Origin: Heloderma charlesbogerti | Lineage: Eukaryota; Chordata; Lepidosauria; Squamata; Helodermatidae | Direction of reading: 5' to 3' | Assembly (NCBI GenBank): GCA_026122225.1 | Contig: JANEZZ010001497.1 | Coordinates: 868,001-932,000 of the forward strand | DNA: 64,000 nt | Part shown: positions 1-64,000 of the stretch, in pieces | Layout of the letters: each line of letters opens with the position of its first letter | Numbering within the stretch: position 1 is the stretch's first letter | Program-made: the position numbers and the translations under genes | Notes under the pieces: generated by a model | The model's database searches: none | Told to the model about the DNA's origin: nothing | What the model saw: the letters and a program-made list of their open reading frames with translations, nothing else

Positions 1-384
1 CCCAGCGACCTTCCATGGTTGAGTGGAGTATACCCAGATCTCCAAGATCTCAAATGAACACTTGCTTATGAGTTGACTTGAGTGCCAATGTCTTGGTAGA
101 AAGGTGGGGTGGGTGGGGTGCAAAAATTCAGCAATCACTACATGAAGAAGGATGACGACACCTGGCCCTGTTGCTGCTGGGCTGGTGCCAGTCCAATTGT
201 GCGATGGTGGCCCGCTCACTCCATCCTCCTCTTTATCTGGGCCCAATAAAATTCAATGTGGCAGGAGGAGCTGCCAAACAGCACTGCCACCATATCGCTG
301 CTCTTAATGTTGATGAGGAGGGCCTTGGTCTCCTCATGGTCCCACCCCCTGCCACACACTGGTGCAGCCATTTTAGAGCAGCCA
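1..384. other. Unclassified sequence, no gene seen
   Basis: No recognisable coding exon, RNA gene or repeat family is seen here. Short open frames show no domain or splice context. Confidence 0.5.
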
Positions 385-545
385 CACTACTACTACACAC
401 AAACACACACACACCAAGACAGCCACGCACAACCACCACTTAACTACACACACACAGACCAAACCAGACAAAAACACCACAATGCACAACTACACACACA
501 CACACACACACACACACATGCACACACACACAGAGACCAGACAAA
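385..545. repeat. CA-rich low-complexity tract
   Basis: Interrupted (CA)n runs alternate with ACCAC-type spacers, with the longest pure CA run around 492-518. The Thr/His-rich open frames across it are translation of the repeat, not genes. Confidence 0.85.
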
Positions 546-969
546 ACCACCACAATGCACAAACAACAGGAAATCCACTAAGCACCACTACCACCACACA
601 ACAGAACTCCACCCACAAATCACCACGCAGACGCAAGCGCAAATGCAGACGACATTCAGGAAGTTAGCAGGAAGTTGACGGATTTTGTGGAAGCAGAGCT
701 GCAGCCCCATTTTTTTTTTTTATTGTGAGGCAGTTAGGTTAACAAGACCAGTAAATGCGAGGATCATCAAGCACAAATACACAGAAATTAATAAAATCAC
801 AGTCCCTGTCCCTGTCCGAGAAAACAAGACAGCGGGGGAGCGCACAGAGGGCGGGAAACATTTTGGGCAGCAACAAAAAAATACGTAAATAATTACGAAA
901 ATAGTGGGGAAGTTCTGGCCAAGGCAATCCACAATGGTGAGAGTGCAGCGGAAGCTACAGGGGCCCCCC
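546..969. other. Unclassified sequence
   Basis: No family recognised. It contains a short T-tract at about 711-721 and no supported exon. Confidence 0.4.
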
Positions 970-1563
970 TAGGGAGGAAATACGAAAGCAATCACAATGT
1001 AATATTTACAATTACGTTGTGATTGTAAATATTTACGTAGACTACGGCGAAAATAAGGGCAACGCAAATAGCGTTGCCCTTATTTTTGCCGTAGTCTATG
1101 TAAATATTTACGTAGACTACCTGTGCCAAAATAAGGAATGCAAATGGCGGCACCCATGGGCGCTGCCATTTGCATACGCACTTTTTTTTTTCAAAGTCAG
1201 CCATGATAGGCTACGTAAACTTTTACGTAGCCTATCATGGTGTTTTTTTGAAAATCTAGCCGTGATAGGCTACGTAAATCTTTACTTTTTTTTTTTTACT
1301 TCCTCGCTCTTCCCTTTTTTTTTTTTTTTTTACTTCCTCGCTCTTCCTGGCAGAAGAACTTTCATGGCCGGAGAGGCAGGGCGCTCTCCCCCAGCCAGAA
1401 TTTTGGTGGGGAGGGACGGGGTGCCTCTCCCCCGGCCAGAGGTTTGGCGGGGAGGGATGGGGCACCTCCCCCCCATCCAGAATTTCTGGGGGAGGGATGG
1501 AGCGCCTCCCCCCCACCGCGAAGCAAGTGTCGGGATCAGGTAAGTGACTTTCGTCCATCCCTA
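970..1563 (+). mobile_element. hAT-like foldback element, degraded left end, A-type right end
   Basis: The right end is clear: CAGGTAAGTGACTTTCGTCC followed by CATCCCTA at 1563. The left end, TAGGGAGG, is degenerate. The interior has the family palindromes: a GTAGACTAC/GTAGTCTAC pair, an AATAAGG..GCAAATAGCG stem, and ATAGGCTACGTAAA stems near 1205-1240 and 1265-1285. No target-site duplication is readable. A minus-strand CR1 follows directly on the right. Confidence 0.75.
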
Positions 1564-3090
1564 GTTCCTTGAACATATGCCTATGGATCTCAAGCTGCAA
1601 TCCTGCCCCTTCAGCTTGTACTTTGCCTTTGCCAGGGGGGTCATAGACCGTCTTTCAGGAGAAGACTGAGCCAAAGTAGGAATTGTGCACTTCTGCATTT
1701 TCTTTGTCATCTGTTATCATTTTGCCATCCTTATTTAATAGCTGAACCACCATTTCTTTCCTCTGTGTTTTACTATGCATGTATTTGGAGAAAGCCTTTT
1801 TTTTTGTTTTTAGCATCCCTCGCTAACTTCAGCTCATTCTGAGCTTTAGCCATCATGGCGCCATCCCTGCAATTCTGTGCTACCTGTGTGTACTCTTCCT
1901 TTGTAGCTTGGCCTTCCTTCCACTTCCTATATGTGTCCTTTTTTGTTTTCAGGTAATCTCCAAGCTCTTTGTGAAGCCACATTGGCTTCTTCTGTTGCCT
2001 TCCACCTTTTCTTCTTGTTGGAATTGTTTGTAATTGTGCCTTGAGAATTTCCTTTTTTAAAAGCTCCCACCCATCTTGGACTCTTTTTCTGTTTAGAGTC
2101 ACTTGCCATGGGACCTTACTGAACATTGTTCTGAGTTTATTGAAATTGGCTTTCCTAAAATCCAAGGCATGTGTTTGGCTACACTTGGCTTTTGCTTCCT
2201 TTAGAACCAAGAACTCAGGTATAACATGGTCACTTTCCCCCAGAGTTCCTGAAATTGCTACTTTATCCACTAAGTCATCTCCATTGGTTAGAATCAAGTC
2301 AAGGATAGCCCATCCTCTAGTTCCTTCCTCTACTTTCTGTAGGAGGAAGTTATCCATCACACAAGTCAGGAATTTCCTGGAGGGGCCATGTTTTGCAGAA
2401 TTTGTCTCCCAACAAATATCCGGGAAATTGAAGTCCCCCATTACTACAGCATCATGCTTCCTTGAAACATTGGCTATTTGCTTTTCAAAGATTCATCCTT
2501 GTCTTCTCCTTGATTGGGTGGCCAGTAGTAGACTCTGACCACCAGGTTCCTATTATTCTTTGCTCCATGTATTTTAACCCAGATGCTCTCGATGGGGCTA
2601 CCAAGCTCCTCCTCCTGTCTTTCTGTGCAGAGATCTGTATTTTTAACATATAGTACAACCTCACCTCCCTTTCTGTTCCTTCTGTTCTTTTTGAACAAGT
2701 TATATCCTTCCACTGCTGTATTCCAGTCATGAGAGTCATCCCACCAAGTTTCAGTTGCACCTATCAAGTCATAATTTTCCTCCTTTATTAAGAGTTCAAG
2801 TTCGTTCTGTTTGTTTCCCACGCTCTGGGCATTAGTATATCGACATCGAAGACCATGTGCTTCATAGTCTGGCTTTCTTCCTACATGTTTGTGAAGACTA
2901 TGATTGGGTGCTATTAGAGCTGTTCTCTCCATTGCAGTGCCTGAGCCTTCGTCCATTGTTATCTCCAACTTCACATCTCCTTCCCCTGTAGGATTCAATT
3001 TAAACCCACCTGATGAAGTTCTTCATGCTGTCGCCAAACACATTCGTCCCAGCCTTTGTGAGGTGCAACCCTGACAAATAAGTGCTGTCC
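1564..3090 (-). mobile_element. CR1 LINE fragment, endonuclease part of ORF2
   Basis: Two overlapping minus-strand frames read as CR1 ORF2. The first, about 2998 down to 2474, has the N-terminal apurinic endonuclease, with motifs like YTNAQS, ATETWW and VLYVK. The second, about 2441 down to 1773, continues with GDFN and SDH-type endonuclease motifs and then the Lys-rich linker before the reverse transcriptase. A frameshift separates the two. The reverse transcriptase and 3' end are missing, so it is a dead fragment. A paralogous stretch in plus orientation begins near 18215. Confidence 0.85.
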
Positions 3091-3622
3091 ACTAATGATC
3101 CTTATGCAATATGTCAAGTGGCAGAAACTCTTGTCATGTTATTCCTCAAGAAGTCACAGCATGCAAGAGAGAGGAAGTTCACAACTGCTGTGGTGCGCTG
3201 ACACATAAGCACTGTCGATTAATGGTTGTGAAGCAATATGTCAGGCAGCAGAAACCCTTGGCATGTTATTCCTCAAGAAGACACCATGCTTTTCTTGAGG
3301 GTTTTTTCCTGGGCTTTTCCTGCCCTACACAGAGATGCCAGGGCTGGACATTGGGGCCTTCTGCATAGAAACTGTGTGCTCTACCCCTGAGCTATGGCCC
3401 CTAACTAATGGTTCAATGGTTTTTGTGATTTCTAAAACAACAGTCTTAATCTCTATTGTTTCCAAATTTGGTGCTATTACCCATGGGTAAAAGAAAAGAA
3501 TGAACTGAGGGAACACTCCATTCGCTACATATGAGGAGCAGAAAAGGTGTGTGCATGTGGGGGTTTATTTGTAAATTAGTTTATTTGTAACTTAGAGGGA
3601 CCTCCATTGAGCAGACAGCTAC
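3050..3622 (-). repeat. Inverted, broken copy of the defensin promoter block (copy 3, part 1)
   Basis: Read on the minus strand this matches 8395-8775. It carries the AATAGAGATTAAGAC segment, the tRNA-derived SINE, and the CATGTCAAGTGGAAGAAACTC-like segment upstream of the leader exon. That last segment occurs twice here (about 3106-3155 and 3231-3282). The TATA box and leader exon are absent; CR1 takes their place. Together with 4676-5090 it forms an inverted partner of copy 1. Confidence 0.75.
3311..3404 (-). mobile_element. tRNA-derived SINE fragment (CORE/MIR-like)
   Basis: The minus strand has a tRNA-like head (box-A-like TAGCTCAG..GTAGAGCA) and the following conserved body. It is homologous to the copies at 8478 and 45068 within the same duplicated block and lacks the 3' tail. 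Confidence 0.65.
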
Positions 3623-4408
3623 TAGGGAAGGGGGAGAATTTCTCCCCGAAACTTCGGGGCGCCAAGTGCCAACGCATTCGGTCCTCCAAAGGTTGTTCGG
3701 GGAGAAATTCTCCCCCCCCGCCCCCCCCGGGATGGGACTTACCTTTCATGAATGTCCCTCCCGGCGGCGGGTCCCGGCAGGGGTTCGTCAGGTCTTCGTC
3801 AGGGGCGGGGGCGGCAGCCAGTCTTTCGACCGGGTGCCGCCGCCGCCATTACAAGAAAAGTAAAAAAAACAACAACAACGATTAACGTAGCCTATCAAGG
3901 CTAGATTTGCAAAGTCAGCCGTGATAGGCTACGTTAATCGTCACGTAGACTACGGCGAAAATAAGGACAACGCAAATAGCGTTGCCCTTATTTTTGCCGT
4001 AGTCTATGTAAATCCTTACGTAGACTACAGGGACCAAATAAGGAACGCGAATGGCGGCTCCCTATGGGGGCCGCCATTTGCGTACATGCTTTTTTTTGTT
4101 TTTTTAAGTCACCCGTGATAGGCTACGTGACGATTAACGTAGTCTATCATGGCTGACTTTGCAGATCTAGCTGTGATAGGCTACGTTAATCGTCACGTAG
4201 CCTATCACGGGGGCGTTTTTTTTTAAAAAAAAAACTTTGGAGTTCGTGGCCAGGTGAGGCGGGAAGCCTCCTCCCCGGCTTGAATTTCGGCCGGGCGAGG
4301 CAGGAAGCCTCCCCCCCAGGCCTGAACTTCGCGGGGGGAGCAGCGAAGCACCTCCTCCCCACCGTGAACAAGCTTCAATGACAGGTAAGGGACTTTCGTC
4401 CACCCCTA
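3623..4408 (+). mobile_element. hAT-like foldback element, C-left / A-right
   Basis: It begins TAGGGAAGGGGGAGAATTTC (C-type) and ends GTAAGGGACTTTCGTCCA-CCCCTA (A-type). It has internal AGGCTACGTTAATCGT-type stems, a GCAAATAGCG stem with AATAAGG flanks, and a Gly/Pro-coding GC-rich module. The flanking 8-mers do not match, so the site is altered or recombined. Confidence 0.8.
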
Positions 4409-4675
4409 GCACAGAGTGACTGAAAAGGTGTGTTCTGGGGGGCGTTCTGGGGCAGGGAGAGTGGAGCTGTGCGCACGACACATCCAATGGCAGCTTCCTC
4501 TCCTGGTTGGCCCCCCTGTGGCTAGACAGCCGAAAATGGCTGTCTAGAGGAAAATAGCAGGGCAGGAGAGGCACGGAGGGAACAATCCCCCCCCCATGCC
4601 TCTCCTGCCTTGCTTGGAATAGGTGGCCACCTCCGAGGTCAGAGGCGGCTGCCTATCTTGATAGGGTTGTGCCCT
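4409..4675 (+). mobile_element. Second repeat family (TAGGGCNCAATCCTAT ends), truncated copy
   Basis: This is homologous to 7471-7913 and 54046-54486. Shared parts are GCTAGACAGC..GCTGTCTAG, the NNCTCCTGCCNTGC segment, GGNGGCCACCTCNGAG, and a GATAGGGTTGTGCCCTTA-like 3' terminus. The 5' part is missing. Confidence 0.65.
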
Positions 4676-5090
4676 TAGTTGCTTAGTGTAAGCAGTTTAG
4701 GCATGAGATGGGCATCAGCACTAGAGACCTGATGAACTATTAAACAATAGTTTAAACATCCATTACTGAATGGATATCTTACACACAAAGGAATACTAAT
4801 ATTTACTTTGAGATTTTCAAAAGACTGCTTAGTGACAATTCCTAAAGACTCAAGAGTGTCCTTGTTCCTACTACAAGCCTCCTAATGACTTCTTTTTCCT
4901 CAGGCCAAATCCCCTAAACCTCCACCCCAGCCAACATGCACAGCCAGGTCCAGCTCTTGGACACCATCTCCCTCTGACCCCCAAAGATCCTGGCTGTTTG
5001 CACAGTACAACATTAATACAACCACCTGCTCCCTACCACTGGTCTTCACCTGCCACATATATGTGGGGGAGAGAGAACATCACTTTGAAT
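4676..5090 (-). repeat. Inverted copy of the defensin upstream block (copy 3, part 2)
   Basis: Read on the minus strand this matches about 6160-6620 and its partner near 43160-44490. Shared landmarks are AGGGAGCAGGTGGTTGT, CACTAAGCAGTC, GTAAATATTAGTATTCC and CATCTCATGCCTAAAC. Copies 3 and 1 face each other across the foldback element at 5091-5942. Confidence 0.75.
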
Positions 5091-5942
5091 TAGGGAAGGC
5101 GGAGAATTTCTCCCTGAATCTTCGGGAGGCCGAGCGCCGATGCATTCGGCCCCCCAAAGTTTGTTGGAAAATTCTCTGCCGGCCCCTCCGCCCCCCCGGG
5201 ACAGGACTTTCCTTCAGTGAATGTCCCTCTGGGCGGCAGGTCCCGGCGGCAGTTCAGCGGCGGTTCGTCGCGGGCGGGGGCGGTGGCCGGTCTCCCGACT
5301 GGCTGCTGCCGCCATTGCAAAAAAAAACCCCTAAAGTAAAAAAAACAACAACACCCATGATAGGCTACATAATGATTTACGTAGCCTATCATGGCTAGAT
5401 TTCCAAAGTCAGCCGTGATAGGCTACGTAAATCATCATGTAGCCTATCACGGGTGACTTTGAAAAAAAAAAAAAGCTATTTGCATTGCCTTTATTTTCGC
5501 CGTAGTCTATGTAAATCTTTACGTAGATTAGACGTGCCAAAATAAGGAACACAAACGGCGGCACCCATGGGCCGCCGCCATTTGCGTACGCGCTTTTTTT
5601 TTTTCAAAGTCACCCGTGATAGGCTACGTGACGATTTACGTAGCCTATCACAGCTGACTTTGGAAATCTAGCCATGATAGGCTATGTAAATCATCACGTG
5701 GACTATCACGGGGTCTTTTTTGTTTTTTTACTTTTTGTTTCACAGCCGGGGAGACGGGGCGCTTCTCCCCGGCCTGAATTTCAGCCGGGCGAGGTGGGAA
5801 GCCTCCCCCCCGGCCTGAATTTTGGCCGGGCGAGGCGGGAAGCCTCCCCCCCCTCGCCTGAACTTTGGGGGGGAAAGCGAAGCGCCTCCCCCCCACCGCG
5901 AAGCCAAGCTGCGAAAAGGTAAGTGACTTTCATACATCCCTA
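5091..5942 (+). mobile_element. hAT-like foldback element, complete, perfect TSD
   Basis: It is flanked by the perfect 8-bp duplication CTTTGAAT (5083-5090 and 5943-5950). The C-type left end (TAGGGAAGGCGGAGAATTTC) is paired with an A-type right end (AAAAGGTAAGTGACTTTCAT-ACATCCCTA). Four ATAGGCTACGTAAATCATC-type stems and one GCAAATGGCGGC-type stem are inside. It lies at the junction of the two inverted promoter-block copies. Confidence 0.93.
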
Positions 5943-6631
5943 CTTTGAATATTTATAGATGGATCTTGGATGACATAAATTAAATTCCAATTGGATGGGG
6001 TATTTTTTTAAAAAAAATAGGTGGAGAAGAGTGGTTGGAAAATGACAGTTGACAATTACAGATTTGACAGTTTGGGATGGAGAGAATCAGAGAGGGAGAA
6101 TGCTGTTCAGTTTTATGGAAGGACTAGGAGAATGCTGAAGAGAAAGTCCTGAATATTAAGCTGTTCTTTCCCTGTGGAATAACCACTTGTGGGTGGTGAA
6201 GATCAGGGGCAGGGAGCAGGTGGTTGTGATATGCCAGGAGGCTGCCCTAAGAACTTGCCAGAAGGTTACCCAAGCAGGCATTAACACCCAGATAAACTGT
6301 CCAAGCAGCCAGGGATACAACAGAAAGAGCTTTGGGAGTCTGAGGAAGATGGCGTCCAAGAACTGGACATGGTTGTGTGTGTTGTTGGCTGAGGTGGATT
6401 TTGGCCTGAGGAAAAAGAAGTCATTAAGAGGTTTGTACTAGGAACAAGGACTCTCTTGAGTCTTTAAGAATTGTCACTAAGCAGTCTTTTGAAAATCCCA
6501 AAGTAAATATTAGTATTCCTTTATGTGTAAGATATCCCTTTGGTAAATGAACTTGTTTAATAGTTCATCTGGTCTCCAGTGTTGGTGCCCATCTCATGCC
6601 TAAACTGCTTATACTAACAATGAAGGGAGCA

Positions 6632-7470
6632 TAGGGATGGCAGAGAATTCTGCCACGGATCTCGGTGAGGCCGAATGCCAGTGCATTCAGTCCCCCAAAA
6701 TCTGTGGTGGAACGGCCTGCTCCCCCCCCCCCGCGGATCCCTCCCGGGATGAGACTTACCTGGGGTGGATGTTCTGGGCAGTGGCGGCTCCAGCAGCGGC
6801 TTCGACAGCAGCGGTGGCTGGTCTTCCGAACGGCTGCCGCCTCCGCCATTTGCAGTCTTGTTGGGTTTTTTTTTTTTTACAAGACGTGATAGGCTACGTA
6901 AAGATTTACGTAGCCTATCATGGCTGGGTAAAAAAAAAAAGCATACACAAATGGCAGCTACGGCTGCTGCCATTTGTGTTCCTTATTTTTGGCCGTCTTA
7001 GTCTACGTAAATATTTACGTAGACTAAGACGGCAAAAATAAGGGGTATGCAAATTGCCGTTTTAGCCTATGTAAATATTTACGTATTTAAAATGGCGAAT
7101 CAAAAAGGGACGCAAATAGCTATTTGCGTTCCCCTTATTTTCGCCGTCTTAGTCTATGTAAATATTTATGTAGACTAAGGTGGCCAAAAATAAGGAACGC
7201 AAATAGCCGTAGCCGCCGCCATTTGCGTACGCTTTTTTTTTTTTTTACCCAGAGCCCTCCGTGGCCGGAAATCCGGCTGCGGACGGCTCTGGCCTGGGCC
7301 TGGCCAGCTGCTCCGCAGAGCTGCAGTGGAGCACAGCTGGCCGTGGAGGATTCTGGGGGGGGAAGAACAGATTGCCTCCCCCCCCATGGAGGATTCTGGG
7401 GGGGGGACGGAACGCCTCCCTCCCCATCAACATAATCCGCAGAAAGGTAAGTGACGTTCGTACATCCCTA
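6632..7470 (+). mobile_element. hAT-like foldback element, B-left / A-right
   Basis: The B-type left end is TAGGGATGGCAGAGAATTC with a GGCCGAATGCCAGTGCATTC palindrome. The A-type right end is AAAGGTAAGTGACGTTCG-TACATCCCTA. The interior has GTCTTAGTCTACGTAAATATT stems and TTTTAGCCTACGTAAA stems. The flanks do not form a duplication: second-family sequence starts immediately at 7471. Confidence 0.85.
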
Positions 7471-7913
7471 AGTCCTATGGCTGCTAGTCAGAGGCTAGAT
7501 GGCCGTAGGATATGTCAGTTTCCGGGAACTGACCTCAGAGCCCACTCTCTGAGGTCAGTTCCCTGAGAACTGACTTTCCCCCCTCCTGCGCTGCCTCACA
7601 GGCAGCTCAGAATGGCTCATGCGCCACGCTTGAAAGAGGAGCTCAGAGCGGTGAAAACAGGGCATTCTTGGTGGCGTTCCGGGTCGGGGAAGGTGGAAAT
7701 GCTGGTAGGACACATCCTATGTGTTGTCCGGCAGCAGCTTCCTCTGCTCTGTTTCCCACAGCTAGACAGCTGAAATCGACTGTCTAGCTGCAAATGCAGG
7801 GGAGGCTGAAACACAGAGGGGACAATACCCTCTGTGCTTCTCCTGCCCTGCATTGGATAGGCGGCCACCTCTGAGTTCGGAGGTGGCCGCCATCCCAATA
7901 GGATTGCGCCCTA
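7471..7913 (+). mobile_element. Second repeat family, long copy
   Basis: It starts CTATGGCTGCTAGTCAGAGG and ends ATAGGATTGCGCCCTA. It contains the inverted pair GGAACTGACCTCAGAG / CTCTGAGGTCAGTTCC (about 7518-7563) and GCTAGACAGC..GCTGTCTAGC. Homologues are at 4409 and 54046. The TIR-like ends suggest a DNA transposon; superfamily not determined. Confidence 0.7.
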
Positions 7914-8477
7914 AGAAGTTTTAATGCATTCTCAAGAATTGATGGGAGCAGAAAATGGTCAGCTTGTGGAACTCTGAATCATAGAGGCAGAGAGTTCCTT
8001 AGGCCCTGAAATCTAAGCATTTGCTAAAAATAAGAAACCATGTAGGTGGGATTGCCCAGTGAAGGACATGTTTCCCCATAGGTGCTGGCAGCGGTGGGAG
8101 ACAAACCCCCATACAGGGTCACGCAGCTTTGGGCAGCTATGTGGAACAAACGCCACCCTGGCAAGGTGGGCAGCAGCAAGGTTGGTGGCAGCAGCAGGAA
8201 GAGCAGGAAGGCAAACAAGCAGAGGGAGATGGCATAGGAGTCTGGCAGAGGCAGGAGGCAGTGAGAGCTATGTACATTTATGGGCAGCTGTCTGCTCAAT
8301 GCAGGTCCCTCCAAGTTGCAAATAATGCCCCCTCCTTTTCTACTCCTCCTACGTAGTGAATTGACTATTCAGCTCAGTTCATTTATATGTTTTACCCATA
8401 GACAATAGCACAAAATTGGACACAATAGAGATTAAGATAGTTGCTTTAAAAAACACAAAAACTGTTGAACCTATGGT

Positions 8478-8672
8478 TAGGGGTCCTAGCTCAGTGATAG
8501 AACACACACTTTCTATGCCCAAATTTCTGTCCTGGTGTCTCCATGTAGGGCAGGAAACTGGAAACCCCACTGCAAAACCCCTGGAGAGCTTCTCCCAGTC
8601 ATTGTCAACAATACAGGGCTAGATGGATGAAGGGTCACACTCAGTAAAAGGCAGCTTCCTTCGTTCCAATGA
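8478..8672 (+). mobile_element. tRNA-derived SINE (CORE/MIR-like) in promoter block
   Basis: A tRNA-like head with box-A-like TAGCTCAGTGATAG is followed by a degenerate box B, a conserved core, and a tail like AAAAGGCAGCTTCCTTCGTT. The same insertion sits at 45068-45252 and, inverted, at 3311-3404, so it predates the block duplications. Confidence 0.75.
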
Positions 8673-8804
8673 ACCCACAACATATCCTGTTATTGAAGCC
8701 CTTTGGCTTCTGGAGGAATAACATGCCAAGAGTTTCTTCCACTTGACATGTTGCATACGGATCGTTAATTCACAGGGCTGACGTGTCAGTATATTCCAGA
8801 GCTG

Positions 8805-8812
8805 TATAAATA
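8805..8812 (+). promoter_or_regulatory. TATA box of defensin leader exon, copy 1
   Basis: TATAAATA lies about 109 bp upstream of the ATG at 8914, consistent with a short 5' UTR. It is conserved exactly in copy 2 at 45384-45391. Confidence 0.7.
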
Positions 8813-8913
8813 GGTGGCTATTCAGCCCTTTCAAAGACATAGACCCTTCAGAATGCTTTGACTCCATCTTCTTCTCTGGTTGTCCAATTTGAGATCCCGG
8901 TCAACCTTCAACC

Positions 8914-8971
8914 ATGCAGATGGGATGGCTTTTTATTGCTGTCCTTTCAGGGATGGTCTTGCTGTCTTCAG
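8914..8971 (+). CDS. Beta-defensin-type leader exon (signal peptide), copy 1
   Basis: This 58-nt exon begins with ATG and encodes a hydrophobic signal peptide starting MQMGWLFIAVLSGMV. It ends in phase 1 at a consensus donor (CAG|GTAAGG, intron from 8972). A TATA box lies upstream. The length and phase match the leader exon at 22205 and the paralogue at 45493. No cysteine exon of the locus-B type follows in this copy. The next compatible phase-1 acceptors are at 22545 and 26360, more than 13 kb away. It is either an orphan left by duplication or an alternative first exon of locus A. Confidence 0.75.
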
Positions 8972-9365
8972 GTAAGGCCATACATCAACATTTAAAACAT
9001 TCGGACATATTGCCATCTTGGATTTTATGATGTGTTTTACTGTTTTATGTTGCCTTGGGAGGACCCCTATACTGAAAAACCAGCAAGAAATATTTTAGAT
9101 CAATAAAATAAACAATAGAATTATAGAATGAAAATGCAGAGAAAGGGTGAGTGGTCATTCTGAATGGGGATGGGTGACTTGTATTCTATGGGAAGGACCA
9201 CCATACTGGGACAAGCATAAAATGAGCTTTTCTAAATAATATCTATACAAAATACTACCTTAGAAAAGGTCTTTCTGTGCTTGCGCAAATAGTGAAGAGC
9301 AGAATCTTTCGGAGATTATCGGTGTGTTTCCAGGATATTGGGTTCACTTTGAAACTTGGTTGCGA

Positions 9366-9940
9366 TGTTTCCCCAATCGCATCTTGTCCTTTTCTTGTTT
9401 CCACAGCCCTTAAAGACCTGGCTTATCATTGCTGTAGCCTGGGCTCTGTGCTGTTTCCACTGAGCTCTAATCGAATTATTTTCTTGATGGCAGGGTGGAG
9501 TCTGGGTTGGGTCGGATGACCTCATCCATGTTCCCGCCTTCTCCTCTTGCTGATTCCCCCCCTCCCTTACCCCCTTCTGTTCCACTCCAGTTCCTGCTCT
9601 GGCCAGTCTCCTCCATGCCTTCTGAGCCCTTTTGGTTTTTCCTCTAAGCAAACTGGCGTGTGCAGCATCCCACTGTTTTAACCCTTCCCCCTAAAAATGG
9701 GGACTAGCATCCCTAGCACCCCACCCTCCAGGCAGCTGCTTCATGGAGACACCTTTTTCATTAGACCTGGCTTGCATCCTCTCCCAGTGCTGTTGTTGCT
9801 CTTCCACCTTATGATGGCTTCCCAGTGACCCTGCAAGGTGGGCTAGGAGAAGAGATAGTGGCTTAGTCTTCCCTCTCTGTCCTGTTGTTGCTCTTCCCCT
9901 TATTGTGGCTTCCCAATGACCCTGCAAGGTGGGCGAGAAG
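9366..9940. repeat. Unclassified repeat pair with short tandem duplication
   Basis: The segment around 9530-9680 (CTTCTG..CTCCAGTTCCTGCTCTGGCC) recurs at about 10745-10925. A block of about 95 bp containing TGTTGTTGCTCTTCC..CCTGCAAGGTGGG occurs twice in tandem (about 9791-9850 and 9886-9940). No exon is supported. Confidence 0.55.
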
Positions 9941-10271
9941 TACGGATGTATGGATGTAACTTACCTTTTCGAAGGGTGACATTCGCAGTGGGGGGGGAGG
10001 CACTCCATCCCTCCCCCCAAAATTCTCTCCGGCTGGCTCTGTGGAGATTCTGTGGAGCTGCCGGCCAGGGCCGCCTGCAGCAGGACATCCAGCCGCTGGG
10101 CAGCCTGCACAGGGACGCAAATGGCAGCTGCTGTAGCCGCCGCCATTTGCGTCCCTGTATTTTGCTGTGATAGGCTACATAAATACTTACGTAGACTATT
10201 ACGGCTTCCGCAGGGACGCAAATGGCATTCGGCCTCACCGAGATCTGTGGCGGAATTCTCTGACATCCCTA
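9941..10271 (+). mobile_element. Short hAT-like foldback element, A-left / B-right
   Basis: At 331 bp this is the shortest complete copy in the window. The left end is TACGGATGTATGGATGTAAC and the right end GATCTGTGGCGGAATTCTC-TGACATCCCTA. The flanking duplication is GCGAGAAG / GTGAGAAG (7 of 8). It holds one GCAAATGGCAGC stem and one ATAGGCTACATAAATAC-type stem. Confidence 0.88.
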
Positions 10272-11301
10272 GTGAGAAGAAGAGGCAGTGGCTGGCTGGC
10301 TTCCCAATCAAAGGTACTTTTAATACCCATTGAAATCCTAACTGTCAAGCCTTTCTCCTCCGTGGCTGAGAGGAAAGAGCCCCCATCCACCCTGGGAGGA
10401 AAAAGCCCATCAAACTGGTGAGCAAAAGGGAGAAGAAGCAGTCAGTGAAGTCAATGGGAGGGGGAAGTTCCAAGTAAATGTATTGAAGGGGATAGGAGAC
10501 CTTAAGGCTGCTACTCTAAGTAGACTTACAATGCACTCCTATGCATGCCTACTCAGAAGCTACCCAAACAGATTTCAATGACACTTTCTCCCAGGAAAGG
10601 AAAGCCATACAGCCAATGAGTTTACTCAGAAGTAACACCTCCTAGCACACACCCATGTAGAGCAGGACAAAGTGCTAAAGGGGAAATGCACAGGGAAGAA
10701 ATGGTGAAGACATCCAGTGGATGATACACTAGTTGTGCATCTCTTCATCTCGGCCTCCCTTGCCCCCTTCTGCTCTGCTCCAGTTTCCTGCTCTGGCCAG
10801 TCTCTTCCCTGCCTTCCGAGCCCTTCCCCCCCTTCAAAATGAATTTTAAAGCCCACTTTCTCTTTAACAAAGGAGTGAAAAAGCAAAGTCATGTGTGCAG
10901 CTTCCCCCCGCCTTTTAAACCCTTTCTTCCCCAAAGGTGCTAAGGTGGGGACACACCTTAGCACCTTAAAGACTCTCTGTGAAGCTGTCTTTGCACCTCT
11001 CCTGATTTCCCTGCCACCACCCTGACTAGGAACGTCATATGGATACCCAGGGTGGGCGGACAACTTCGTATGGATACCCAGGGTGGGCAGACACTGCACT
11101 TGCATGTCAGGGGTGCTAATGTGTGCATGTCTTTACCTCTGCCCGACTGCTCCCTCCAGTATCATCTCCCCTCTCCTTCACACACTGCTTCTGGTGAGGT
11201 CAGGGGTAGGTGAGTGACACACACACAAGAGCCGGGCTACACGCCCCATGAGCAGGACTGTAATACTGAATCCAGTGCGGTTGTGGAAACAGGCCAGTAA
11301 T
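10272..11301. other. Unclassified intergenic sequence
   Basis: This holds the second copy of the 9530-type repeat (about 10745-10925) and two tandem units of TATGGATACCCAGGGTGGGC (about 11038-11092). No exon, RNA gene or known transposon is recognised. Confidence 0.45.
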
Positions 11302-12205
11302 TAGGGATGTATGAAAGTTCCGCCATGAATCTCGGGGAGGCCGAATGCCAGTGCATTCGGCCCCCCAAAATCGGTGGCGGAATGGCCTGCCACCCCCCTG
11401 CCACCACCCTGGGACCGGACTTACCTGGGGTGGATCTTCCTGGCAGCGGTGGTGGCGGTTCGGCGGCGGCGGCAGGGGCGGCCTGTCTTCTGACCAGCTG
11501 CCGCCACTGCCATTTCCAAGTTTAAAAAAAAAAATGTGATAGGAAAAATGTGATACATAAAGATTTACGTAGCCTATCACAGCTACATTTTTTTAAAAAA
11601 ACACCGTGATAGGCTACGTAAATGTTTACGTAGCCTATCACGGCTGACTAAAACAAAAACAAAAAAAACGCGCGTACGCAAATGGCGGCGCCCATGGGTG
11701 CTGCCATTTGCATTCCTTATTTTGGCCTGTCTTAGTCTATGTAAACATTTACGTAGACTAAGACAGCAAAAATAAGGGGAACGCAAATAGCATACACACT
11801 ACGCTATTTGCGTTCCCCTTATTTTCTCCGTCTTGGTCTACGTAAATGTTTACGTAGACTAAGTTGTGCCAAAATAAATAACACAAATGGCGGCGCCCAT
11901 GGGCGCCACCGTTTGCATATGCACATTTTTTGTTTTTTTTAATCAGCTGTGATAGGCTACGTAAACACTTATGTAGCCTATCGCCGCCATTTGTGTCCCT
12001 GCTAGCCAGCGGCTGGATGTCCAGCCGGTGGCGGAGCCGGCCGGTGGCTCCGCAGAATCGCTGTGGAGCACAGCCGGCCGGCCAGGGTTCCGGGGCGGGA
12101 GGAACGGAGTGCCTCCCCCCTGGCGAGGATTCTGGGGAGAGGGACGGCCTCCCCCCGCACCATCAGCATAATCCCCGAAAGGTAAGTGATTTTCGTACAT
12201 CCCTA
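11302..12205 (+). mobile_element. hAT-like foldback element, complete, perfect TSD
   Basis: The perfect 8-bp duplication is CCAGTAAT (11294-11301 and 12206-12213). The left end is a hybrid: A-type terminal TAGGGATGTATGAAAG continues into B-type CCGCCATGAATCTCGGGG. The right end is A-type, GAAAGGTAAGTGATTTTCGT. Internal stems include two ATAGGCTACGTAAATGTTT hairpins and GTCTTAGTCTACGTAAATGT stems with AATAAGGGGAACGCAAATAG flanks. Confidence 0.93.
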
Positions 12206-12727
12206 CCAGTAATGGAGCCAAACTAAGCAGGAAAAGTCAGACTATAAGCAGTCTCAGAAGACACTTTTTTCTGCGATAAAATCTGGGGCTGGGGCTGAAT
12301 GGCCACAACATCATGGCAACACAGAGACCTCCCTGTGCAGCAGGGCTGGAGTAAATTGCTGCTGGAAACACAGCCACTATTTCAGCCTGACAGACACTTC
12401 CTGGAATGATCATGTGTCATGTGTTCATGCCATGGTGAGTCACATGACCATTCCAGGATGTGTTTACCAGCCTCAAAGGCTGTCTCTGAGTACTGCCGCA
12501 CTTCCAAAAGCATAAAAGGAAGTGGGCTTTTTTTAATACTTTAGAAAATCTATTTCTGTCACTGCTGAAATGTGATAATCTTCAGAGATAGTTCTTTAGC
12601 CTGGCAGGTACTTCCTGGAATGGTCATGTCTTCACGCCATGGTGAATCACATGGCATGGGGTCACATGTGTATTCCAGGAACTGCAGCAAGACCAGAGTG
12701 CTATCTCTGAAGATAGCAGTGCATCAG
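12206..12727. repeat. Unclassified repeat with two foldback segments
   Basis: 12225-12380 recurs at about 35300-35430 (shared GACTATAAGCAGTCTCAG). TTCCTGGAATGATCATGTG pairs with CACATGACCATTCCAGG at 12400-12460. A related hairpin lies at 12608-12680. Family unknown. Confidence 0.5.
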
Positions 12728-13640
12728 CATTTATTTATTTATTTGAAACATTTGTATGCTGCCCTATATCATTAAGATCTCAGGGTGGCATACAGTTAAA
12801 ATGTATGCTGCCCTATATCATTAAGATCTCAGGGTGGCATACAGTTAAAATCAATTTAAACAGTACAAAACAATAAATAATTTAAACAGCTAAAAGCATA
12901 TTGAACCATTAAAAAAGCTAATAACAATTAGAAAATCTAAAACAATGGAACAGGTAAAACAGTCTGCAATTCAGTTACCCTCAAAGGCTTTGGTAAAAAG
13001 CCATGTTTTAACTTGGCACTGAGATCAAACCAATGTCTGCGCCAATCGGGCCTCCAAGGGTAGGGCATTCCACAACTGGGGTGCCACAGAAGAGAAGGCC
13101 CTTTCCCACGTCTCACCATAGTGTATGTCTGACACTGGTGGATGCAGAGGAGGCCCCCTTCAGCAGATCTCAGTCCTCCGGCAGGCAGAGATAGGGAGAG
13201 CGCTCCCTCAAAGACTGAGGTCCCAAGACACTTAGTGCTTTAGATGTTATCACCAACATCTTGAATTCTGACCAGAAATGTATTGACAGCCAGTGCAATT
13301 CTTTTAAAACTGGTGCTGTATGATCATGTATGATCTTTCCATGATGCTCCAGTCAACAGTCTAGCTGTTGCATTTTTCACTAGCTGAAAACACTCATGGT
13401 GTTTCAAGAAAGGAGTTAGCAGGAGAACATACAGGCTGCAGTAGTTGGCTGGGGTGCACAGGAGATCTGTCCGTATGTATGTATGTATGTATGTATGTAT
13501 TTCTATACCACACAATAGCCAAAGTTTTCTGGGCGGTTCACAAAAAGTAAAACCACGGAGTGCAGCATAAAACACTATAAAATATGAAAGCTTAAAACCA
13601 CAATATAACAGCATGACCAAAAGAAAACCTAGCAGCAATT
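12728..13640 (-). mobile_element. L2-like LINE 3'-region remnants with microsatellite
   Basis: The sequence resembles L2-like 3' regions seen elsewhere in the window, such as the ATACCNCNCAATAGCCNAAG and TTCTGGGCGGTTCAC segments. A unit of about 50 bp (ATGCTGCCCTATATCATTAA..) is tandemly duplicated at 12751-12850. A (GTAT)n run spans about 13472-13502. Minus-strand residual coding resembles the L2 C-terminus near 13350. Confidence 0.55.
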
Positions 13641-13652
13641 CCGAGATTTAAA

Positions 13653-14723
13653 TAGGGATGTCAGAGAATTTTGTCACGAATCTCGGGGAGGCCGAATGCG
13701 CTGGCATTCGGCCTCCCGAAATCGGTGGCGAAACAGTCTGCCCTCCTGCCCCCCCCCTGGGATGGGACTTACCTTGGGCGAATCTCACTGGCGGCGGCGG
13801 CTCTGGCGGCGGCTCTGGCGGCGGCTCGGCAGCAGTTCGGTGGCGGCAGCTGCGGCAGCCGGTCTTCTGACTGGCTGCCACCACTGCCATTTCCAAGTGT
13901 TTTTTTTTTAAAACGTGATAGGCTACGTAAATCTTTACGTAGCCTATCACGGCTAGATTTTTAAAAAATACCATGATAGACTACGTAAATGTTTACGTAG
14001 CCTATCATGGCTGAGTTAAAAACAAAACAAAACACGCGCATACGCAAATGGCAGCGCCCATGGGACTTACCTTGGGTGAATCTCCCTGGCAGCGGCGGCT
14101 CTGGCGGCGGTTCGGCGGCGGGTCAGTGGCGGCGGCGGCGGTGGCTGGTCTTCTGACTGGCTGCCACTGCCGCCATTTCCAAGTGTTGTTTAAAAAAAAA
14201 AAAACGTGATAGGCTACGTAAAGATTTATGTAGCCTGTCATGGCTAGATTTTTAAAAAATACCGTGATAGGCTACGTAAATGTTTACGTAGCCTATCACG
14301 GCTGAGTTAAAAACAAAACAAAACACGTGCATACGCAAATGGTGGCGCCCATGGGCGCCGCCATTTGCGTTCCTTATTTTGGCACGTCTAGTCTAGGTAA
14401 ACATTTACGTAGACTACGGCGAAAATAAGGGGAATGCAAATAGCGTAGCCCATGGGTGCCGCCATTTGCATATGTGCGGTTTTTTTTTTTTAACTCAGCC
14501 ATGATAGGCTAAGTAAACATTTACGTAGCCTATCATGGCTGACTGCAGGGATGCAAACGGCGGCGTCTACAGCCACCGCCATTTGCAGACCCGGCTGGCC
14601 AGGATTCATGGCGGGAGGGACGGGGCGCCTCCCCCGGCCAGAATTTTGGGGGGAGGGATGGAGTGCCTCCCCTCCACCCCGAATCAAATTTCGTTCAAGG
14701 TTAGTGACTTTCGTACATCCCTA
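13653..14723 (+). mobile_element. hAT-like foldback element, complete, perfect TSD
   Basis: The perfect duplication is GATTTAAA (13645-13652 and 14724-14731). B-left / A-right, 1,071 bp. It contains an internal near-repeat of the GC-rich CTTACC..CGGCGGC module followed by ATAGGCTACGTAAA stems (13765-13990 and 14060-14300), i.e. a partly duplicated interior. At about 14480-14498 a T-tract precedes AACTCAG|CC, a strong-looking splice acceptor. Confidence 0.93.
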
Positions 14724-14838
14724 GATTTAAAACACAGATGTAAAACACAGAGCTAAAAGACTATATTGCTAAAATGCTGTGAAAATAAAAAAGGTCTTCA
14801 TCTAGCAGATGCCAGGCAAACCTCTTTAGGGAGCTGAT

Positions 14839-15485
14839 TAGGGATGTCAGAGAATTCTGCCACAGATCTTGGTGAGGCCGAATGCCAGTCCATTTGGCCC
14901 CCCAGAATCCATGGTGGAATGAAGCCCCCCTCCCCCCACCCCGTGAAAGGCGCATGCAACAGGACGCTTACCTGGTGCCATTCGCGCTGCTATGAGAATG
15001 GCGGCTGCATCTGCGGCCACCATAAGCTTCCCTATTTTTGCCATGATAGGCTACGTAAATACTTAAGTAGCCTATCACAGCTAATGCATGGCAAAAAAAG
15101 GGAACGCAAATGGCGGCCGCTGTAGCCGCTGCCATTTGCGTTCCCTTTTTTTGCTGTGATAGGCTATGTAAATATTTACGTAGCCTATCACGGCAAAAAA
15201 ACCAGGAACGCAAATGGCAGCCACTATGCCGTTTGTGCCCGTGGTGGTTTTTTTGCCGTGATAGGCTACGTCAATATTTACGTAGCCTATCACAGCCAAA
15301 AAACAGGAACGTATTGGCGGCCGCTGTAGGCACGCAATTTGCGTCCGCAGGCTCTACACGGTGCCTGCGAATGCACCTGGCCGGTGGCTCTGTGGAGTTG
15401 CCACGGAGTGGAGCTGGCCAAGTTAGGATTTCGGGGGGAGGTGCGGAGTGCCTCTTCCCCACTGCGAATCACCCTGTCGAAAAGG
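14839..15485 (+). mobile_element. hAT-like foldback element, B-left, right end interrupted
   Basis: It starts TAGGGATGTCAGAGAATTC and has four ATAGGCTACGTAAATAC/ATATT stems alternating with GCAAATGGC stems. It runs to the GAAAAGG that normally precedes TAAGTGAC at the A end. There a new element start (TAGGGATG at 15486) replaces the rest. Confidence 0.8.
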
Positions 15486-17771
15486 TAGGGATGTATGAAA
15501 GTCACTTACCTGAACCCAAAATTTGATTGGCGGTGGGGGGGAGGTGCTCCGTCCTTCCCCCCGAAATTCTGGCCAGGGGGGAAGCACCCCGTCCCTCCCG
15601 CCGCGAATCCCAGCCGGCCGGGATGCAAATGTTGGCGGCCATAGCTGCCACTGTTTGCGTCCCTGCAGTCAGCCGTGATAGGCTACATAAATGTTTACGT
15701 AGCCTATCACGGCTCAGTGAAAAAACAAAACCACGAGTACGCAAATGGCGACGTCCATCAGCGCCGCCATTTACATTCCTTATTTGGGACGTGTAGTCTA
15801 CGTAAACATTTACGGAGACTACAGCGAAAATAAGGGGAACACGGTTTTTTTTTTCTTTTTTCACTCAGCCGTGATAGGCTATGTAAAGTTTTACATAGCC
15901 TATCACGATGTTTTTTAAAAATCTAGCCATGATAGGCTACGTAAATTTGATTATACAGTTTCCTCAGGAGGCAGACAAGATGACTTGGTATCCCCATACC
16001 ACCAAGAACGTGCCACAATTTGTTATGATCCACACAGTCAAAGGCTTTAAAATAGTCAATAAAACAGAAATAGATGTTTTTCTGAAACTCTCCTGGCTTT
16101 CTCCATTATCCAGCGGATATTGGCAATTTGGTCTCTAGTTCCTCTGCCTTTTCTAAACCCAGCTTGTACATCTGGCAATTCTCATTCCATGAATTGCTGG
16201 AGTCCACCTTGCAAGATCTTGAGCATTACCTTACTGGCATGTGAAATAAGTGCCACTGTTCGATAGCTTGAACATGCTTTGGTGCTTCCCTTTTTTGGTA
16301 TGGGGATATAAGTTGATTTTTTCCAATCTGATGGCCATTCTTGTGTTTTCCAAATTTGCTGGCATATGACATGCATCACCTTGACAGCATCATCTTGCAA
16401 GATTTTAAACAGTTCAGCTGGGATACCGGCATCTCCTGCTGCCTTGTTATTAGCAATGCTTCTTAAGGCCCATTCAACTCTCTCTTCAGGATGTCTGGCT
16501 CTAGCTCACTGACCACACCATCAAATCTATCCCCGATATTATTATTCTTCCTATACAGAACTTCCGTATATTCTTGCCACCTTTTCTTGCTCTCTTCTGC
16601 TTCTGTTAGGTCCTTGCCATCTTTGTTTTTGATCATACCCATTTTTGCCTGGAATTTACCTCCGATGTTTCTAATTTTCTGGAAGAGGTCTCTTGTCCTT
16701 CCTATTCTATTATCTTCTTCCACTTCCACGCATTGCTTGTTTAAAAATAATTCCTTATCTCTTCTGGCTAACCTCTGGCATTTTGCATTTAATTGGGCAT
16801 ATCTCCCCCTATCACTGTTGCCTTTTGCTTTCCTTCTTTCTTGGGCTGCTGCCAGTGTCTCAACAGACAGCCATCTTGCCTTCTTGCTTTTCTTTTTCTT
16901 TGGTACATTTTTTGTTGCTGCCTCCTGAACAATGTTGCGAACTTCTGTCCATAGTTCTTCCGGGACCCTATCTACTAAATCTAGTCCCTTAAATCTATTC
17001 TTCACCTCCACTGCATATTCATGAGGAATATTAGTGAGCTCATATCTAACTGATCTGTGGGTCTTCCCTATTCTCTTGAGTCTGATTCTAAACTGTACAA
17101 TAAGAAGTTTGTGATCTGAACTACAGTCAGCTCCAGGTCTTGTTTTTACCGACTGCATAGATGTCCGCCACCTTTGGCTACAAAGGATGTAGTCAATCTG
17201 ATTTTGGTGTCGACCATCTGGTGAAGTCCATGTATAAAGTCATCTCTTAGGTTGTTGGAAGAGAGTGTTTGTTATGCACAGTGAGTTGTCTTGGCAAAAT
17301 TCTATCAGCCCATGTCCTGCTTCATTTTGTTCTCCCAGACCATGCTTGCCTGTAATTCCAGGTGTCATTTGACTACCCACCTTAGCATTCCAGTCTCCTG
17401 TAATGAAAATAACATCTTTGTTTGGCATACTATCCAGTATGTGCTGCAGATCCTCATAGAACTGTTCTACTTCTGCTTCTTCAGCATCTGTGGTTGGGGC
17501 ATATATTTGGATCACTGTGATGTTAAATGGCTTACCCTGAATTTGAACTGAGATCATTCTATCATTTTTTTGGATTGTATCCAAGCACTGCTTTAGCCAT
17601 TTTATTATTAATTATGAAGGCTACCACATTTCTTCTGTGGTCCTCTTGTCCACAGTAGTAGATCTGGTGGTCATCTGATGTGAAGTGGCCCATTCCAGTC
17701 CATTTCAGTTCACTGACACCCAAAATGTCTATATCTAATCTTGACTGTGGCAGAATTCTCTGACATCCCTA
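15486..17771 (+). mobile_element. hAT-like foldback element, A-left / B-right, split by BovB fragment
   Basis: The left part, 15486-15946, has an A-type end and ATAGGCTACATAAATGTTT stems. The right end, 17743-17771 (GTGGCAGAATTCTCTGACAT-CCCTA), is B-type. The middle is a minus-strand BovB fragment. The flanking 8-mers do not match. Confidence 0.75.
15947..17742 (-). mobile_element. BovB (RTE) LINE fragment, broken
   Basis: Minus-strand frames give the endonuclease part (about 17740 down to 17240, with ITGDWNAKVGSQ and a KWTGMGH-type motif), the connector (17158 to 16463, with PEELWTEVRNIVQEAA) and the start of the reverse transcriptase (16400 to about 15950). It is truncated at both ends, lacks the 3' tail expected of a normal retrotransposition, and has frameshifts. 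It was probably placed or trimmed by recombination inside the foldback element. A fuller relative lies at 40010-42310. Confidence 0.88.
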
Positions 17772-18209
17772 GCAGACGCAAATGGCGTCCGGCGTAGCGG
17801 ACGCCATTTGCGTCCCTGCGTTAGCTGTGATAGTCTTCATAAATACTTACGTAGCCTATCACGGCTATAGCAGAGACACAAATGGTGTAGCAGATGCCAT
17901 TTGCATCCCCACTCTTTGCTGTGATAGGCTACGTAAATACTTACGTAGCCTATTGCGGCTAAAGCAGGGCTTTTGCTGCACCACCGCCTTCTCTGTTGCG
18001 CTGTCCTCAGGAGACAGCAGCCATTTGTGTCCACAGATGGAGCAGTGGATGCTTGTGGATGGACCGGCCTGGCTGATGAGCAGGTGGGGTCCACCCTGGG
18101 GGGGATTCCGTGGGGTGGGGGTAGTCCATTCTGCCACAGACTCCAAGGGGCTGGATTCTAAAGAATCCAGCCTCATTGGAGTCCATGGCAGATTTCTCCG
18201 CCATTCCTA
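17772..18209 (+). mobile_element. hAT-like foldback element remnant with D-type right end
   Basis: It has GCAAATGGCGTCCGGCGTAG-type stems, two ATAGGCTACGTAAATACTT stems, then a terminal module GGATTCTAAAGAATCCAGCC and GCAGATTTCTCCGCCATTC-CTA. The same module, inverted, forms the left end of the complete copy at 59804. No left TIR is seen. Confidence 0.7.
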
Positions 18210-20425
18210 CACGTTATACTTGGGTTCTTGGTTCTAAAGGAAGCAAAAGCCAAGTGTAGCCAAACATGTATCCTGGATTTCAGGAAAGTCAATTTTAATA
18301 AACTCAGAGCAATGACAAATAAGGTCCCATGGCAAGCGACTCTAATGAGAAAAGGAGTCAAAGATGGGTGGGAATTGTTTAAAAAGGAAATTCTAATGGC
18401 AGAATTACAAACAATTCCAGCAAGAAAAAAAGGCAGAAGACAACAGAAGAAGCCAATCAATGTGGCTTCACAAAATGCTTAGAGATGACCTGAAAATAAT
18501 AAAGGACACATATAGAAAGTTGAAGGAAGGCCAAGCGACAAAGGAAGAGTAGAGGCAGGTAGCACAGAATTGCAGGGATGGCGTCAGGAAGGCTAAAGCT
18601 GAGAATGAGCTGAGGTTAGCGAGGGATGCTAAAAACAACAAAAAGACTTTCTTCAGATACATGCATAGTAAAAGACTGAGTTAGGAATGTTAGAGAATTC
18701 TGCCATGGACTCCAATGAGGCCAGATTCTTTAGATTCTTTAGATTCTCCGGATTCCCCCTGGAGTCCATGGCGGAACAGAGCACTCCCCCACCACCACCC
18801 TGTGAAACTTTCCCAGGATGGACCCTACCTGGTGTCGTCCGGTCTGGTCCATCCGCTGCCCCAGTCTGCGGCCACGAATGGCTGCCCTGGTCTACAGCTG
18901 CCATTTGCCTCCCTACTTTAGCCGTGATAGGCTACATATATATTTACATAGCCTATCACGAAAAGAGCAGGGATGCAAATGGCGTAGTGGGATGGAAGTC
19001 TGGCTGTGGGAGGATTCTGGGCAGAGGGATAGATCGCCTCCCACCCACCGCCGACACCCCAGACCAGAACGGGCTAAGTAATCCACCCATCCCTAAACAG
19101 AGGAAAGATGGCAGAATGATAACAGATGAGAAAGAAAAGGCAGAAGTGCTCAATTCCTACTTCTGCTCAGTCTTTTCCAGAAAGAGGGTCTATGAACCCC
19201 CTGACAAAGTCAAAGCACAGGCTGATGGGGCAGGATTGCGGCTTGAGATTGAGAGGCATATGGTTAAGGAACACATAATGACTTGAATGAGTTCAGCAAA
19301 GCTTTCGACAAAGTGCCTCATGATATCCTGATGAGCATACTAGCCCAAAGTGAGCTAGATGGAACAACTCCAGGTGGATCCACAGTTGGCTACAGAATCA
19401 GACTCCAAAAGTGCTTATCAATGGGATCTTCTCCAACTGGGGAGAGGTAATGAGCAGGGTACCACAGGGCTCAGTCCTGGGCCCAGTGCTCTTCAACATT
19501 TTTATTAATGACTTGGAGGAGGAGGTGCAAGGAATGCTGATCAAATGTGCAGATGACATGAAATTGGGTGGGATAGCTAATACCTTGGAGGACAGACACA
19601 AAATTCAGGGTGATTTTGATAGGCTCGAGTGCTGGGCAGAAAACAGAATGAAATTTAATAGGGATATATGCCATGTTCTACACCTAGGAGAAAGAAACCA
19701 AATACACAGTTACAAGATGGGGGATACTTGGTGCAACAATACTACAAGCGAGAAGGATCTTGGAATTGGTGTCAATCACAATCTGAAAATGAGTCAACAA
19801 TGTGACATGGCTACAAAAAAAGGCCAATGCTATTTTGGGCTGCATTAATAGAAGTATAGCTTCCAAATCCCTGGAAGTTTTAATTCCCCTCTACTCAGCA
19901 CTGGTTAGGCCTCATCTGGAGTACTGTGTCCAGTTCTGGATATCACACTTTAAGAAGGATGCAGACAAACTGGAGAGGGTTCAGAGGAGGGCAACAAAGA
20001 TAATTGCAGGAGTGGAAACAAAGCCCTATAAGGAGAGACTGAAAGAATTGGGCATGTTTAACCTTGAGAAGAGAAGACTGAGGGGAGATATGATAGGGGT
20101 CTTCAAGTACTTGAAAGGCTGTCCCCAAGAGGAAGACCAGGATTTCTTCTTGATCAACCCAGAATGCAGGACACGGAATCATTGGCTCAATTTCCAGGAA
20201 GCCAGATTCCGGCTGAGCATCAGGAAAAACTTCCTGACTGTTAGAGCAATGTGACAATGGAACCCATACTTAGGGAGGTGGTGGGCTCTCCCACACTGGA
20301 GGCATTCAAGATGAATCTGTCAGGTATGCTTTGACTTGGATTCCTGCATTGAGCAGGGGGTTGGACTTGATGATCTTATAGGCCCCTTCCAACCCTACTA
20401 TTCTATGGTTCTATGATTCTAATAA
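18210..20425 (+). mobile_element. CR1 LINE fragment, plus strand, with 3' end
   Basis: It contains the ORF2 post-endonuclease linker (18228-18660), a reverse-transcriptase portion with VPQGSVLGPVLFNIFINDLE (about 19449-19520) and the ADDMKLGG box, then the C-terminal ..YSALVRPHLEYCVQFW region. It ends in the CR1 3' UTR with repeats like ATTCTATGGTTCTATGATTC. A foldback element interrupts it at 18682-19095. Sequence between about 19283 and 19300 is deleted relative to a full ORF. Non-functional. Confidence 0.88.
18682..19095 (+). mobile_element. hAT-like foldback element (D/B-left) inside CR1
   Basis: It starts TAGGAATGTTAGAGAATTC and ends CACCCATCCCTA. CR1 coding resumes after it (AAAGATGGCAGAATGATAAC). 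The duplication is poor (AGACTGAG / AAACAGAG). There is one ATAGGCTACATATATATTT stem. An internal TTTAGATTC run is part of the D-type terminal module. Confidence 0.78.
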
Positions 20426-22025
20426 AGGTATTATGCTAATATGGATATTGGAACTTTTTTTACATGGTCAACACTATCTTTGCTGTTTATGTACTAGAAC
20501 TGTTCCTTATGGAGGAGGTTCCAATTTTACAGAGGCCCTTGTATTAAAGAAATGCTATGACTAAACGCAGACTCTTTTACTTCACCATGAGCCTGCTCCC
20601 CCCTCCCTGCCCCCCCTTTTGGTTTTTTACCATCTAACCTGATGAAGAGTTCTTGAGAAGTCAAAAGCTTTGGGTTGGCCTAATGAAGGTATTACCTTTT
20701 AGTAGAGGTCACACATGGGTCCAATAGGTGATAGCTCTCCTGCTATCATCCAGGCAGGGATTGGCCAAGATATTTTGCTGCCTGAGGTGAAAGAGAAAAT
20801 GATGCCCCTCCATTCCACTTGCAGAAGTTGACCAGCATGATAGTTGACTTGACTTCAACGGGGACAGTGTCCTCCACCACTCCTGAGGACAGCAAGGTAG
20901 TTTACAGGGTGGAGGGCAGGCTGGGGAGCTTCCCACAGGTCTCTTTTTCAATACCTCCCTGCTGCTTCATGGCTTCTGCCATGTGAGGCAGCTTCCTCAC
21001 TCTGCCTAACAGCTGAGCTGGCCCTGCATCTGGCAATTTCCTGCTCCAGTCCTTCAGTTCTTGCAGTCTTTCTAGAACAAAATGGATACTTTAACCAAGG
21101 TGCTAGGATGATGCCAACAAAAATATAAGATGCGAACGATAAAGCCATCAGCATGCAACTAAAACAAAAGCAGTGCTCACAACAACACTCTTAGGTGTTG
21201 CACTGATGTAAGTAACAAATAGGCATGGGTCAACTCAGAGGAGGATTTCTCTAGCAATAAAGATGCTTCCAAAAGCAATACAGGATCAAGACAACATGGG
21301 GCATCTTTGTTGATCCCTGGAACTCCATCCTCCCCATGAAAGACCAAGGAGAAATATGGGTGCATGGAGGTAAGTAAGCACAATTTGTCACATTGAACAA
21401 CTTCGTCACTGATCACAGGGCACATCTGCTTAGGCATTAGCCTTAGCTTCTCTGTGGAGCTTGATATGGGGCAGAAAAACTGTCATGACAATGCCAAGCT
21501 TCCTTGGAGAGGGTATTCCCAAGTTGTGCCTTGTTGGACTGCAATAGCAAACGCTGTGTGTGCTCACAGTCTCACCCTTGCAGTTCTCTAGTTCTCTCTT
21601 TTCTATATATTCCTTGCGCTTAATGGCTCAGACGCATAGAGCCCTTTGCACAAACAGGAGGTATTTCCACTCATGGACAGAGGGTTGATACTTTTCCTGA
21701 TTTCAGCATTCAGCCCTTTCTGTTGTCTTGCTTGCCCTTTAGTTTTCATGGGGTGTGACCTTGCCTTGGGAAGGATAACGGAAAATACTATTTCATAATG
21801 CTTCTGTGTAATGAACACACTTTATGGATGTTTAGAGGGGGCAGTAATGTCAGTTACTAATACTACCATCTAGTTACTAGCATCTACTGGAACATCGAGT
21901 CCTGCGATTGCCAGTGGGCTCTCCACACATTTCTTCTGTTCTCTATATATCATAACTCCTCAATGAAGTATACATAAAGAGTTGTTTTAGTACTCTTGAA
22001 GCACTTCTAAAACAGTTCTTTTAGA
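20426..22025. other. Unclassified sequence upstream of defensin locus A
   Basis: No coding exon, RNA gene or known repeat is recognised. No convincing TATA box is seen immediately upstream of the leader exon at 22205. Confidence 0.45.
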
Positions 22026-22165
22026 ACGTGGGTGGGAGGGTGCTGTTGCGCTCATGCCCTGCTTGTGGGTTCCTGGTCAACAGCTGGTTGGCCACTGTGT
22101 GAACAGAATACTGGACTAGATGGACCCTTGGTCTGATCCAGCAGGGCTCTGCTTATGTCCTATTT
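22026..22165 (+). mobile_element. LINE/SINE tail-like repeat next to the leader exon
   Basis: The segment ..GGTTGGCCACTGTGTGAACA..CTGGACTAGATGGACCCTTG..GATCCAGCAGGGCTC has the look of a widespread squamate interspersed repeat (L2/CORE-SINE tail type). It ends about 40 bp before the ATG at 22205, so it may supply promoter or 5' UTR sequence. The family name is from recall only. Confidence 0.5.
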
Positions 22166-22204
22166 CTACCAAGAAAGAGGCCTTGCTGAACCCAACATTC
22201 AACC

Positions 22205-22262
22205 ATGAAGGCATTCCTCACTCTTGTACTTTGTCTTTTGTTCATGCTGATGGGTTTTCGAG
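22205..22262 (+). CDS. Beta-defensin leader exon, locus A
   Basis: This 58-nt exon encodes a signal peptide starting MKAFLTLVLCLLFMLMG and ends in phase 1 before GTGACA, a weaker GT donor. The signal has a Lys then a hydrophobic core, as in secreted antimicrobial peptides. The next phase-1 exon starts 282 bp downstream at 22545. This pairing is the simplest gene model. The product would be a secreted host-defence peptide. Confidence 0.8.
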
Positions 22263-22544
22263 GTGACACTACTGGGCCACCAATCTGCAGGACTTCCATT
22301 TGCAGTGAGAGAACCATCAGACCTGTTTAGTAGGCCTATTTAGGTATATTCCCAAATGTTGCCCTGCTATGCTGGAAACATTTCTCCATTTTGTGCCATG
22401 TCGTATGCCAAGAATCAGAGTCCTCTTTCTTTACACAGGGAAAATTGAAATGGGTTGTGTTCTCTGACTTGGACATGATTGGAGCTATTGATGATATTTT
22501 CTTTATTGAGGTGCCCTATTTCTTTTCTCACAAACTCTCACCAG

Positions 22545-22670
22545 GACCCAACCACGTTTCAGCTGAGAAATGTCCTGGTACATGCAGGGCTGCCTGTGGT
22601 GTAGATGAATATCCAGTTTATACAGAATCCTGCTATAATGGTTACATGGACTATTGCTGTAAACGGCCAG
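22545..22670 (+). CDS. Beta-defensin cysteine exon 1, locus A
   Basis: The exon lies between CTCTCACCAG| and |GTAACA and is 126 nt, phase 1 on both sides. It encodes six cysteines spaced C-x3-C-x3-C-x10-C-x6-CC, starting at KCPGTCRAACG and ending DYCCKRPG. This is the beta-defensin framework with a short first loop. It shares length, phase, spacing and donor with the exon at 26360, so the two are tandem duplicates. Read-through of the donor gives only about 19 more codons before a stop in the foldback element at 22695. Splicing to 26924 is in frame. A complete peptide needs the leader at 22205 or 8914. Confidence 0.85.
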
Positions 22671-23008
22671 GTAACATTCTTCCATACTTGTTATTAGGGA
22701 TGTATGAAAGTCACTTACCTTTTTGATGAGGCGATTCGCAGTGGGGGGGAGGTGCTCGGCACCTCCCCCCAAAATCCTTCTCCCGCCAGCTCCGCTCTGA
22801 GGAGATTCCACGGAGCCACCAGCCAGAGCTGCCCAAAGCCGGAAATCTGGCCGCTGGGGAACTTCCTTCCAGAAGGAAAACAAAACAAAACATGGCAAAT
22901 GCAAATGGTGGTGTCTCCAGCAGCTGCCATTTGCGTTCTCTATTTTTCGCCGATTTATCTTACGTAAATATTTACGTAGGCTAGAACGGCAAAAAAAAAA
23001 AGGAACGC

Positions 23009-23437
23009 AATGTATGGCTGTGAGAGCTGGACTATAAGGAAGGCTGAGCGCCGAAGAATTGATGCTTTCGAACTGTGGTGCTGGAGAAGACTCTTACGAG
23101 TCCCCTGGACTGCAAGGAGGTCAAATCAGTCCATCCTAAAGGAAATCAACCCTGAGTGCTCATTGGAAGGACAGATAATGAAGCTGAAGCTCCAATATTT
23201 TGGCCACCTAATGCGAAGAGAAAACTCTCTGGAAAAGACCCTGATCCTGGGAAAGACTGAAGGCAAAAGGAGAAGGGGACGGCAGAGGATGAGATGGCTA
23301 GATAGCATCACGGATGCAATGAATATGAACTTGAGCACGCTCCGGGAGAGAGCGCAGGACAGGAAGGCCTGGCGTGCTATGGTCCATGGGGTCACGAAGA
23401 GTCGGACACGACTGAACGACTGAACAACAACAACAAA
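23009..23437 (+). mobile_element. BovB 3'-end fragment within foldback element
   Basis: It encodes the BovB C-terminus (YGCESWTIRKAERRRIDAF.. to ..MVHGVTKSRTRLND) and ends with the family 3' tail GACTGAACGACTGAACAAC. It is inserted at the tip of a GCAAAT..ATTTGCG palindrome, so the two palindrome arms now flank it. It is 5'-truncated, as is typical. Confidence 0.9.
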
Positions 23438-23999
23438 TTTGCGTTCCCCTTATTTTCACTGTAGTCTACGTAAATGTTTACGTAGACTACATGTGCCAAA
23501 ATAAGGAATGCAAATGGCCGCGCCCATGGGCGCCGCCATTTGCGTATGTGCGGGTTGTTGTTTTTTCCACTCAGCCATGATAGGCTACATAAACATTTAC
23601 GTAGCCTATCATGGCTGACTGCAGGGATGCAAACGGCAGTCCCGGCAGGACAAGATTCATGGTGGGAGGGACGGGGTGCCTCCCCCCCGGCCAGAATTTC
23701 AGGGGGGAGGGATGAGGCACCTCCCCCCTGGCCAGAATTTCGAGGGGTGGGATGGAGCACCTGCCCCCCACCGCAAATCAACGTTCGGGTTCAGGTAAGT
23801 GACTTTCGTACATCCCTACGCTGGAGCCACTGCTGGAGCTGCCGCCGTCCGGAACATCTGCCCCAGGTAAGCCTCATCCCGGGGGGGATCCACGGGGGGG
23901 TGGGGGGCAGGTTGTTCCACCACAGATTTCGGGGGGCCAAATGCCAGTGCATTCAGCCTCACTGAAATCTGTGGTGGAATTCTCCACTATCCCTACCTG

Positions 24000-24766
24000 T
24001 AGGAGTGCACGAAAGCCACTTACCTGGTCTCGCAGCTTTTCGCGGTGGGGAGGAGGCGCTTCGCTGCTCTCCCCCCGAAGTTCAGGCTGGGGCGGGAAGC
24101 TTCCCGCCTCGCCCGGCCGAAATTCAGGCTGGGGGGGAGGCTTCCCGCCTCGCCCAGCCGAAATTCAGGCCGGGGAGAAGCGCCCCATCTCCCCGGCCGC
24201 GAACTTCAAAAGAAAAAAAAAAACGCCCCTGTGATAGGCTACGTGACGATTAACGTAGCCTATCATGGCTAGATCTGCAAAGTCAGCCGTGATAGGCTAC
24301 GTAAATCATCACGTAGCCTATCACGGGTGACTTTAAAAAAAAAAAAAAAGCGCGTACGCGAATGGCAGCCCCCATAGGGAGCCGCCATTCGCGTTCCTTA
24401 TTTGGTCGCTGTAGTCTACGTAAATCTTTACGTAGACTACGGCGAAAATAAGGGCAACGCAAATAGCATTTGCTATTTGCAAACCCCCTATCACGGGCGC
24501 GTTTTTTTTTTTTTTACTTTTATTGGAATGGCGGTGGCGGCAGCCGGTCGAAAGATCGGCTGCCGCCCCCGCCCCTGACGAAGACCCGACGAACCACCGC
24601 CGGGACCCGCCGCCGGGAGGGACATTCGGCAAAGGTAAGTCCTGTCCCGGGGGGGTGCGGGGTGCGGGGGGGGTGCGGAGAATTTCTCCCCGAAACTTCT
24701 TCGGGGGCCGAACACGTTGGTGCTCGGCCCCCCGAAGTTTTGGGGAGAAATTCTCCGCCAACCCTA
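24000..24766 (+). mobile_element. hAT-like foldback unit inside the composite, A-left / C-right
   Basis: It starts TAGGAGTGCACGAAAGCCAC and has GGGGAGGCTTCCCGCC-type G-rich repeats, two ATAGGCTACGTRA stems, and a GCAAATAGC stem. A GC-rich module with AAAGGTAAGTCCTGTCCCG precedes the C-type end. Confidence 0.8.
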
Positions 24767-24863
24767 CCTGTTATATGCTTGAACAATGAGAGGTTTTTTT
24801 CTGCATAAGGCATACATTTCAAGTGGAGGGTATATGAACAAACACCTTCTAAAAGATCTTGAA

Positions 24864-24944
24864 TTTGCAAACCACGCCGTTCATGCAATGAATAACAAAA
24901 AAAACCCCTGCCATTTTTCTCACCGTGACTGTCAACAGCCAGGA
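24864..24944 (+). pseudogene. Decayed beta-defensin cysteine exon, locus A
   Basis: The sequence from about CCCTGCCATTTTTCTCACC through CATTGCTTCATACTTGTTAT aligns with the 3' half of the exon at 26360 (CCCTGCCATAATTCTAACC..). The paired CC codons are lost, the donor GTAAC has become GAGAC, and no acceptor or first three cysteines remain. It is a dead third copy of the tandem exon. Confidence 0.65.
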
Positions 24945-25291
24945 GACATTGCTTCATACTTGTTATATGCCAGAACAAGGGATGAAGGAGAAATTAGTTA
25001 GGTTATCTAATTTTGCACTTTTAAATCAATGCGTGAACCAAAATGTCATTACTGTTCAAAATTCACACTTCTCTGAATTTTGCAGTGTAGGTCTTTGGGC
25101 AAAAATGTGTACATAAATGTGTATATTAACAGAAAGGTTCACACAAAAAATGTATTTATTAGTGAAAATAATGTTCAAATATGTGTATATTAGGCAAAAT
25201 TGTGTACAAACATGTATGTACTCTGAGAAATTGGCACAAAATGCATATGAATTTTCATACAAACTTCTCAAAGTTCAGCATGAATTCAACC
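24945..25291. other. AT-rich intron sequence
   Basis: It contains several diverged copies of an ATGTGTATATTAG..AAAATTGTGT-like unit, i.e. a degenerate minisatellite. No exon. Confidence 0.45.
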
Positions 25292-26023
25292 TAGGGATGG
25301 GGGAGAATTTCTCCCTGAAACTTCGGGGGGCTGAGTGCCAATGCATTCGGTCCTCTGAAGGTTCGGGGACATTCTCTCCCCTGCCCCCCCGCCCCCCCTG
25401 GGATGGGACTTACCTTTTACGAATGTCGCTCTCGGCGGCGGGTCCCGGCGGCGGTTCGGCAGGTCTTCGTCAGGGGTGGGGGTGGCAGCTGGTCTTTCAT
25501 CCAGCTGCTGCTGCCGCCATTACAAGAAAAGTAAAAAAAAATAAAAAAATAAAGCAAATAGTGTTGCCCTTATTTTCGCTGTAGTCTACATAAATCTTTA
25601 CGTAGACTACAGGGACCAAATAAGGAACGCGAATGGCGGCTCCCTATGGGGGCCGCCATTAGTGTATGCACTTTTTTTTTTTTTAAAGTCACCCGTGATA
25701 GGCTACGTGACGATTAACATAGCCTATCATGGCTGACTTTGCAGATCTAGCCGTGATAGGCTATGTAAATCGTTACGTAGCCTATCATGGGGCTTTTTTT
25801 TAACTTTTCTTTTGAAGTTCGCGGCCGGGGAGACGGGGCGCTTCTCCCCGGCCTGAATTTCGGCCGGGTGAGGCGGAAAGCCTCCCCTCCGGCCTGAATT
25901 TCAGCTGGGTGAGGCGGGAAGACACCCCCCCCTCGCATGAACTTCGGGGGGAGAAGCGAAGTGCCTCCCCCCCACCGCGAAAAAAGCTGCGGGACAAGGT
26001 AAGTCCCTTTCGTACATCCCTAA
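25292..26023 (+). mobile_element. hAT-like foldback element, complete, perfect TSD
   Basis: The perfect duplication is ATTCAACC (25284-25291 and 26024-26031). C-left (TAGGGATGGGGGAGAATTTC) / A-right (CAAGGTAAGTCCCTTTCGTA-CATCCCTA). It contains ATAGGCTACGTGACGATTAA stems and the G-rich A-arm. It lies in the intron between the decayed and intact locus-A cysteine exons. Confidence 0.93.
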
Positions 26024-26359
26024 TTCAACCTAACATGGGCAAAATGAGAAACACACACAGAGAAAAATTAATATATTCATCCACCCCCGGCTGGAACAAT
26101 GATGACTTACTGGGGGATTTCTGGATAAGGCACACATGGAGTGGATTGAGAGAATGATGGGCTTTTAAAAGCCCTTGAATGTGTAGGGATGGATTTTCTC
26201 CACACCCTCATGGATTTTCTCCACCAAAGAAATGGACAAGTGATGCTGAAAGGCAGCCTTCTGTGACTTTAAGGAATTTGGGTACCGGTATGCATAGAGT
26301 TATTTGGGATTTATTTTGACTTGAGAAGCCACTTTAATTTTTTGATTATATGTCCCCAG

Positions 26360-26485
26360 TAATCATCAAATCTGAATATCCAGACTGCCGGGGTACATGC
26401 AAGGAAAAGTGTACTTACAATGAATTTCAGATTCACAATATACCCTGCCATAATTCTAACCATGTCCATTGCTGTGATCAGGAAG
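26360..26485 (+). CDS. Beta-defensin cysteine exon 2, locus A
   Basis: The acceptor is TATATGTCCCCAG| and the donor GGAAG|GTAACA; 126 nt, phase 1/1. Six cysteines are spaced C-x3-C-x3-C-x10-C-x6-CC (DCRGTCKEKC .. HVHCCDQEG). The framework is identical to the exon at 22545, while the loop residues differ strongly. It is in frame with the last exon at 26924. It can be used in place of, or together with, the 22545 exon because both are symmetric phase-1 exons. Confidence 0.85.
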
Positions 26486-26798
26486 GTAACATTGTTTCAT
26501 ATCTCATATGGGCCAGAATAATGATGTTTTGTTGGAGCAGGGGGGAGCATTTCTGTGTACATGGTGTAGAACATTTATATTTATAAAACTTAAAGATATA
26601 AATAAACCTTAAAGTGAATGAGAGATTGAATAGTGAGGAATGAATTGGCAATGTGAGAATCTGCCATTCTTAATTACCTTCCCACATTTTCACCTTAGAA
26701 ACCTTCCTGGTTAGAAAGTCCCTTCCAGGCTTTAAAGATTCTAGCTTTTGAAAAAAAGAAAGAAAAAAAGGATGATACAATTTTCCTTTTCATATGTG

Positions 26799-26817
26799 TG
26801 TGTGTGTGTGTGTGTGC
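26799..26817. repeat. (TG)n microsatellite
   Basis: A short pure TG run in the last intron of locus A. Confidence 0.9.
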
Positions 26818-26923
26818 TGAAGGTAACAAAGTTCAAATGATCCCTTTCAGTATGTTATTATAGAAAGAGTAGGTGGTTTGTTAGTTTAGATTGTACTCAT
26901 CTTCTCCTTTTTCTGATTTGCAG

Positions 26924-26979
26924 ACGTCGAGGAACTACACTTTCTTGATGGGTTAGCAATTGATGCATACATCCAATAA
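26924..26979 (+). CDS. Putative last exon of defensin locus A
   Basis: It follows a good polypyrimidine tract and acceptor (TCTGATTTGCAG|AC). In phase 1 it adds about 18 residues starting DVEELHFLDG and ends at TAA 26977-26979. AATAAA signals follow at 27129-27134 and 27176-27181. The short acidic tail would make the precursor C-terminus unlike a classic two-exon defensin. The frame fit with both 126-nt exons and the downstream polyadenylation signal support it, but transcript data are lacking. Confidence 0.6.
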
Positions 26980-27128
26980 GGGCTTCTTCTTCAGTTCCAA
27001 TCTGATGCAACTAATGTGTGGAATGGTCATTCAGAACAACCTTTTGAGTAGCTGAAAAGCCTTCCTGAAATTTAACCTCCCCACCTTGAGTGCCATTTTT
27101 GGTAGAAAGGCAGGGTACAAATCAAATC

Positions 27129-27134
27129 AATAAA
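27129..27134 (+). terminator. Polyadenylation signal, locus A
   Basis: AATAAA lies 150 bp after the stop codon, with a second AATAAA at 27176-27181 followed by a GT-containing stretch. Confidence 0.55.
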
Positions 27135-27614
27135 TTCATCAATTTCTCATAACAGTGTCTTGACTTTGTGCTTCTAATAAAACTAAAACTGTTGCGCACA
27201 TGAACCGCTGAGTCATACTTGTGCATACACCATGGGAGACAGAGCTGTCTTGTTTATTTTATGGTTCTATCACCTGGACTAAATATTCCCTGATTTTCTT
27301 ACCTAGTGGCTGTAACAGAAGGGAACCAAACCTGCAAAGAATACAGATATAATGTGGTGCTGTTTTTGCCTTTACCAAGGGGGAACCTTCACCTCTGAAA
27401 AGATGGACCAACCATGAGTGTTATGAAGCTCCAGTTGCTACTAGTATCGCTGGCATTTGGTCTCTATCCTATGTCATTGATACTAGTTAAACTGATTTTA
27501 TCTGTATGCCACCCTGAGATCTTAATGGTGGGATACAAATGCTTTAAATAAATAAATTGACAACATACTTCCTTTTAATCAGGAAAGGTAATAAGGTGTT
27601 GTTTTGTTTTAAAG

Positions 27615-27703
27615 AATAGCTTTCTTTTAATACATTTGACTCTGAAAGACCTTTTCTCTAAAAATACATCCGTCAGAGTCAAATTTATTAAAGAAAAACC
27701 ATT
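27615..27703. repeat. Short hairpin, 31-bp arms
   Basis: Arm 27615-27645 (..TACATTTGACTCTGA) pairs with 27673-27703 (TCAGAGTCAAATTTATT..) with about four mismatches across a 27-bp loop. It may be a solo MITE; no duplication could be assigned. Confidence 0.7.
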
Positions 27704-27785
27704 CTTGTATAAAGTGGTATAGAAATAAACAACTAAAAAAAAATGGAAGAAGATGTGACATTAAGAGCATTGATAGCAATACCTA

Positions 27786-27994
27786 GTGGAGGCTCCGATT
27801 TTGGAGGGGCTGTAAATCCATTCCAGGTTTCAGTCAGAACCAGCCAGAACTCTAAAGGAGCTATCTAGGGTGCTGAACCTATTTTGTGGATAGGGTTCAG
27901 CACTTGGAAAAGCCCCTTTAGAGTTCTGAGTGGTTCTTACTAAAACCCGGAATAGATTCACAGGCCCACTGAAATCGGAGCCACCAGCCTCCAC
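27786..27994. repeat. Long imperfect inverted repeat, arms of about 95 bp
   Basis: The left arm reads GTGGAGGCTCCGATT..CAGAACTCTAAAGGAGCT..GTGCTGAACCTA. The right arm reads as its reverse complement (..AGCCCCTTTAGAGTTCTGAG..AATCGGAGCCACCAGCCTCC). Pairing runs over nearly the whole 209 bp with a very short loop. It is unrelated to the TAGGGATG family and has no coding content. Confidence 0.8.
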
Positions 27995-28226
27995 CTGAAT
28001 TTTGTTGAATTCTAAATTTCTGAGAAATTCCCTTTTAGCTCTGTGTTGAGGAAGGACTCTTGGTGGACATAAAAAGGGCCCAGAAAAGAAACAGGGGAAA
28101 TGGAGTATCTCCATTTATATGTGTGATTCCATTTTGGCTCCATCTAGCTCTTGAGGGTGATGCAGCTACCCAAAAATGAAGGATCAACCTGGCTGCTTCA
28201 GGAGTGATCCATTATTGATCTCCCAG

Positions 28227-28859
28227 TAGGGATGGGGGAGAATTTCTCCCCGAAACTTCAGGGGGCTGAGTGCCAACGCATTCGGTCCTCCGAAGGTTTG
28301 GGGAGAAATTCTCCCCCCCGCCCCCCCCAGGATGGGACTTACCTTTTACGAATGTCGCTCCCAGCGGCGGGTCCCGGCGGCGGTTCGGCAGGTCTTCGTT
28401 GCCCTTATTTTTGCCGTAGTCTACGTAAATCTTTACATAGACTACAGGGACCAAATAAGGAACGCGAATGGCGGCTCCCTATGGGGGCCGCCATTAGCGT
28501 ACGCACTTTTTTTTTTTTAAGTCACCCGTGATAGGTTACATGACGATTAACGTAGCCTATCATGGCTGACTTTGCAGATCTAGCCATGATAGGCTACGTA
28601 AATCGTTACTTAGCCTATCATGGGGCTTTTTTTTCTTTTCTTTTCTTTTGAAGTTCGCGGCTGGGGAGACGGGGAGCTTCTCCCCGGCCTGAATTTTGAC
28701 CAGGCCAGGCGGGAAGCCTCCCCCCCCAGCCTGAATTTCGGCCGGGTGAGGCAGGAAGACACCCCCCCCTTGCATGAACTTCGGGGGGAGAAGCAAAGTG
28801 CCTCCCCCCCACCACGAAAAAAGCTGCGGGACAAGGTAAATCCCTTTCATACATCCCTA
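28227..28859 (+). mobile_element. hAT-like foldback element, complete, perfect TSD
   Basis: The perfect duplication is TCTCCCAG (28219-28226 and 28860-28867). C-left / A-right, 633 bp, close in sequence to the copy at 25292 but internally shorter: the GC-rich module joins directly to TTGCCCTTATTTTTGCCGTA. Confidence 0.93.
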
Positions 28860-28867
28860 TCTCCCAG

Positions 28868-28897
28868 TGGTGTGTGTGTGTGTGTGTGTGTGTGTGT
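28868..28897. repeat. (TG)n microsatellite
   Basis: A pure TG run between two foldback elements. It continues as (GT)n after the second one (29615-29637), so the second element inserted into the microsatellite. Confidence 0.9.
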
Positions 28898-29614
28898 TAG
28901 GGATGTACGAAAATCACTTACCTTTCGGGGATTATGCTGATGGTGTGGGGGGGAGGCGTTCCGTCCCTCCCCCCAGAATCCTCGCTGGGGGGCGAAGCGC
29001 TCTGTTCCTCCCCCCCCCGGAATCCTGGCTGGCTGGTTATGCTCCGCAGCGATTCTTCGGAGCCGCCGGCTGGCTCTGCCAGCAGCCGGACATCTGTAGC
29101 CGCTGCCATTTGCGTCCCTGCAGTCAGCTGTGATAGGCTATGTAAATGTTTATGTAGCCTATCATGGCTGATTTAAAAAAACAAAACAAAAAGCGCATAT
29201 GCAAATGGCGGTGGCCATGGCCGCTGCCATTTGCGTACGCACATATTTTTTTTTTAAGTCAGCCGTGATAGGCTATGTAAACATTTACGTAGCCTATCAC
29301 GGTGTTTTTTTAAAAATCTAGCCATGATAGGCTACGTAAATCTTTACGTAGCCTGTCACTTTTTTTTTTTAACCTGGAAATGGCGGCGGTGGCAGCCAGT
29401 TGGAAGACCAGCCGCCGCAGCCGCAGCCGCCGCCGCCGCCCTGCCGCCGCTGCCGCCGCTGGAGCCGCCGCCGCCGCCAGGAAGATCCGCCCAAGGTAAG
29501 TCCCATCCCGGGGGTGGCGGGGGGGGTGGGCCATTCCACCACCGATTTCGGGGGGCCGAATGTGCTGGCATTCAGCTTCCCCAAGATACGTGGTGGAACT
29601 TTCGTACATCCATA
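28898..29614 (+). mobile_element. hAT-like foldback element inserted in a TG microsatellite
   Basis: A-left (TAGGGATGTACGAAAATCAC). The right end is hybrid: B-type CCAAGATACGTGGTGGAAC followed by A-type terminal TTTCGTACATCC-ATA. The flanks GTGTGTGT are identical on both sides, though not informative in a microsatellite. It has three ATAGGCTA stems and a GCCGCCGCC-rich module with CCAAGGTAAGTCCCATCCCG. Confidence 0.88.
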
Positions 29615-29699
29615 GTGTGTGTGTGTGTGTATGTGTGTGACAGTCTGATTGGAGCAGTTGCCATAGGGAAGGGCATTAAACCTTTTTGTCTTCACCATG

Positions 29700-30160
29700 T
29701 TCCTGCTTGAAATTGCATGCGCCCAAGCTGCAGTTTGCCCCAGGGAGAACAAATACTGTCTAGTAATTGTAGATTCTTTTAGCAAATGGGTGGAAGCATT
29801 CCAACCATATCAAAGCAGTGATAAATAAAATACTTGTCAACATTGTTTTTAGTCACTGGGGCATTTCCCCTATTGATTCAGATCTAGACACCCATTTTGT
29901 ATGAGAAAGAGCCCTCTAAAGTGTTGGGCATTTGACAGAAGTCTTTATCACATGCAGGTCACCCAGCATCTTCAGGTCTTGCAGAGAGAACAAGCTACAT
30001 CGAAGGGGCCCTTTAAAAAGCAAGAAAAGCTACTGCTACAGACCAAAAAGAAATGCTACCTAGCATCTTAATTGCTCTCCAGGGGACAAATGCAGTTTAT
30101 GGTTAGCCCTCCTTTGAAGTTGCAGTGGGGAGAAAAATGCAAATGCCCAAGCCCTCCATC
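29700..30160 (+). pseudogene. Endogenous retrovirus integrase remnant (broken)
   Basis: Codons 29742-29816 read like a retroviral integrase core (..LVIVDSFSKWVEAF..). Further decayed coding follows with stops and frame changes. No LTRs, primer-binding site or other retroviral genes are seen, so this is an old, dead scrap. Where it ends is uncertain. A Gypsy-like element is a less likely alternative. Confidence 0.55.
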
Positions 30161-30513
30161 ATGAGGAGTGGATACAAGCTCTCACTGAGGAAACTGCCAA
30201 AATACACAAACTAGAGCTGTGTACAAATGGCATCTTGAAATTCTCCACCTTACATGTGGCCAGAGAAATCTGGGAGACAATCCCACTGATTTTCTCCAGG
30301 GGGAAGAGAAAATCTCAACAATTTCTCACACGTGGGGCTTCCCATTGGTAGAGCTTGTAGGACAGCTTCTTTCTCTTTTGGTAAGGGGTTTGGGGGTTTT
30401 CATGCTGCAACAGCATCAACTATCTTAGCAGGCTGGCCCCCAATTTGCATCCACCACAATGCAGGTGGGGCAGTGTTTATTTATTTGTTTATTAGATTTA
30501 TTGGCCTCCCACT
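30161..30513. other. Unclassified sequence, possibly more retroviral remnant
   Basis: It contains short open frames without recognisable domains. The TTTATTTATTTGTTTATTAG stretch next to the following element may be an L2-like tail. Confidence 0.35.
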
Positions 30514-31261
30514 TAGGGATGTCAGAGAATTCCATGACGGATCTCGGTAAGGCCGAATGCCAGTGCATTCGGCCCCCCGAAATCCATCACAGAACGAAGC
30601 CCCTGCCCCCCCAATCCACGAAAGGCATGTGGGACAAAGTCCCCCCTGCCCCCACCCCATGAAAGTCACACGAAATGAAGCACTTACCTGCTCCCATCCA
30701 TGCTGCTTTGCAAATGGTGGCCATCCTGCAGCCGCCATCCGCTTCCTCCTCTACATAGCCGTAATAGGCTACGTAAATACTTACATAGCCTATCATGGCT
30801 AACACAGGGATGCCATTGGCATCCCTGCGGAGGCCATGATAGGCTACGTAAGTATTTACGTAGCCTATCACAGCAGGGGGGAAAAAAACCCCAGAGTATG
30901 CAAATGGCGGCAGCTACCACCATTTGCGTACACTGGAGTTTTTCCCCCTGCTGTGATAGGCTATGTAAATATTTATGTAGCCTATCACAGCTCAATACAG
31001 GGATGCAAATGGCGGCAGCTACGACAGCCGCCATTTGCATCCCTGCAGGGCTGCCCAGCAGCCGGATGTCTGGCTGCAGGCGGCCGGAGCTGGCCGGCGG
31101 CTCTGTGGCTTAGCTGTGGAGCGGATCCAGCCAGGCAGGATTCCGGGGGGAGGGACAGAGCTCCTCCCCCCCGTCGAGGATTCCGGCGGGAGGGACAGAG
31201 TGCCTCCCCCCCACCGCAGATGCCCCTGCGTGGAGCCAGGTAAGGGATTCATACATCCCTA
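30514..31261 (+). mobile_element. hAT-like foldback element, complete, near-perfect TSD
   Basis: The duplication is CTCCCACT / CTCCCACC (7 of 8). B-left / A-right. It contains four ATAGGCTACGTAAATAC/ATATT hairpins alternating with GCAAATGGCGGCAGCTAC-type hairpins, giving about eight consecutive palindromes in 400 bp. Confidence 0.9.
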
Positions 31262-31580
31262 CTCCCACCTGGCTGGCTACCCGGCCACTCTAGGCAGTGT
31301 ACAATACACATAACAACATGAAATACAAGAAATTTACACAATCAACTGAACAAAACAACATTGCTCTAAAAAAAATCCACCCTACCCCCAATGCCCACCT
31401 GAACAGCCAGGTTTTCAAATCCCAGCAGAAGCTCATCAAAGCATGTTGTGTCTGCCTCCAGGGATGAGGTGGAGTTAGTGCCCTGCCAAAATGTGTCCTC
31501 TAATTTCCTGAACGTTTTTTCCCCCCATAAAAGGGCTTCCATTGTTCTGCCACATTCAGGATGTTTTATCATTTATTTTT
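31262..31580 (-). mobile_element. L2-like LINE 3'-region fragment
   Basis: It shares the CCACTCTAGGCAGNNTACAAT..ATCAACTGAACNAAACAACA..GAAGCTCATCAAAG stretch with 47095-47275. It is a non-coding tail segment read from the minus strand. Confidence 0.6.
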
Positions 31581-32155
31581 GTGATATTTCTGAGCTTACA
31601 TAATCACAGTTAGCGTCCCAGGCTGTCTGCACATCCTGATCTGAAAAAAAAGCCCTGTGGGAGGAATTACCTCATGGTGCCTTAAACTGGGCTTTAACTG
31701 AAGGGTAGGAAGCTGAGGAGGCCACGGGCTGCTGAAGAGATGATTGTACAATGAAAAACAGGACACTTGTACTCATCCCTTGGCCACCTCCTAAGTGAGG
31801 TCAGCCCAAGAAACCCATAGCCAACCCATGAGAATTTCTCCAAAATTTCTTCACCATTGAATTTCTTTTCAAAAGCAATTTCTCTCTACCAAAGTCAAAT
31901 TGAATGAGAATGGTCAAAAAAATGTGGGATAAATTTTCAGCACAACACTAATACAACAGTATATTTCATGTCTTAGATTTCTGGACCACCAATAGCCAAA
32001 GATTGGGCAGTTTACAAAAATTGAAACCTTAAAAATATAATACAGTAAGCATGACCTAACCATAAGCCGACATACACTGTTGATGTAATGTGGAGAGAGA
32101 GAGCACATCATAGCCCTTCGCGACAGATGACTAGAACTCTCCCAGCAAGCAAGAG
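31581..32155. other. Unclassified sequence with an L2-tail scrap
   Basis: ACCACCAATAGCCAAAGATT at about 31984 resembles the L2-like tail at 55880. Nothing else is recognised. Confidence 0.4.
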
Positions 32156-33985
32156 TTAAAAGACGAGGGTGAATGAAAATGCTGTGGTCGTTGGCCTATG
32201 CTGTCCATCAGGGTTTCATTTTGTCCTCCATGCTATTTAACATATACATGAAACTTCAGGGAGTTGTCGCTTGGAGTGTTGGGGTTCAGAGCCACCAGTA
32301 TGATGATGACACTCAACCCTGTTTGTCCTTTCCATAGAAATCCATGGAAGCTGTTCAAGTTCTGAATAGGGATGGATGAAAGGGACTTACCTGGTCCCGC
32401 AGCTTGCTTCGCGGTGGGGGGGAGGCGCTTTGGTTCTCCCCCTGAAGTTCAGGCGAGGGGGGGGAGGCGCCCCGCCTCGCCCGGCCGAAATTCAGGCTGG
32501 GGGGGAGGCGCCCCATCCCTCGCCGCCGAAATTCAGGCCAGGGAGGAGCGCCCCGTCTACCTGGCCGCGAAAAAACAAGTAAAGTAGAAAAAAACCACAG
32601 ACACCCGTGATAGGCTACATAACGATTTACGTAGCCTATCATGGCTAGATTTCCAAAGTCAGCCATGATAGGCTACGTAAATCGTCACGTAGCCTATCAC
32701 GGGTAACTTTGAAAAAAAAAAAAGCATGTACGCAAATGGCGGCGCCCATGGGGCGCCACCATTTGCATTCCTTAGTTTGGCACGTCTAGTCTACATAAAG
32801 ATTTACGTAGACTACGGCGAAAATAAGGGAACGCTATTTGCGTTGCCCTTATTTTCACCGTAGTCTACGTAAATCTTTATGAAGACTAGACGTGCCAAAC
32901 TAAGGAACGCAAATGGCGGCGCCCCATGGGCTTTTTTTTTTTCAAAGTCACCCGTGAACTTTGGAAATCTAGCCGTGATAGGCTATGTAAATCGTTACGT
33001 AGCCTATCACGGGTGTGTGTGTGTGTGTTTTACTTTCCTTTTTTATTTTGCAATGGCGGCGGTGGCAGCCGGTCAGAAGACCGGCCGCCGCCGCTGCCCC
33101 TGCCGAAACGCCGCTGGGACCCACTGCCGAGAGGGACATTTGCACGAGGTAAGTCCCATCCAGGGGGGGGTGCCGGGCCGGCGGAGAATTTCACCACCAA
33201 TTTCGGGGGGCCGAATGCGTTGGCATTCGGCCTCTCGGAGATTCGTGGAGAAATTCTCCGCCATCCCTAGTTCTGAATCAGTGTCTGATGTTTCTAATGG
33301 ATTGGATGAGAGTGCACAAACTGAAGCTTAATCCAGACAAGACAAAGTTCACCTGGTCAGTCTACAGGCAGATCAGGGAATAGGGATTGGACCTGTTTTG
33401 GATGGGCTTACACTCCCCTTGAAGGCTCAGTTTCACAGTTGGTGTGTGGCCATGAATTCGTTTGAAAAGCTTAGGCTAGAGCACCAACTATGCCTGTTCG
33501 TTCCTGGAGATGTCAAATCTGTCCACAATGACACATGCTTAGTTACATACCATTTGGACTACTGCAGCATGTTCTACATAGGTCTGTCTTTGAAAAGTAT
33601 TCAGCAACTTCCATGGAATGCTGTAGCCTGCGAGATTATAGGGAGTCTGTCACTCCCTTTTTACAACAGCTTCATTCGCTACTGGTCTATTTCCAAACAA
33701 AACTGGAAGCACTGGGGATGACCTATAAAGTCATGAACAACTTGGGACCAAGCTATTTGAAAGATCGCATTCTTCCATATGAGCCAGTGTTAAGATCAGC
33801 AGGAGAGGTCCTTCTCTCTGTTCCGCCACTATGGGAGGCATATTTTCTAAAAACATAAGAGAGAGCCTTCCCAATGGCTTCACCCAGGCTCTGGAACTCC
33901 CTCTTCAGGAAGACCAGGCCGGCTCCCTCTCTGTTGTTGTTTCAGTGGTGGGCAAAGACATTTTTATTCATTCCGGCTTTTGAGC
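32156..33985 (+). mobile_element. L2-like LINE reverse-transcriptase fragment, plus strand
   Basis: On both sides of a foldback element the plus strand reads L2-type reverse transcriptase and C-terminal domain: LFNIYMK at about 32240, then AAACTGAAGCTTAATCCAGACAAGAC, then ..PFGLLQHVLHRSVFEK. It carries frameshifts and stops. The foldback insertion at 32367-33269 splits it cleanly with an 8-bp duplication. Confidence 0.8.
32367..33269 (+). mobile_element. hAT-like foldback element, complete, perfect TSD, in L2
   Basis: The perfect duplication is GTTCTGAA (32359-32366 and 33270-33277). A-left, right end B/C-type (GGAGAAATTCTCCGCCATCC-CTA). It includes ATAGGCTACGTAAATCGTC stems, an AATAAGGGAACGC stem with GTAGTCTACGTAAATC arms, and a short (TG)n at 33012-33028. 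Confidence 0.93.
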
Positions 33986-34096
33986 TTGTTTGCTGGATTA
34001 GGTTTTAACTCAGGGGCATGGAGCCTTTTTCCATCTAAGGGCTGAATTCCAATCAGGGAAATGTCTTGGGCACCACATTCCCTCTGCACTGGGGAC

Positions 34097-35075
34097 TAGG
34101 GATGTATGAAAGGTACTTACCTTTCGCAAATTATGTTTATGGTTGGGGGGGAGGCGTTCCATCCCTCCCCCTGGAATCCTCGCTGGGGGGGAGGTGCTCC
34201 GTTCCTCCCCCCCCCGGAATCCTGGCCAGCCGGCTGTGCTCCGCAGCGATCCATAGCCGCCGCCGTTTGCGTCCCTGCAGTCAGCCATGATAGGCTACGT
34301 AAATGTTTATGTAGCCTATCACGGCTGACTTAAAAACAAAAAGAAGCGCGTATGCAAATGGCGGTGGGCACAGCCGCCGCCATTTGCGTTCCTTATTTTG
34401 GCACGTCTTAGTCTACGTCAAGATTTACGTAGACTAAGACGGCGAAAATAAGGGGAGCGCAAATAGCATAGCGTCTACGCTATTTGCGTTCCCCTTATTT
34501 TCGCTGTCTTAGTCTACGTAAATGTTTTTGTACGCGCATTTTTTTTTAAATCAGCCGTGATAGGCTACGTAAACATTTATGTAGCGTATCACTTTTTTTA
34601 AAAAAAAAACCTAGCTGTGATAGGCTACGTAAATCTTTACGTAGCCTATCACTTTTTTTTTTTTTAAACTGGAAATGGCGGTGGCGGCAGCCGGTAGGGA
34701 TGGGGGAGAATTTCTTCCTGAAACTTCGGGGGGCCGAGTGCCAACGCATTCAGTCCTCTGAAGGTTTGGGGAGAAATTCTCTGCCCCCCGCCCCCCCCGG
34801 GATGGGACTTACCTTTCATGAATGTCGCTCCTGGCGGCGGGTCCCGGCAGCGGTTCGGCAGGTCTTCGTCAGGGGCGGGGGCGGCAGCCGGTCTTTTGAC
34901 CGGCTGCCGCCACCGCCATTACAAGAGAAGTAAAAAAAACAACAACGCCCCTTTGATAGGCTACGTAATGATTAACCTAGCCTATCATGGCTAGATTTGC
35001 AAAGTCAGCCGTGATAGGCTACGTTAATCGTCACGTAGCCTAACACGGGTGACTTTAAAAAAAAAAGAAAAAAGC
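34097..35075 (+). mobile_element. Two overlapping hAT-like foldback elements, right end lost
   Basis: An A-type start at 34097 runs through palindromes to the GC-rich module at 34675. There a C-type start (TAGGGATGGGGGAGAATTTC at 34694) interrupts it. The second element runs to its inner ATAGGCTACGTTAATCGT stem and ends near 35075 without a terminus. This looks like an insertion followed by deletion. Confidence 0.78.
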
Positions 35076-35635
35076 AGTAAACACAAAGATGGAAACCAGC
35101 CCCATTTTAACCTGCAGGATCTCTATAATGAAGGGGAGACATGATAGAGGTTTACAGTGGGTTTGTGCAGGGACGGGAAACACACAGGAACACCCCTTGA
35201 CTGGAGTCATGGTGAAAATTACACCCCTGGGCAGCGCTAGCATGCCCAAAGTAAATGTGGGGGTTGGGGCACACAGCAACTACACCATGGAGAACCCAAC
35301 TTAAGGAAAAGTATCAGACTATAAGCAGTCTCAGGAAATCTGTGTTTTTCCACGATAAGCTCCGGGGTGGCTGCAGAATGGCCACAACAACTTCCACATG
35401 CAGCCAGTTTGGAGTAAATCACTCATGAAAACAGGCCAATGGCCTGCAGTAAGGAGGTTCTCTGCCCTTGTTTTAGCCACTGGGTGCTGTTTAGTTCTTT
35501 TACATTGATACGTTTTAAATTGTGCTTCAGTTGATGGGTTATAATTCTTTTATGCTTTAATTATGATTTTGTATTTAATCTGTATTTTAGTATTGTTTGC
35601 TGCCTTGTGCACTATGTCTAGTGGAAAGGTGTACA
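35076..35635. other. Unclassified repeat
   Basis: 35300-35430 shares GACTATAAGCAGTCTCAG and downstream sequence with 12225-12380. No coding content is supported. Confidence 0.45.
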
Positions 35636-36049
35636 GAATCCAGCCGCTGGATTCTGGCGATCGGGGGGCGGGAGGATGTGCCCATAGGCAATTGGGGGGG
35701 ATGTGCCCATAGACTTATATGCGAATAGAGTCATGACTCTTGCGTATAAGTCTATGTGTCCATAGGCTTATACGCAAGATTCACTGCTCTATTTTATGTA
35801 TAAGTCTATGGGCACATCTGCCCCCCCAGATCACCATTTTTTTTTTAAAGACTTTATTTTTTAAGGCAATCGGCAGGGACAGGGAGGAGGCGAACAGCTC
35901 TGGCTGGAAGAAGCAGCCAAGTGCCATTCTGCCTCCAGTCCTCCTGGAGCAGAGGTAAGTGCTCCTGATTCACTGCGGATTCCTGAGGCCAGATTCTTCA
36001 GAGGCCAGATTCTCATTTGAATCCACAGCAGATTTCTCTGACAGCCCTA
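35636..36049 (+). mobile_element. Diverged foldback element (D-type) with CTTATACGCAAG palindromes
   Basis: The right end GCAGATTTCTCTGACAGCC-CTA and GGCCAGATTCT repeats match the D-type module. The interior palindromes differ from other copies: TATAAGTCTATG and GACTCTTGCGTATAAG units repeat in both orientations over 35700-35810. CAGAGGTAAGTGCTCC provides the outward donor motif. The left boundary is uncertain. Confidence 0.65.
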
Positions 36050-36067
36050 CCTCAACATCATGCTCAA

Positions 36068-36676
36068 GACAACCTCAGGCAATAAAAGAAAAAAAAACAA
36101 AAATGCCCCCGTGATAGGCTACGTGACGATTAACGTAGCCTATCACGGCTAGATTTGCAAAGTCAGCCGTGATAGGCTACGTAAATCATCACTTAGCCTA
36201 TCACGGGTGACTTTAAAAAAAAAAAAAAGCACATACGGATAATGGCGGCCCCCATAGGGAGCTGCCATTCGCGTTCCTTATTTGGTCGCTGTAGTCTACA
36301 TAAATGTTTACGTAGACTACGGCGAAAATAAGGGCAACGCCTATGGGGGCCGCCATTTGCGTACGCGCTTTTTTTTTTTTTAAAGTCACCCGTGATAGGC
36401 TACGTGGCGATTTACGTAACCTATCATGGCTGACTTTGCAGATCTAGCCATGATAGGCTACGTTAATCGTCACGTAGCCTATCATGGGGGCGTTTTTTGT
36501 TTTTGTTTTTATCTGTTTAGTTCGCGGCCGGGCGAGGCGAGACACCTCCTCCCCGGCCTGAATTTTGGCCGGGCGAGGTGGGAAGCCTCCCCCCCCAGCC
36601 TGAACTTCGCCGGGGGAGCAACGAAGCACCTCCCCCCCACCACGGGAAACAGGTAAGTGACTTTTGTCCACCCCTA
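36068..36676 (+). mobile_element. hAT-like foldback element, left half missing, A-right
   Basis: It begins inside the family at the CGCCCCCGTGATAGGC-like stem and ends AACAGGTAAGTGACTTTTGT-CCACCCCTA. Four ATAGGCTACG stems and a GCCGCCATTTGCG arm are present. L2 sequence follows directly. Confidence 0.78.
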
Positions 36677-37030
36677 GTTTCAACCTGGTGCCAAAAAGAA
36701 GACAATCTTGTCGCCAGGTAGGCCTCATCAGGGAGATTATTCCATGAATAGGAAACATCACCAAGAAGGCCCTCTCCCTTTTTGCTGCCCTCCAAGCCTC
36801 CCACAGAGGATGCTCTTAGAGGTGGGCCTTAGATGCAGAGTGTAGTGTACACATCGGTTCATGCTGAGAGAGATGTTCCAACAGTTGCTGTGGTCCCAAG
36901 CCATGTAAGGGTTTATAGGTCAAAACCAGCACTTGGAATCTGGCTCAGAAGCATGTCAGCAGCCAGTGCAAGGAGGCCAGAATTGCTCTTATCTGTTTGG
37001 ACCTTCTGGTTCTGATGTTTGAATATTAGT
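36677..37030 (-). mobile_element. L2-like LINE 3' region
   Basis: Minus-strand non-coding tail with GGCCTTAGATGCNGAGTGTAG and AGTGCAAGGAGGCCAGAATT. It is related to 55060-55314 and continuous in orientation with the L2 coding remnant at 37800-39545. Confidence 0.65.
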
Positions 37031-37799
37031 AATACCCCAGGACCCCTCAGCTGATCATGCTGATTGGTCTGGGATCACTGGAGGTGGAGAAGGACACACA
37101 CACACCCAATGTAAGTGAAAGAAAAGGAGATTTCTTAAAATACAGAATCTATGTTATCTATGCTTTATCTATGCCCTGGACAGTAAAATCATTTCCCCGA
37201 ATTCTACCCAGCACATACTCACCACATGCCATCAAGCAGTGGGCCAGAACATTTGGCATGTATCCCATGGATTGAGGGAGCACATCCAATGATCCAGATG
37301 CAAACACGCCCCTCCCGAACACTGGCAGGCTCAGGGGCTTTATCCTCTTTGTCCTCTTTGGGGTCTATGGCATCAAAGAGGGGTTGGCATGTTCTTTGTT
37401 GATCCCAAGTTCCAGGACTGATGGTTGCTTACTGACAGTCTGACACATCTTCTGATTCTCCAACACCTCTCAAGGTGTTGGAGAACATCTTCCTGCAATG
37501 AAACCACCCACTCTCCATTCATGCTCCCCCCTCCCCCTCCCCCTTCCTGACATGGGCTAGAATGTTCCCACATTGACACTGAAAGTTTTGGCTACAAGGA
37601 TTTACCATTCAATAACCTTTCAGAGTCAGAGTGATACTGGCCGATACCATGAATTAGAAAAAAGGGGGAACGGACAGATAGCAAGCTTTTAGAAAGGATT
37701 GTAGTAGGAAGCAATCTTTACTGATGGTAAGAAAGCTTGATTAGGTGAATGAAAGAGTATAAACAAAATAAAACAGTATTAAGAAAAGCAATTCAAAGA
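37031..37799. other. Unclassified sequence inside the L2 region
   Basis: No clear coding match. It may be diverged L2 3' sequence. AGGTGTTGGAGAA forms a small inverted repeat near 37460-37485. Confidence 0.35.
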
Positions 37800-39545
37800 T
37801 TTAGTGTATATAGGATTCGGGGTCCAGTAATTTGCACACATATCTGTAATGTGTCATGGTCCCCATGATCAGTCTGGCTGCTGCTTTTCGCACAAGCTGC
37901 AGCTTCTGAACCATCTTCAACGGCAGCCCCACATAGAGCACATTGTAGTAATCTAACTTGGAGGTTATCAGAGCATAGATAGCTGAAGCCAGATTATCCC
38001 TGGCCAAATAGGGGCATAACTTGCCCACCACCTGAAGGTGGTAGAAAGCACTCGGTGCCACTGAGGCTGCTTGAGCCTCAAGTGACAAAGAAGGTTCCAG
38101 GAGGACCCCCAAGCTACGAACCTGCTCCTGAAGGGGAAGTGCAACCCCATCCAGAACAGGTTGAGCACCCTCCATCCTGTCAGATGGAGAACCACCCACC
38201 AGCATCATCTCAGTCTTGTCTGGATTGAGAATCAATTTATTAGCCCTCATCCTGTCCATTGTTGCAGCCAGGCACCAATTCAGCACATCCACAGCCTGAC
38301 CTGACGAAGATGAAAAGTACACATAGGCTGTGTTTCATCAGCCTACTGATGACAACGTACTGCAAAACTCTGGAGGACCACACTCAACGGTTTCATGTAG
38401 ATGTTAAATAGCATGGGGGACAAAACTGGCCCCTGTGGAACCCCATACTGGAGAATCCACAGGGCCGAGCAATATTCCCCAAGAACAATCTTCTGGAGCT
38501 GACCATCCAAGTAGGAGTGGAACCACTGCAATGCAGTGCCTCCCACTCCCAGCTCATACAATCATCCCAGAAGTATGCCATGGTCAATGGTATCAAAAGC
38601 CTCTGAGAGATCAAGGAGAATCAACAAGGTCACACTCCCCCTGTCTCTCTTTAGGGATGTCAGAGAATTTCTCCACGAATCTCGGGGAGGCCGAATGCCA
38701 GAGCATTCGGCCCCCCGAAATTGGTGGAGAAACGGTCTGCCTCCCCACCCCACCTGGGAAGGGACTTACCTTGGTCAAATGTCCCTGGCGGCGGCGGCTC
38801 TGGCGGCGGCTCGGCGGCGGCTCGGCGGCGGCTCGGCGGCAGCTCGGCAGCGGCAGCCGGTCTTCCAACCGGCTGCTGCCGCCGCCATTTCCAAGTTAAA
38901 AAAAGAAAAAACATGATAGGCTATGTAAAGATTTACGTAGCCTATCATGGCTGACTTTGTGGGGGGGGGAAAGCGTGTAGGCAAATGGCAGCACCCATGG
39001 GTGCCGCCATTTGCATACGCGCTTTTTTTTTTTCCCAAAGTCAGCCGTGATAGGCTATGTAAAGATTTACGTAGCCTATCACGGCTGACTGCAGAGACAC
39101 AAACGGCGGCGGCTATGGCCGCTGCTATTTGCGTCCTGGCAGGAGACAAGGTTCGCAGCCGGACGGACGGGGCACCTCCCCCCCGGCCAGAATTTCGGCG
39201 GGGAGGGACAGGGCGCCTCCCCCCCACCGTGAAGCAAGCATCGGGATCAGGTAAGGGACTTTCGTCCATCCCTACTCTTGACATAGGTCATCATACAGGG
39301 CAGCCAAGGCTGTTTCTGTGCTAAAACCCAGCCGGAACCCCAACTGAAATGGATCCAGATCATCAGTCTCATCCCAAAGTATTTGGAGCTGGTTGGCAAC
39401 CACCAACTCAAGAACCTTGCCCAGGAAAGGAACATCTGCCGTTGGCCTAAAAGTTTTAAGATTTGCCAGGTCTGGGGAAGGTTTCTTGAAGAGTTCTCTC
39501 AGCAGCACCTCTTTGAGGTGGTGTGGGACCACTCACTCTCACAGG
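37800..39545 (-). mobile_element. L2-like LINE reverse-transcriptase fragment, minus strand
   Basis: Minus-strand frames in order from the right: an RT N-terminal part with NLKTFRPTADVPFLGK and GFSTETALAALYDDL (39532-39275), then LLDLSEAFDTIDHGILLG (38650-38600), GVPQGPVLSPMLFNIYMKPL (about 38455-38390), and LILNPDKTEMMLVGG with the C-terminal domain (38260-37805). Frameshifts and stops make it non-functional. A foldback element splits it. Confidence 0.85.
38652..39274 (+). mobile_element. hAT-like foldback element in L2
   Basis: B-left (TAGGGATGTCAGAGAATTTC) / A-right (ATCAGGTAAGGGACTTTCGT-CCATCCCTA). L2 coding resumes on either side between YDDL and the SEAFD motif. The flanks TCTCTCTT / CTCTTGAC share only CTCTT, so the duplication has decayed or shifted. 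Confidence 0.85.
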
Positions 39546-40009
39546 TAGGCATTTATCACCTCCCTGGCCCAGTCAGCACTTCTTCCCCTGTTTTTATAAG
39601 CCAATAAGAGAGGCAAGGTTCCAATGTGTCAGTGGTTGCATTAACCAGTCCAAGCACCTTGTCAACATCCTCAAGCTGTACCAACTGAAACCGACTAGGA
39701 GTTCTTCTCCATCTGCACTCAAGACAGGAAGACACTTCTATTTATGAGCAAGACAGAAGAGTAAGGAGGGATCCCTCAGCACAGATTATGTGAAAGGGAT
39801 GCTGGAAGCAGGCAGGCACAGTGACAGGGTGTGAAGAAATGCCATGCCTATAACTGTTCTGTACTGTTTATTTTGTCTGGACTCGGAGAGGCTGTAATGT
39901 CTCTGTGCAGACCTGAGGCCTAGTGTTGTTGCTGTGTTGAAGGCCTGTTTTGGTAATAGCAATGTTAGTGGAACTCTGAAGTGGGGGAGAGAGATGATAA
40001 CTTTGAATA
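39546..40009. other. L2-derived or unclassified sequence
   Basis: 39546-39750 may be further L2 upstream coding, heavily mutated. The rest is unrecognised up to the 5'-truncated BovB. Confidence 0.4.
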
Positions 40010-42310
40010 TTGATCATAGCAAACACTCTTTTCCAACAGCACAAGAGGCGACTCTACACATGGACATCACCAAATGGTCAATATAGAAATCAGATTGATT
40101 ATGTCCTTTGCAGCCAAAGATGGAGAAGCTCTATACAGGCAGTCAAAACAAGACCTGGAGGTGAATGTGGCTCAGATCATGAGCTGCTTCTTGCAAAATT
40201 TCGGCTTAAATTGAAGAACATAGGGAAAACCACTAAACCATTCAGGTATGACCTAAATCATATCCCTTATGAATATACAGTGGAGGTGAGGAATAGATTT
40301 CAGGGATTAGACCTGATAGACAGAGTGCCTGAGGAACTATGGACGGAGGTCCGTAACATTGTTCAGGAGGCAGCAACGAAATCCATCCCAAAGAAAAAGA
40401 AATGCAAGAAAGCCAAGTGGCTGTCTGATCAGGCTTTACAAGTAGCAGAGGAAAGAAGGGAAGCGAAAAGCAAGGGAGAAAGGGGAAGATATATCCAACT
40501 GAATGCAGAGTTCCAGAGAATAGCAAGGAGAGACAAGAAGGCCTTCTTAAATGAACAATGCAAAGAAATCGAGGAAAACAACAGAATGGGAAAGACTAGA
40601 GATGTCTTCAAGAAAATTGGAGATCTCAAGGGAATGTTTTGTGCAAAGATGGGCATGATAAAGGACAAAAAAGGCAGGGACCTAACAGAAGCAGATGAGA
40701 TTAAGAAGAGGTGGCAAGAATACACAGAAGAACTATACAGGAAAGATCTGAATGTCCCTGATAGCCATGATAGTGCTCTCACTGAACTTGAGCTGGACAT
40801 CCTCGAGAGTGAAGTCAAGTGGGCCTTAGGAAGCATTAGTAACAACAAAGCTAGCGGAGATAACAGTATTCCAGCTGAGCTATTTAAAATCCTAAAAGAT
40901 GATACTGTTAAAATGCTGCATTCAATTTGCCAACAAATTTGGAACACTCAACAACGGCCACAAGACTGGAAAAGGTCAGTTGACATTCCAATTCCAAAGA
41001 AGGGCAACGCCAAAGAGTGTTCAAACTACCGCACAATTGTGCTCTTTTCACAGGCCAGCAAGGTTATGCTCAAAATCCTACAAGCTAGGCTTCAGCAGTA
41101 TGCGAACCGCGAACTACTGGAAGTACAAGCTGGGTTTCGAAGAGGCAGAGGAACTAGAGATCAAATCGCCAACATTCGCTGGATCATGGAGAAAGCAAGA
41201 GAATTCCAGAAAAACGTCTATTTCTGCTTCATTGACTATGCTAAAGCCTTTGATTGTGTGGATCACAACAAACTGTGGCAAATTCTGAAAGTGATGGGAG
41301 TACCAGACCACCTTACCTGTCTTCTGAGAAACCTGTACGAGGGTCAAGAAGCAACAGTAAGAACCAGACATGGAACAACTGAGTGGTTCCAAATTGGGAA
41401 AGGGGTATGACAAGGTTGCATATTGTCACCCTGCTTATTTAACTTATATGCAGAGTACATCATGAGAAATGCCGGGTTGGATGAATCACAGGTCAGAATT
41501 AAGATTACTGGGAGAATTATCAACAACCTCCGATATGCAGATGATACCACCCTAATGGCAGAAAGCGAAGAGGATCTAAAGAGCCTCTTGTTGAGGGTGA
41601 AAGAGGAGAGTGCAAAAGCTGGTTTGAAGCTCAACATTAAAAAAACAAAGATCATGGCATCTGGCCCCATCACTTCCTGGCATATAGAAGGGGAAGAAAT
41701 GGAAGCAGTGACAGATTTTACTTTCTTGGCCTCCAAGATCACCGCAGATGGTGACTGTAGCCATGAAATTAAAAGACGCTTGGTCCTTGGGAGGAAAGCT
41801 ATGGCAAAGCTAGACAGCATAGTCAGAAGCAGAGACATCACCTTGCCAACAAAGGTCCGTCTAATCAAAGCTATGGTTTTCCCAGTAGTAACGTATGGCT
41901 GTGAGAGCAGGACTATAAGGAAGGCTGAGCGCCGAAGAATTGATGCTTTTGAACTGTGGTGCTGGAGAAGACTCTTACGAGTCCCCTGCACTGCAAGGAG
42001 GTCAAATCAGTCCATCCTAAAGGAAATCAACCCTGACTGCTCATTGGAAGGACAGATACTGAAGCTGAAGCTGAAATATTTTGGCCACCTTATGCGAAGA
42101 GAAAACTCTCTGGAAAAGACCCTGATACTGGGAAAGACTGAAGGCAAAAGGAGAAGGGGACGACAGAGGATGAGATGGCTAGATAGCATCACCGATGCAA
42201 TGAATATGAACTTGAGCACACTCTGGGAGAGAGCGCAGGACAGGAAGGCCTGGAGTGCTATGGTCCATGGGGTCACAAAGAGTCGGACATGACTGAATGA
42301 CTGAACAATA
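40010..42310 (+). mobile_element. BovB (RTE) LINE, 5'-truncated, nearly open ORF2
   Basis: One long frame (40010-41410, 466 codons) carries the endonuclease C-terminus (YRNQIDYVLC.. SDHELL), the linker and the reverse-transcriptase palm with FIDYAKAFDCVDH. It ends at a TGA at 41408-41410 in the VRQGCILSP context, a likely CpG transition of an Arg codon. The same frame then continues 41411-42292 with YADD (RYADDTTLMAE) and the C-terminal domain ending VTKSRT. The 3' tail GACTGAATGACTGAAC follows. With one nonsense change and a missing endonuclease N-terminus it is inactive but young-looking. Confidence 0.93.
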
Positions 42311-42495
42311 ACCTGGATGCCAGAAATTAAATTCTGAGTGGATGGGGTATTTTTTTATTTTATCTAGGTGGAAAAGAATGGCTGGAAAATGACAGTTGAC
42401 AGTTACAGAATTGACAGTTTGGGATGGAAAGAGTCAGGGAGGGAGAAGGTCTGCTGCTTGGTTTTATTTTGAGAAGAAAGGCCAGAATATTAAGC

Positions 42496-43155
42496 TAGGG
42501 GTGGACAAAAGTCACTTACCTTTTCTCGCAGCTTGTTTGCGGTGGGGGGGAGTGCTTCGCTGCTCCCCCCGCGAAGTTCAGGCCGGGGGGGGAGGCTTCC
42601 CGCCTCGCCCAGCCGAAATTCAGGCCGGGGGGGAGGCTTCCAGCCTCGCCCGGCCGAAATTCAGGCCAGGGAGGAGGCTTTCCGCCTCGCCCAGCCGCGA
42701 ATACGAAAGTAAAAAAACAAAAACAAAAAACGTCCCCTGATAGGCTACGTAACAATTCACGTAGCCTATCATGGCTAGATCTGGAAAGTCAGCCGTGATA
42801 GGCTACATGAATCGTCACGTAGCCTATCACGGCTGACTTGGCAAATCTAGCCGTGATAGGCTACGTGAATCGTCACGTAGCCTATCAGGGGACGTTTTTT
42901 TTTTTTTTTTCCTTTCATTGCAATGGCGGGGGCGGCAGCCGGTCGAAAGACTGGCTGCCGCTCCCGCCCCGCTCGAACACCGGACGAACCGCCAGCCGGA
43001 CCCACCGCCGGGAGGGACATTCAGGGAAGGTAAGTCCCGTCCCGGGGGCGGGGGGCGGGGGGGCGGAGGATTTCTCCCTGAAACTTGTTCGGGGGGCTGA
43101 ACACGTTGGCGCTCGGCCCCCCGAAGTTTCGGGGAGAAATTCTCCTCCATCCCTA
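42496..43155 (+). mobile_element. hAT-like foldback element, perfect TSD and empty site known
   Basis: The perfect duplication is TATTAAGC (42488-42495 and 43156-43163). The paralogue near 6150-6160 has a single TATTAAGC, i.e. the empty site. A-left (TAGGGGTGGACAAAAGTCAC) / C-right (CGGGGAGAAATTCTCCTCCA-TCCCTA). Three ATAGGCTACG stems. Confidence 0.96.
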
Positions 43156-43424
43156 TATTAAGCTATTTCTTCTCTGTGGGATACACATATATTTCTGGTG
43201 AAGATCAGGGATAGGGAGCAGGTGGTTGTGTAATGACAGGAGGCTGCCTAAGATCTTGCCAGACAGTTTCCAGGAAGGCATTAAAACTCAGGTAAACTGT
43301 GCAAGCAGCCAGGAATACAACAGGAGGGGCTTCGGGTCTTGGAGGAACACGGTATCCAAGAGCTGGACCTGGTTGTGCATGTTGGCTGGGGTGGGGTTTT
43401 ATAAAATCTGCCTTAAGGAAGACG

Positions 43425-44276
43425 TAGGGGTGGATGAAAGTCACTTACCTGTCCTCGAAGCTTGTTCTCGGTGGGGGGGAGGTGCTTCGCTGCTCCCCCC
43501 GCGAAATTCAGGCAGGGGGGGAGGCTTCCCGCCTCGCCCGGCCGAAATTCAGGCCAGGGAGGGGGCGCCTCGCCTTGCCCGGCCGCGAACTCAAAAGTGT
43601 TTTTTTTTTTTTTAACGCCCCCGTGATAGGCTACGTGATGGTTAACGTAGCCTATCACGGCTAGATCTGCAAAGTCAGCCGTGATAGGCTACATTAATCA
43701 TCATGTAGCCTATCACAGGTGACTTAAAAAAAAAAAAAGCGCGTATGCAAATGGCGTCCCCATAGGGAGCCGCCATTCGCGTTCCTTATTTGGTCGCTGT
43801 AGTCTATGTAAATCTTTACGTAGACTACAACGACCAAATAAGGAACGGGAATGGCGGGTCCCTATGGGGGCCGCCATTATCCGTACACACTTTTTTTTTT
43901 TTTTTAAGTCACCCGTGATAGGCTACGTGATGATTTACGTAGCCTATCACGGCTGACTTTGCAGATCTAGCCGTGATAGGCTACGTTAACCATCACGTAG
44001 CCTATCATGGGGGCATTTTTTTTTCTTTGATTGGAATGGCGGCTGCGGCAGCTGGTCAAAAGACCGGCTACCGCTACCGCCCCGGACGAACACCAGCCGA
44101 ACTGCCTGCCAGACCCGCCGCCGGGAGGGACATTCGCCAAAGGTAAGTCCCATCCCTGGGGGGGTGCGGGGTGCGGGGGGGGTGCGGAGAATTTCTCCCT
44201 GAAACTTGTTCGGGAGGCCGAACATGTTGGCGCTCGGCCCCCCGATGTTTCGGGGAGAAATTCTCCGCCATCCCTA
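43425..44276 (+). mobile_element. hAT-like foldback element, near-perfect TSD
   Basis: A-left (TAGGGGTGGATGAAAGTCAC) / C-right. The flanks are GGAAGACG and GGAAGAAGACG. The paralogous empty region near 6410-6425 reads GAGGAAAAAGAAGTCATT. 852 bp, with four ATAGGCTACG hairpins and a GTAGTCTATGTAAATC hairpin. Confidence 0.92.
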
Positions 44277-45067
44277 GGAAGAAGACGTCATTAAGAGGCT
44301 TGTAGCTGGAACGGTCTCTCTTGAGTACATAAGAAATGTCACTAAGCAGTCTTTTGAAAATCTGTAAGTAAATATTAGTATTCCTTTATGTGTAACTTAT
44401 CCCTTTAGTAAATGAAGTTGTTTAATAGATCATCTGGTCTCTACTGTTGATGCCCATCTCATGCCTAAACCGCTTACACTAACAATTAAGAAGTTTTAAG
44501 ATATTCTCAGAGAACTGGTGGCAGTAGAGAAGGTCAGCTTATTGAACTCTGAATCATAGAGGCAGAGAGTTCCTTAGGCCCTGAAATGTAAGTATTTCCT
44601 AAAAATAAGAAACCCTGTAGGCGGGATTGCCCAGTGAAGGAGCAGTTTCCCCATAGGTAGTGGTGGCAGTGGGAGAGTAAACCCCCATACAAGTCCAGGC
44701 AGCTTTGGGACACTATGTGGAACAAAGTGCCACCCTTGCCAGGTGGGCATTGTCCCCCTCATGGTCAGTGGCAGCAGCAGGAAGAGCAGGCAGAAAAGCA
44801 AGCAGGGGCAGATGGCAGAGGATTCTGGCAGAGGCAGGAGGCAGTGAGAGCTACGTATATTTGTGGGGAGCTGTCTGCTCAATGCAGGTCCCTCCAAGTT
44901 ACAAATAAAGCCCCCCACCCCTTCCATTTCTACTCCACATACATAGTGAATTGACTATTCAGCTCAGTTCATTTATTTGTTTTACCCATGGACAGCAGCA
45001 CAAAATTAGAAACAATAGAGATTAAGACAGTTGCTTTAAAAAACACAAAAACCATTGAACCTTTGGT

Positions 45068-45252
45068 TAGCGGCCCTAGCTCAGAGATAGAGCATAAGCT
45101 TTCTATGCAGGAGGCCCCAATTTCTATCCTGGTGTCTCCATGCAGGGCAGGAAAAACCCCTGGAGAGCTGCTCCCAGTCACTGTCAACAATAGAGGGCTA
45201 GATGGATGAAGGGTCGCACTCAGGAAAAGGCAGCTTCCTTCATTCCTATGAA
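45068..45252 (+). mobile_element. tRNA-derived SINE in promoter block, copy 2
   Basis: Homologous to 8478-8672, with a better preserved box A (TAGCTCAGAGATAGAGCA). Confidence 0.72.
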
Positions 45253-45383
45253 CCCACAACATATCCTGTTATTGAAGCCCTTTGGCTTCTTGAGGAATAA
45301 CACGCCAAGAGTTTCTTCCACTTGACATGTTGCATAAGGATTGTTAATTCACAGGGCTGACGTGTCAGTATATTCCAGAGCTG

Positions 45384-45391
45384 TATAAATA
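45384..45391 (+). promoter_or_regulatory. TATA box of locus B leader exon
   Basis: TATAAATA lies 109 bp before the ATG at 45493. It is identical in sequence and position to the copy at 8805. Confidence 0.72.
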
Positions 45392-45492
45392 GGTGGCTAT
45401 TCAGCCCTTTCAAAGACATAGACCCTTCAGAACGCTTTGACTCCATCTTCTTCTCTGGTTGTCCAACTTGAGATCCCAGTCAACCTTCAACC

Positions 45493-45550
45493 ATGCAGAT
45501 GGGATGGCTTTTCATTGCTGTCCTTTCAGGGATGGTCTTGCTGTCTTCAG
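45493..45550 (+). CDS. Beta-defensin leader exon, locus B
   Basis: A 58-nt, phase-1 leader exon encoding MQMGWLFIAVLSGMV.. as at 8914, with one base different (TTTATT versus TTCATT, silent) and the same donor CAG|GTAAGG. A 950-bp foldback element sits 10 bp into the intron, bringing extra donor-like AGGTAAGT motifs close to the real donor. The next matching exon is at 49624. Confidence 0.82.
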
Positions 45551-45560
45551 GTAAGGCCAT

Positions 45561-46510
45561 TAGGGATGTCAGAGAATTCCGCCACAGATCTCGGTGAGGC
45601 CGAATGCCAGTGCATTCAGCCCCCTGAACTCCGTGGCGGAACAGCCTGCCCCCCCACTCCCCCTGCGGATCCCCCCCGGGATGAGACTCACCTGGGGTGG
45701 ATCTTCCAGGCGGCGGCGGCGGCTCTGGCAGTGGCTTCAGCAGTGGCAGTGGCGGTGGCCGGTCTTCCGATTGGCTGCTGCCGCCGCCGTTTCCGTGCTT
45801 GTGTAAAAAAATAAATAAAAAAAGATGTGATAGGCTACGTAAAGATTTACGGAGCCTATCATGGCTAGATTTTAAAAAAAAGAAAAAAAAGACGTGATAG
45901 GCTACGTAAATCTTTACGTAGCCTATCATGGTTGGGTGGGTTTAAAAAAAAAAAACGTGTACGCAAATGGCGACAGCTACGGCCACCGCCATTTGCATTA
46001 CTTCTTTTTACCGTCTTAATCTACGTAAATATTTACGTAGGCTATGACGGCGAAAATAAAGGGGAATGCAAATAGTGTAGCGGGCACTATTTGCGTCCCC
46101 TTTTGATTCGCCGTTTTAGCCTACGTAAAGATTTACATAGGCGAAAATGGTGAATGAAAAAGGGATGCAAATAGAGCCCGCTACGCTATTTGCGTTCCCC
46201 TTTATTTTCGCTGTCATAGTCTATGTAAATATTTATGTAGATTAAGATGGCCAAAAAGAAGGAACACAAATGGCAGCGGCCATAGCCATCGCCATTTGCG
46301 TACGCGTGTTTTTTTTTTACCCAGAGCCTTCTGCAGCCGGAAATCTGGCTGCGGATGGCTCTGGCCTGGCTGGGCCGGGCCTGGCCGGCTGCTCCGCGGA
46401 GCTGCTGCAGAGCACAGCCGGCCGTTTGAGGATTCCGGGGGGAGGAACGGGGCACCTCCCCCCCCCATCAGCATAATCCGTGAAAGGTAAGTCACTTTCA
46501 TACATCCCTA
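45561..46510 (+). mobile_element. hAT-like foldback element in intron 1 of locus B, empty site known
   Basis: Left flank AAGGCCAT, right flank (A)TAGGCCAT. The paralogue at 8971-8985 reads GGTAAGGCCATACATC without insertion. B-left / A-right, 950 bp. It contains GTCTTAATCTACGTAAATAT, TTTTAGCCTACGTAAAG and ATAGGCTACGTAAAGATTT stems. Confidence 0.94.
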
Positions 46511-46903
46511 ATAGGCCATACATCAACTTTTAAAACATTCGGACATATTCCCGTCTTGGATTTTATGATGTGTTTGATTATTTTATGTTTCCTTGGGAGG
46601 GCTCCTATCCTGAAAAGCCGCCAAGAAATATTTTAAAGCAATAAAATAAATGATAGAACTATAGAATGAAAATGCAGAGAAAGGGTGATTGGTCATTCTG
46701 AATGGGGACGAGTGACTTGTTTTCTATGGGAAGGACCACCATACTGGGGCAAGCATAAAATGAGCTTTTCTTAAAACAAACAAACCCCAAAACAAAAAAC
46801 CTACCTGAGAAAACCTCCTTCTATGCTTGTGCAAATATATATAAAAAAGAGCAGTATCCTTCAAAGATTATTGGATGCTATCATCTTCACTTTGGGGCTG
46901 AAT

Positions 46904-47582
46904 TAGGGATGCTGTAGAAATCTGTCACAGACTCAAATGAGGCCAGATTCCAAAGAATCTGACCTCCAGAGTCCATGGCAGACCAACTGCACTTATCTCC
47001 GGGTCCAGAGGAGCTCCTGTGGGGCGGATCTCTAGCTTCCTAAAAAAATGCTACGCTTACTGATTGATTGATTGATTGATTTGATTTATTAGCCACCCAT
47101 CTGGCCAGCTGCCTGGCCACTCTAGGCAGCATACAATACTAGTAATAAATTTACATAATCAACTGAACCAAACAACATAACAAAACAACACTACTCTAAA
47201 AAAACCCTAACCCACCCAAAATGCCCTCCTGAGCAGCCAGGTTTTTAAAGCCTGGTGGAAGCTCATCAAAGATGCCATTAGCTTATTGCAGGAGAGATAC
47301 AGCTGTAAAGGTCATACTGGATGCCAGCTGCAATTTAGGTAAAAGTAAGTGCTTTATGGCCGCAAATGGCATAAAATATGCCATTTACGGCTGTAATTTT
47401 CCCGCAATAGACTAATGGCAGCCTCCATTAGTGTATCACATTTTTTAGAAAGCTGGAGAGCTGCTCCACCAACTCCAGTGGATGCAGCAGGGCTCTGGAG
47501 GATTCTGTGGGTCCTCAAGCAGCCTGAATTGTCCCGCAGCAGAACCCCCTGGACTGGACAGTGGGGGGGTTGTACATCTCTA
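46904..47582 (+). mobile_element. Diverged D-type foldback element carrying an L2-like tail
   Basis: The duplication is GGCTGAAT / GGCTGGAT (7 of 8). It starts TAGGGATGCTGTAGAAATC, followed by CCAGATTCCAAAGAATCTG, and ends GTTGTACATCTCTA. An L2-like 3' segment with (ATTG)n (about 47060-47330) is inserted. The remaining interior has CGCAAATGGCATAAAATATG..CCATTTACGGC. Confidence 0.75.
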
Positions 47583-47650
47583 GGCTGGATTAATACCTCT
47601 TACAAGATTCTGAGTGGTCCTGTTAATCCAATGGTGGGCAACCTGTATGG

Positions 47651-48078
47651 TAGGGCAGATGCCCTACCTGCCGGTCCATCAGCAATCCGTTACTCCACCA
47701 GGAATCCTCAGCTGGCTCCGCTCTGTGGCAATTCTGCGGAGCTCCCGGCCATCTCCGAAGCGCCAGCGATATGGCTGCCATGCCATATTGCTGGCTGAAG
47801 GGGACTGACTGCGGACACAAATGGCTGCATTTGCGGCCGCATTACCTCAAACTAAGACCTTTACAGCCGCAAAGGGTGTCCTGGGCGCCATTTGCATCCG
47901 CAGTCAGTCCCCTTCAGCCAGCGATACTGCATGGCAGCCATATCGCTGGCAATCCGGCCAAAGGGGATTCTGTGGGGAGGCAGAGGTAAGTGTTCCATTC
48001 TGTCATGGACTCCGGGGGGCTGGATTCTTTAGAATCTGGCCTCATTGGAGTCTGTGGCGGAATTCCACCTGTGCCCCA
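47651..48078 (+). mobile_element. Diverged D-type foldback element with 64-bp hairpin arms
   Basis: Arms 47762-47825 and 47887-47950 are near-perfect reverse complements (GCCAGCGATATGGCTGCCAT.. and ..ACTGACTGCGGA..). The right module has GGATTCTTTAGAATCTGGCC and TGTGGCGGAATTCCACC. CAGAGGTAAGTGTTCC is the outward donor motif. The termini are degenerate (TAGGGCAG / GCCCCA). Confidence 0.65.
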
Positions 48079-48134
48079 TGGGCGGCATATAGCCAGCAGC
48101 CACTGTCCATGTGGCTCCCAATGATTCTCTTGTA

Positions 48135-48297
48135 TATTCAAGTGGCTTGATCAAGACACTGCCACCAAAAAAGGAAAAGAAACGCTGCCTGGATGGATCA
48201 TGTAAGCATAGAACCAAATGCAGAGCAGGGCAGCCAAAGGAAAGAGTCTGTAAGAATGATGTTCTAGGCACTGAGCTCTGTGGTCTGGCCTCCGAGT
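48135..48297 (+). pseudogene. Cysteine-rich, defensin-like exon candidate
   Basis: After a weak acceptor (TATTCAAG|TG) one frame encodes a Lys-rich segment, then five cysteines spaced C-x4-C-x5-C-x8-C-x9-C, and stops at TGA (48295-48297). It contains KKRCLDGSCKHRTKC and VCKNDV. The last CC pair of a defensin is not present, and the phase does not fit the leader exon at 45493. It lies between leader and cysteine exon of locus B. It may be a decayed relative or a chance frame. Confidence 0.35.
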
Positions 48298-48433
48298 GAG
48301 TGTTTGCACCTCACTGCTTTCCTGTTCCTCTCTTCTTTCTCCTAATGGTGGCAGCTTGATCACATTGCTCAAAGGTAGAAGAGATGCCTTGGGGGCCCTA
48401 TGGAGAGTGCTTTCAAAGGGCATCCCTCCCAGT

Positions 48434-49145
48434 TAGGGATGTCAGAGAATTTGGCCACGAATCTCGGGGAGGCTGAATGCCAGTGCATTCGGTCGCCCGA
48501 AATTGGTGGCGAAATGGTCTGCCATCCCCCGCCCCTGCCCCAGGACGGGACTTACCTTGGGCGAATCCTCCTGGCGGCAGCGGCAGCTCCGGCGGCAGTT
48601 CAGAGGCGGTGCGGTGGCGGCGGCTCCGGCAGCCGGTCTTCTGACCGGCTGCTGCCGCTGCCATTTCCAGTAAAAAACCAAAAAAACATGATAGGCTACG
48701 TAAAGATTTACGTAGCCTATCATGGCTAGATTTTTAAAAATACCGTGATAGGCTACGTAAATGTTTACGTAGCCTATCACAGCTGAGTAAAAAAAGAAAA
48801 AAAAACGTACGTACATACCATTTGCGTACATACCATTTGCGTACGCGCGGGTTTTTTGTTTTTTTGTTTTTACTCAGCTGTGATAGGCTACGTAAACATT
48901 TATGTAACCTATTGCAGCTGACTGCAGGGACTCAAACGGCAGCGGCTACGGCCGCCACCATTTGCGGCCCAGCCGGCCAGGATTCGGGGGTGGAGGGACG
49001 GAGCACCTCCCCCCAGGCCAGAATTTCGGGGGTGGAGGGACGGAGCACCTCCCACCCGGCCAGAATTTTGGGGGGAGGGACGGAGCGCCTCCCCCCCACC
49101 GCGAATCAAATTTTGTTCAAAGTAAGTGACTTTCGTACATCCCTA
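48434..49145 (+). mobile_element. hAT-like foldback element, complete, perfect TSD
   Basis: The perfect duplication is CTCCCAGT (48426-48433 and 49146-49153). B-left / A-right (AAAGTAAGTGACTTTCGTAC-ATCCCTA). A T-tract followed by TTTTTACTCAG|CTGTGATAGG near 48850-48880 looks like a splice acceptor. Confidence 0.93.
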
Positions 49146-49623
49146 CTCCCAGTACAGGTAGGAGGTAGCCCCTCCTCGAGGAGAGAGATAAAATCCACTG
49201 GAAAGTGCAGATCCAGCCTTCATCTCCATGCTCAGGCTCGGAGGGGACTGTGTCTTCCCCTGCGGTGCAGAGATACCATGTCTATGCATGAGAATGAACT
49301 AAAGGATGTTCATGTATGAATGGATGGGAAGGTGAGTGGGTGCTGGGTCCCAACGGGTGCATGGGGGCTAGGGCTGCTGAATGGGGGTCCACCCACTCCT
49401 GCCTTGCCCAGAGTGTGGCACATTCCCTACAATGTCTTCCCTAGATGTTGGCTCTGGCTGGCATAGAAATACAACTCACAGGGGGAAGGTCCTATAAAAA
49501 CCTTAGCCCTATGGATCACCCATGGTTCATCCAAGCAAGGAAAACATCACACTGAATACAACACAGATGAAAATTGCTGAGTCTCATAAGTATTTCATTG
49601 TCCAACTCTCTTTGCTTGTGCAG
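49146..49623. other. Intron sequence of locus B
   Basis: No repeat family is recognised. It ends in a polypyrimidine tract (CAACTCTCTTTGCTTGTGCAG) that forms the acceptor of the cysteine exon. Confidence 0.5.
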
Positions 49624-49763
49624 ATGTCACGGGAGACCCAGGAGATCCAGTCAGCTCTAAGCAGTGTTATTCAATGGGTGGTGCTTGCCGATATCTGGGG
49701 TGTGTAAAGGGAACACATATTGCACGATGTCAAATGTACAATTTCCAGTGTTGTAGAAGGTAA
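49624..49763 (+). CDS. Beta-defensin cysteine exon, locus B
   Basis: A strong acceptor (CTTTGCTTGTGCAG|AT) gives phase 1, matching the leader at 45493. The exon encodes a short propiece (DVTGDPGDPVSSKQ) and six cysteines spaced C-x6-C-x4-C-x8-C-x6-CC, ending QCCRR. This is the classic beta-defensin framework with a net basic charge, consistent with a secreted antimicrobial peptide. TAA at 49761-49763 ends the frame and overlaps a perfect donor (AAG|GTAAGT, from 49760). The message can therefore stop here (two-exon gene) or splice on in phase 2 to 52693. The two-exon reading is simplest. Confidence 0.9.
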
Positions 49764-50143
49764 GTCCAAAAAGATAGTAAAATGCCATTCTCACTTTCAA
49801 GTAGAATTTATTTAATACAAATGAAGGTACTGTCGAAGTTTACATATTTATTTTATGTACTTCCCATTGAAATCTGACCACAATGGTTCAAAATTTGGCA
49901 ACAAAAATTGGAGGTTTTTAAAATTTTAATTATAAGAAGAAGAAACCCCAAATAACTAAGACTCTTCGGTATAGACTTATCAGAGAGGGAGGTTGGAGGA
50001 ATCCCATGTTTAAACCTTTATTATGAAGCATTCCAGATCCGCAATTTGCTCTCAATATTGGCAGTTAGAAAAAAAGAAGCAAAACAGTGGGTAAGAATAG
50101 AGCAATCTTTGTTACAAAAGAATTTTTATATATATCTACTTAA

Positions 50144-50183
<40 letters not shown>

Positions 50184-50195
50184 AGATAAAACAGA
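49764..50195 (+). mobile_element. AT-rich sequence and start of L1-like fragment
   Basis: From about 50000 the plus strand resembles the L1 ORF2 C-terminal region. A (TA)n microsatellite spans about 50148-50180. Confidence 0.5.
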
Positions 50196-50779
50196 GTATG
50201 CAAATTCCTCATTCGACGTTAAAACCAGTTTGGAAAGTATGGAAATTTCAGAAGGAAAAATTTATTCCTGGGATTTCTGCTCTTATCCCCATCAGCAGAC
50301 ACACAGATTTTCATTCCAATGATAGATTAATAATTAAAGAAATTTTAGAAGATGTAAATCTAGGGAAATTACAAGAGTATTATGTAAAAAGACAACCTCT
50401 CTTTTGGGATTATTGGAGGAATTTGTTGTTGTTGTTCAGTCGTTCAGTCATATCCGACTCTTCGTGACCACATGGATCATAGCACGGGAACTAACCCATT
50501 TTGAAAAATTAATACAGAATATTTCAGGAGAGGAAGTAGGTCTGGTTTCACAATTATATGAAATGTTAATTGAGATCGATATGGGATCTAAAATAAATTT
50601 TAAAAGAGTATGGGAAATGGAATGGAATGTAGATATTGAAGATAACAGTGGAATAATATGTGGAATAGATTTCCGTATAAATCAATCTCAACCAAGTTTA
50701 TGGAGACAGCTTAAAAAATAATACAGAGATGGTACCTGACTCCAGTCAGGATAGCCTATGTGGTGGGATTGTGAGAAAG
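50196..50779 (+). mobile_element. L1-like LINE ORF2 C-terminal fragment
   Basis: The plus strand reads L1 C-terminal coding (..ILEDVNLGKLQEYYVKRQ.., later ..YTEMVPDSSQD/WYLTPVRIAY-type codons near 50720). A BovB 3' tail in minus orientation is inserted at 50423-50485. The fragment is cut off by the foldback element at 50780. Confidence 0.75.
50423..50485 (-). mobile_element. BovB 3'-tail fragment
   Basis: GTTGTTGTTCAGTCGTTCAG followed by CCGACTCTTCGTGACC is the reverse complement of the BovB 3' terminus seen at 23380-23437. Confidence 0.85.
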
Positions 50780-51653
50780 TAGGGATGTACAAAAGTCACT
50801 TACCTTTTCGCAGGGGTGCTTCGCGGTGGGGAGGAGGCGCTTCGCTTCTCCCCCCAAAGTTCAGGCGAGGGGGGGAGGCATCCCGCCTCGCCCGGCTGAA
50901 ATTCAGGCCAAGGGGGGAGGCGCCCCACCTCTCCTGGATGAAATTCAGGCCGGGGAGAAGCTCCCCATCTCCCTGGCCGCAAAAGAAAAAGTGAAAAAAA
51001 TTCACGGCTAGATTTCCAAAGTCAGCCGTAATAGGCTATGTTAATCATCACATAGCCTATCACGGGTGACTTTGGGGGGAAAAAAAGTGCGTACGCAAAT
51101 GGCAGCGGCCCATGGGCGCCGCCATTTGTGTTCCTTATTTTGGCGCGTCTAGTCTACATAAAGATTTACGTAGACTACAGCGAAAATAAGGGCAATGCAA
51201 ATAGCCTTACCCTTATTTTCGCCGTAGTCTACGTAAATCTTTACGTAGACTACCCATGCCCAAATAAGGAACGCAATTGGCGGCGCCCATGGGTTGTTCT
51301 TTTTTTTCAAAGTCAGCCGTGATAGGCTATGTAAAGATTTACACAGCCTATCATGGCTGATTTTGAAAATCTAGCCGTGATAGGCTATGTAAATCTTTAC
51401 GTAGCTGCCTATCACGTTTTTTTTTTTTTTACTTTACTTGGAAATGGCAGCGGTGGCAGCCTGTTGGAAGACCGGCCGCCGCCGCAATGCCGCCCAACCA
51501 CCGCCGGGACCCACCGCGGCAAGGGACAGTCGCACGAGGTAAGTCCCATCATGGGGGGGCGGGGGCGGAGAATTTCCCCACCAATTTCGGGGGGCCGAAT
51601 GCGTTGGCATTCGGCGTCCCAGAGATTCATGGAGAAATTTTCCGACATCCCTA
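50780..51653 (+). mobile_element. hAT-like foldback element, mismatched flanks
   Basis: A-left (TAGGGATGTACAAAAGTCAC) / B-right (GGAGAAATTTTCCGACAT-CCCTA). The left flank is L1 (TGAGAAAG) and the right flank is L2 (CATTGCAG), with no duplication. This suggests recombination between two separate elements that removed the sequence between them. Confidence 0.85.
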
Positions 51654-52255
51654 CATTGCAGTAATCCAGACGAGAAGTTATCAGAGCGTGGATAACTGTA
51701 GCTAGGCTCTCTCTGTCCAGATATGTGCGTAGTTGGTATACCAGCCTAAGCTGATAAAAAGTGCTCCATGCCACTGAGTTCACCTGTGCCTCAAGTGACA
51801 GTTCTGGATCCAAGAGCACCCCCAAACTACGAACGTGATGCTTTAGGGGGAGTGCAACCCCCTCCAGAACAGGTTGAATATCACCTAGCCGGGCAGACGA
51901 ACCACCCACTAACAGTACCTCCGTCTCTTGTCTGGATTGAGTTTCAGTTTATTGCCCCTCATCCAGGCCATTACCATGCCCAGGCACTGATTTGGAACAG
52001 CCACTGCCTCACCTGGTTTTGATGAGAAAGAGAGGTAGAGCTGGTTGTCATCTGCATATTGATGGCACCTCAGCCCACACCTCCGGATAACCTCCCCCAG
52101 CAGTTTCATGTAGATGTTAAACAGCATGGGGATAAAATAGAGCTCTGTGGAACCCCATGGCACAATTGCCATGGCACAGAGCAATAATCCCCCAGCACCA
52201 CCTTCTGGAATTGGCCATCCAAGTAGGAGCGGAACCACTGTAGTGCAGTGCCTCC
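51654..52255 (-). mobile_element. L2-like LINE reverse-transcriptase fragment, minus strand
   Basis: The minus strand reads ..LFNIYMKLLGEVIRRCG.., YADDNQLYLSF, ..KLNPDK.., GVALPLKHHVRSLGVLLDP and ALITSRLDYCNV. It carries frameshifts and is truncated at the foldback element on the left. Confidence 0.83.
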
Positions 52256-52692
52256 AGGATGAGTTTTGTATGTTTGTTATTATTGATGCGCTGGGCTTGG
52301 ACCAAAATAAAAATATTCATTCATTCAACATGGGAAATTGCCCTTTTGGGAAAACTCACAGAAAAAACTGACAATTATAAAGGGCATAAAAAAGAAGGAA
52401 TCATTTCATGTGGACTGGTGACCTTTTAGTATACATACATATCTATCTGCAATAAGGACTAAAGTACCCAGCACATTTGAAATGCTTTGTTGGAGTTGAA
52501 GAAATACATTTATGAAATTTATGTATTAATTATGTATTAGTTTTCATCAAGGAAAATATATGTTTATACTTAAGGACTCACCTTGCTGATTGGGTTTGAG
52601 ATATATATATATTCCCAGTGGGATGTTGTATGTGTGTGGGGGGAGGTTTTTTGTTTTTTGTTCCTAGTAAGCAAACATATATTTTTTTTAAG
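52256..52692. other. Unclassified sequence, intron if locus B has a third exon
   Basis: AT-rich with a small (TA)n. It ends in a T-tract (ATATATTTTTTTTAAG) that could be an acceptor. Confidence 0.4.
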
Positions 52693-52798
52693 GAGGTCCA
52701 AAAAGATGGCAATATACGGAGAACAACAGTGTGGCCCTAAATCGAATTCCTTTTATAGGTGCAATGTCTTTGAAGAAAGCACAAGCCTATACAAATAG
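52693..52798 (+). CDS. Possible third exon of defensin locus B, stop codon supplied by transposon
   Basis: From a T-tract acceptor ending AAG| at 52692, phase 2 (matching the donor at 49760) gives a basic, cysteine-containing tail (RSKKMAIYGEQQCG.. then YRC..). The frame ends at TAG 52796-52798, which is the first three bases of the foldback element TIR. Without the insertion the frame would run a few codons further to a TAA. The exon is supported only by phase and acceptor. The upstream TAA at 49761 allows a simpler gene. Confidence 0.35.
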
Positions 52799-53369
52799 GG
52801 ATGTATGAACTCACCCCCATCTAGGTTCTCCAGACTCCTGCCCAGTCCCTGCCCCCACTTGCCAGTTCCCAGACTACACTCAAGCCCCTCCCACTCTTGG
52901 TGAGCAGCCCGCACTCACCCCAGTAGTCTCATTGAGCTCCGCAGTCACCATTTCTAAAAAAAAAAAAAAAAGGCAATCGGAAAAATGTGTTTTTGTATGC
53001 CCAGAAATGCACATTTTTGTGAATGCTCACATGTGGAATGCACATTTTTGTGAAGGCACACATTAGTGTGTGTACGCAAATATGCATTTTTCATAAAATA
53101 CACATTTTTGTGCATGTGCAAATATGCACATTCACAAAATGAACATTTTTGCATGTGTGCAAATTTGTGCATTTTTGCAATTGCCATTTTATTTCCTAGA
53201 AAATAGTAACTGTGGAACTCAACAAGGCTGCCAGGGTGAGTGCAGGGCGCTTGTTGAGGGTGGGCAGGGGGTGAGCAGGGGCAGGGGCTTGGTGAGCGGG
53301 GCTGGGGGGTGCAGACAAGAGCAGGTCCACCGGATTCCTGGACTGAATCGGGCACCTGTGCCATCCCTA
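52796..53369 (+). mobile_element. Diverged TAGGGATG element with CACATTTTTGTG repeats
   Basis: It starts TAGGGATGTATGAACTCACC and ends GTGCCATCCCTA. The flanks TATACAAA / AATACAAA share ATACAAA. The interior differs from the rest of the family: ACATTTTTGTGNATG units repeat over 53000-53170, and the GC-rich arms (CCTGCCCAGTCCCTGCCCCC / GGGGGTGCAGACAAG) are complementary in style. Confidence 0.75.
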
Positions 53370-54045
53370 ATACAAAAACTGCATGTAACATAACCAAAAT
53401 ATGAAGTGGTAGTTGTAATTCAAATACATAATAATTACTATTAAAGTACATTTTGAAAGGTTTTGTGAGGATTGTTTCTGGAGTATGCCTTACTTAAAAA
53501 AGAATAAGATGTTGTACCACTATGCCATTTCTGAGTAGTTTCAAAAGGAGATGAGAAATCAAGATGTGGGCACATATGTTCTTGTTCCGAAATTTCTCAG
53601 CTCTCTCCAAAATAGTTATATGTTTCCTGAACAGCTGGAGTGTGATGCTTAACAAAGAAAGGAAATTAAACTCAGTGAACAGTGAGCTCTCTTTAACAAT
53701 GAACTATTATGTTTTCTAACATTCCCACCTATAGTCTGGGAGTGCTATATTTCTTTCATTTCCTTGGTCAGCAACTCTGAACAATATTGTTTTTAGGCTT
53801 ACTTAACCCTGACCTATTTTCAGTTCTATTCACTTATAAAAATATTTCCTTTCATCTTCCCCTGTATACATCATAAACAGGAAATACCAGCAATGTGATC
53901 TTTGCTACTAACTTGCCAGCATTGTTTCAAGCTTCTTACCTGAACTATATCTTATTCTCCATCTCCCTATCCCCCCACCCATCCTCAGTTTAGGTGAAAA
54001 ACATCTGGCCTTATTTTCCACTTGTAACTTAGATTAACAATGGTA
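53370..54045. other. Unclassified AT-rich sequence
   Basis: No exon or repeat family is recognised. Confidence 0.45.
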
Positions 54046-54486
54046 GTCAGAGGGGGCAACCTATGGTTGCTAGAGAGCGGCTAGATGGCGATAGGATATC
54101 CTGTTTTCTGGGAACTGACCTTGGATCCCATGCTCCAAGGTTGGTTCCCAGAGAACCGACCTCCGCCCACTTCCGCACTGCCTTGGAGGCAGCATGGAAC
54201 AGCCCCGTCCTCCGTGCTCACAAGAGGAGCACAGAGCGGCCAAAAAGGGGTGTGTCTGGGGGCATTCCAGGGTGGGGAGGGCGGAAATGATGTGTCCTAC
54301 AGCAGCCTCCTTCCCCACTCAGCCCTACCATGGCTAGACAGCTGCAATCGGCTGTCTACCTGAAAATGCAGAGCAGGAGGAGCACGGAGGGAATGATCCC
54401 ATCCATGCTTCTCCTGCCCTGCTTTTTGGATAGGCAGTTGCCTCTGAGTTTGGAGGTGGCCACCTATCTGGATAGGATTGAGCCCT
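54046..54486 (+). mobile_element. Second repeat family, long copy
   Basis: It begins GGGGCAACCTATGGTTGCTA and ends GATAGGATTGAGCCCTA. It holds the GGGAACTGACCTTGG / CCAAGGTTGGTTCCC inverted pair (about 54112-54151) and GCTAGACAGC..GCTGTCTACC. It matches 7471-7913 along its length. Confidence 0.7.
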
Positions 54487-54756
54487 AAGAGTTCAAATGT
54501 GGAAAATACAGCATCTCAGGAGGGAATGGATTTGCTAGAATCAAATGATTCAAGCTTAATATAACAGTGTATCAAATAATGTATATATGAGAGACATGGG
54601 CACCAGTTTTCTCTAGTCATGATGAGATTCAGTTTGTTTGGCAGCCTATTATGCAGGCTGGCACAAGAGCCTAGCAAGGTTCAGAAAGGCGCAAGATGCC
54701 AGAATAAAGTGCAGATGGAAAAGGGCAAAGACCTTTGGGGCCAAAATGCATCTAAT

Positions 54757-54899
54757 ACAGGGGTAAGCAACCTGCTGCCCTCCAGTTCTTCTGGACTACA
54801 CCTCCCAGAATTCCTGACCATTGACCATGATGGCTGAGGATGATGGGAGTTCTAGTCCAAAACATCTGGATGACACAAGGTTGGGAAAGGCTGATCTAA
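54757..54899. repeat. Foldback repeat with ACTACAnCTCCCA arms
   Basis: CTGGACTACACCTCCCAGAA (54791-54810) pairs with GGGAGTTCTAGTCCA (about 54845-54859). CAGGGGTAAGC and AAGGCTGATC form possible ends. It is probably an old widespread MITE. The left arm closely resembles the ZNF143/SBS motif ACTACAANTCCCAGAATGC. Confidence 0.6.
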
Positions 54900-55059
54900 C
54901 AAGAACAACATAAGTGACATTGAGTCCGTATTTTTCTAATATTCATGACAACATAAATTGAAGCAAAACACACACACATTAAAATACCATATATAAAGTT
55001 TAAAATCACAAAGACAATATACACAAACAACATATATCTTAACACAACTTTGAAAAGTC

Positions 55060-55314
55060 AGTCATAACTAAAGACAAATCCAGGACCCATTAAAGCCCAC
55101 CCTTTGCTGCAAAGTGCCTGGGAAAAGACAAAGGTCTGCACCTGGAGCCCAAAAGATAACAACCTTGGCATCATCAGGCAGACCTCATAAGGGAGCTCAT
55201 TCTGCAGATATGGGGGGGGCGGTATCATGCTCTGCCTTGTTGCCACCTTCTAAACTTCCCTTGGAGGAGGCACCCAGAGGAGGGCCTTAGATGCTGAATG
55301 TAGAGTACGGGTAG
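55060..55314 (-). mobile_element. L2-like LINE 3' region
   Basis: It shares AGGCAGACCTCATAAGGGAG and GGAGGGCCTTAGATGCTGAA with the tail at 36677-36850, in the same orientation. The foldback element at 55315 cuts it. Confidence 0.6.
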
Positions 55315-55831
55315 TAGGGGTGCACGAAAGCCACTTACCTGGTCTCGCAGCTTGCTTCGCAGTGGGGGGGAGGCGCTTCGCTGCTCCCCCCGAAGTTCAG
55401 GCCGGGGAGGAGGCTTCCCTCCTCGCCCGGCTGAAATTCAGGCCGGGGGGGAGGCTTCCCGCCTCGCCCGGCCGAAATTCAGGCCGGGGAGGAGGCGCCT
55501 CGCCTCGCCCGGCCACGAAATAAAAAGATAAAAAAACAAAACAAAACGCCCCCGTGATAGGCTACGTGACGATTAACGTAGCCTACCACGGCTAGATCTG
55601 TAAAGTCAGCCGTGATAGGCTACGTTAATCATCACGTAGCCTATCACAGGTGACTTTAAAAAAACAAACAAACCGCGTACACAAATGGCGGCCCCCATAG
55701 GTAAGTGTCTTGTTTTGCGTGACTTTCGCAGGGTGGGGGGGGTGGCTTCGTTCCGCCATGGATTTTGGGGGGTCAAATACACTGACATTTGGCCTCACTG
55801 AGATCCGTCGCAGAATTCTCTGACATCCCTA
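55315..55831 (+). mobile_element. hAT-like foldback element, A-left / B-right
   Basis: It starts TAGGGGTGCACGAAAGCCAC and ends CGCAGAATTCTCTGACAT-CCCTA. Only two ATAGGCTACG stems; the interior jumps from a GGCGGCCCCCATAG arm to AGGTAAGTGTC. The flanks ACGGGTAG / AGTATTTA do not match. Confidence 0.85.
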
Positions 55832-55990
55832 AGTATTTATTTATTTATTTATTTTATTTTATTTTATTTATTTCATTTCTATACCGCCCAATAGCCGAAG
55901 CTCTCTGGGCGGTTCACAAAAACTAAAACCAAACAACACACAATAAAACAGTTTAAAAAATATAGAACATTAAAACTGTCAAAATTTCTC
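55832..55990 (-). mobile_element. L2-like LINE 3' tail with (TTTA)n
   Basis: A TTTATTTATTTATT run is followed by ATACCGCCCAATAGCCGAAG and CTGGGCGGTTCAC, the conserved tail of the L2-like family read from the minus strand. Confidence 0.7.
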
Positions 55991-56090
55991 CCCCAACCCT
56001 ACCAAACTCAAACTGCTGCTGAAGAGAACATCTGAAGATCTGATTAAAATGTTCAACAGATATTGAGGGGTAACAGCCCTATATATAATC

Positions 56091-56972
56091 TAGGGATGTA
56101 CGAAAGTCACTTACATTTCCGTGGATTATATTCATGGGGGGGGAGGCGATCCGGTCCTCCCTCCCAGAATCCTCGACGGCCAGCTGTGCTCCGCGGTGGC
56201 TCCGCGGAGCAGCTGGCCAGGCCCAGGCCAGAGCCGTCTGCAGCCGGATTTCTGGCTGCGAAGGGCTCTGGGTAAAAACACAAACAAACAAAAACGCGTA
56301 CACAAATGGCAGTGGCTATGGCCGCCGCCATTTGCGTTCCTTATTTTTCGCCGTCTTAGTCTACGTAAATATTTATGTAGACTATTACAGGGAAAATAAA
56401 GGGGAACACAAATAGCGTAGCGGGCACTATTTGCGTCCCTTTTTGATTCGCCGTTTTAGCCTACGTAAAATGGCAAATCAAAAAGGGACACAAATAGCGC
56501 CCACTATGCTATTTGCTTTCCTCTTTATTTTTGCCATAATAGTCTACATAAATATTTACGTAGTCTAAGATGGTGAAAAATAAGGAATGCAAATGGCAGT
56601 GGCTGTAGCTGCTGCCATTTGCGTACGTGTTTTTTTTTATTAACCCAGCCATGATAGGCTATGTCAGTCTTTATGTAGCCTATCCCATCTCTGTAAAAAA
56701 ACCCAAAAAACCCCAAAATGACAAGACTGTAAATGGCGGCGGTGGCAGCCGGTCAGAAGACCAGCTGCCGCAGCCACCGCCACAGCCGCCGCAGCCGCAT
56801 CAACAGCCAGACCCGCCACCACCCAGAACATCCGCCCCAGGTAAGTCTTGTCCTGGGGGGGATCCACGGGGGGGGGCAGGGGGGCAGGCCATTCCGCCAC
56901 AGATTTCGGGGGGCCGAATGCACTGGCATTCGGCCTCACTGAGATCTGTGGCGGAATTCTCTGACATCCCTA
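56091..56972 (+). mobile_element. hAT-like foldback element, complete, perfect TSD
   Basis: The perfect duplication is ATATAATC (56083-56090 and 56973-56980). A-left / B-right, 882 bp. Internal order: CTGGCTGCGAAGGGCTCTGG arm, GCAAATGGC stem, GTCTTAGTCTACGTAAATAT stem, AAATAGCG stem, TTTTAGCCTACGTAAA stem, then the GCCGCCGC module with CCAGGTAAGTCTTGTCC. Confidence 0.94.
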
Positions 56973-57049
56973 ATATAATCTGATCCCTGCCATTGAGGAA
57001 GGCAATCCCTCTCCTCCTCCTCATGTCCTGTGCAAAGTTATGTCAGATG

Positions 57050-57792
57050 TAGGGATGTCAGAGAATTCCATGACAGATCTCGATGAGGCCGAATGCCAGT
57101 GCATTCGGCCCCCCCCAAACATTAGTGGAACAAAGCCCCTGCCCCCCCAACCCATGAAAGGCATGCAGGAGGAAGTGCCTGCCGCCCCCGCCCCCACCCC
57201 ATGAAAGGTGTGCAAAACGGAGCACTTACCTGCTCCCGTCCGCACTGCTTTGCGAATGGCAGCCGTCCTGCAGCCGCCATTTGCTTCTTCCTCTTCAGCC
57301 GTGATAGGCTACATAAATACTTTTTATTTGCTATTTGCATCCCTGTTCTTTCCATGATAGATACTCTTTCCATGATAGATTCCATGATAAATACTTACGT
57401 AGCCTATCATGGCAAGGGGAAGAAAACCCCAGCGTATGCAAATGGCGGTGACTACTGCCATTTACGTATGCTGGGGTTTTCCCCCTGCCGTGATAGGCTA
57501 CGTAAATATTTACATAGCCTACCATGGCTCACAATAGGGATGCAAATAGTGGCGGCTACCACATTTGTCATTTGCGTCCCTGCAGGGCTGCCCCGAAGCT
57601 GGATGTCCGGCTGCGGGCGGCCGGAGCCGGCTGGTGGCTCCGCAGCTTGGCCGCGGAGCCGGCTGGGCAGGATTCCGGGGGGAGGCATGGAGGGCCTCCC
57701 CCCCGGCAAGGATTCCGGGGGGAGGGAAGGAGCACCTCCCCCCACCTGCAGAGTGCGGCGGAGCCAAGTAAGCGGGGTTTCGTACACCCCTA
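57050..57792 (+). mobile_element. hAT-like foldback element, complete, perfect TSD
   Basis: The perfect duplication is GTCAGATG (57042-57049 and 57793-57800). B-left / A-right (CCAAGTAAGCGGGGTTTCGT-ACACCCCTA). It contains a small duplication of TTCCATGATAGAT units within one stem (57350-57390). Confidence 0.94.
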
Positions 57793-59271
57793 GTCAGATG
57801 TGTTATTTCTCAGTCTTGGTCACTGAATATTTTGTGGCACATCAAAACAATTACCAGAAATAACAAATCTCTCAAAATACTTTATTTTTGCAGCTAATTA
57901 TAATAAACATAATGAACTAAAGAGGCAAGTAAATAAAAAACAAAACAGAATAAGAGCAGGGACCATTCATTTTAACAACGCTTGCATATGAAAACTTCCC
58001 AGCTGATTGTGTCTCCCCCCCATTCTAAACTTGAGTCTCTTTTCTTTCTGTAGAGATACAAAATAATTATCTGAGAAGCTTTGTACAGCATCGATGCCTC
58101 TGAAGATGTTGCTTCATGCTGCCCAGAGAAGATGCACATGGAGAGCACACCTTTGGGCAGAACGGGGAATATCATTTAAAAAAACGACAACTGGTATTGC
58201 TGATTGTGTTAGATTCATTTATCTTTGGCTTCAAGGCAAACAATACATTTTATTGGTACTTATTTCTTGATTAAATTACATGCACACACACTGTTTTATC
58301 AAACTGGGACTAAGCACATCTAAGGTGATAGAAATTTCCCTGCCAATCACTTTGTATGTCGGTCCTTTGACCTATATTGTAGGGGTGAAAGGGGCAATAG
58401 ACGTGTTTTTGCTCATCAGGGCAAAGGCCATTAAGGACCAATGCAGTCGCTTTGCTAAGTTTAAGGATTGCTTGAACTGTATAGATGAACTAAAATGTGT
58501 TTTCAGGCCTAGAAGTTAGAGCAACTGTTTCAAGTCAAAAGTTGTTTGCAACCTAGAATTGCCAGTGTGCAAGGCCAAATATATGTAAGTGTGTACTATT
58601 CCTTCTTATATCTTTGTATTCAGGATATGTAGTGTATGTGTAAATGTGAAATCGTCTTTCTGATTAATAAAAGCAATTTGTACTCCTTCTATCCAGTCTG
58701 ATCATGGCTGAAGACTTTCTAATGCCAGAGACAAGCCGCACCATATAGCCCTAAGCCACACATAGCAGTCGGGGTGTAGGAACCTGCCATAATGCGGAGG
58801 GAGCTTCTTGATTGAGCAACTGTAATTTAATTCCCTTTTGAGTGACATATTGGGCTTCATTTAAGTTCCATTTAAATTAAACAACAATATGAATTGGGCA
58901 ACAATCTAAGTGTCCTTTAAATCATTCCTATTTATCCAGCTTTTCCTGCCTTGGAATAAATCTCCTACAAGGGTACAGGAGTTCCCTTTTTCTTAAAGGG
59001 AGTCGCAAAAATAATTTTTTAAAAATCCACTATTCTAAACCGCAGACTTCCCTTGCTTCTCAAAATGACACCTGTTGGGCTAACAACTTGAAACTTGGTA
59101 TTCATGATCTACCGTATGAGATCTGCAATCCAATCAAAATTGTCACAGGTGCAGCAAGTTCAAATGTGCTGAAGATTGACATATTGGTTCTTTATATTCC
59201 AATCTGTGGCATGTTGTGTCATATATTTCTTTAAAATGTTTGTGAATGCCATTTAAGTTCATTATTCAGGC
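57793..59271. other. Unclassified sequence
   Basis: About 1.5 kb without a recognised repeat. A 79-codon open frame at 58280-58519 has four clustered cysteines (QCSRF..DCLNC..KC) but no defensin spacing or splice context. AATAAA occurs near 58665. Confidence 0.45.
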
Positions 59272-59463
59272 TTAGAATCATAGAATAGTAGGGTTGGAAG
59301 GGGCCTAGAAGACCATCGAGTCCAACCCCCTCCAAGGTAAAGCATTCCCGACAGATCCCTGTCCAGCCTTGTCTTGAATGCCTCCAGTGTGGGAGAGCCC
59401 ACTACCTCCCTAGAGAATTGGCTCCATTTGTCATATTGCTCTAACAGTCAGGAAGTTTTTCCT
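59272..59463 (-). mobile_element. CR1 LINE 3' end
   Basis: The minus strand gives the CR1 C-terminus and 3' UTR, with the tail GAATCATAGAATAGTAGGGT and GGAAGGGGCCTAGAAGACCA. It matches the 3' end at 20200-20425. Confidence 0.85.
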
Positions 59464-59803
59464 TTTTTAAAAAAATATTTTTTATTTTTTGTCTCCCCTT
59501 ACACAACAAATGCTCATTATTATTCTCTAGTTCTTATCTTAGTTGTATGTCGAACATTGAGTTCACAGACATTATCTCATTTCTCAAAAACAGAACGCAA
59601 CAACAAAAAAGAGAACCATCTCAAAGTTCAAAATCCACATGCTTAGATATCTTTTTTCTCTATTTCTTGTACAAATTCTATAAAAGGTTTCCAATCTAAC
59701 ATAAATTTAGTTGTTGATCCTTCTTAAATTATAATAGTAAGTTTTCCATCTCTGCCAGCTCCATCATTTTCATGATCCACTTGCTCACAGTAGGTATTGT
59801 TTC

Positions 59804-60309
59804 TAGGGATGGCGAAGAAATCCACCATAGACTCCAATGAGGCTGGATTCTTTAGAATCTGACCCCTGGAGTCCATGGCAGAATGGACTACCCCCTGCCA
59901 CTCCCTGAAATCCCCCCAGGACGGACCCTACCTGGTGGCGGCTGGTCCAGGTCTGTTGTCTTCGTTTCACATCCATCCGCTGTTGGGCTGCAGAACAAAA
60001 TGGTGTCTGGTGGAGGGGATGCCATTTGTGTCCGCTACACCATTTGCATCCCTGCTCTTTGCTGTGATGGGCTATGTAAATATTTATGTAGGCAATCACA
60101 GCAAAGGGCAGGGACACAAATGGCATCCCTTACACTGGACACAGCCTGGCAGCAGACGGATGTCTGGCTGCGGGTGGCCACAGCCAGTGGCTCCGCGGAC
60201 TTGCCATGGAATGGAACCGGCCAGGGAGGATTCCGGGGGGAGGAATGGATCACCTCCCAGCCCCAGTGGACCCCGGAGCGGAACGGTAAGAGGGGTTCAT
60301 ACACCCCTA
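59804..60309 (+). mobile_element. hAT-like foldback element, perfect TSD, in L1
   Basis: The perfect duplication is ATTGTTTC (59796-59803 and 60310-60317). D-left (TAGGGATGGCGAAGAAATCC) / A-type right (ACGGTAAGAGGGGTTCATAC-ACCCCTA). 506 bp with one ATGGGCTATGTAAATATTT stem and one CAAATGGCAT stem. Confidence 0.95.
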
Positions 60310-60912
60310 ATTGTTTCGTTCTTCCACGTTTGTGCATACAATAACCTTGCAGCCATTGTCATGTAGAGAAAGAGGGTTCCCCCCTTCTATTTTACATGTT
60401 TATCTGTTAGTCCTAATAAAAAAGTTTCTGGCTTTAATTCTATAGTAGCTTTTAATATATTTGAGTTAAAGAATGTATTTATTTCCAAAATGTTTTAGCT
60501 TTTTTACAAGTCCATCATAAATGATAAAACATTCCCTCTTGATCTTCACATTTCCAACTTTTTCCCGAAACACCTTTATACATTTTAGACAATTAATTTA
60601 AATGCTGACATAGACCATCTATACATCATCTTATAAACATTCTCTTTAAGACTTATACATGAAGTAAAATTTAACTCTTTTCCCCACATACTTTCCCAGT
60701 CCTCCACTGTTATATTACGACCAACATTTTGTACCCATTTTGTCATACAATCTTTTCCTTGTTCATCCTCAGTCTCATACGTTAACAGTAATTTATACAG
60801 TTTAGCAATAACACATTCATTATTTGTACACAGTGCTGTTTCAAACTCAGATTCTGTTTGTTCAAATCCACCATTTTTCTCATATATTTTAAACCTTTCT
60901 TTAAGTTGCAAA

Positions 60913-61744
60913 TAGGGATGTACGAAAGTCACTTACCTTTCCGTGGATTATGTTCATGGTGTGGGGGGAGGCGTTCCGTCCCTCCCCCCAGAATCCTCGA
61001 CGGCTGGCTGTGCTCCATGATGGCTCCGCGGAGCAGCCAGCCAGGCCCAGCCCAGGCCAGAGCCATCTGCAGCCAGATTACCAGCCGTGGAGGGCTCTGG
61101 GTTAAAAAACACACAAAAAAACACGTATGCAAATGGCGGCGGCTACTGCCGCCGCCATTTGAGTTCCTTATTTTTGGCTGTCTTAGTGTATGTAAATATT
61201 TACGTAGACTATGATGGCGAAAATAAAGGGGAACGCAAATAGCATAGCAGGGGCTATTTGCGTCCCTTTTTGATTCACCCTTTTAGCCTACGTAGTATTT
61301 ACGTAGGCTAAAATGGAGAATCAAAAAGGGTCGCAAATAGCGCCTGCTATGCTATTTGCATTCTCCTTTATTTTCGCCATCATAGTCTACATAAATATTT
61401 ACGTAGACTAAGATGGCCAAAAATAAGGAATACAAATGGCAGCGGCCGTAGCCGCCGCCATTTGCGTACGCAGGTTTTTTTTTAACCCAGCAGTGATAGG
61501 CTACGCAAATCTTTATGTAGCCTATCACGACACTGTAAAAAAAAACAAACCCCTGACAAGACTGTAAATGGCAGCGGCGGCAGCTGGTCGGAAGACCAGC
61601 CGCTGCCGCTGCTGCCGCCGAAGCCACCACAACCCAGAACATCCACCCCAGGTACGTCTCGTCCCAGGATGGATCTACGGGGGGGCAGGGGGGGCAGGCA
61701 TTCGGCCTCACCGAGATCTGTGGTGGAATTCTCTGACATCCCTA
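60913..61744 (+). mobile_element. hAT-like foldback element in L1, near-perfect TSD
   Basis: The duplication is GTTGCAAA / CTTGCAAA (7 of 8). A-left / B-right, 832 bp, closely related to the copy at 56091. L1 coding and UTR continue on both sides. Confidence 0.93.
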
Positions 61745-62816
61745 CTTGCAAATATGAAAACCTTTGATTTTAACTTATATTCCCCTTGATTTTTGATTTC
61801 CTTTTATTTTAACTTATATTCCCCTTGTGACTGTTCCAGGAAATCATTATATCTTATCCATTTATATGTGTGCTATCAAATTCTCTTCTGTGCATTGCTT
61901 CTTGTGAAGATATCCAACATGGTATTTTTGATAGAACCTTAATTTCTATTTATTCCAAATTCTTACTACAGTCCTTCTTATATAATGGTTATTAAAATCT
62001 ACATTCACTTTTGTTTTATCATCCCACAAAGAACCATGCCACCCATAAGTCAATTTATGTCCTTCTTGTTCTAAAAGTCTTCTATTTTTCAACATCACCC
62101 ATTCTTTCATCCACACCAAGCAGCTGGCAGAGAAATAGGCTTTAAAATCTGGTAATCCCGAGCCACTTCTTTCCTTTGCATCTTGTAAAATTTTTATTTT
62201 AATTCTTGGATTTTTTTGCTTGCCATATAAACTTCGTTATATCTCTCTGCCACTGCTTAAAAGGTAAATCCAATGTAATAATGGGTATCATTTGAAACAA
62301 AAATAACGTTCTAGGTAATACATTAATTTTGATCATTGCAATTCTTCCCAAAACTGATAGTTGTAATTTCCTTCTTTGGGTATTGATGCGATATATGCTT
62401 TTTTCCATGTTTCCAGTATCTCCCCCTTTTCTAAAATACTGTTCATATTTTTCAATGGTTGTAAAATTTCTTCTTCACACTTCTTCTAATCTAATCCTGA
62501 TATTCCACCTGGTCCCAGAGTTTTTCCCAACCCTTATTTTCACAATTGTTTTCTTTTCTTTTTCCTTTCTAAATTTATAGGCCACCCATCTTCCTGGGTT
62601 TATTAGCAAATTCATAATTTCTTTGTTTTACAAAGTTTAATTTATTTGCATGTCCTGAACATTTAACATCAACAATTGTTGTTGGAGTAATTTAATCTGT
62701 CAGAGAACACTTGCCTTTCCCGGTTTTTTCATTAGGGATTCTTTAGGGACACTTGCCTTTCCCGGTTTTTTCTTTAGGGATTCTTCTTTCTCCTTTATCT
62801 GTTTTAGAATATTTTG

Positions 62817-62892
62817 TACCTTCTCTTCTCTTCTCTTCTCTTCTCTTCTCTTCTCTTCTCTTCTCTTCTCTTCTCTTCTCTTCTCTTCTCTT
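62817..62892. repeat. (TTCTC)n microsatellite
   Basis: About 15 units of CTTCT/TTCTC lie within the deleted L1, close to the deletion. It may have grown from a pyrimidine-rich L1 stretch. Confidence 0.9.
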
Positions 62893-64000
62893 TTTTAGTT
62901 TTGTGTGTTTTGTTGTATAAAATAACCTCTCCTATAGGCCTTCCTTGCATCCCATACTGTTCAGATATTTGTTCCCTTGTCCAGATTCAATTCAAAAAAT
63001 TATCTCCATTTCTTTTTAGTGTCATCCACAATACTTTTATTCTGAAATATCATTTCATTCAATCTCCATCTAAAAGTAGTGCTTCTTTTCACATAAGACA
63101 TAGATATAAAGCTATGATTTGAAAATGATCTTGGTAGAACTTGTATTTTGCCAAAATTTGTAGCAAGATCTTTAGTTGTCAAAATCATATCAATCCTTGA
63201 AAAAGATTTATGCCTTTCTGAAAAATATGTATATTCTTTTGAGTTTCCATTTTTATCTCTCCATATATCTACTAAGGCCAAATTGTCCATCAAATCAAAA
63301 AGCACTTTTAAGTAATTTCCCTTGATTACTCTTTATTTTTTTCTCCGATATTTTATCCATTTGAGGTGCAGTCACCCCATTCCAATCTCCCATTAAACCA
63401 ACTGTCAAAAGTTAGATCCACGAGTTTGGAGAAGAGATCCTCATAAAATTCTGCTTTGTGGTCATTAGGTGCAGAAACCCCTAAAATCAACATTGATACA
63501 CCATGTTGATTTCAGTGTAATCAGTGTAATTTTAATTCCCACAAAACAACCTTGTTCATCTGACAATACCAATTCCAGTCCCAAATGTAGCTTAATAAAT
63601 AAAACTACTCCATTTTTCTTTTTTCGGCTTGCAGTTATACACTCTTCACCTATTTTTTATTAATGGAATATTTGGCATCTTCTTTCTTATTATGAGCTTC
63701 TTGTTTTAATTTTTGTAAATAGTAAAATATTTCCTTTCTCTTTTGAGGAGCATTCGCCCCATTAACGTTCCAAGTTAAAAATTTATAAACCATTTTTTAA
63801 AAAAATATAAGATTAAGGTACATTCTTAATTTCCACCTGTTGCACCCTGAGTGGTGTCCTCTTCTTGTCCATCAGGTTATAGGTCTGTGCAATCTTTCCC
63901 AGAAGTTCGAAGGACCTCTCTTGCTTTTTCAACTGAGTTCAACTTAAATCTCTTTTCTCTGTAAGAGAAGACCACATCTTCTGGGAATTCCCATCTAAAC

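Follow-up and report, generated by a model that had tools for sequence, protein, structure and literature searches.

The window, meaning the whole 64-kb stretch of DNA analyzed here, was found to carry about 30 complete, nested or broken copies of a single transposon family that fill about one third of its length. We consider it highly probable (roughly 86%) that these copies form a non-autonomous, Ac-like hAT family with elements of ~0.3 to 1.1 kb, mobilized in trans by a cut-and-paste transposase encoded elsewhere. By BLAST with 19 elements as queries, family sequence amounted to 21,641 bp (34% of the window), and 29 hand-set intervals totaled 25,011 bp with foreign inserts counted in. The original prediction of ~30 copies and about 23 kb was a fair estimate on both counts, with 24 two-ended units tabulated in addition to about ten broken copies. 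The 24 units consist of a 23-element set, in which length ranged from 331 to 1071 bp, and a compound at 22695-24766. Two copies were kept outside the set though both ends are present (18682-19095 and the interrupted 34695-36676). Exact-match counting across the window located TAGGGATG at 25 sites and CATCCCTA at 24; the exact octamer at 57535 is internal and not an element end, and those at 9708, 26184 and 52796/53362 do not match the family architecture.

The element was found to be asymmetric, with one A end (a terminal hairpin showing compensatory changes) and one B end (of the AAGGTAAGTGACTTTCGTACATCCCTA type) that have the TAGGGATG tip in common. The terminal inverted repeat (TIR) is about 8 bp; the two ends have the tip and a subterminal octamer in common and mostly nothing further, with long terminal inverted repeats lacking. 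Apart from this octamer, the A-side interior mostly showed no homology to the B end, with z>4 in 5 of 23 elements (those starting at 3623, 25292, 28898, 30514 and 32367). The inverted octamer ACTTACCT/AGGTAAGT was kept on both sides in most copies, usually once per side, and was detected on the B side in 13 and on the A side in 17 of the 23 elements. The 13 AGGTAAGT occurrences share one position, -26 relative to the B end, and each of the 18 ACTTACCT occurrences faced the A end (17 of them at positions 110-175); AGGTAAGT is directed outward on both element sides. The octamer may be a subterminal transposase-binding site.

The 12 perfect 8-bp target-site duplications (TSDs) that had been reported for the family were all found at element ends. 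On the forward strand these flank complete copies at 5091-5942 (CTTTGAAT), 11302-12205 (CCAGTAAT, with a B-type tip on the A end), 13653-14723 (GATTTAAA), 25292-26022 (ATTCAACC), 28227-28859 (TCTCCCAG), 48434-49145 (CTCCCAGT), 57050-57792 (GTCAGATG) and 59804-60309 (ATTGTTTC, A3 class). Complete reverse-strand copies with such duplications are at 32367-33269 (GTTCTGAA, with a long palindrome), 42496-43155 (TATTAAGC), 56091-56972 (ATATAATC) and 28898-29614, which also has a B-type tip on its A end and whose duplication, GTGTGTGT, falls within a (GT)n tract and carries little evidential weight. Duplications matching at 7 of 8 positions were found for complete copies at 30514-31261 (+), 43425-44276 (-, palindrome at element positions 260-663), 45561-46511 (+, with one base of slip allowed) and 60913-61744 (-), and for a short 331-bp copy at 9941-10271 (-). 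The same was true of the A3-class copy at 46904-47582 (CpG o/e 0.20), which lies in a forward-strand stretch (46904-48068) that also includes an A3 remnant at 48023-48068, and of the outer ends of the reverse-strand compound at 22695-24766. In this compound A1-class and A2-class copies abut at ~23995/24000, and a BovB-type fragment is enclosed together with a broken copy whose end is at 23818. By contrast, 5 of the 24 two-ended units were without duplication: 3623-4408 (+, A2 class), 6632-7470 (+, A1), 38652-39274 (+), 50780-51653 (-) and a mosaic of an A1 end with an A2-type body at 55315-55831 (-).

The remaining copies are damaged or have dissimilar flanks. A 5'-broken forward copy at 1024-1563 retains its B end at 1563, with two further hairpin cores just outside at 882 and 1022. 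The forward copy at 14839-15485 is cut 3' at AAAAGG and fused head-to-head to a reverse-strand B-end fragment at 15486-15946. An A1 tip fragment lies with an older broken A3-class copy at 17745-18209 (-), and the A3-class copy at 18682-19095 (+) has flanks only 5/8 alike. The composite stretch at 34097-36676 includes a broken reverse copy from 34097, an A3 fragment ending at 36049, and the forward copy at 34695-36676, which is interrupted at ~35075-36084 and has flanks alike at 2 of 8 positions.

Duplications were then compared to chance by arithmetic for 420 candidate start/end pairs, drawn from ends with at most one mismatch and the listed HMM-defined ends. Perfect 8/8 duplications were present in 12 pairs compared to 0.006 expected, and 7/8 duplications in 6 compared to about 0.15; all 18 of these pairs join one A end to one B or B-like end. 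The 19 target sequences all differ from one another; 11 have T at position 2 and 11 have A at position 7 (pooled p=5e-5), with the two combined in 4 targets and nnnTAnnn in 2. The target preference is a lean to nTnnnnAn and not a rule; nTnnnnAn is the preference of the Ac/hobo/Hermes type.

As would be expected for miniature non-autonomous elements, the copies are short, numerous and apparently without coding capacity. A transposase domain was found in none of 25 distinct translated stretches of the window (a minority of its 119 frames). The frame opened by the ATG of the TIR ends at variable places among 30 A ends, and a protein search with one such frame, which yielded 103 candidates, detected none that was a relative at E<=1e-3. 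Minor-allele counts at its codon positions 1, 2 and 3 were 19, 10 and 23 in 13 copies, an order expected from coding, with the counts small and the frame lengths variable; we do not think that it codes. Because neither a transposase nor an autonomous copy was detected, assignment to the superfamily rests on the tips, the duplications and the target lean. Taken together with the fold energies described below, these features support well the proposal that the family is hAT-like, non-autonomous and built of nested palindromes. The TAGGGATG tips match the published TIR of maize Ac/Ds over its first 8 bp (PMC3260210); Ac then continues with AAA and the identity stops. The short Ds classes with filler DNA described there are similar in these 8 bp, in their 8-bp duplications and in being non-autonomous classes with little beyond their ends in common (PMC3260210), whereas the present family resides in what its LINEs and reading frames indicate is an animal genome and has unlike A and B ends and a nested-palindrome interior. 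The Ac/Ds subterminal motif bound by transposase is AAACGG (PMC3260210), compared to ACTTACCT here, for which binding is putative; a transposase acting on this family would bind both tips and octamers.

The interior between the A and B ends consists of nested palindromes almost confined to the elements, with 98 of 100 hairpin cores inside element intervals. DNA fold z ranged from -4.4 to -31 in 23 elements, compared to -1.5 to +0.2 in five of seven control stretches (-7.5 and -9.1 in the other two). Private substitutions shared by one first arm and one second arm (arm1-arm2 doubletons) were examined in 10 of the 17 elements whose palindrome is symmetric; 16 of 25 such doubletons joined the two arms of one palindrome (2.5 expected), a count matched or exceeded in 1 of 100,000 permutations. 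This suggests that the arms of one element's palindrome copy each other. The doubleton and other later arm tests were devised after a first comparison of arm identity that pointed the opposite way: in only 3 of 25 cases did an element's own arm match better than the best arm found among all other elements, a choice of rival that is biased against own arms. Of the 10 elements in the doubleton test, 5 had an own arm that surpassed the best cross arm. Arm copying is thus partial or old. Covariation counts from a scan of small hairpins were large and were not relied on because hairpin subtypes were mixed in the single scan. Template switching on a folded strand could both create the palindromes and keep their arms matched, most probably when the DNA is replicated or when the gap left by excision is repaired. 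We regard as possible, though doubtful, the broader proposal that the palindrome is a self-copying module, in which a strand folds back and one arm templates the other during excision repair or replication, and that each copy in addition supplies host genes with outward-facing splice donors. If true, every lineage would have freshly matched palindromes of its own, new hairpin types would spawn from old, and the family would diversify with mobility kept.

An unlikely alternative to arm copying is that selection on a folded RNA, transcribed from the element, maintains the hairpins. The terminal A hairpin covaries strongly, with both-side changes in 12 of 17 pairs and 61 covarying cells compared to 21.4 after shuffling, and mismatches of G-U type outnumber those of A-C type both there (35 to 14 cells) and in 79 internal hairpins (59 to 39). 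However, the internal excess is non-significant (p=0.054), the A-hairpin difference shrinks to 9 versus 7 by distinct types, and no Rfam match was obtained at gathering score. The signal of arm-to-arm copying is new in this analysis; it is statistical and comes from part of the copies. To our knowledge, the origin and upkeep of symmetry in palindromic MITEs have mostly been argued from structure alone, whereas ~30 related copies in one stretch provide a statistical sign of copying between arms, useful even if the family is already in Dfam. In vertebrates, palindromic MITEs (zebrafish Angel, for example) are short, non-autonomous, hairpin-folding elements for which hairpin-based amplification has been proposed. 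The family resembles Angel in these properties; Angel is simpler, without the nested hairpin set, and we know of no arm-copying test on MITEs of its type. Copies are also internally repetitive and structurally variable as in Drosophila Foldback/Galileo, although Galileo, of the P superfamily, has long, internally repetitive TIRs compared to the TIR of about 8 bp and internal palindrome found here (PMC3573991, PMC4168063).

Element intervals had a CpG o/e of 0.82, compared to 0.20 outside, and 20 of 23 elements satisfied simple CpG-island criteria. These values, and the fixed outward placement of the octamer (-26 relative to the B end in 13/13, toward the A end in 18/18), would fit elements that act as mobile promoter-exons, with CpG-island-like bodies and predicted outward splice donors at both ends. 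This account is distinctly unlikely, as the octamer may instead be the transposase's subterminal site, and youth explains the high CpG, which two measured A3 copies have lost (0.20 and 0.37). The predicted donors and CpG richness nonetheless offer a testable link to new exons beside the defensin-like genes.

Several DNA transposon superfamilies produce 8-9-bp duplications, and no transposase domain was found in the 25 translated stretches; the copies could belong to another cut-and-paste superfamily with duplications of about 8 bp (P, Merlin or MULE-like). We view this as very unlikely given the target lean of Ac/hobo/Hermes type. The tips, moreover, equal the first 8 bp of Ac (PMC3260210).

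The candidate immune gene cluster beside the family is based on three six-cysteine exons with beta-defensin spacing in the window. Translations covering all three had no Pfam match at E <= 0.1, and the two exons compared with PDB sequences gave weak matches, with best E values of 2.3 and 0.12. Two of these exons lie in alignable stretches and local duplication has therefore happened, yet it is highly improbable that the density of elements stems from a few insertions multiplied within the gene cluster by tandem or segmental duplication, and not from independent transposition, since the 19 target sequences are all distinct, ten element pairs compared differ at 7-17% of aligned sites, and the paralogue alignment crosses the insertion point of 22695-24766 without the element. 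For copies with differing target duplications this origin is refuted.

Searches of plasmids (blastn, one element) and of viral and prokaryote genome contigs (a 24-base palindrome pattern) detected no family member, negatives that say little because squamate DNA is not known to be present in any of these collections. hAT elements are abundant alongside BovB and CR1 in some lizards, including a skink whose genome resembles the present stretch in this combination; no family of nested-palindrome architecture is described in the passages compared (PMC12134992). Copies with nearly intact duplications were only 83-93% identical to close relatives, and thus several source lineages were probably active; these diverged lineages may have been active together and recently. 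In some elements two classes are combined into a mosaic, as detected statistically in part of the copies.

A dense swarm of nested-palindrome elements with shared ends was confirmed, with the exact tip octamers TAGGGATG and CATCCCTA found 25 and 24 times in the window, 12 perfect 8-bp target duplications, and family coverage of 21,641 bp by BLAST with 19 elements as queries. The 29 intervals set by hand total 25,011 bp, foreign inserts included, and hold 1,457 of the 1,805 CpG dinucleotides counted (CpG observed/expected of 0.82 inside the intervals vs. 0.20 outside). Read inward, the element ends were of two kinds: an A end with a TAGGGATGTCAGAGAATTC... start and a terminal hairpin, sorted into three classes (A1, A2 and A3), and a B end that reads ...AAGGTAAGTGACTTTCGTACATCCCTA outward. 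Target duplications were sought by pairing 70 candidate starts with 67 candidate ends, all within one mismatch of the octamer and supplemented by HMM-defined ends, at distances of 150 to 6000 bp. By this approach, 12 perfect and 6 seven-of-eight duplications were detected among 420 pairs, for which arithmetic gives a chance expectation of 0.006 and about 0.15, respectively. Each of these 18 pairs combines an A end with a B or B-like end.

One perfect duplication (28898-29614) is surrounded by a GT microsatellite, and 45561-46511 reaches a 7/8 duplication when one base of slip is allowed. Duplication was absent in 5 of the 24 tabulated two-ended units, and two further two-ended stretches, not part of this tabulated set, have flanks matching at 5/8 (18682-19095) and 2/8 (34695-36676). 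When 19 duplications were oriented from A to B, a lean toward T at position 2 (11 of 19) and A at position 7 (11 of 19) was observed, with both together in 4 of 19 (pooled p = 5e-5 for the lean). The compound insertion at 22695-24766 has an independent empty site: paralogous sequence at about 26300-26600 that aligns uninterrupted across the insertion point. Insertions at 28219, 30506 and 48426 hit CTCCCAGT/CTCCCACT-like targets; no obvious similarity was seen by eye among their printed flanks.

The hAT-like, non-autonomous reading of the original prediction was right in kind, given the 8-bp duplications and the absence of a hAT domain from Pfam scans of 25 distinct translated stretches of the window (28 translations, of which two were repeats and one lay inside another). 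The matches recovered were to LINE-type reverse transcriptase and endonuclease, with two sub-threshold matches to unrelated families. The 119 frames of at least 75 amino acids lie mostly outside the elements, and a minority of these was Pfam-scanned. In the portion of PMC3260210 consulted, Ac/Ds ends are given as C/TAGGGATGAAA and TTTCATCCCTA, Ac/Ds make 8-bp duplications, and Ds classes have little in common beyond their ends; an excerpt of PMC12134992 describes a skink genome in which hAT elements are prominent. No title describing the nested-palindrome family was among the literature matches listed. Dense and odd in structure, the swarm is real and consists of non-autonomous Ac-like hAT elements.

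Followed from A to B, the elements open with a terminal hairpin (about 90 bp) and pass into GC-rich sequence, which in 17 of 23 elements carries ACTTACCT at positions 110-175. Next come a hairpin set with the core TACGTAAA-NN-TTTACGTA and further hairpins with CAAATGGC or CAAATAGC arms; A/T-rich linkers separate these hairpins, all of which are nested within a larger palindrome. More GC-rich sequence, frequently including tandem units of about 41 bp, precedes the B end, and AGGTAAGT stands at -26 from this end in 13 of 23 elements. The hairpin core was detected at 100 sites with up to 3 mismatches: 98 lie within the intervals, and two (882 and 1022) adjoin a broken copy at 1024. A 16-base arm was found at 136 sites with up to 2 mismatches, compared to 0.02 expected. 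All 23 elements folded with z scores of -4.4 to -31 (DNA parameters, 12 shuffles each). Five of seven control stretches gave z of -1.5 to +0.2, and two outside the elements folded better than their shuffles (7500-8350, z -7.5; 54000-54850, z -9.1).

The octamer ACTTACCT/AGGTAAGT was oriented outward in 18 of 18 and 13 of 13 occurrences, respectively, in the 23-element set, and the likeness of A side to B side was mostly confined to it, with differing surroundings. These motifs agree with the 5' splice-site consensus. The octamer may be a splice donor, a putative subterminal site for transposase, or both, with the transposase-site role more likely.

The A-end hairpin was examined for covariation in 26 of 30 A ends (10271, 61744, 18682 and 36049 omitted). 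Standard pairs made up 93.9% of cells over 17 pairs, 12 of which had changes on both sides. Cells with both-side changes numbered 61 vs. 21.4 (sd 5.8) in shuffles, counts that are inflated by kinship among the rows; further pair types (23) were not above shuffles (21.3). The covariation score fell from 0.449 to 0.06-0.16 on sliding the partner by 1-3 columns, a control that favours the predicted hairpin because the structure came from the same alignment.

The most useful new point of the analysis is an indication of copying between the arms of a palindrome. A symmetric palindrome of 125-478 bp was detected in 17 of 23 elements at the settings used, and about 136 bp on either side of its centre was aligned for 10 of the 17 (20 arms). 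Doubletons, variants present in exactly two arms, were scored in columns with at least 6 sequences and the majority base in at least 4. The 37 doubletons comprised 16 that joined an element's own two arms, 12 that linked arms on the same side in different elements, and 9 that crossed sides. When element labels of second arms were permuted, own pairs averaged 2.5 among 25, and 16 was reached in 1 of 100,000 permutations; the variants stem from eight elements. After removal of CpG columns, own-arm doubletons were 7 of 16 vs. 1.3 expected. In 7 of 16 elements the own pair was also the top-scoring arm1-arm2 pair (about 1.6 by chance, reckoned by hand), a comparison that omitted A3-class copy 46904, for whose arm no other element offered a match. 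In a first comparison, own-arm identity exceeded the best value from other elements in only 3 of 25 cases, and in a later one in 5 of 10 (mean own 0.85, mean cross 0.78), and the arm tree placed own arms as sisters in two elements only, 43425 and 32367. Since the own arm is often not the closest, copying was either old or incomplete, or else several lineages each formed the palindrome anew; selection for pairing could also yield part of the arm-sharing signal.

B-type first bases were found on the A end of two copies (11302 and the copy ending at 29614), as if copied from the opposite tip. Two copies are fused head to head at AAAAGGTAGGGATG (15478-15490), as if the tip of another copy stood in place of one B end. 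A 574-bp stretch at 52796-53369 has TAGGGATG/CATCCCTA ends, an offset ATACAAA flank repeat and contents unlike those of the family, and is possibly a second non-autonomous family sharing the same engine.

Across the 18 recognised duplications, mismatches occupy 6 of 144 positions, or some 2% per copy, an estimate biased low because worse pairs go unrecognised. Ten hand-picked close element pairs had 83-93% identity over aligned sites and differed at 2.9-16.6% of sites outside CpG. With duplications little diverged and elements far more so, most differences probably predate the insertions, and several diverged lineages were probably active over one and the same period. Mosaics are in keeping with this reading: when 11 elements were painted against two classes, 55315-55831 combined a class 1 A end with a class 2 body, and copies 50780 and 38652 were likewise mixed. 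Two measured A3-class copies (CpG observed/expected of 0.20 and 0.37) are older, judged by CpG loss; one of the two, 59804, retains a perfect duplication despite this loss.

Three plus-strand exons have six cysteines in beta-defensin spacing (22571-22660, 26386-26475 and 49665-49754). None of the three had a Pfam match, and weak PDB sequence matches were to a defensin for one exon (E 0.12; an unrelated enzyme was also listed, at 5.2) and to beta-defensin 1 for the other tested (E 2.3). The compound insertion 22695-24766 begins 35 bp past the last cysteines of the first exon and either alters the end of its reading frame or lies just within an intron. It is missing from the paralogous stretch near 26386. 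Long reverse-transcriptase LINE frames, split in two (40007-42289, plus strand, RVT_1 by Pfam), are presumably BovB/RTE, and LINE-type fragments with endonuclease and RVT_1 domains at 1773-3022 (minus) and 19354-20254 (plus) are perhaps CR1. A perfect 49-bp tandem repeat in two copies lies outside the elements at 12753-12851.
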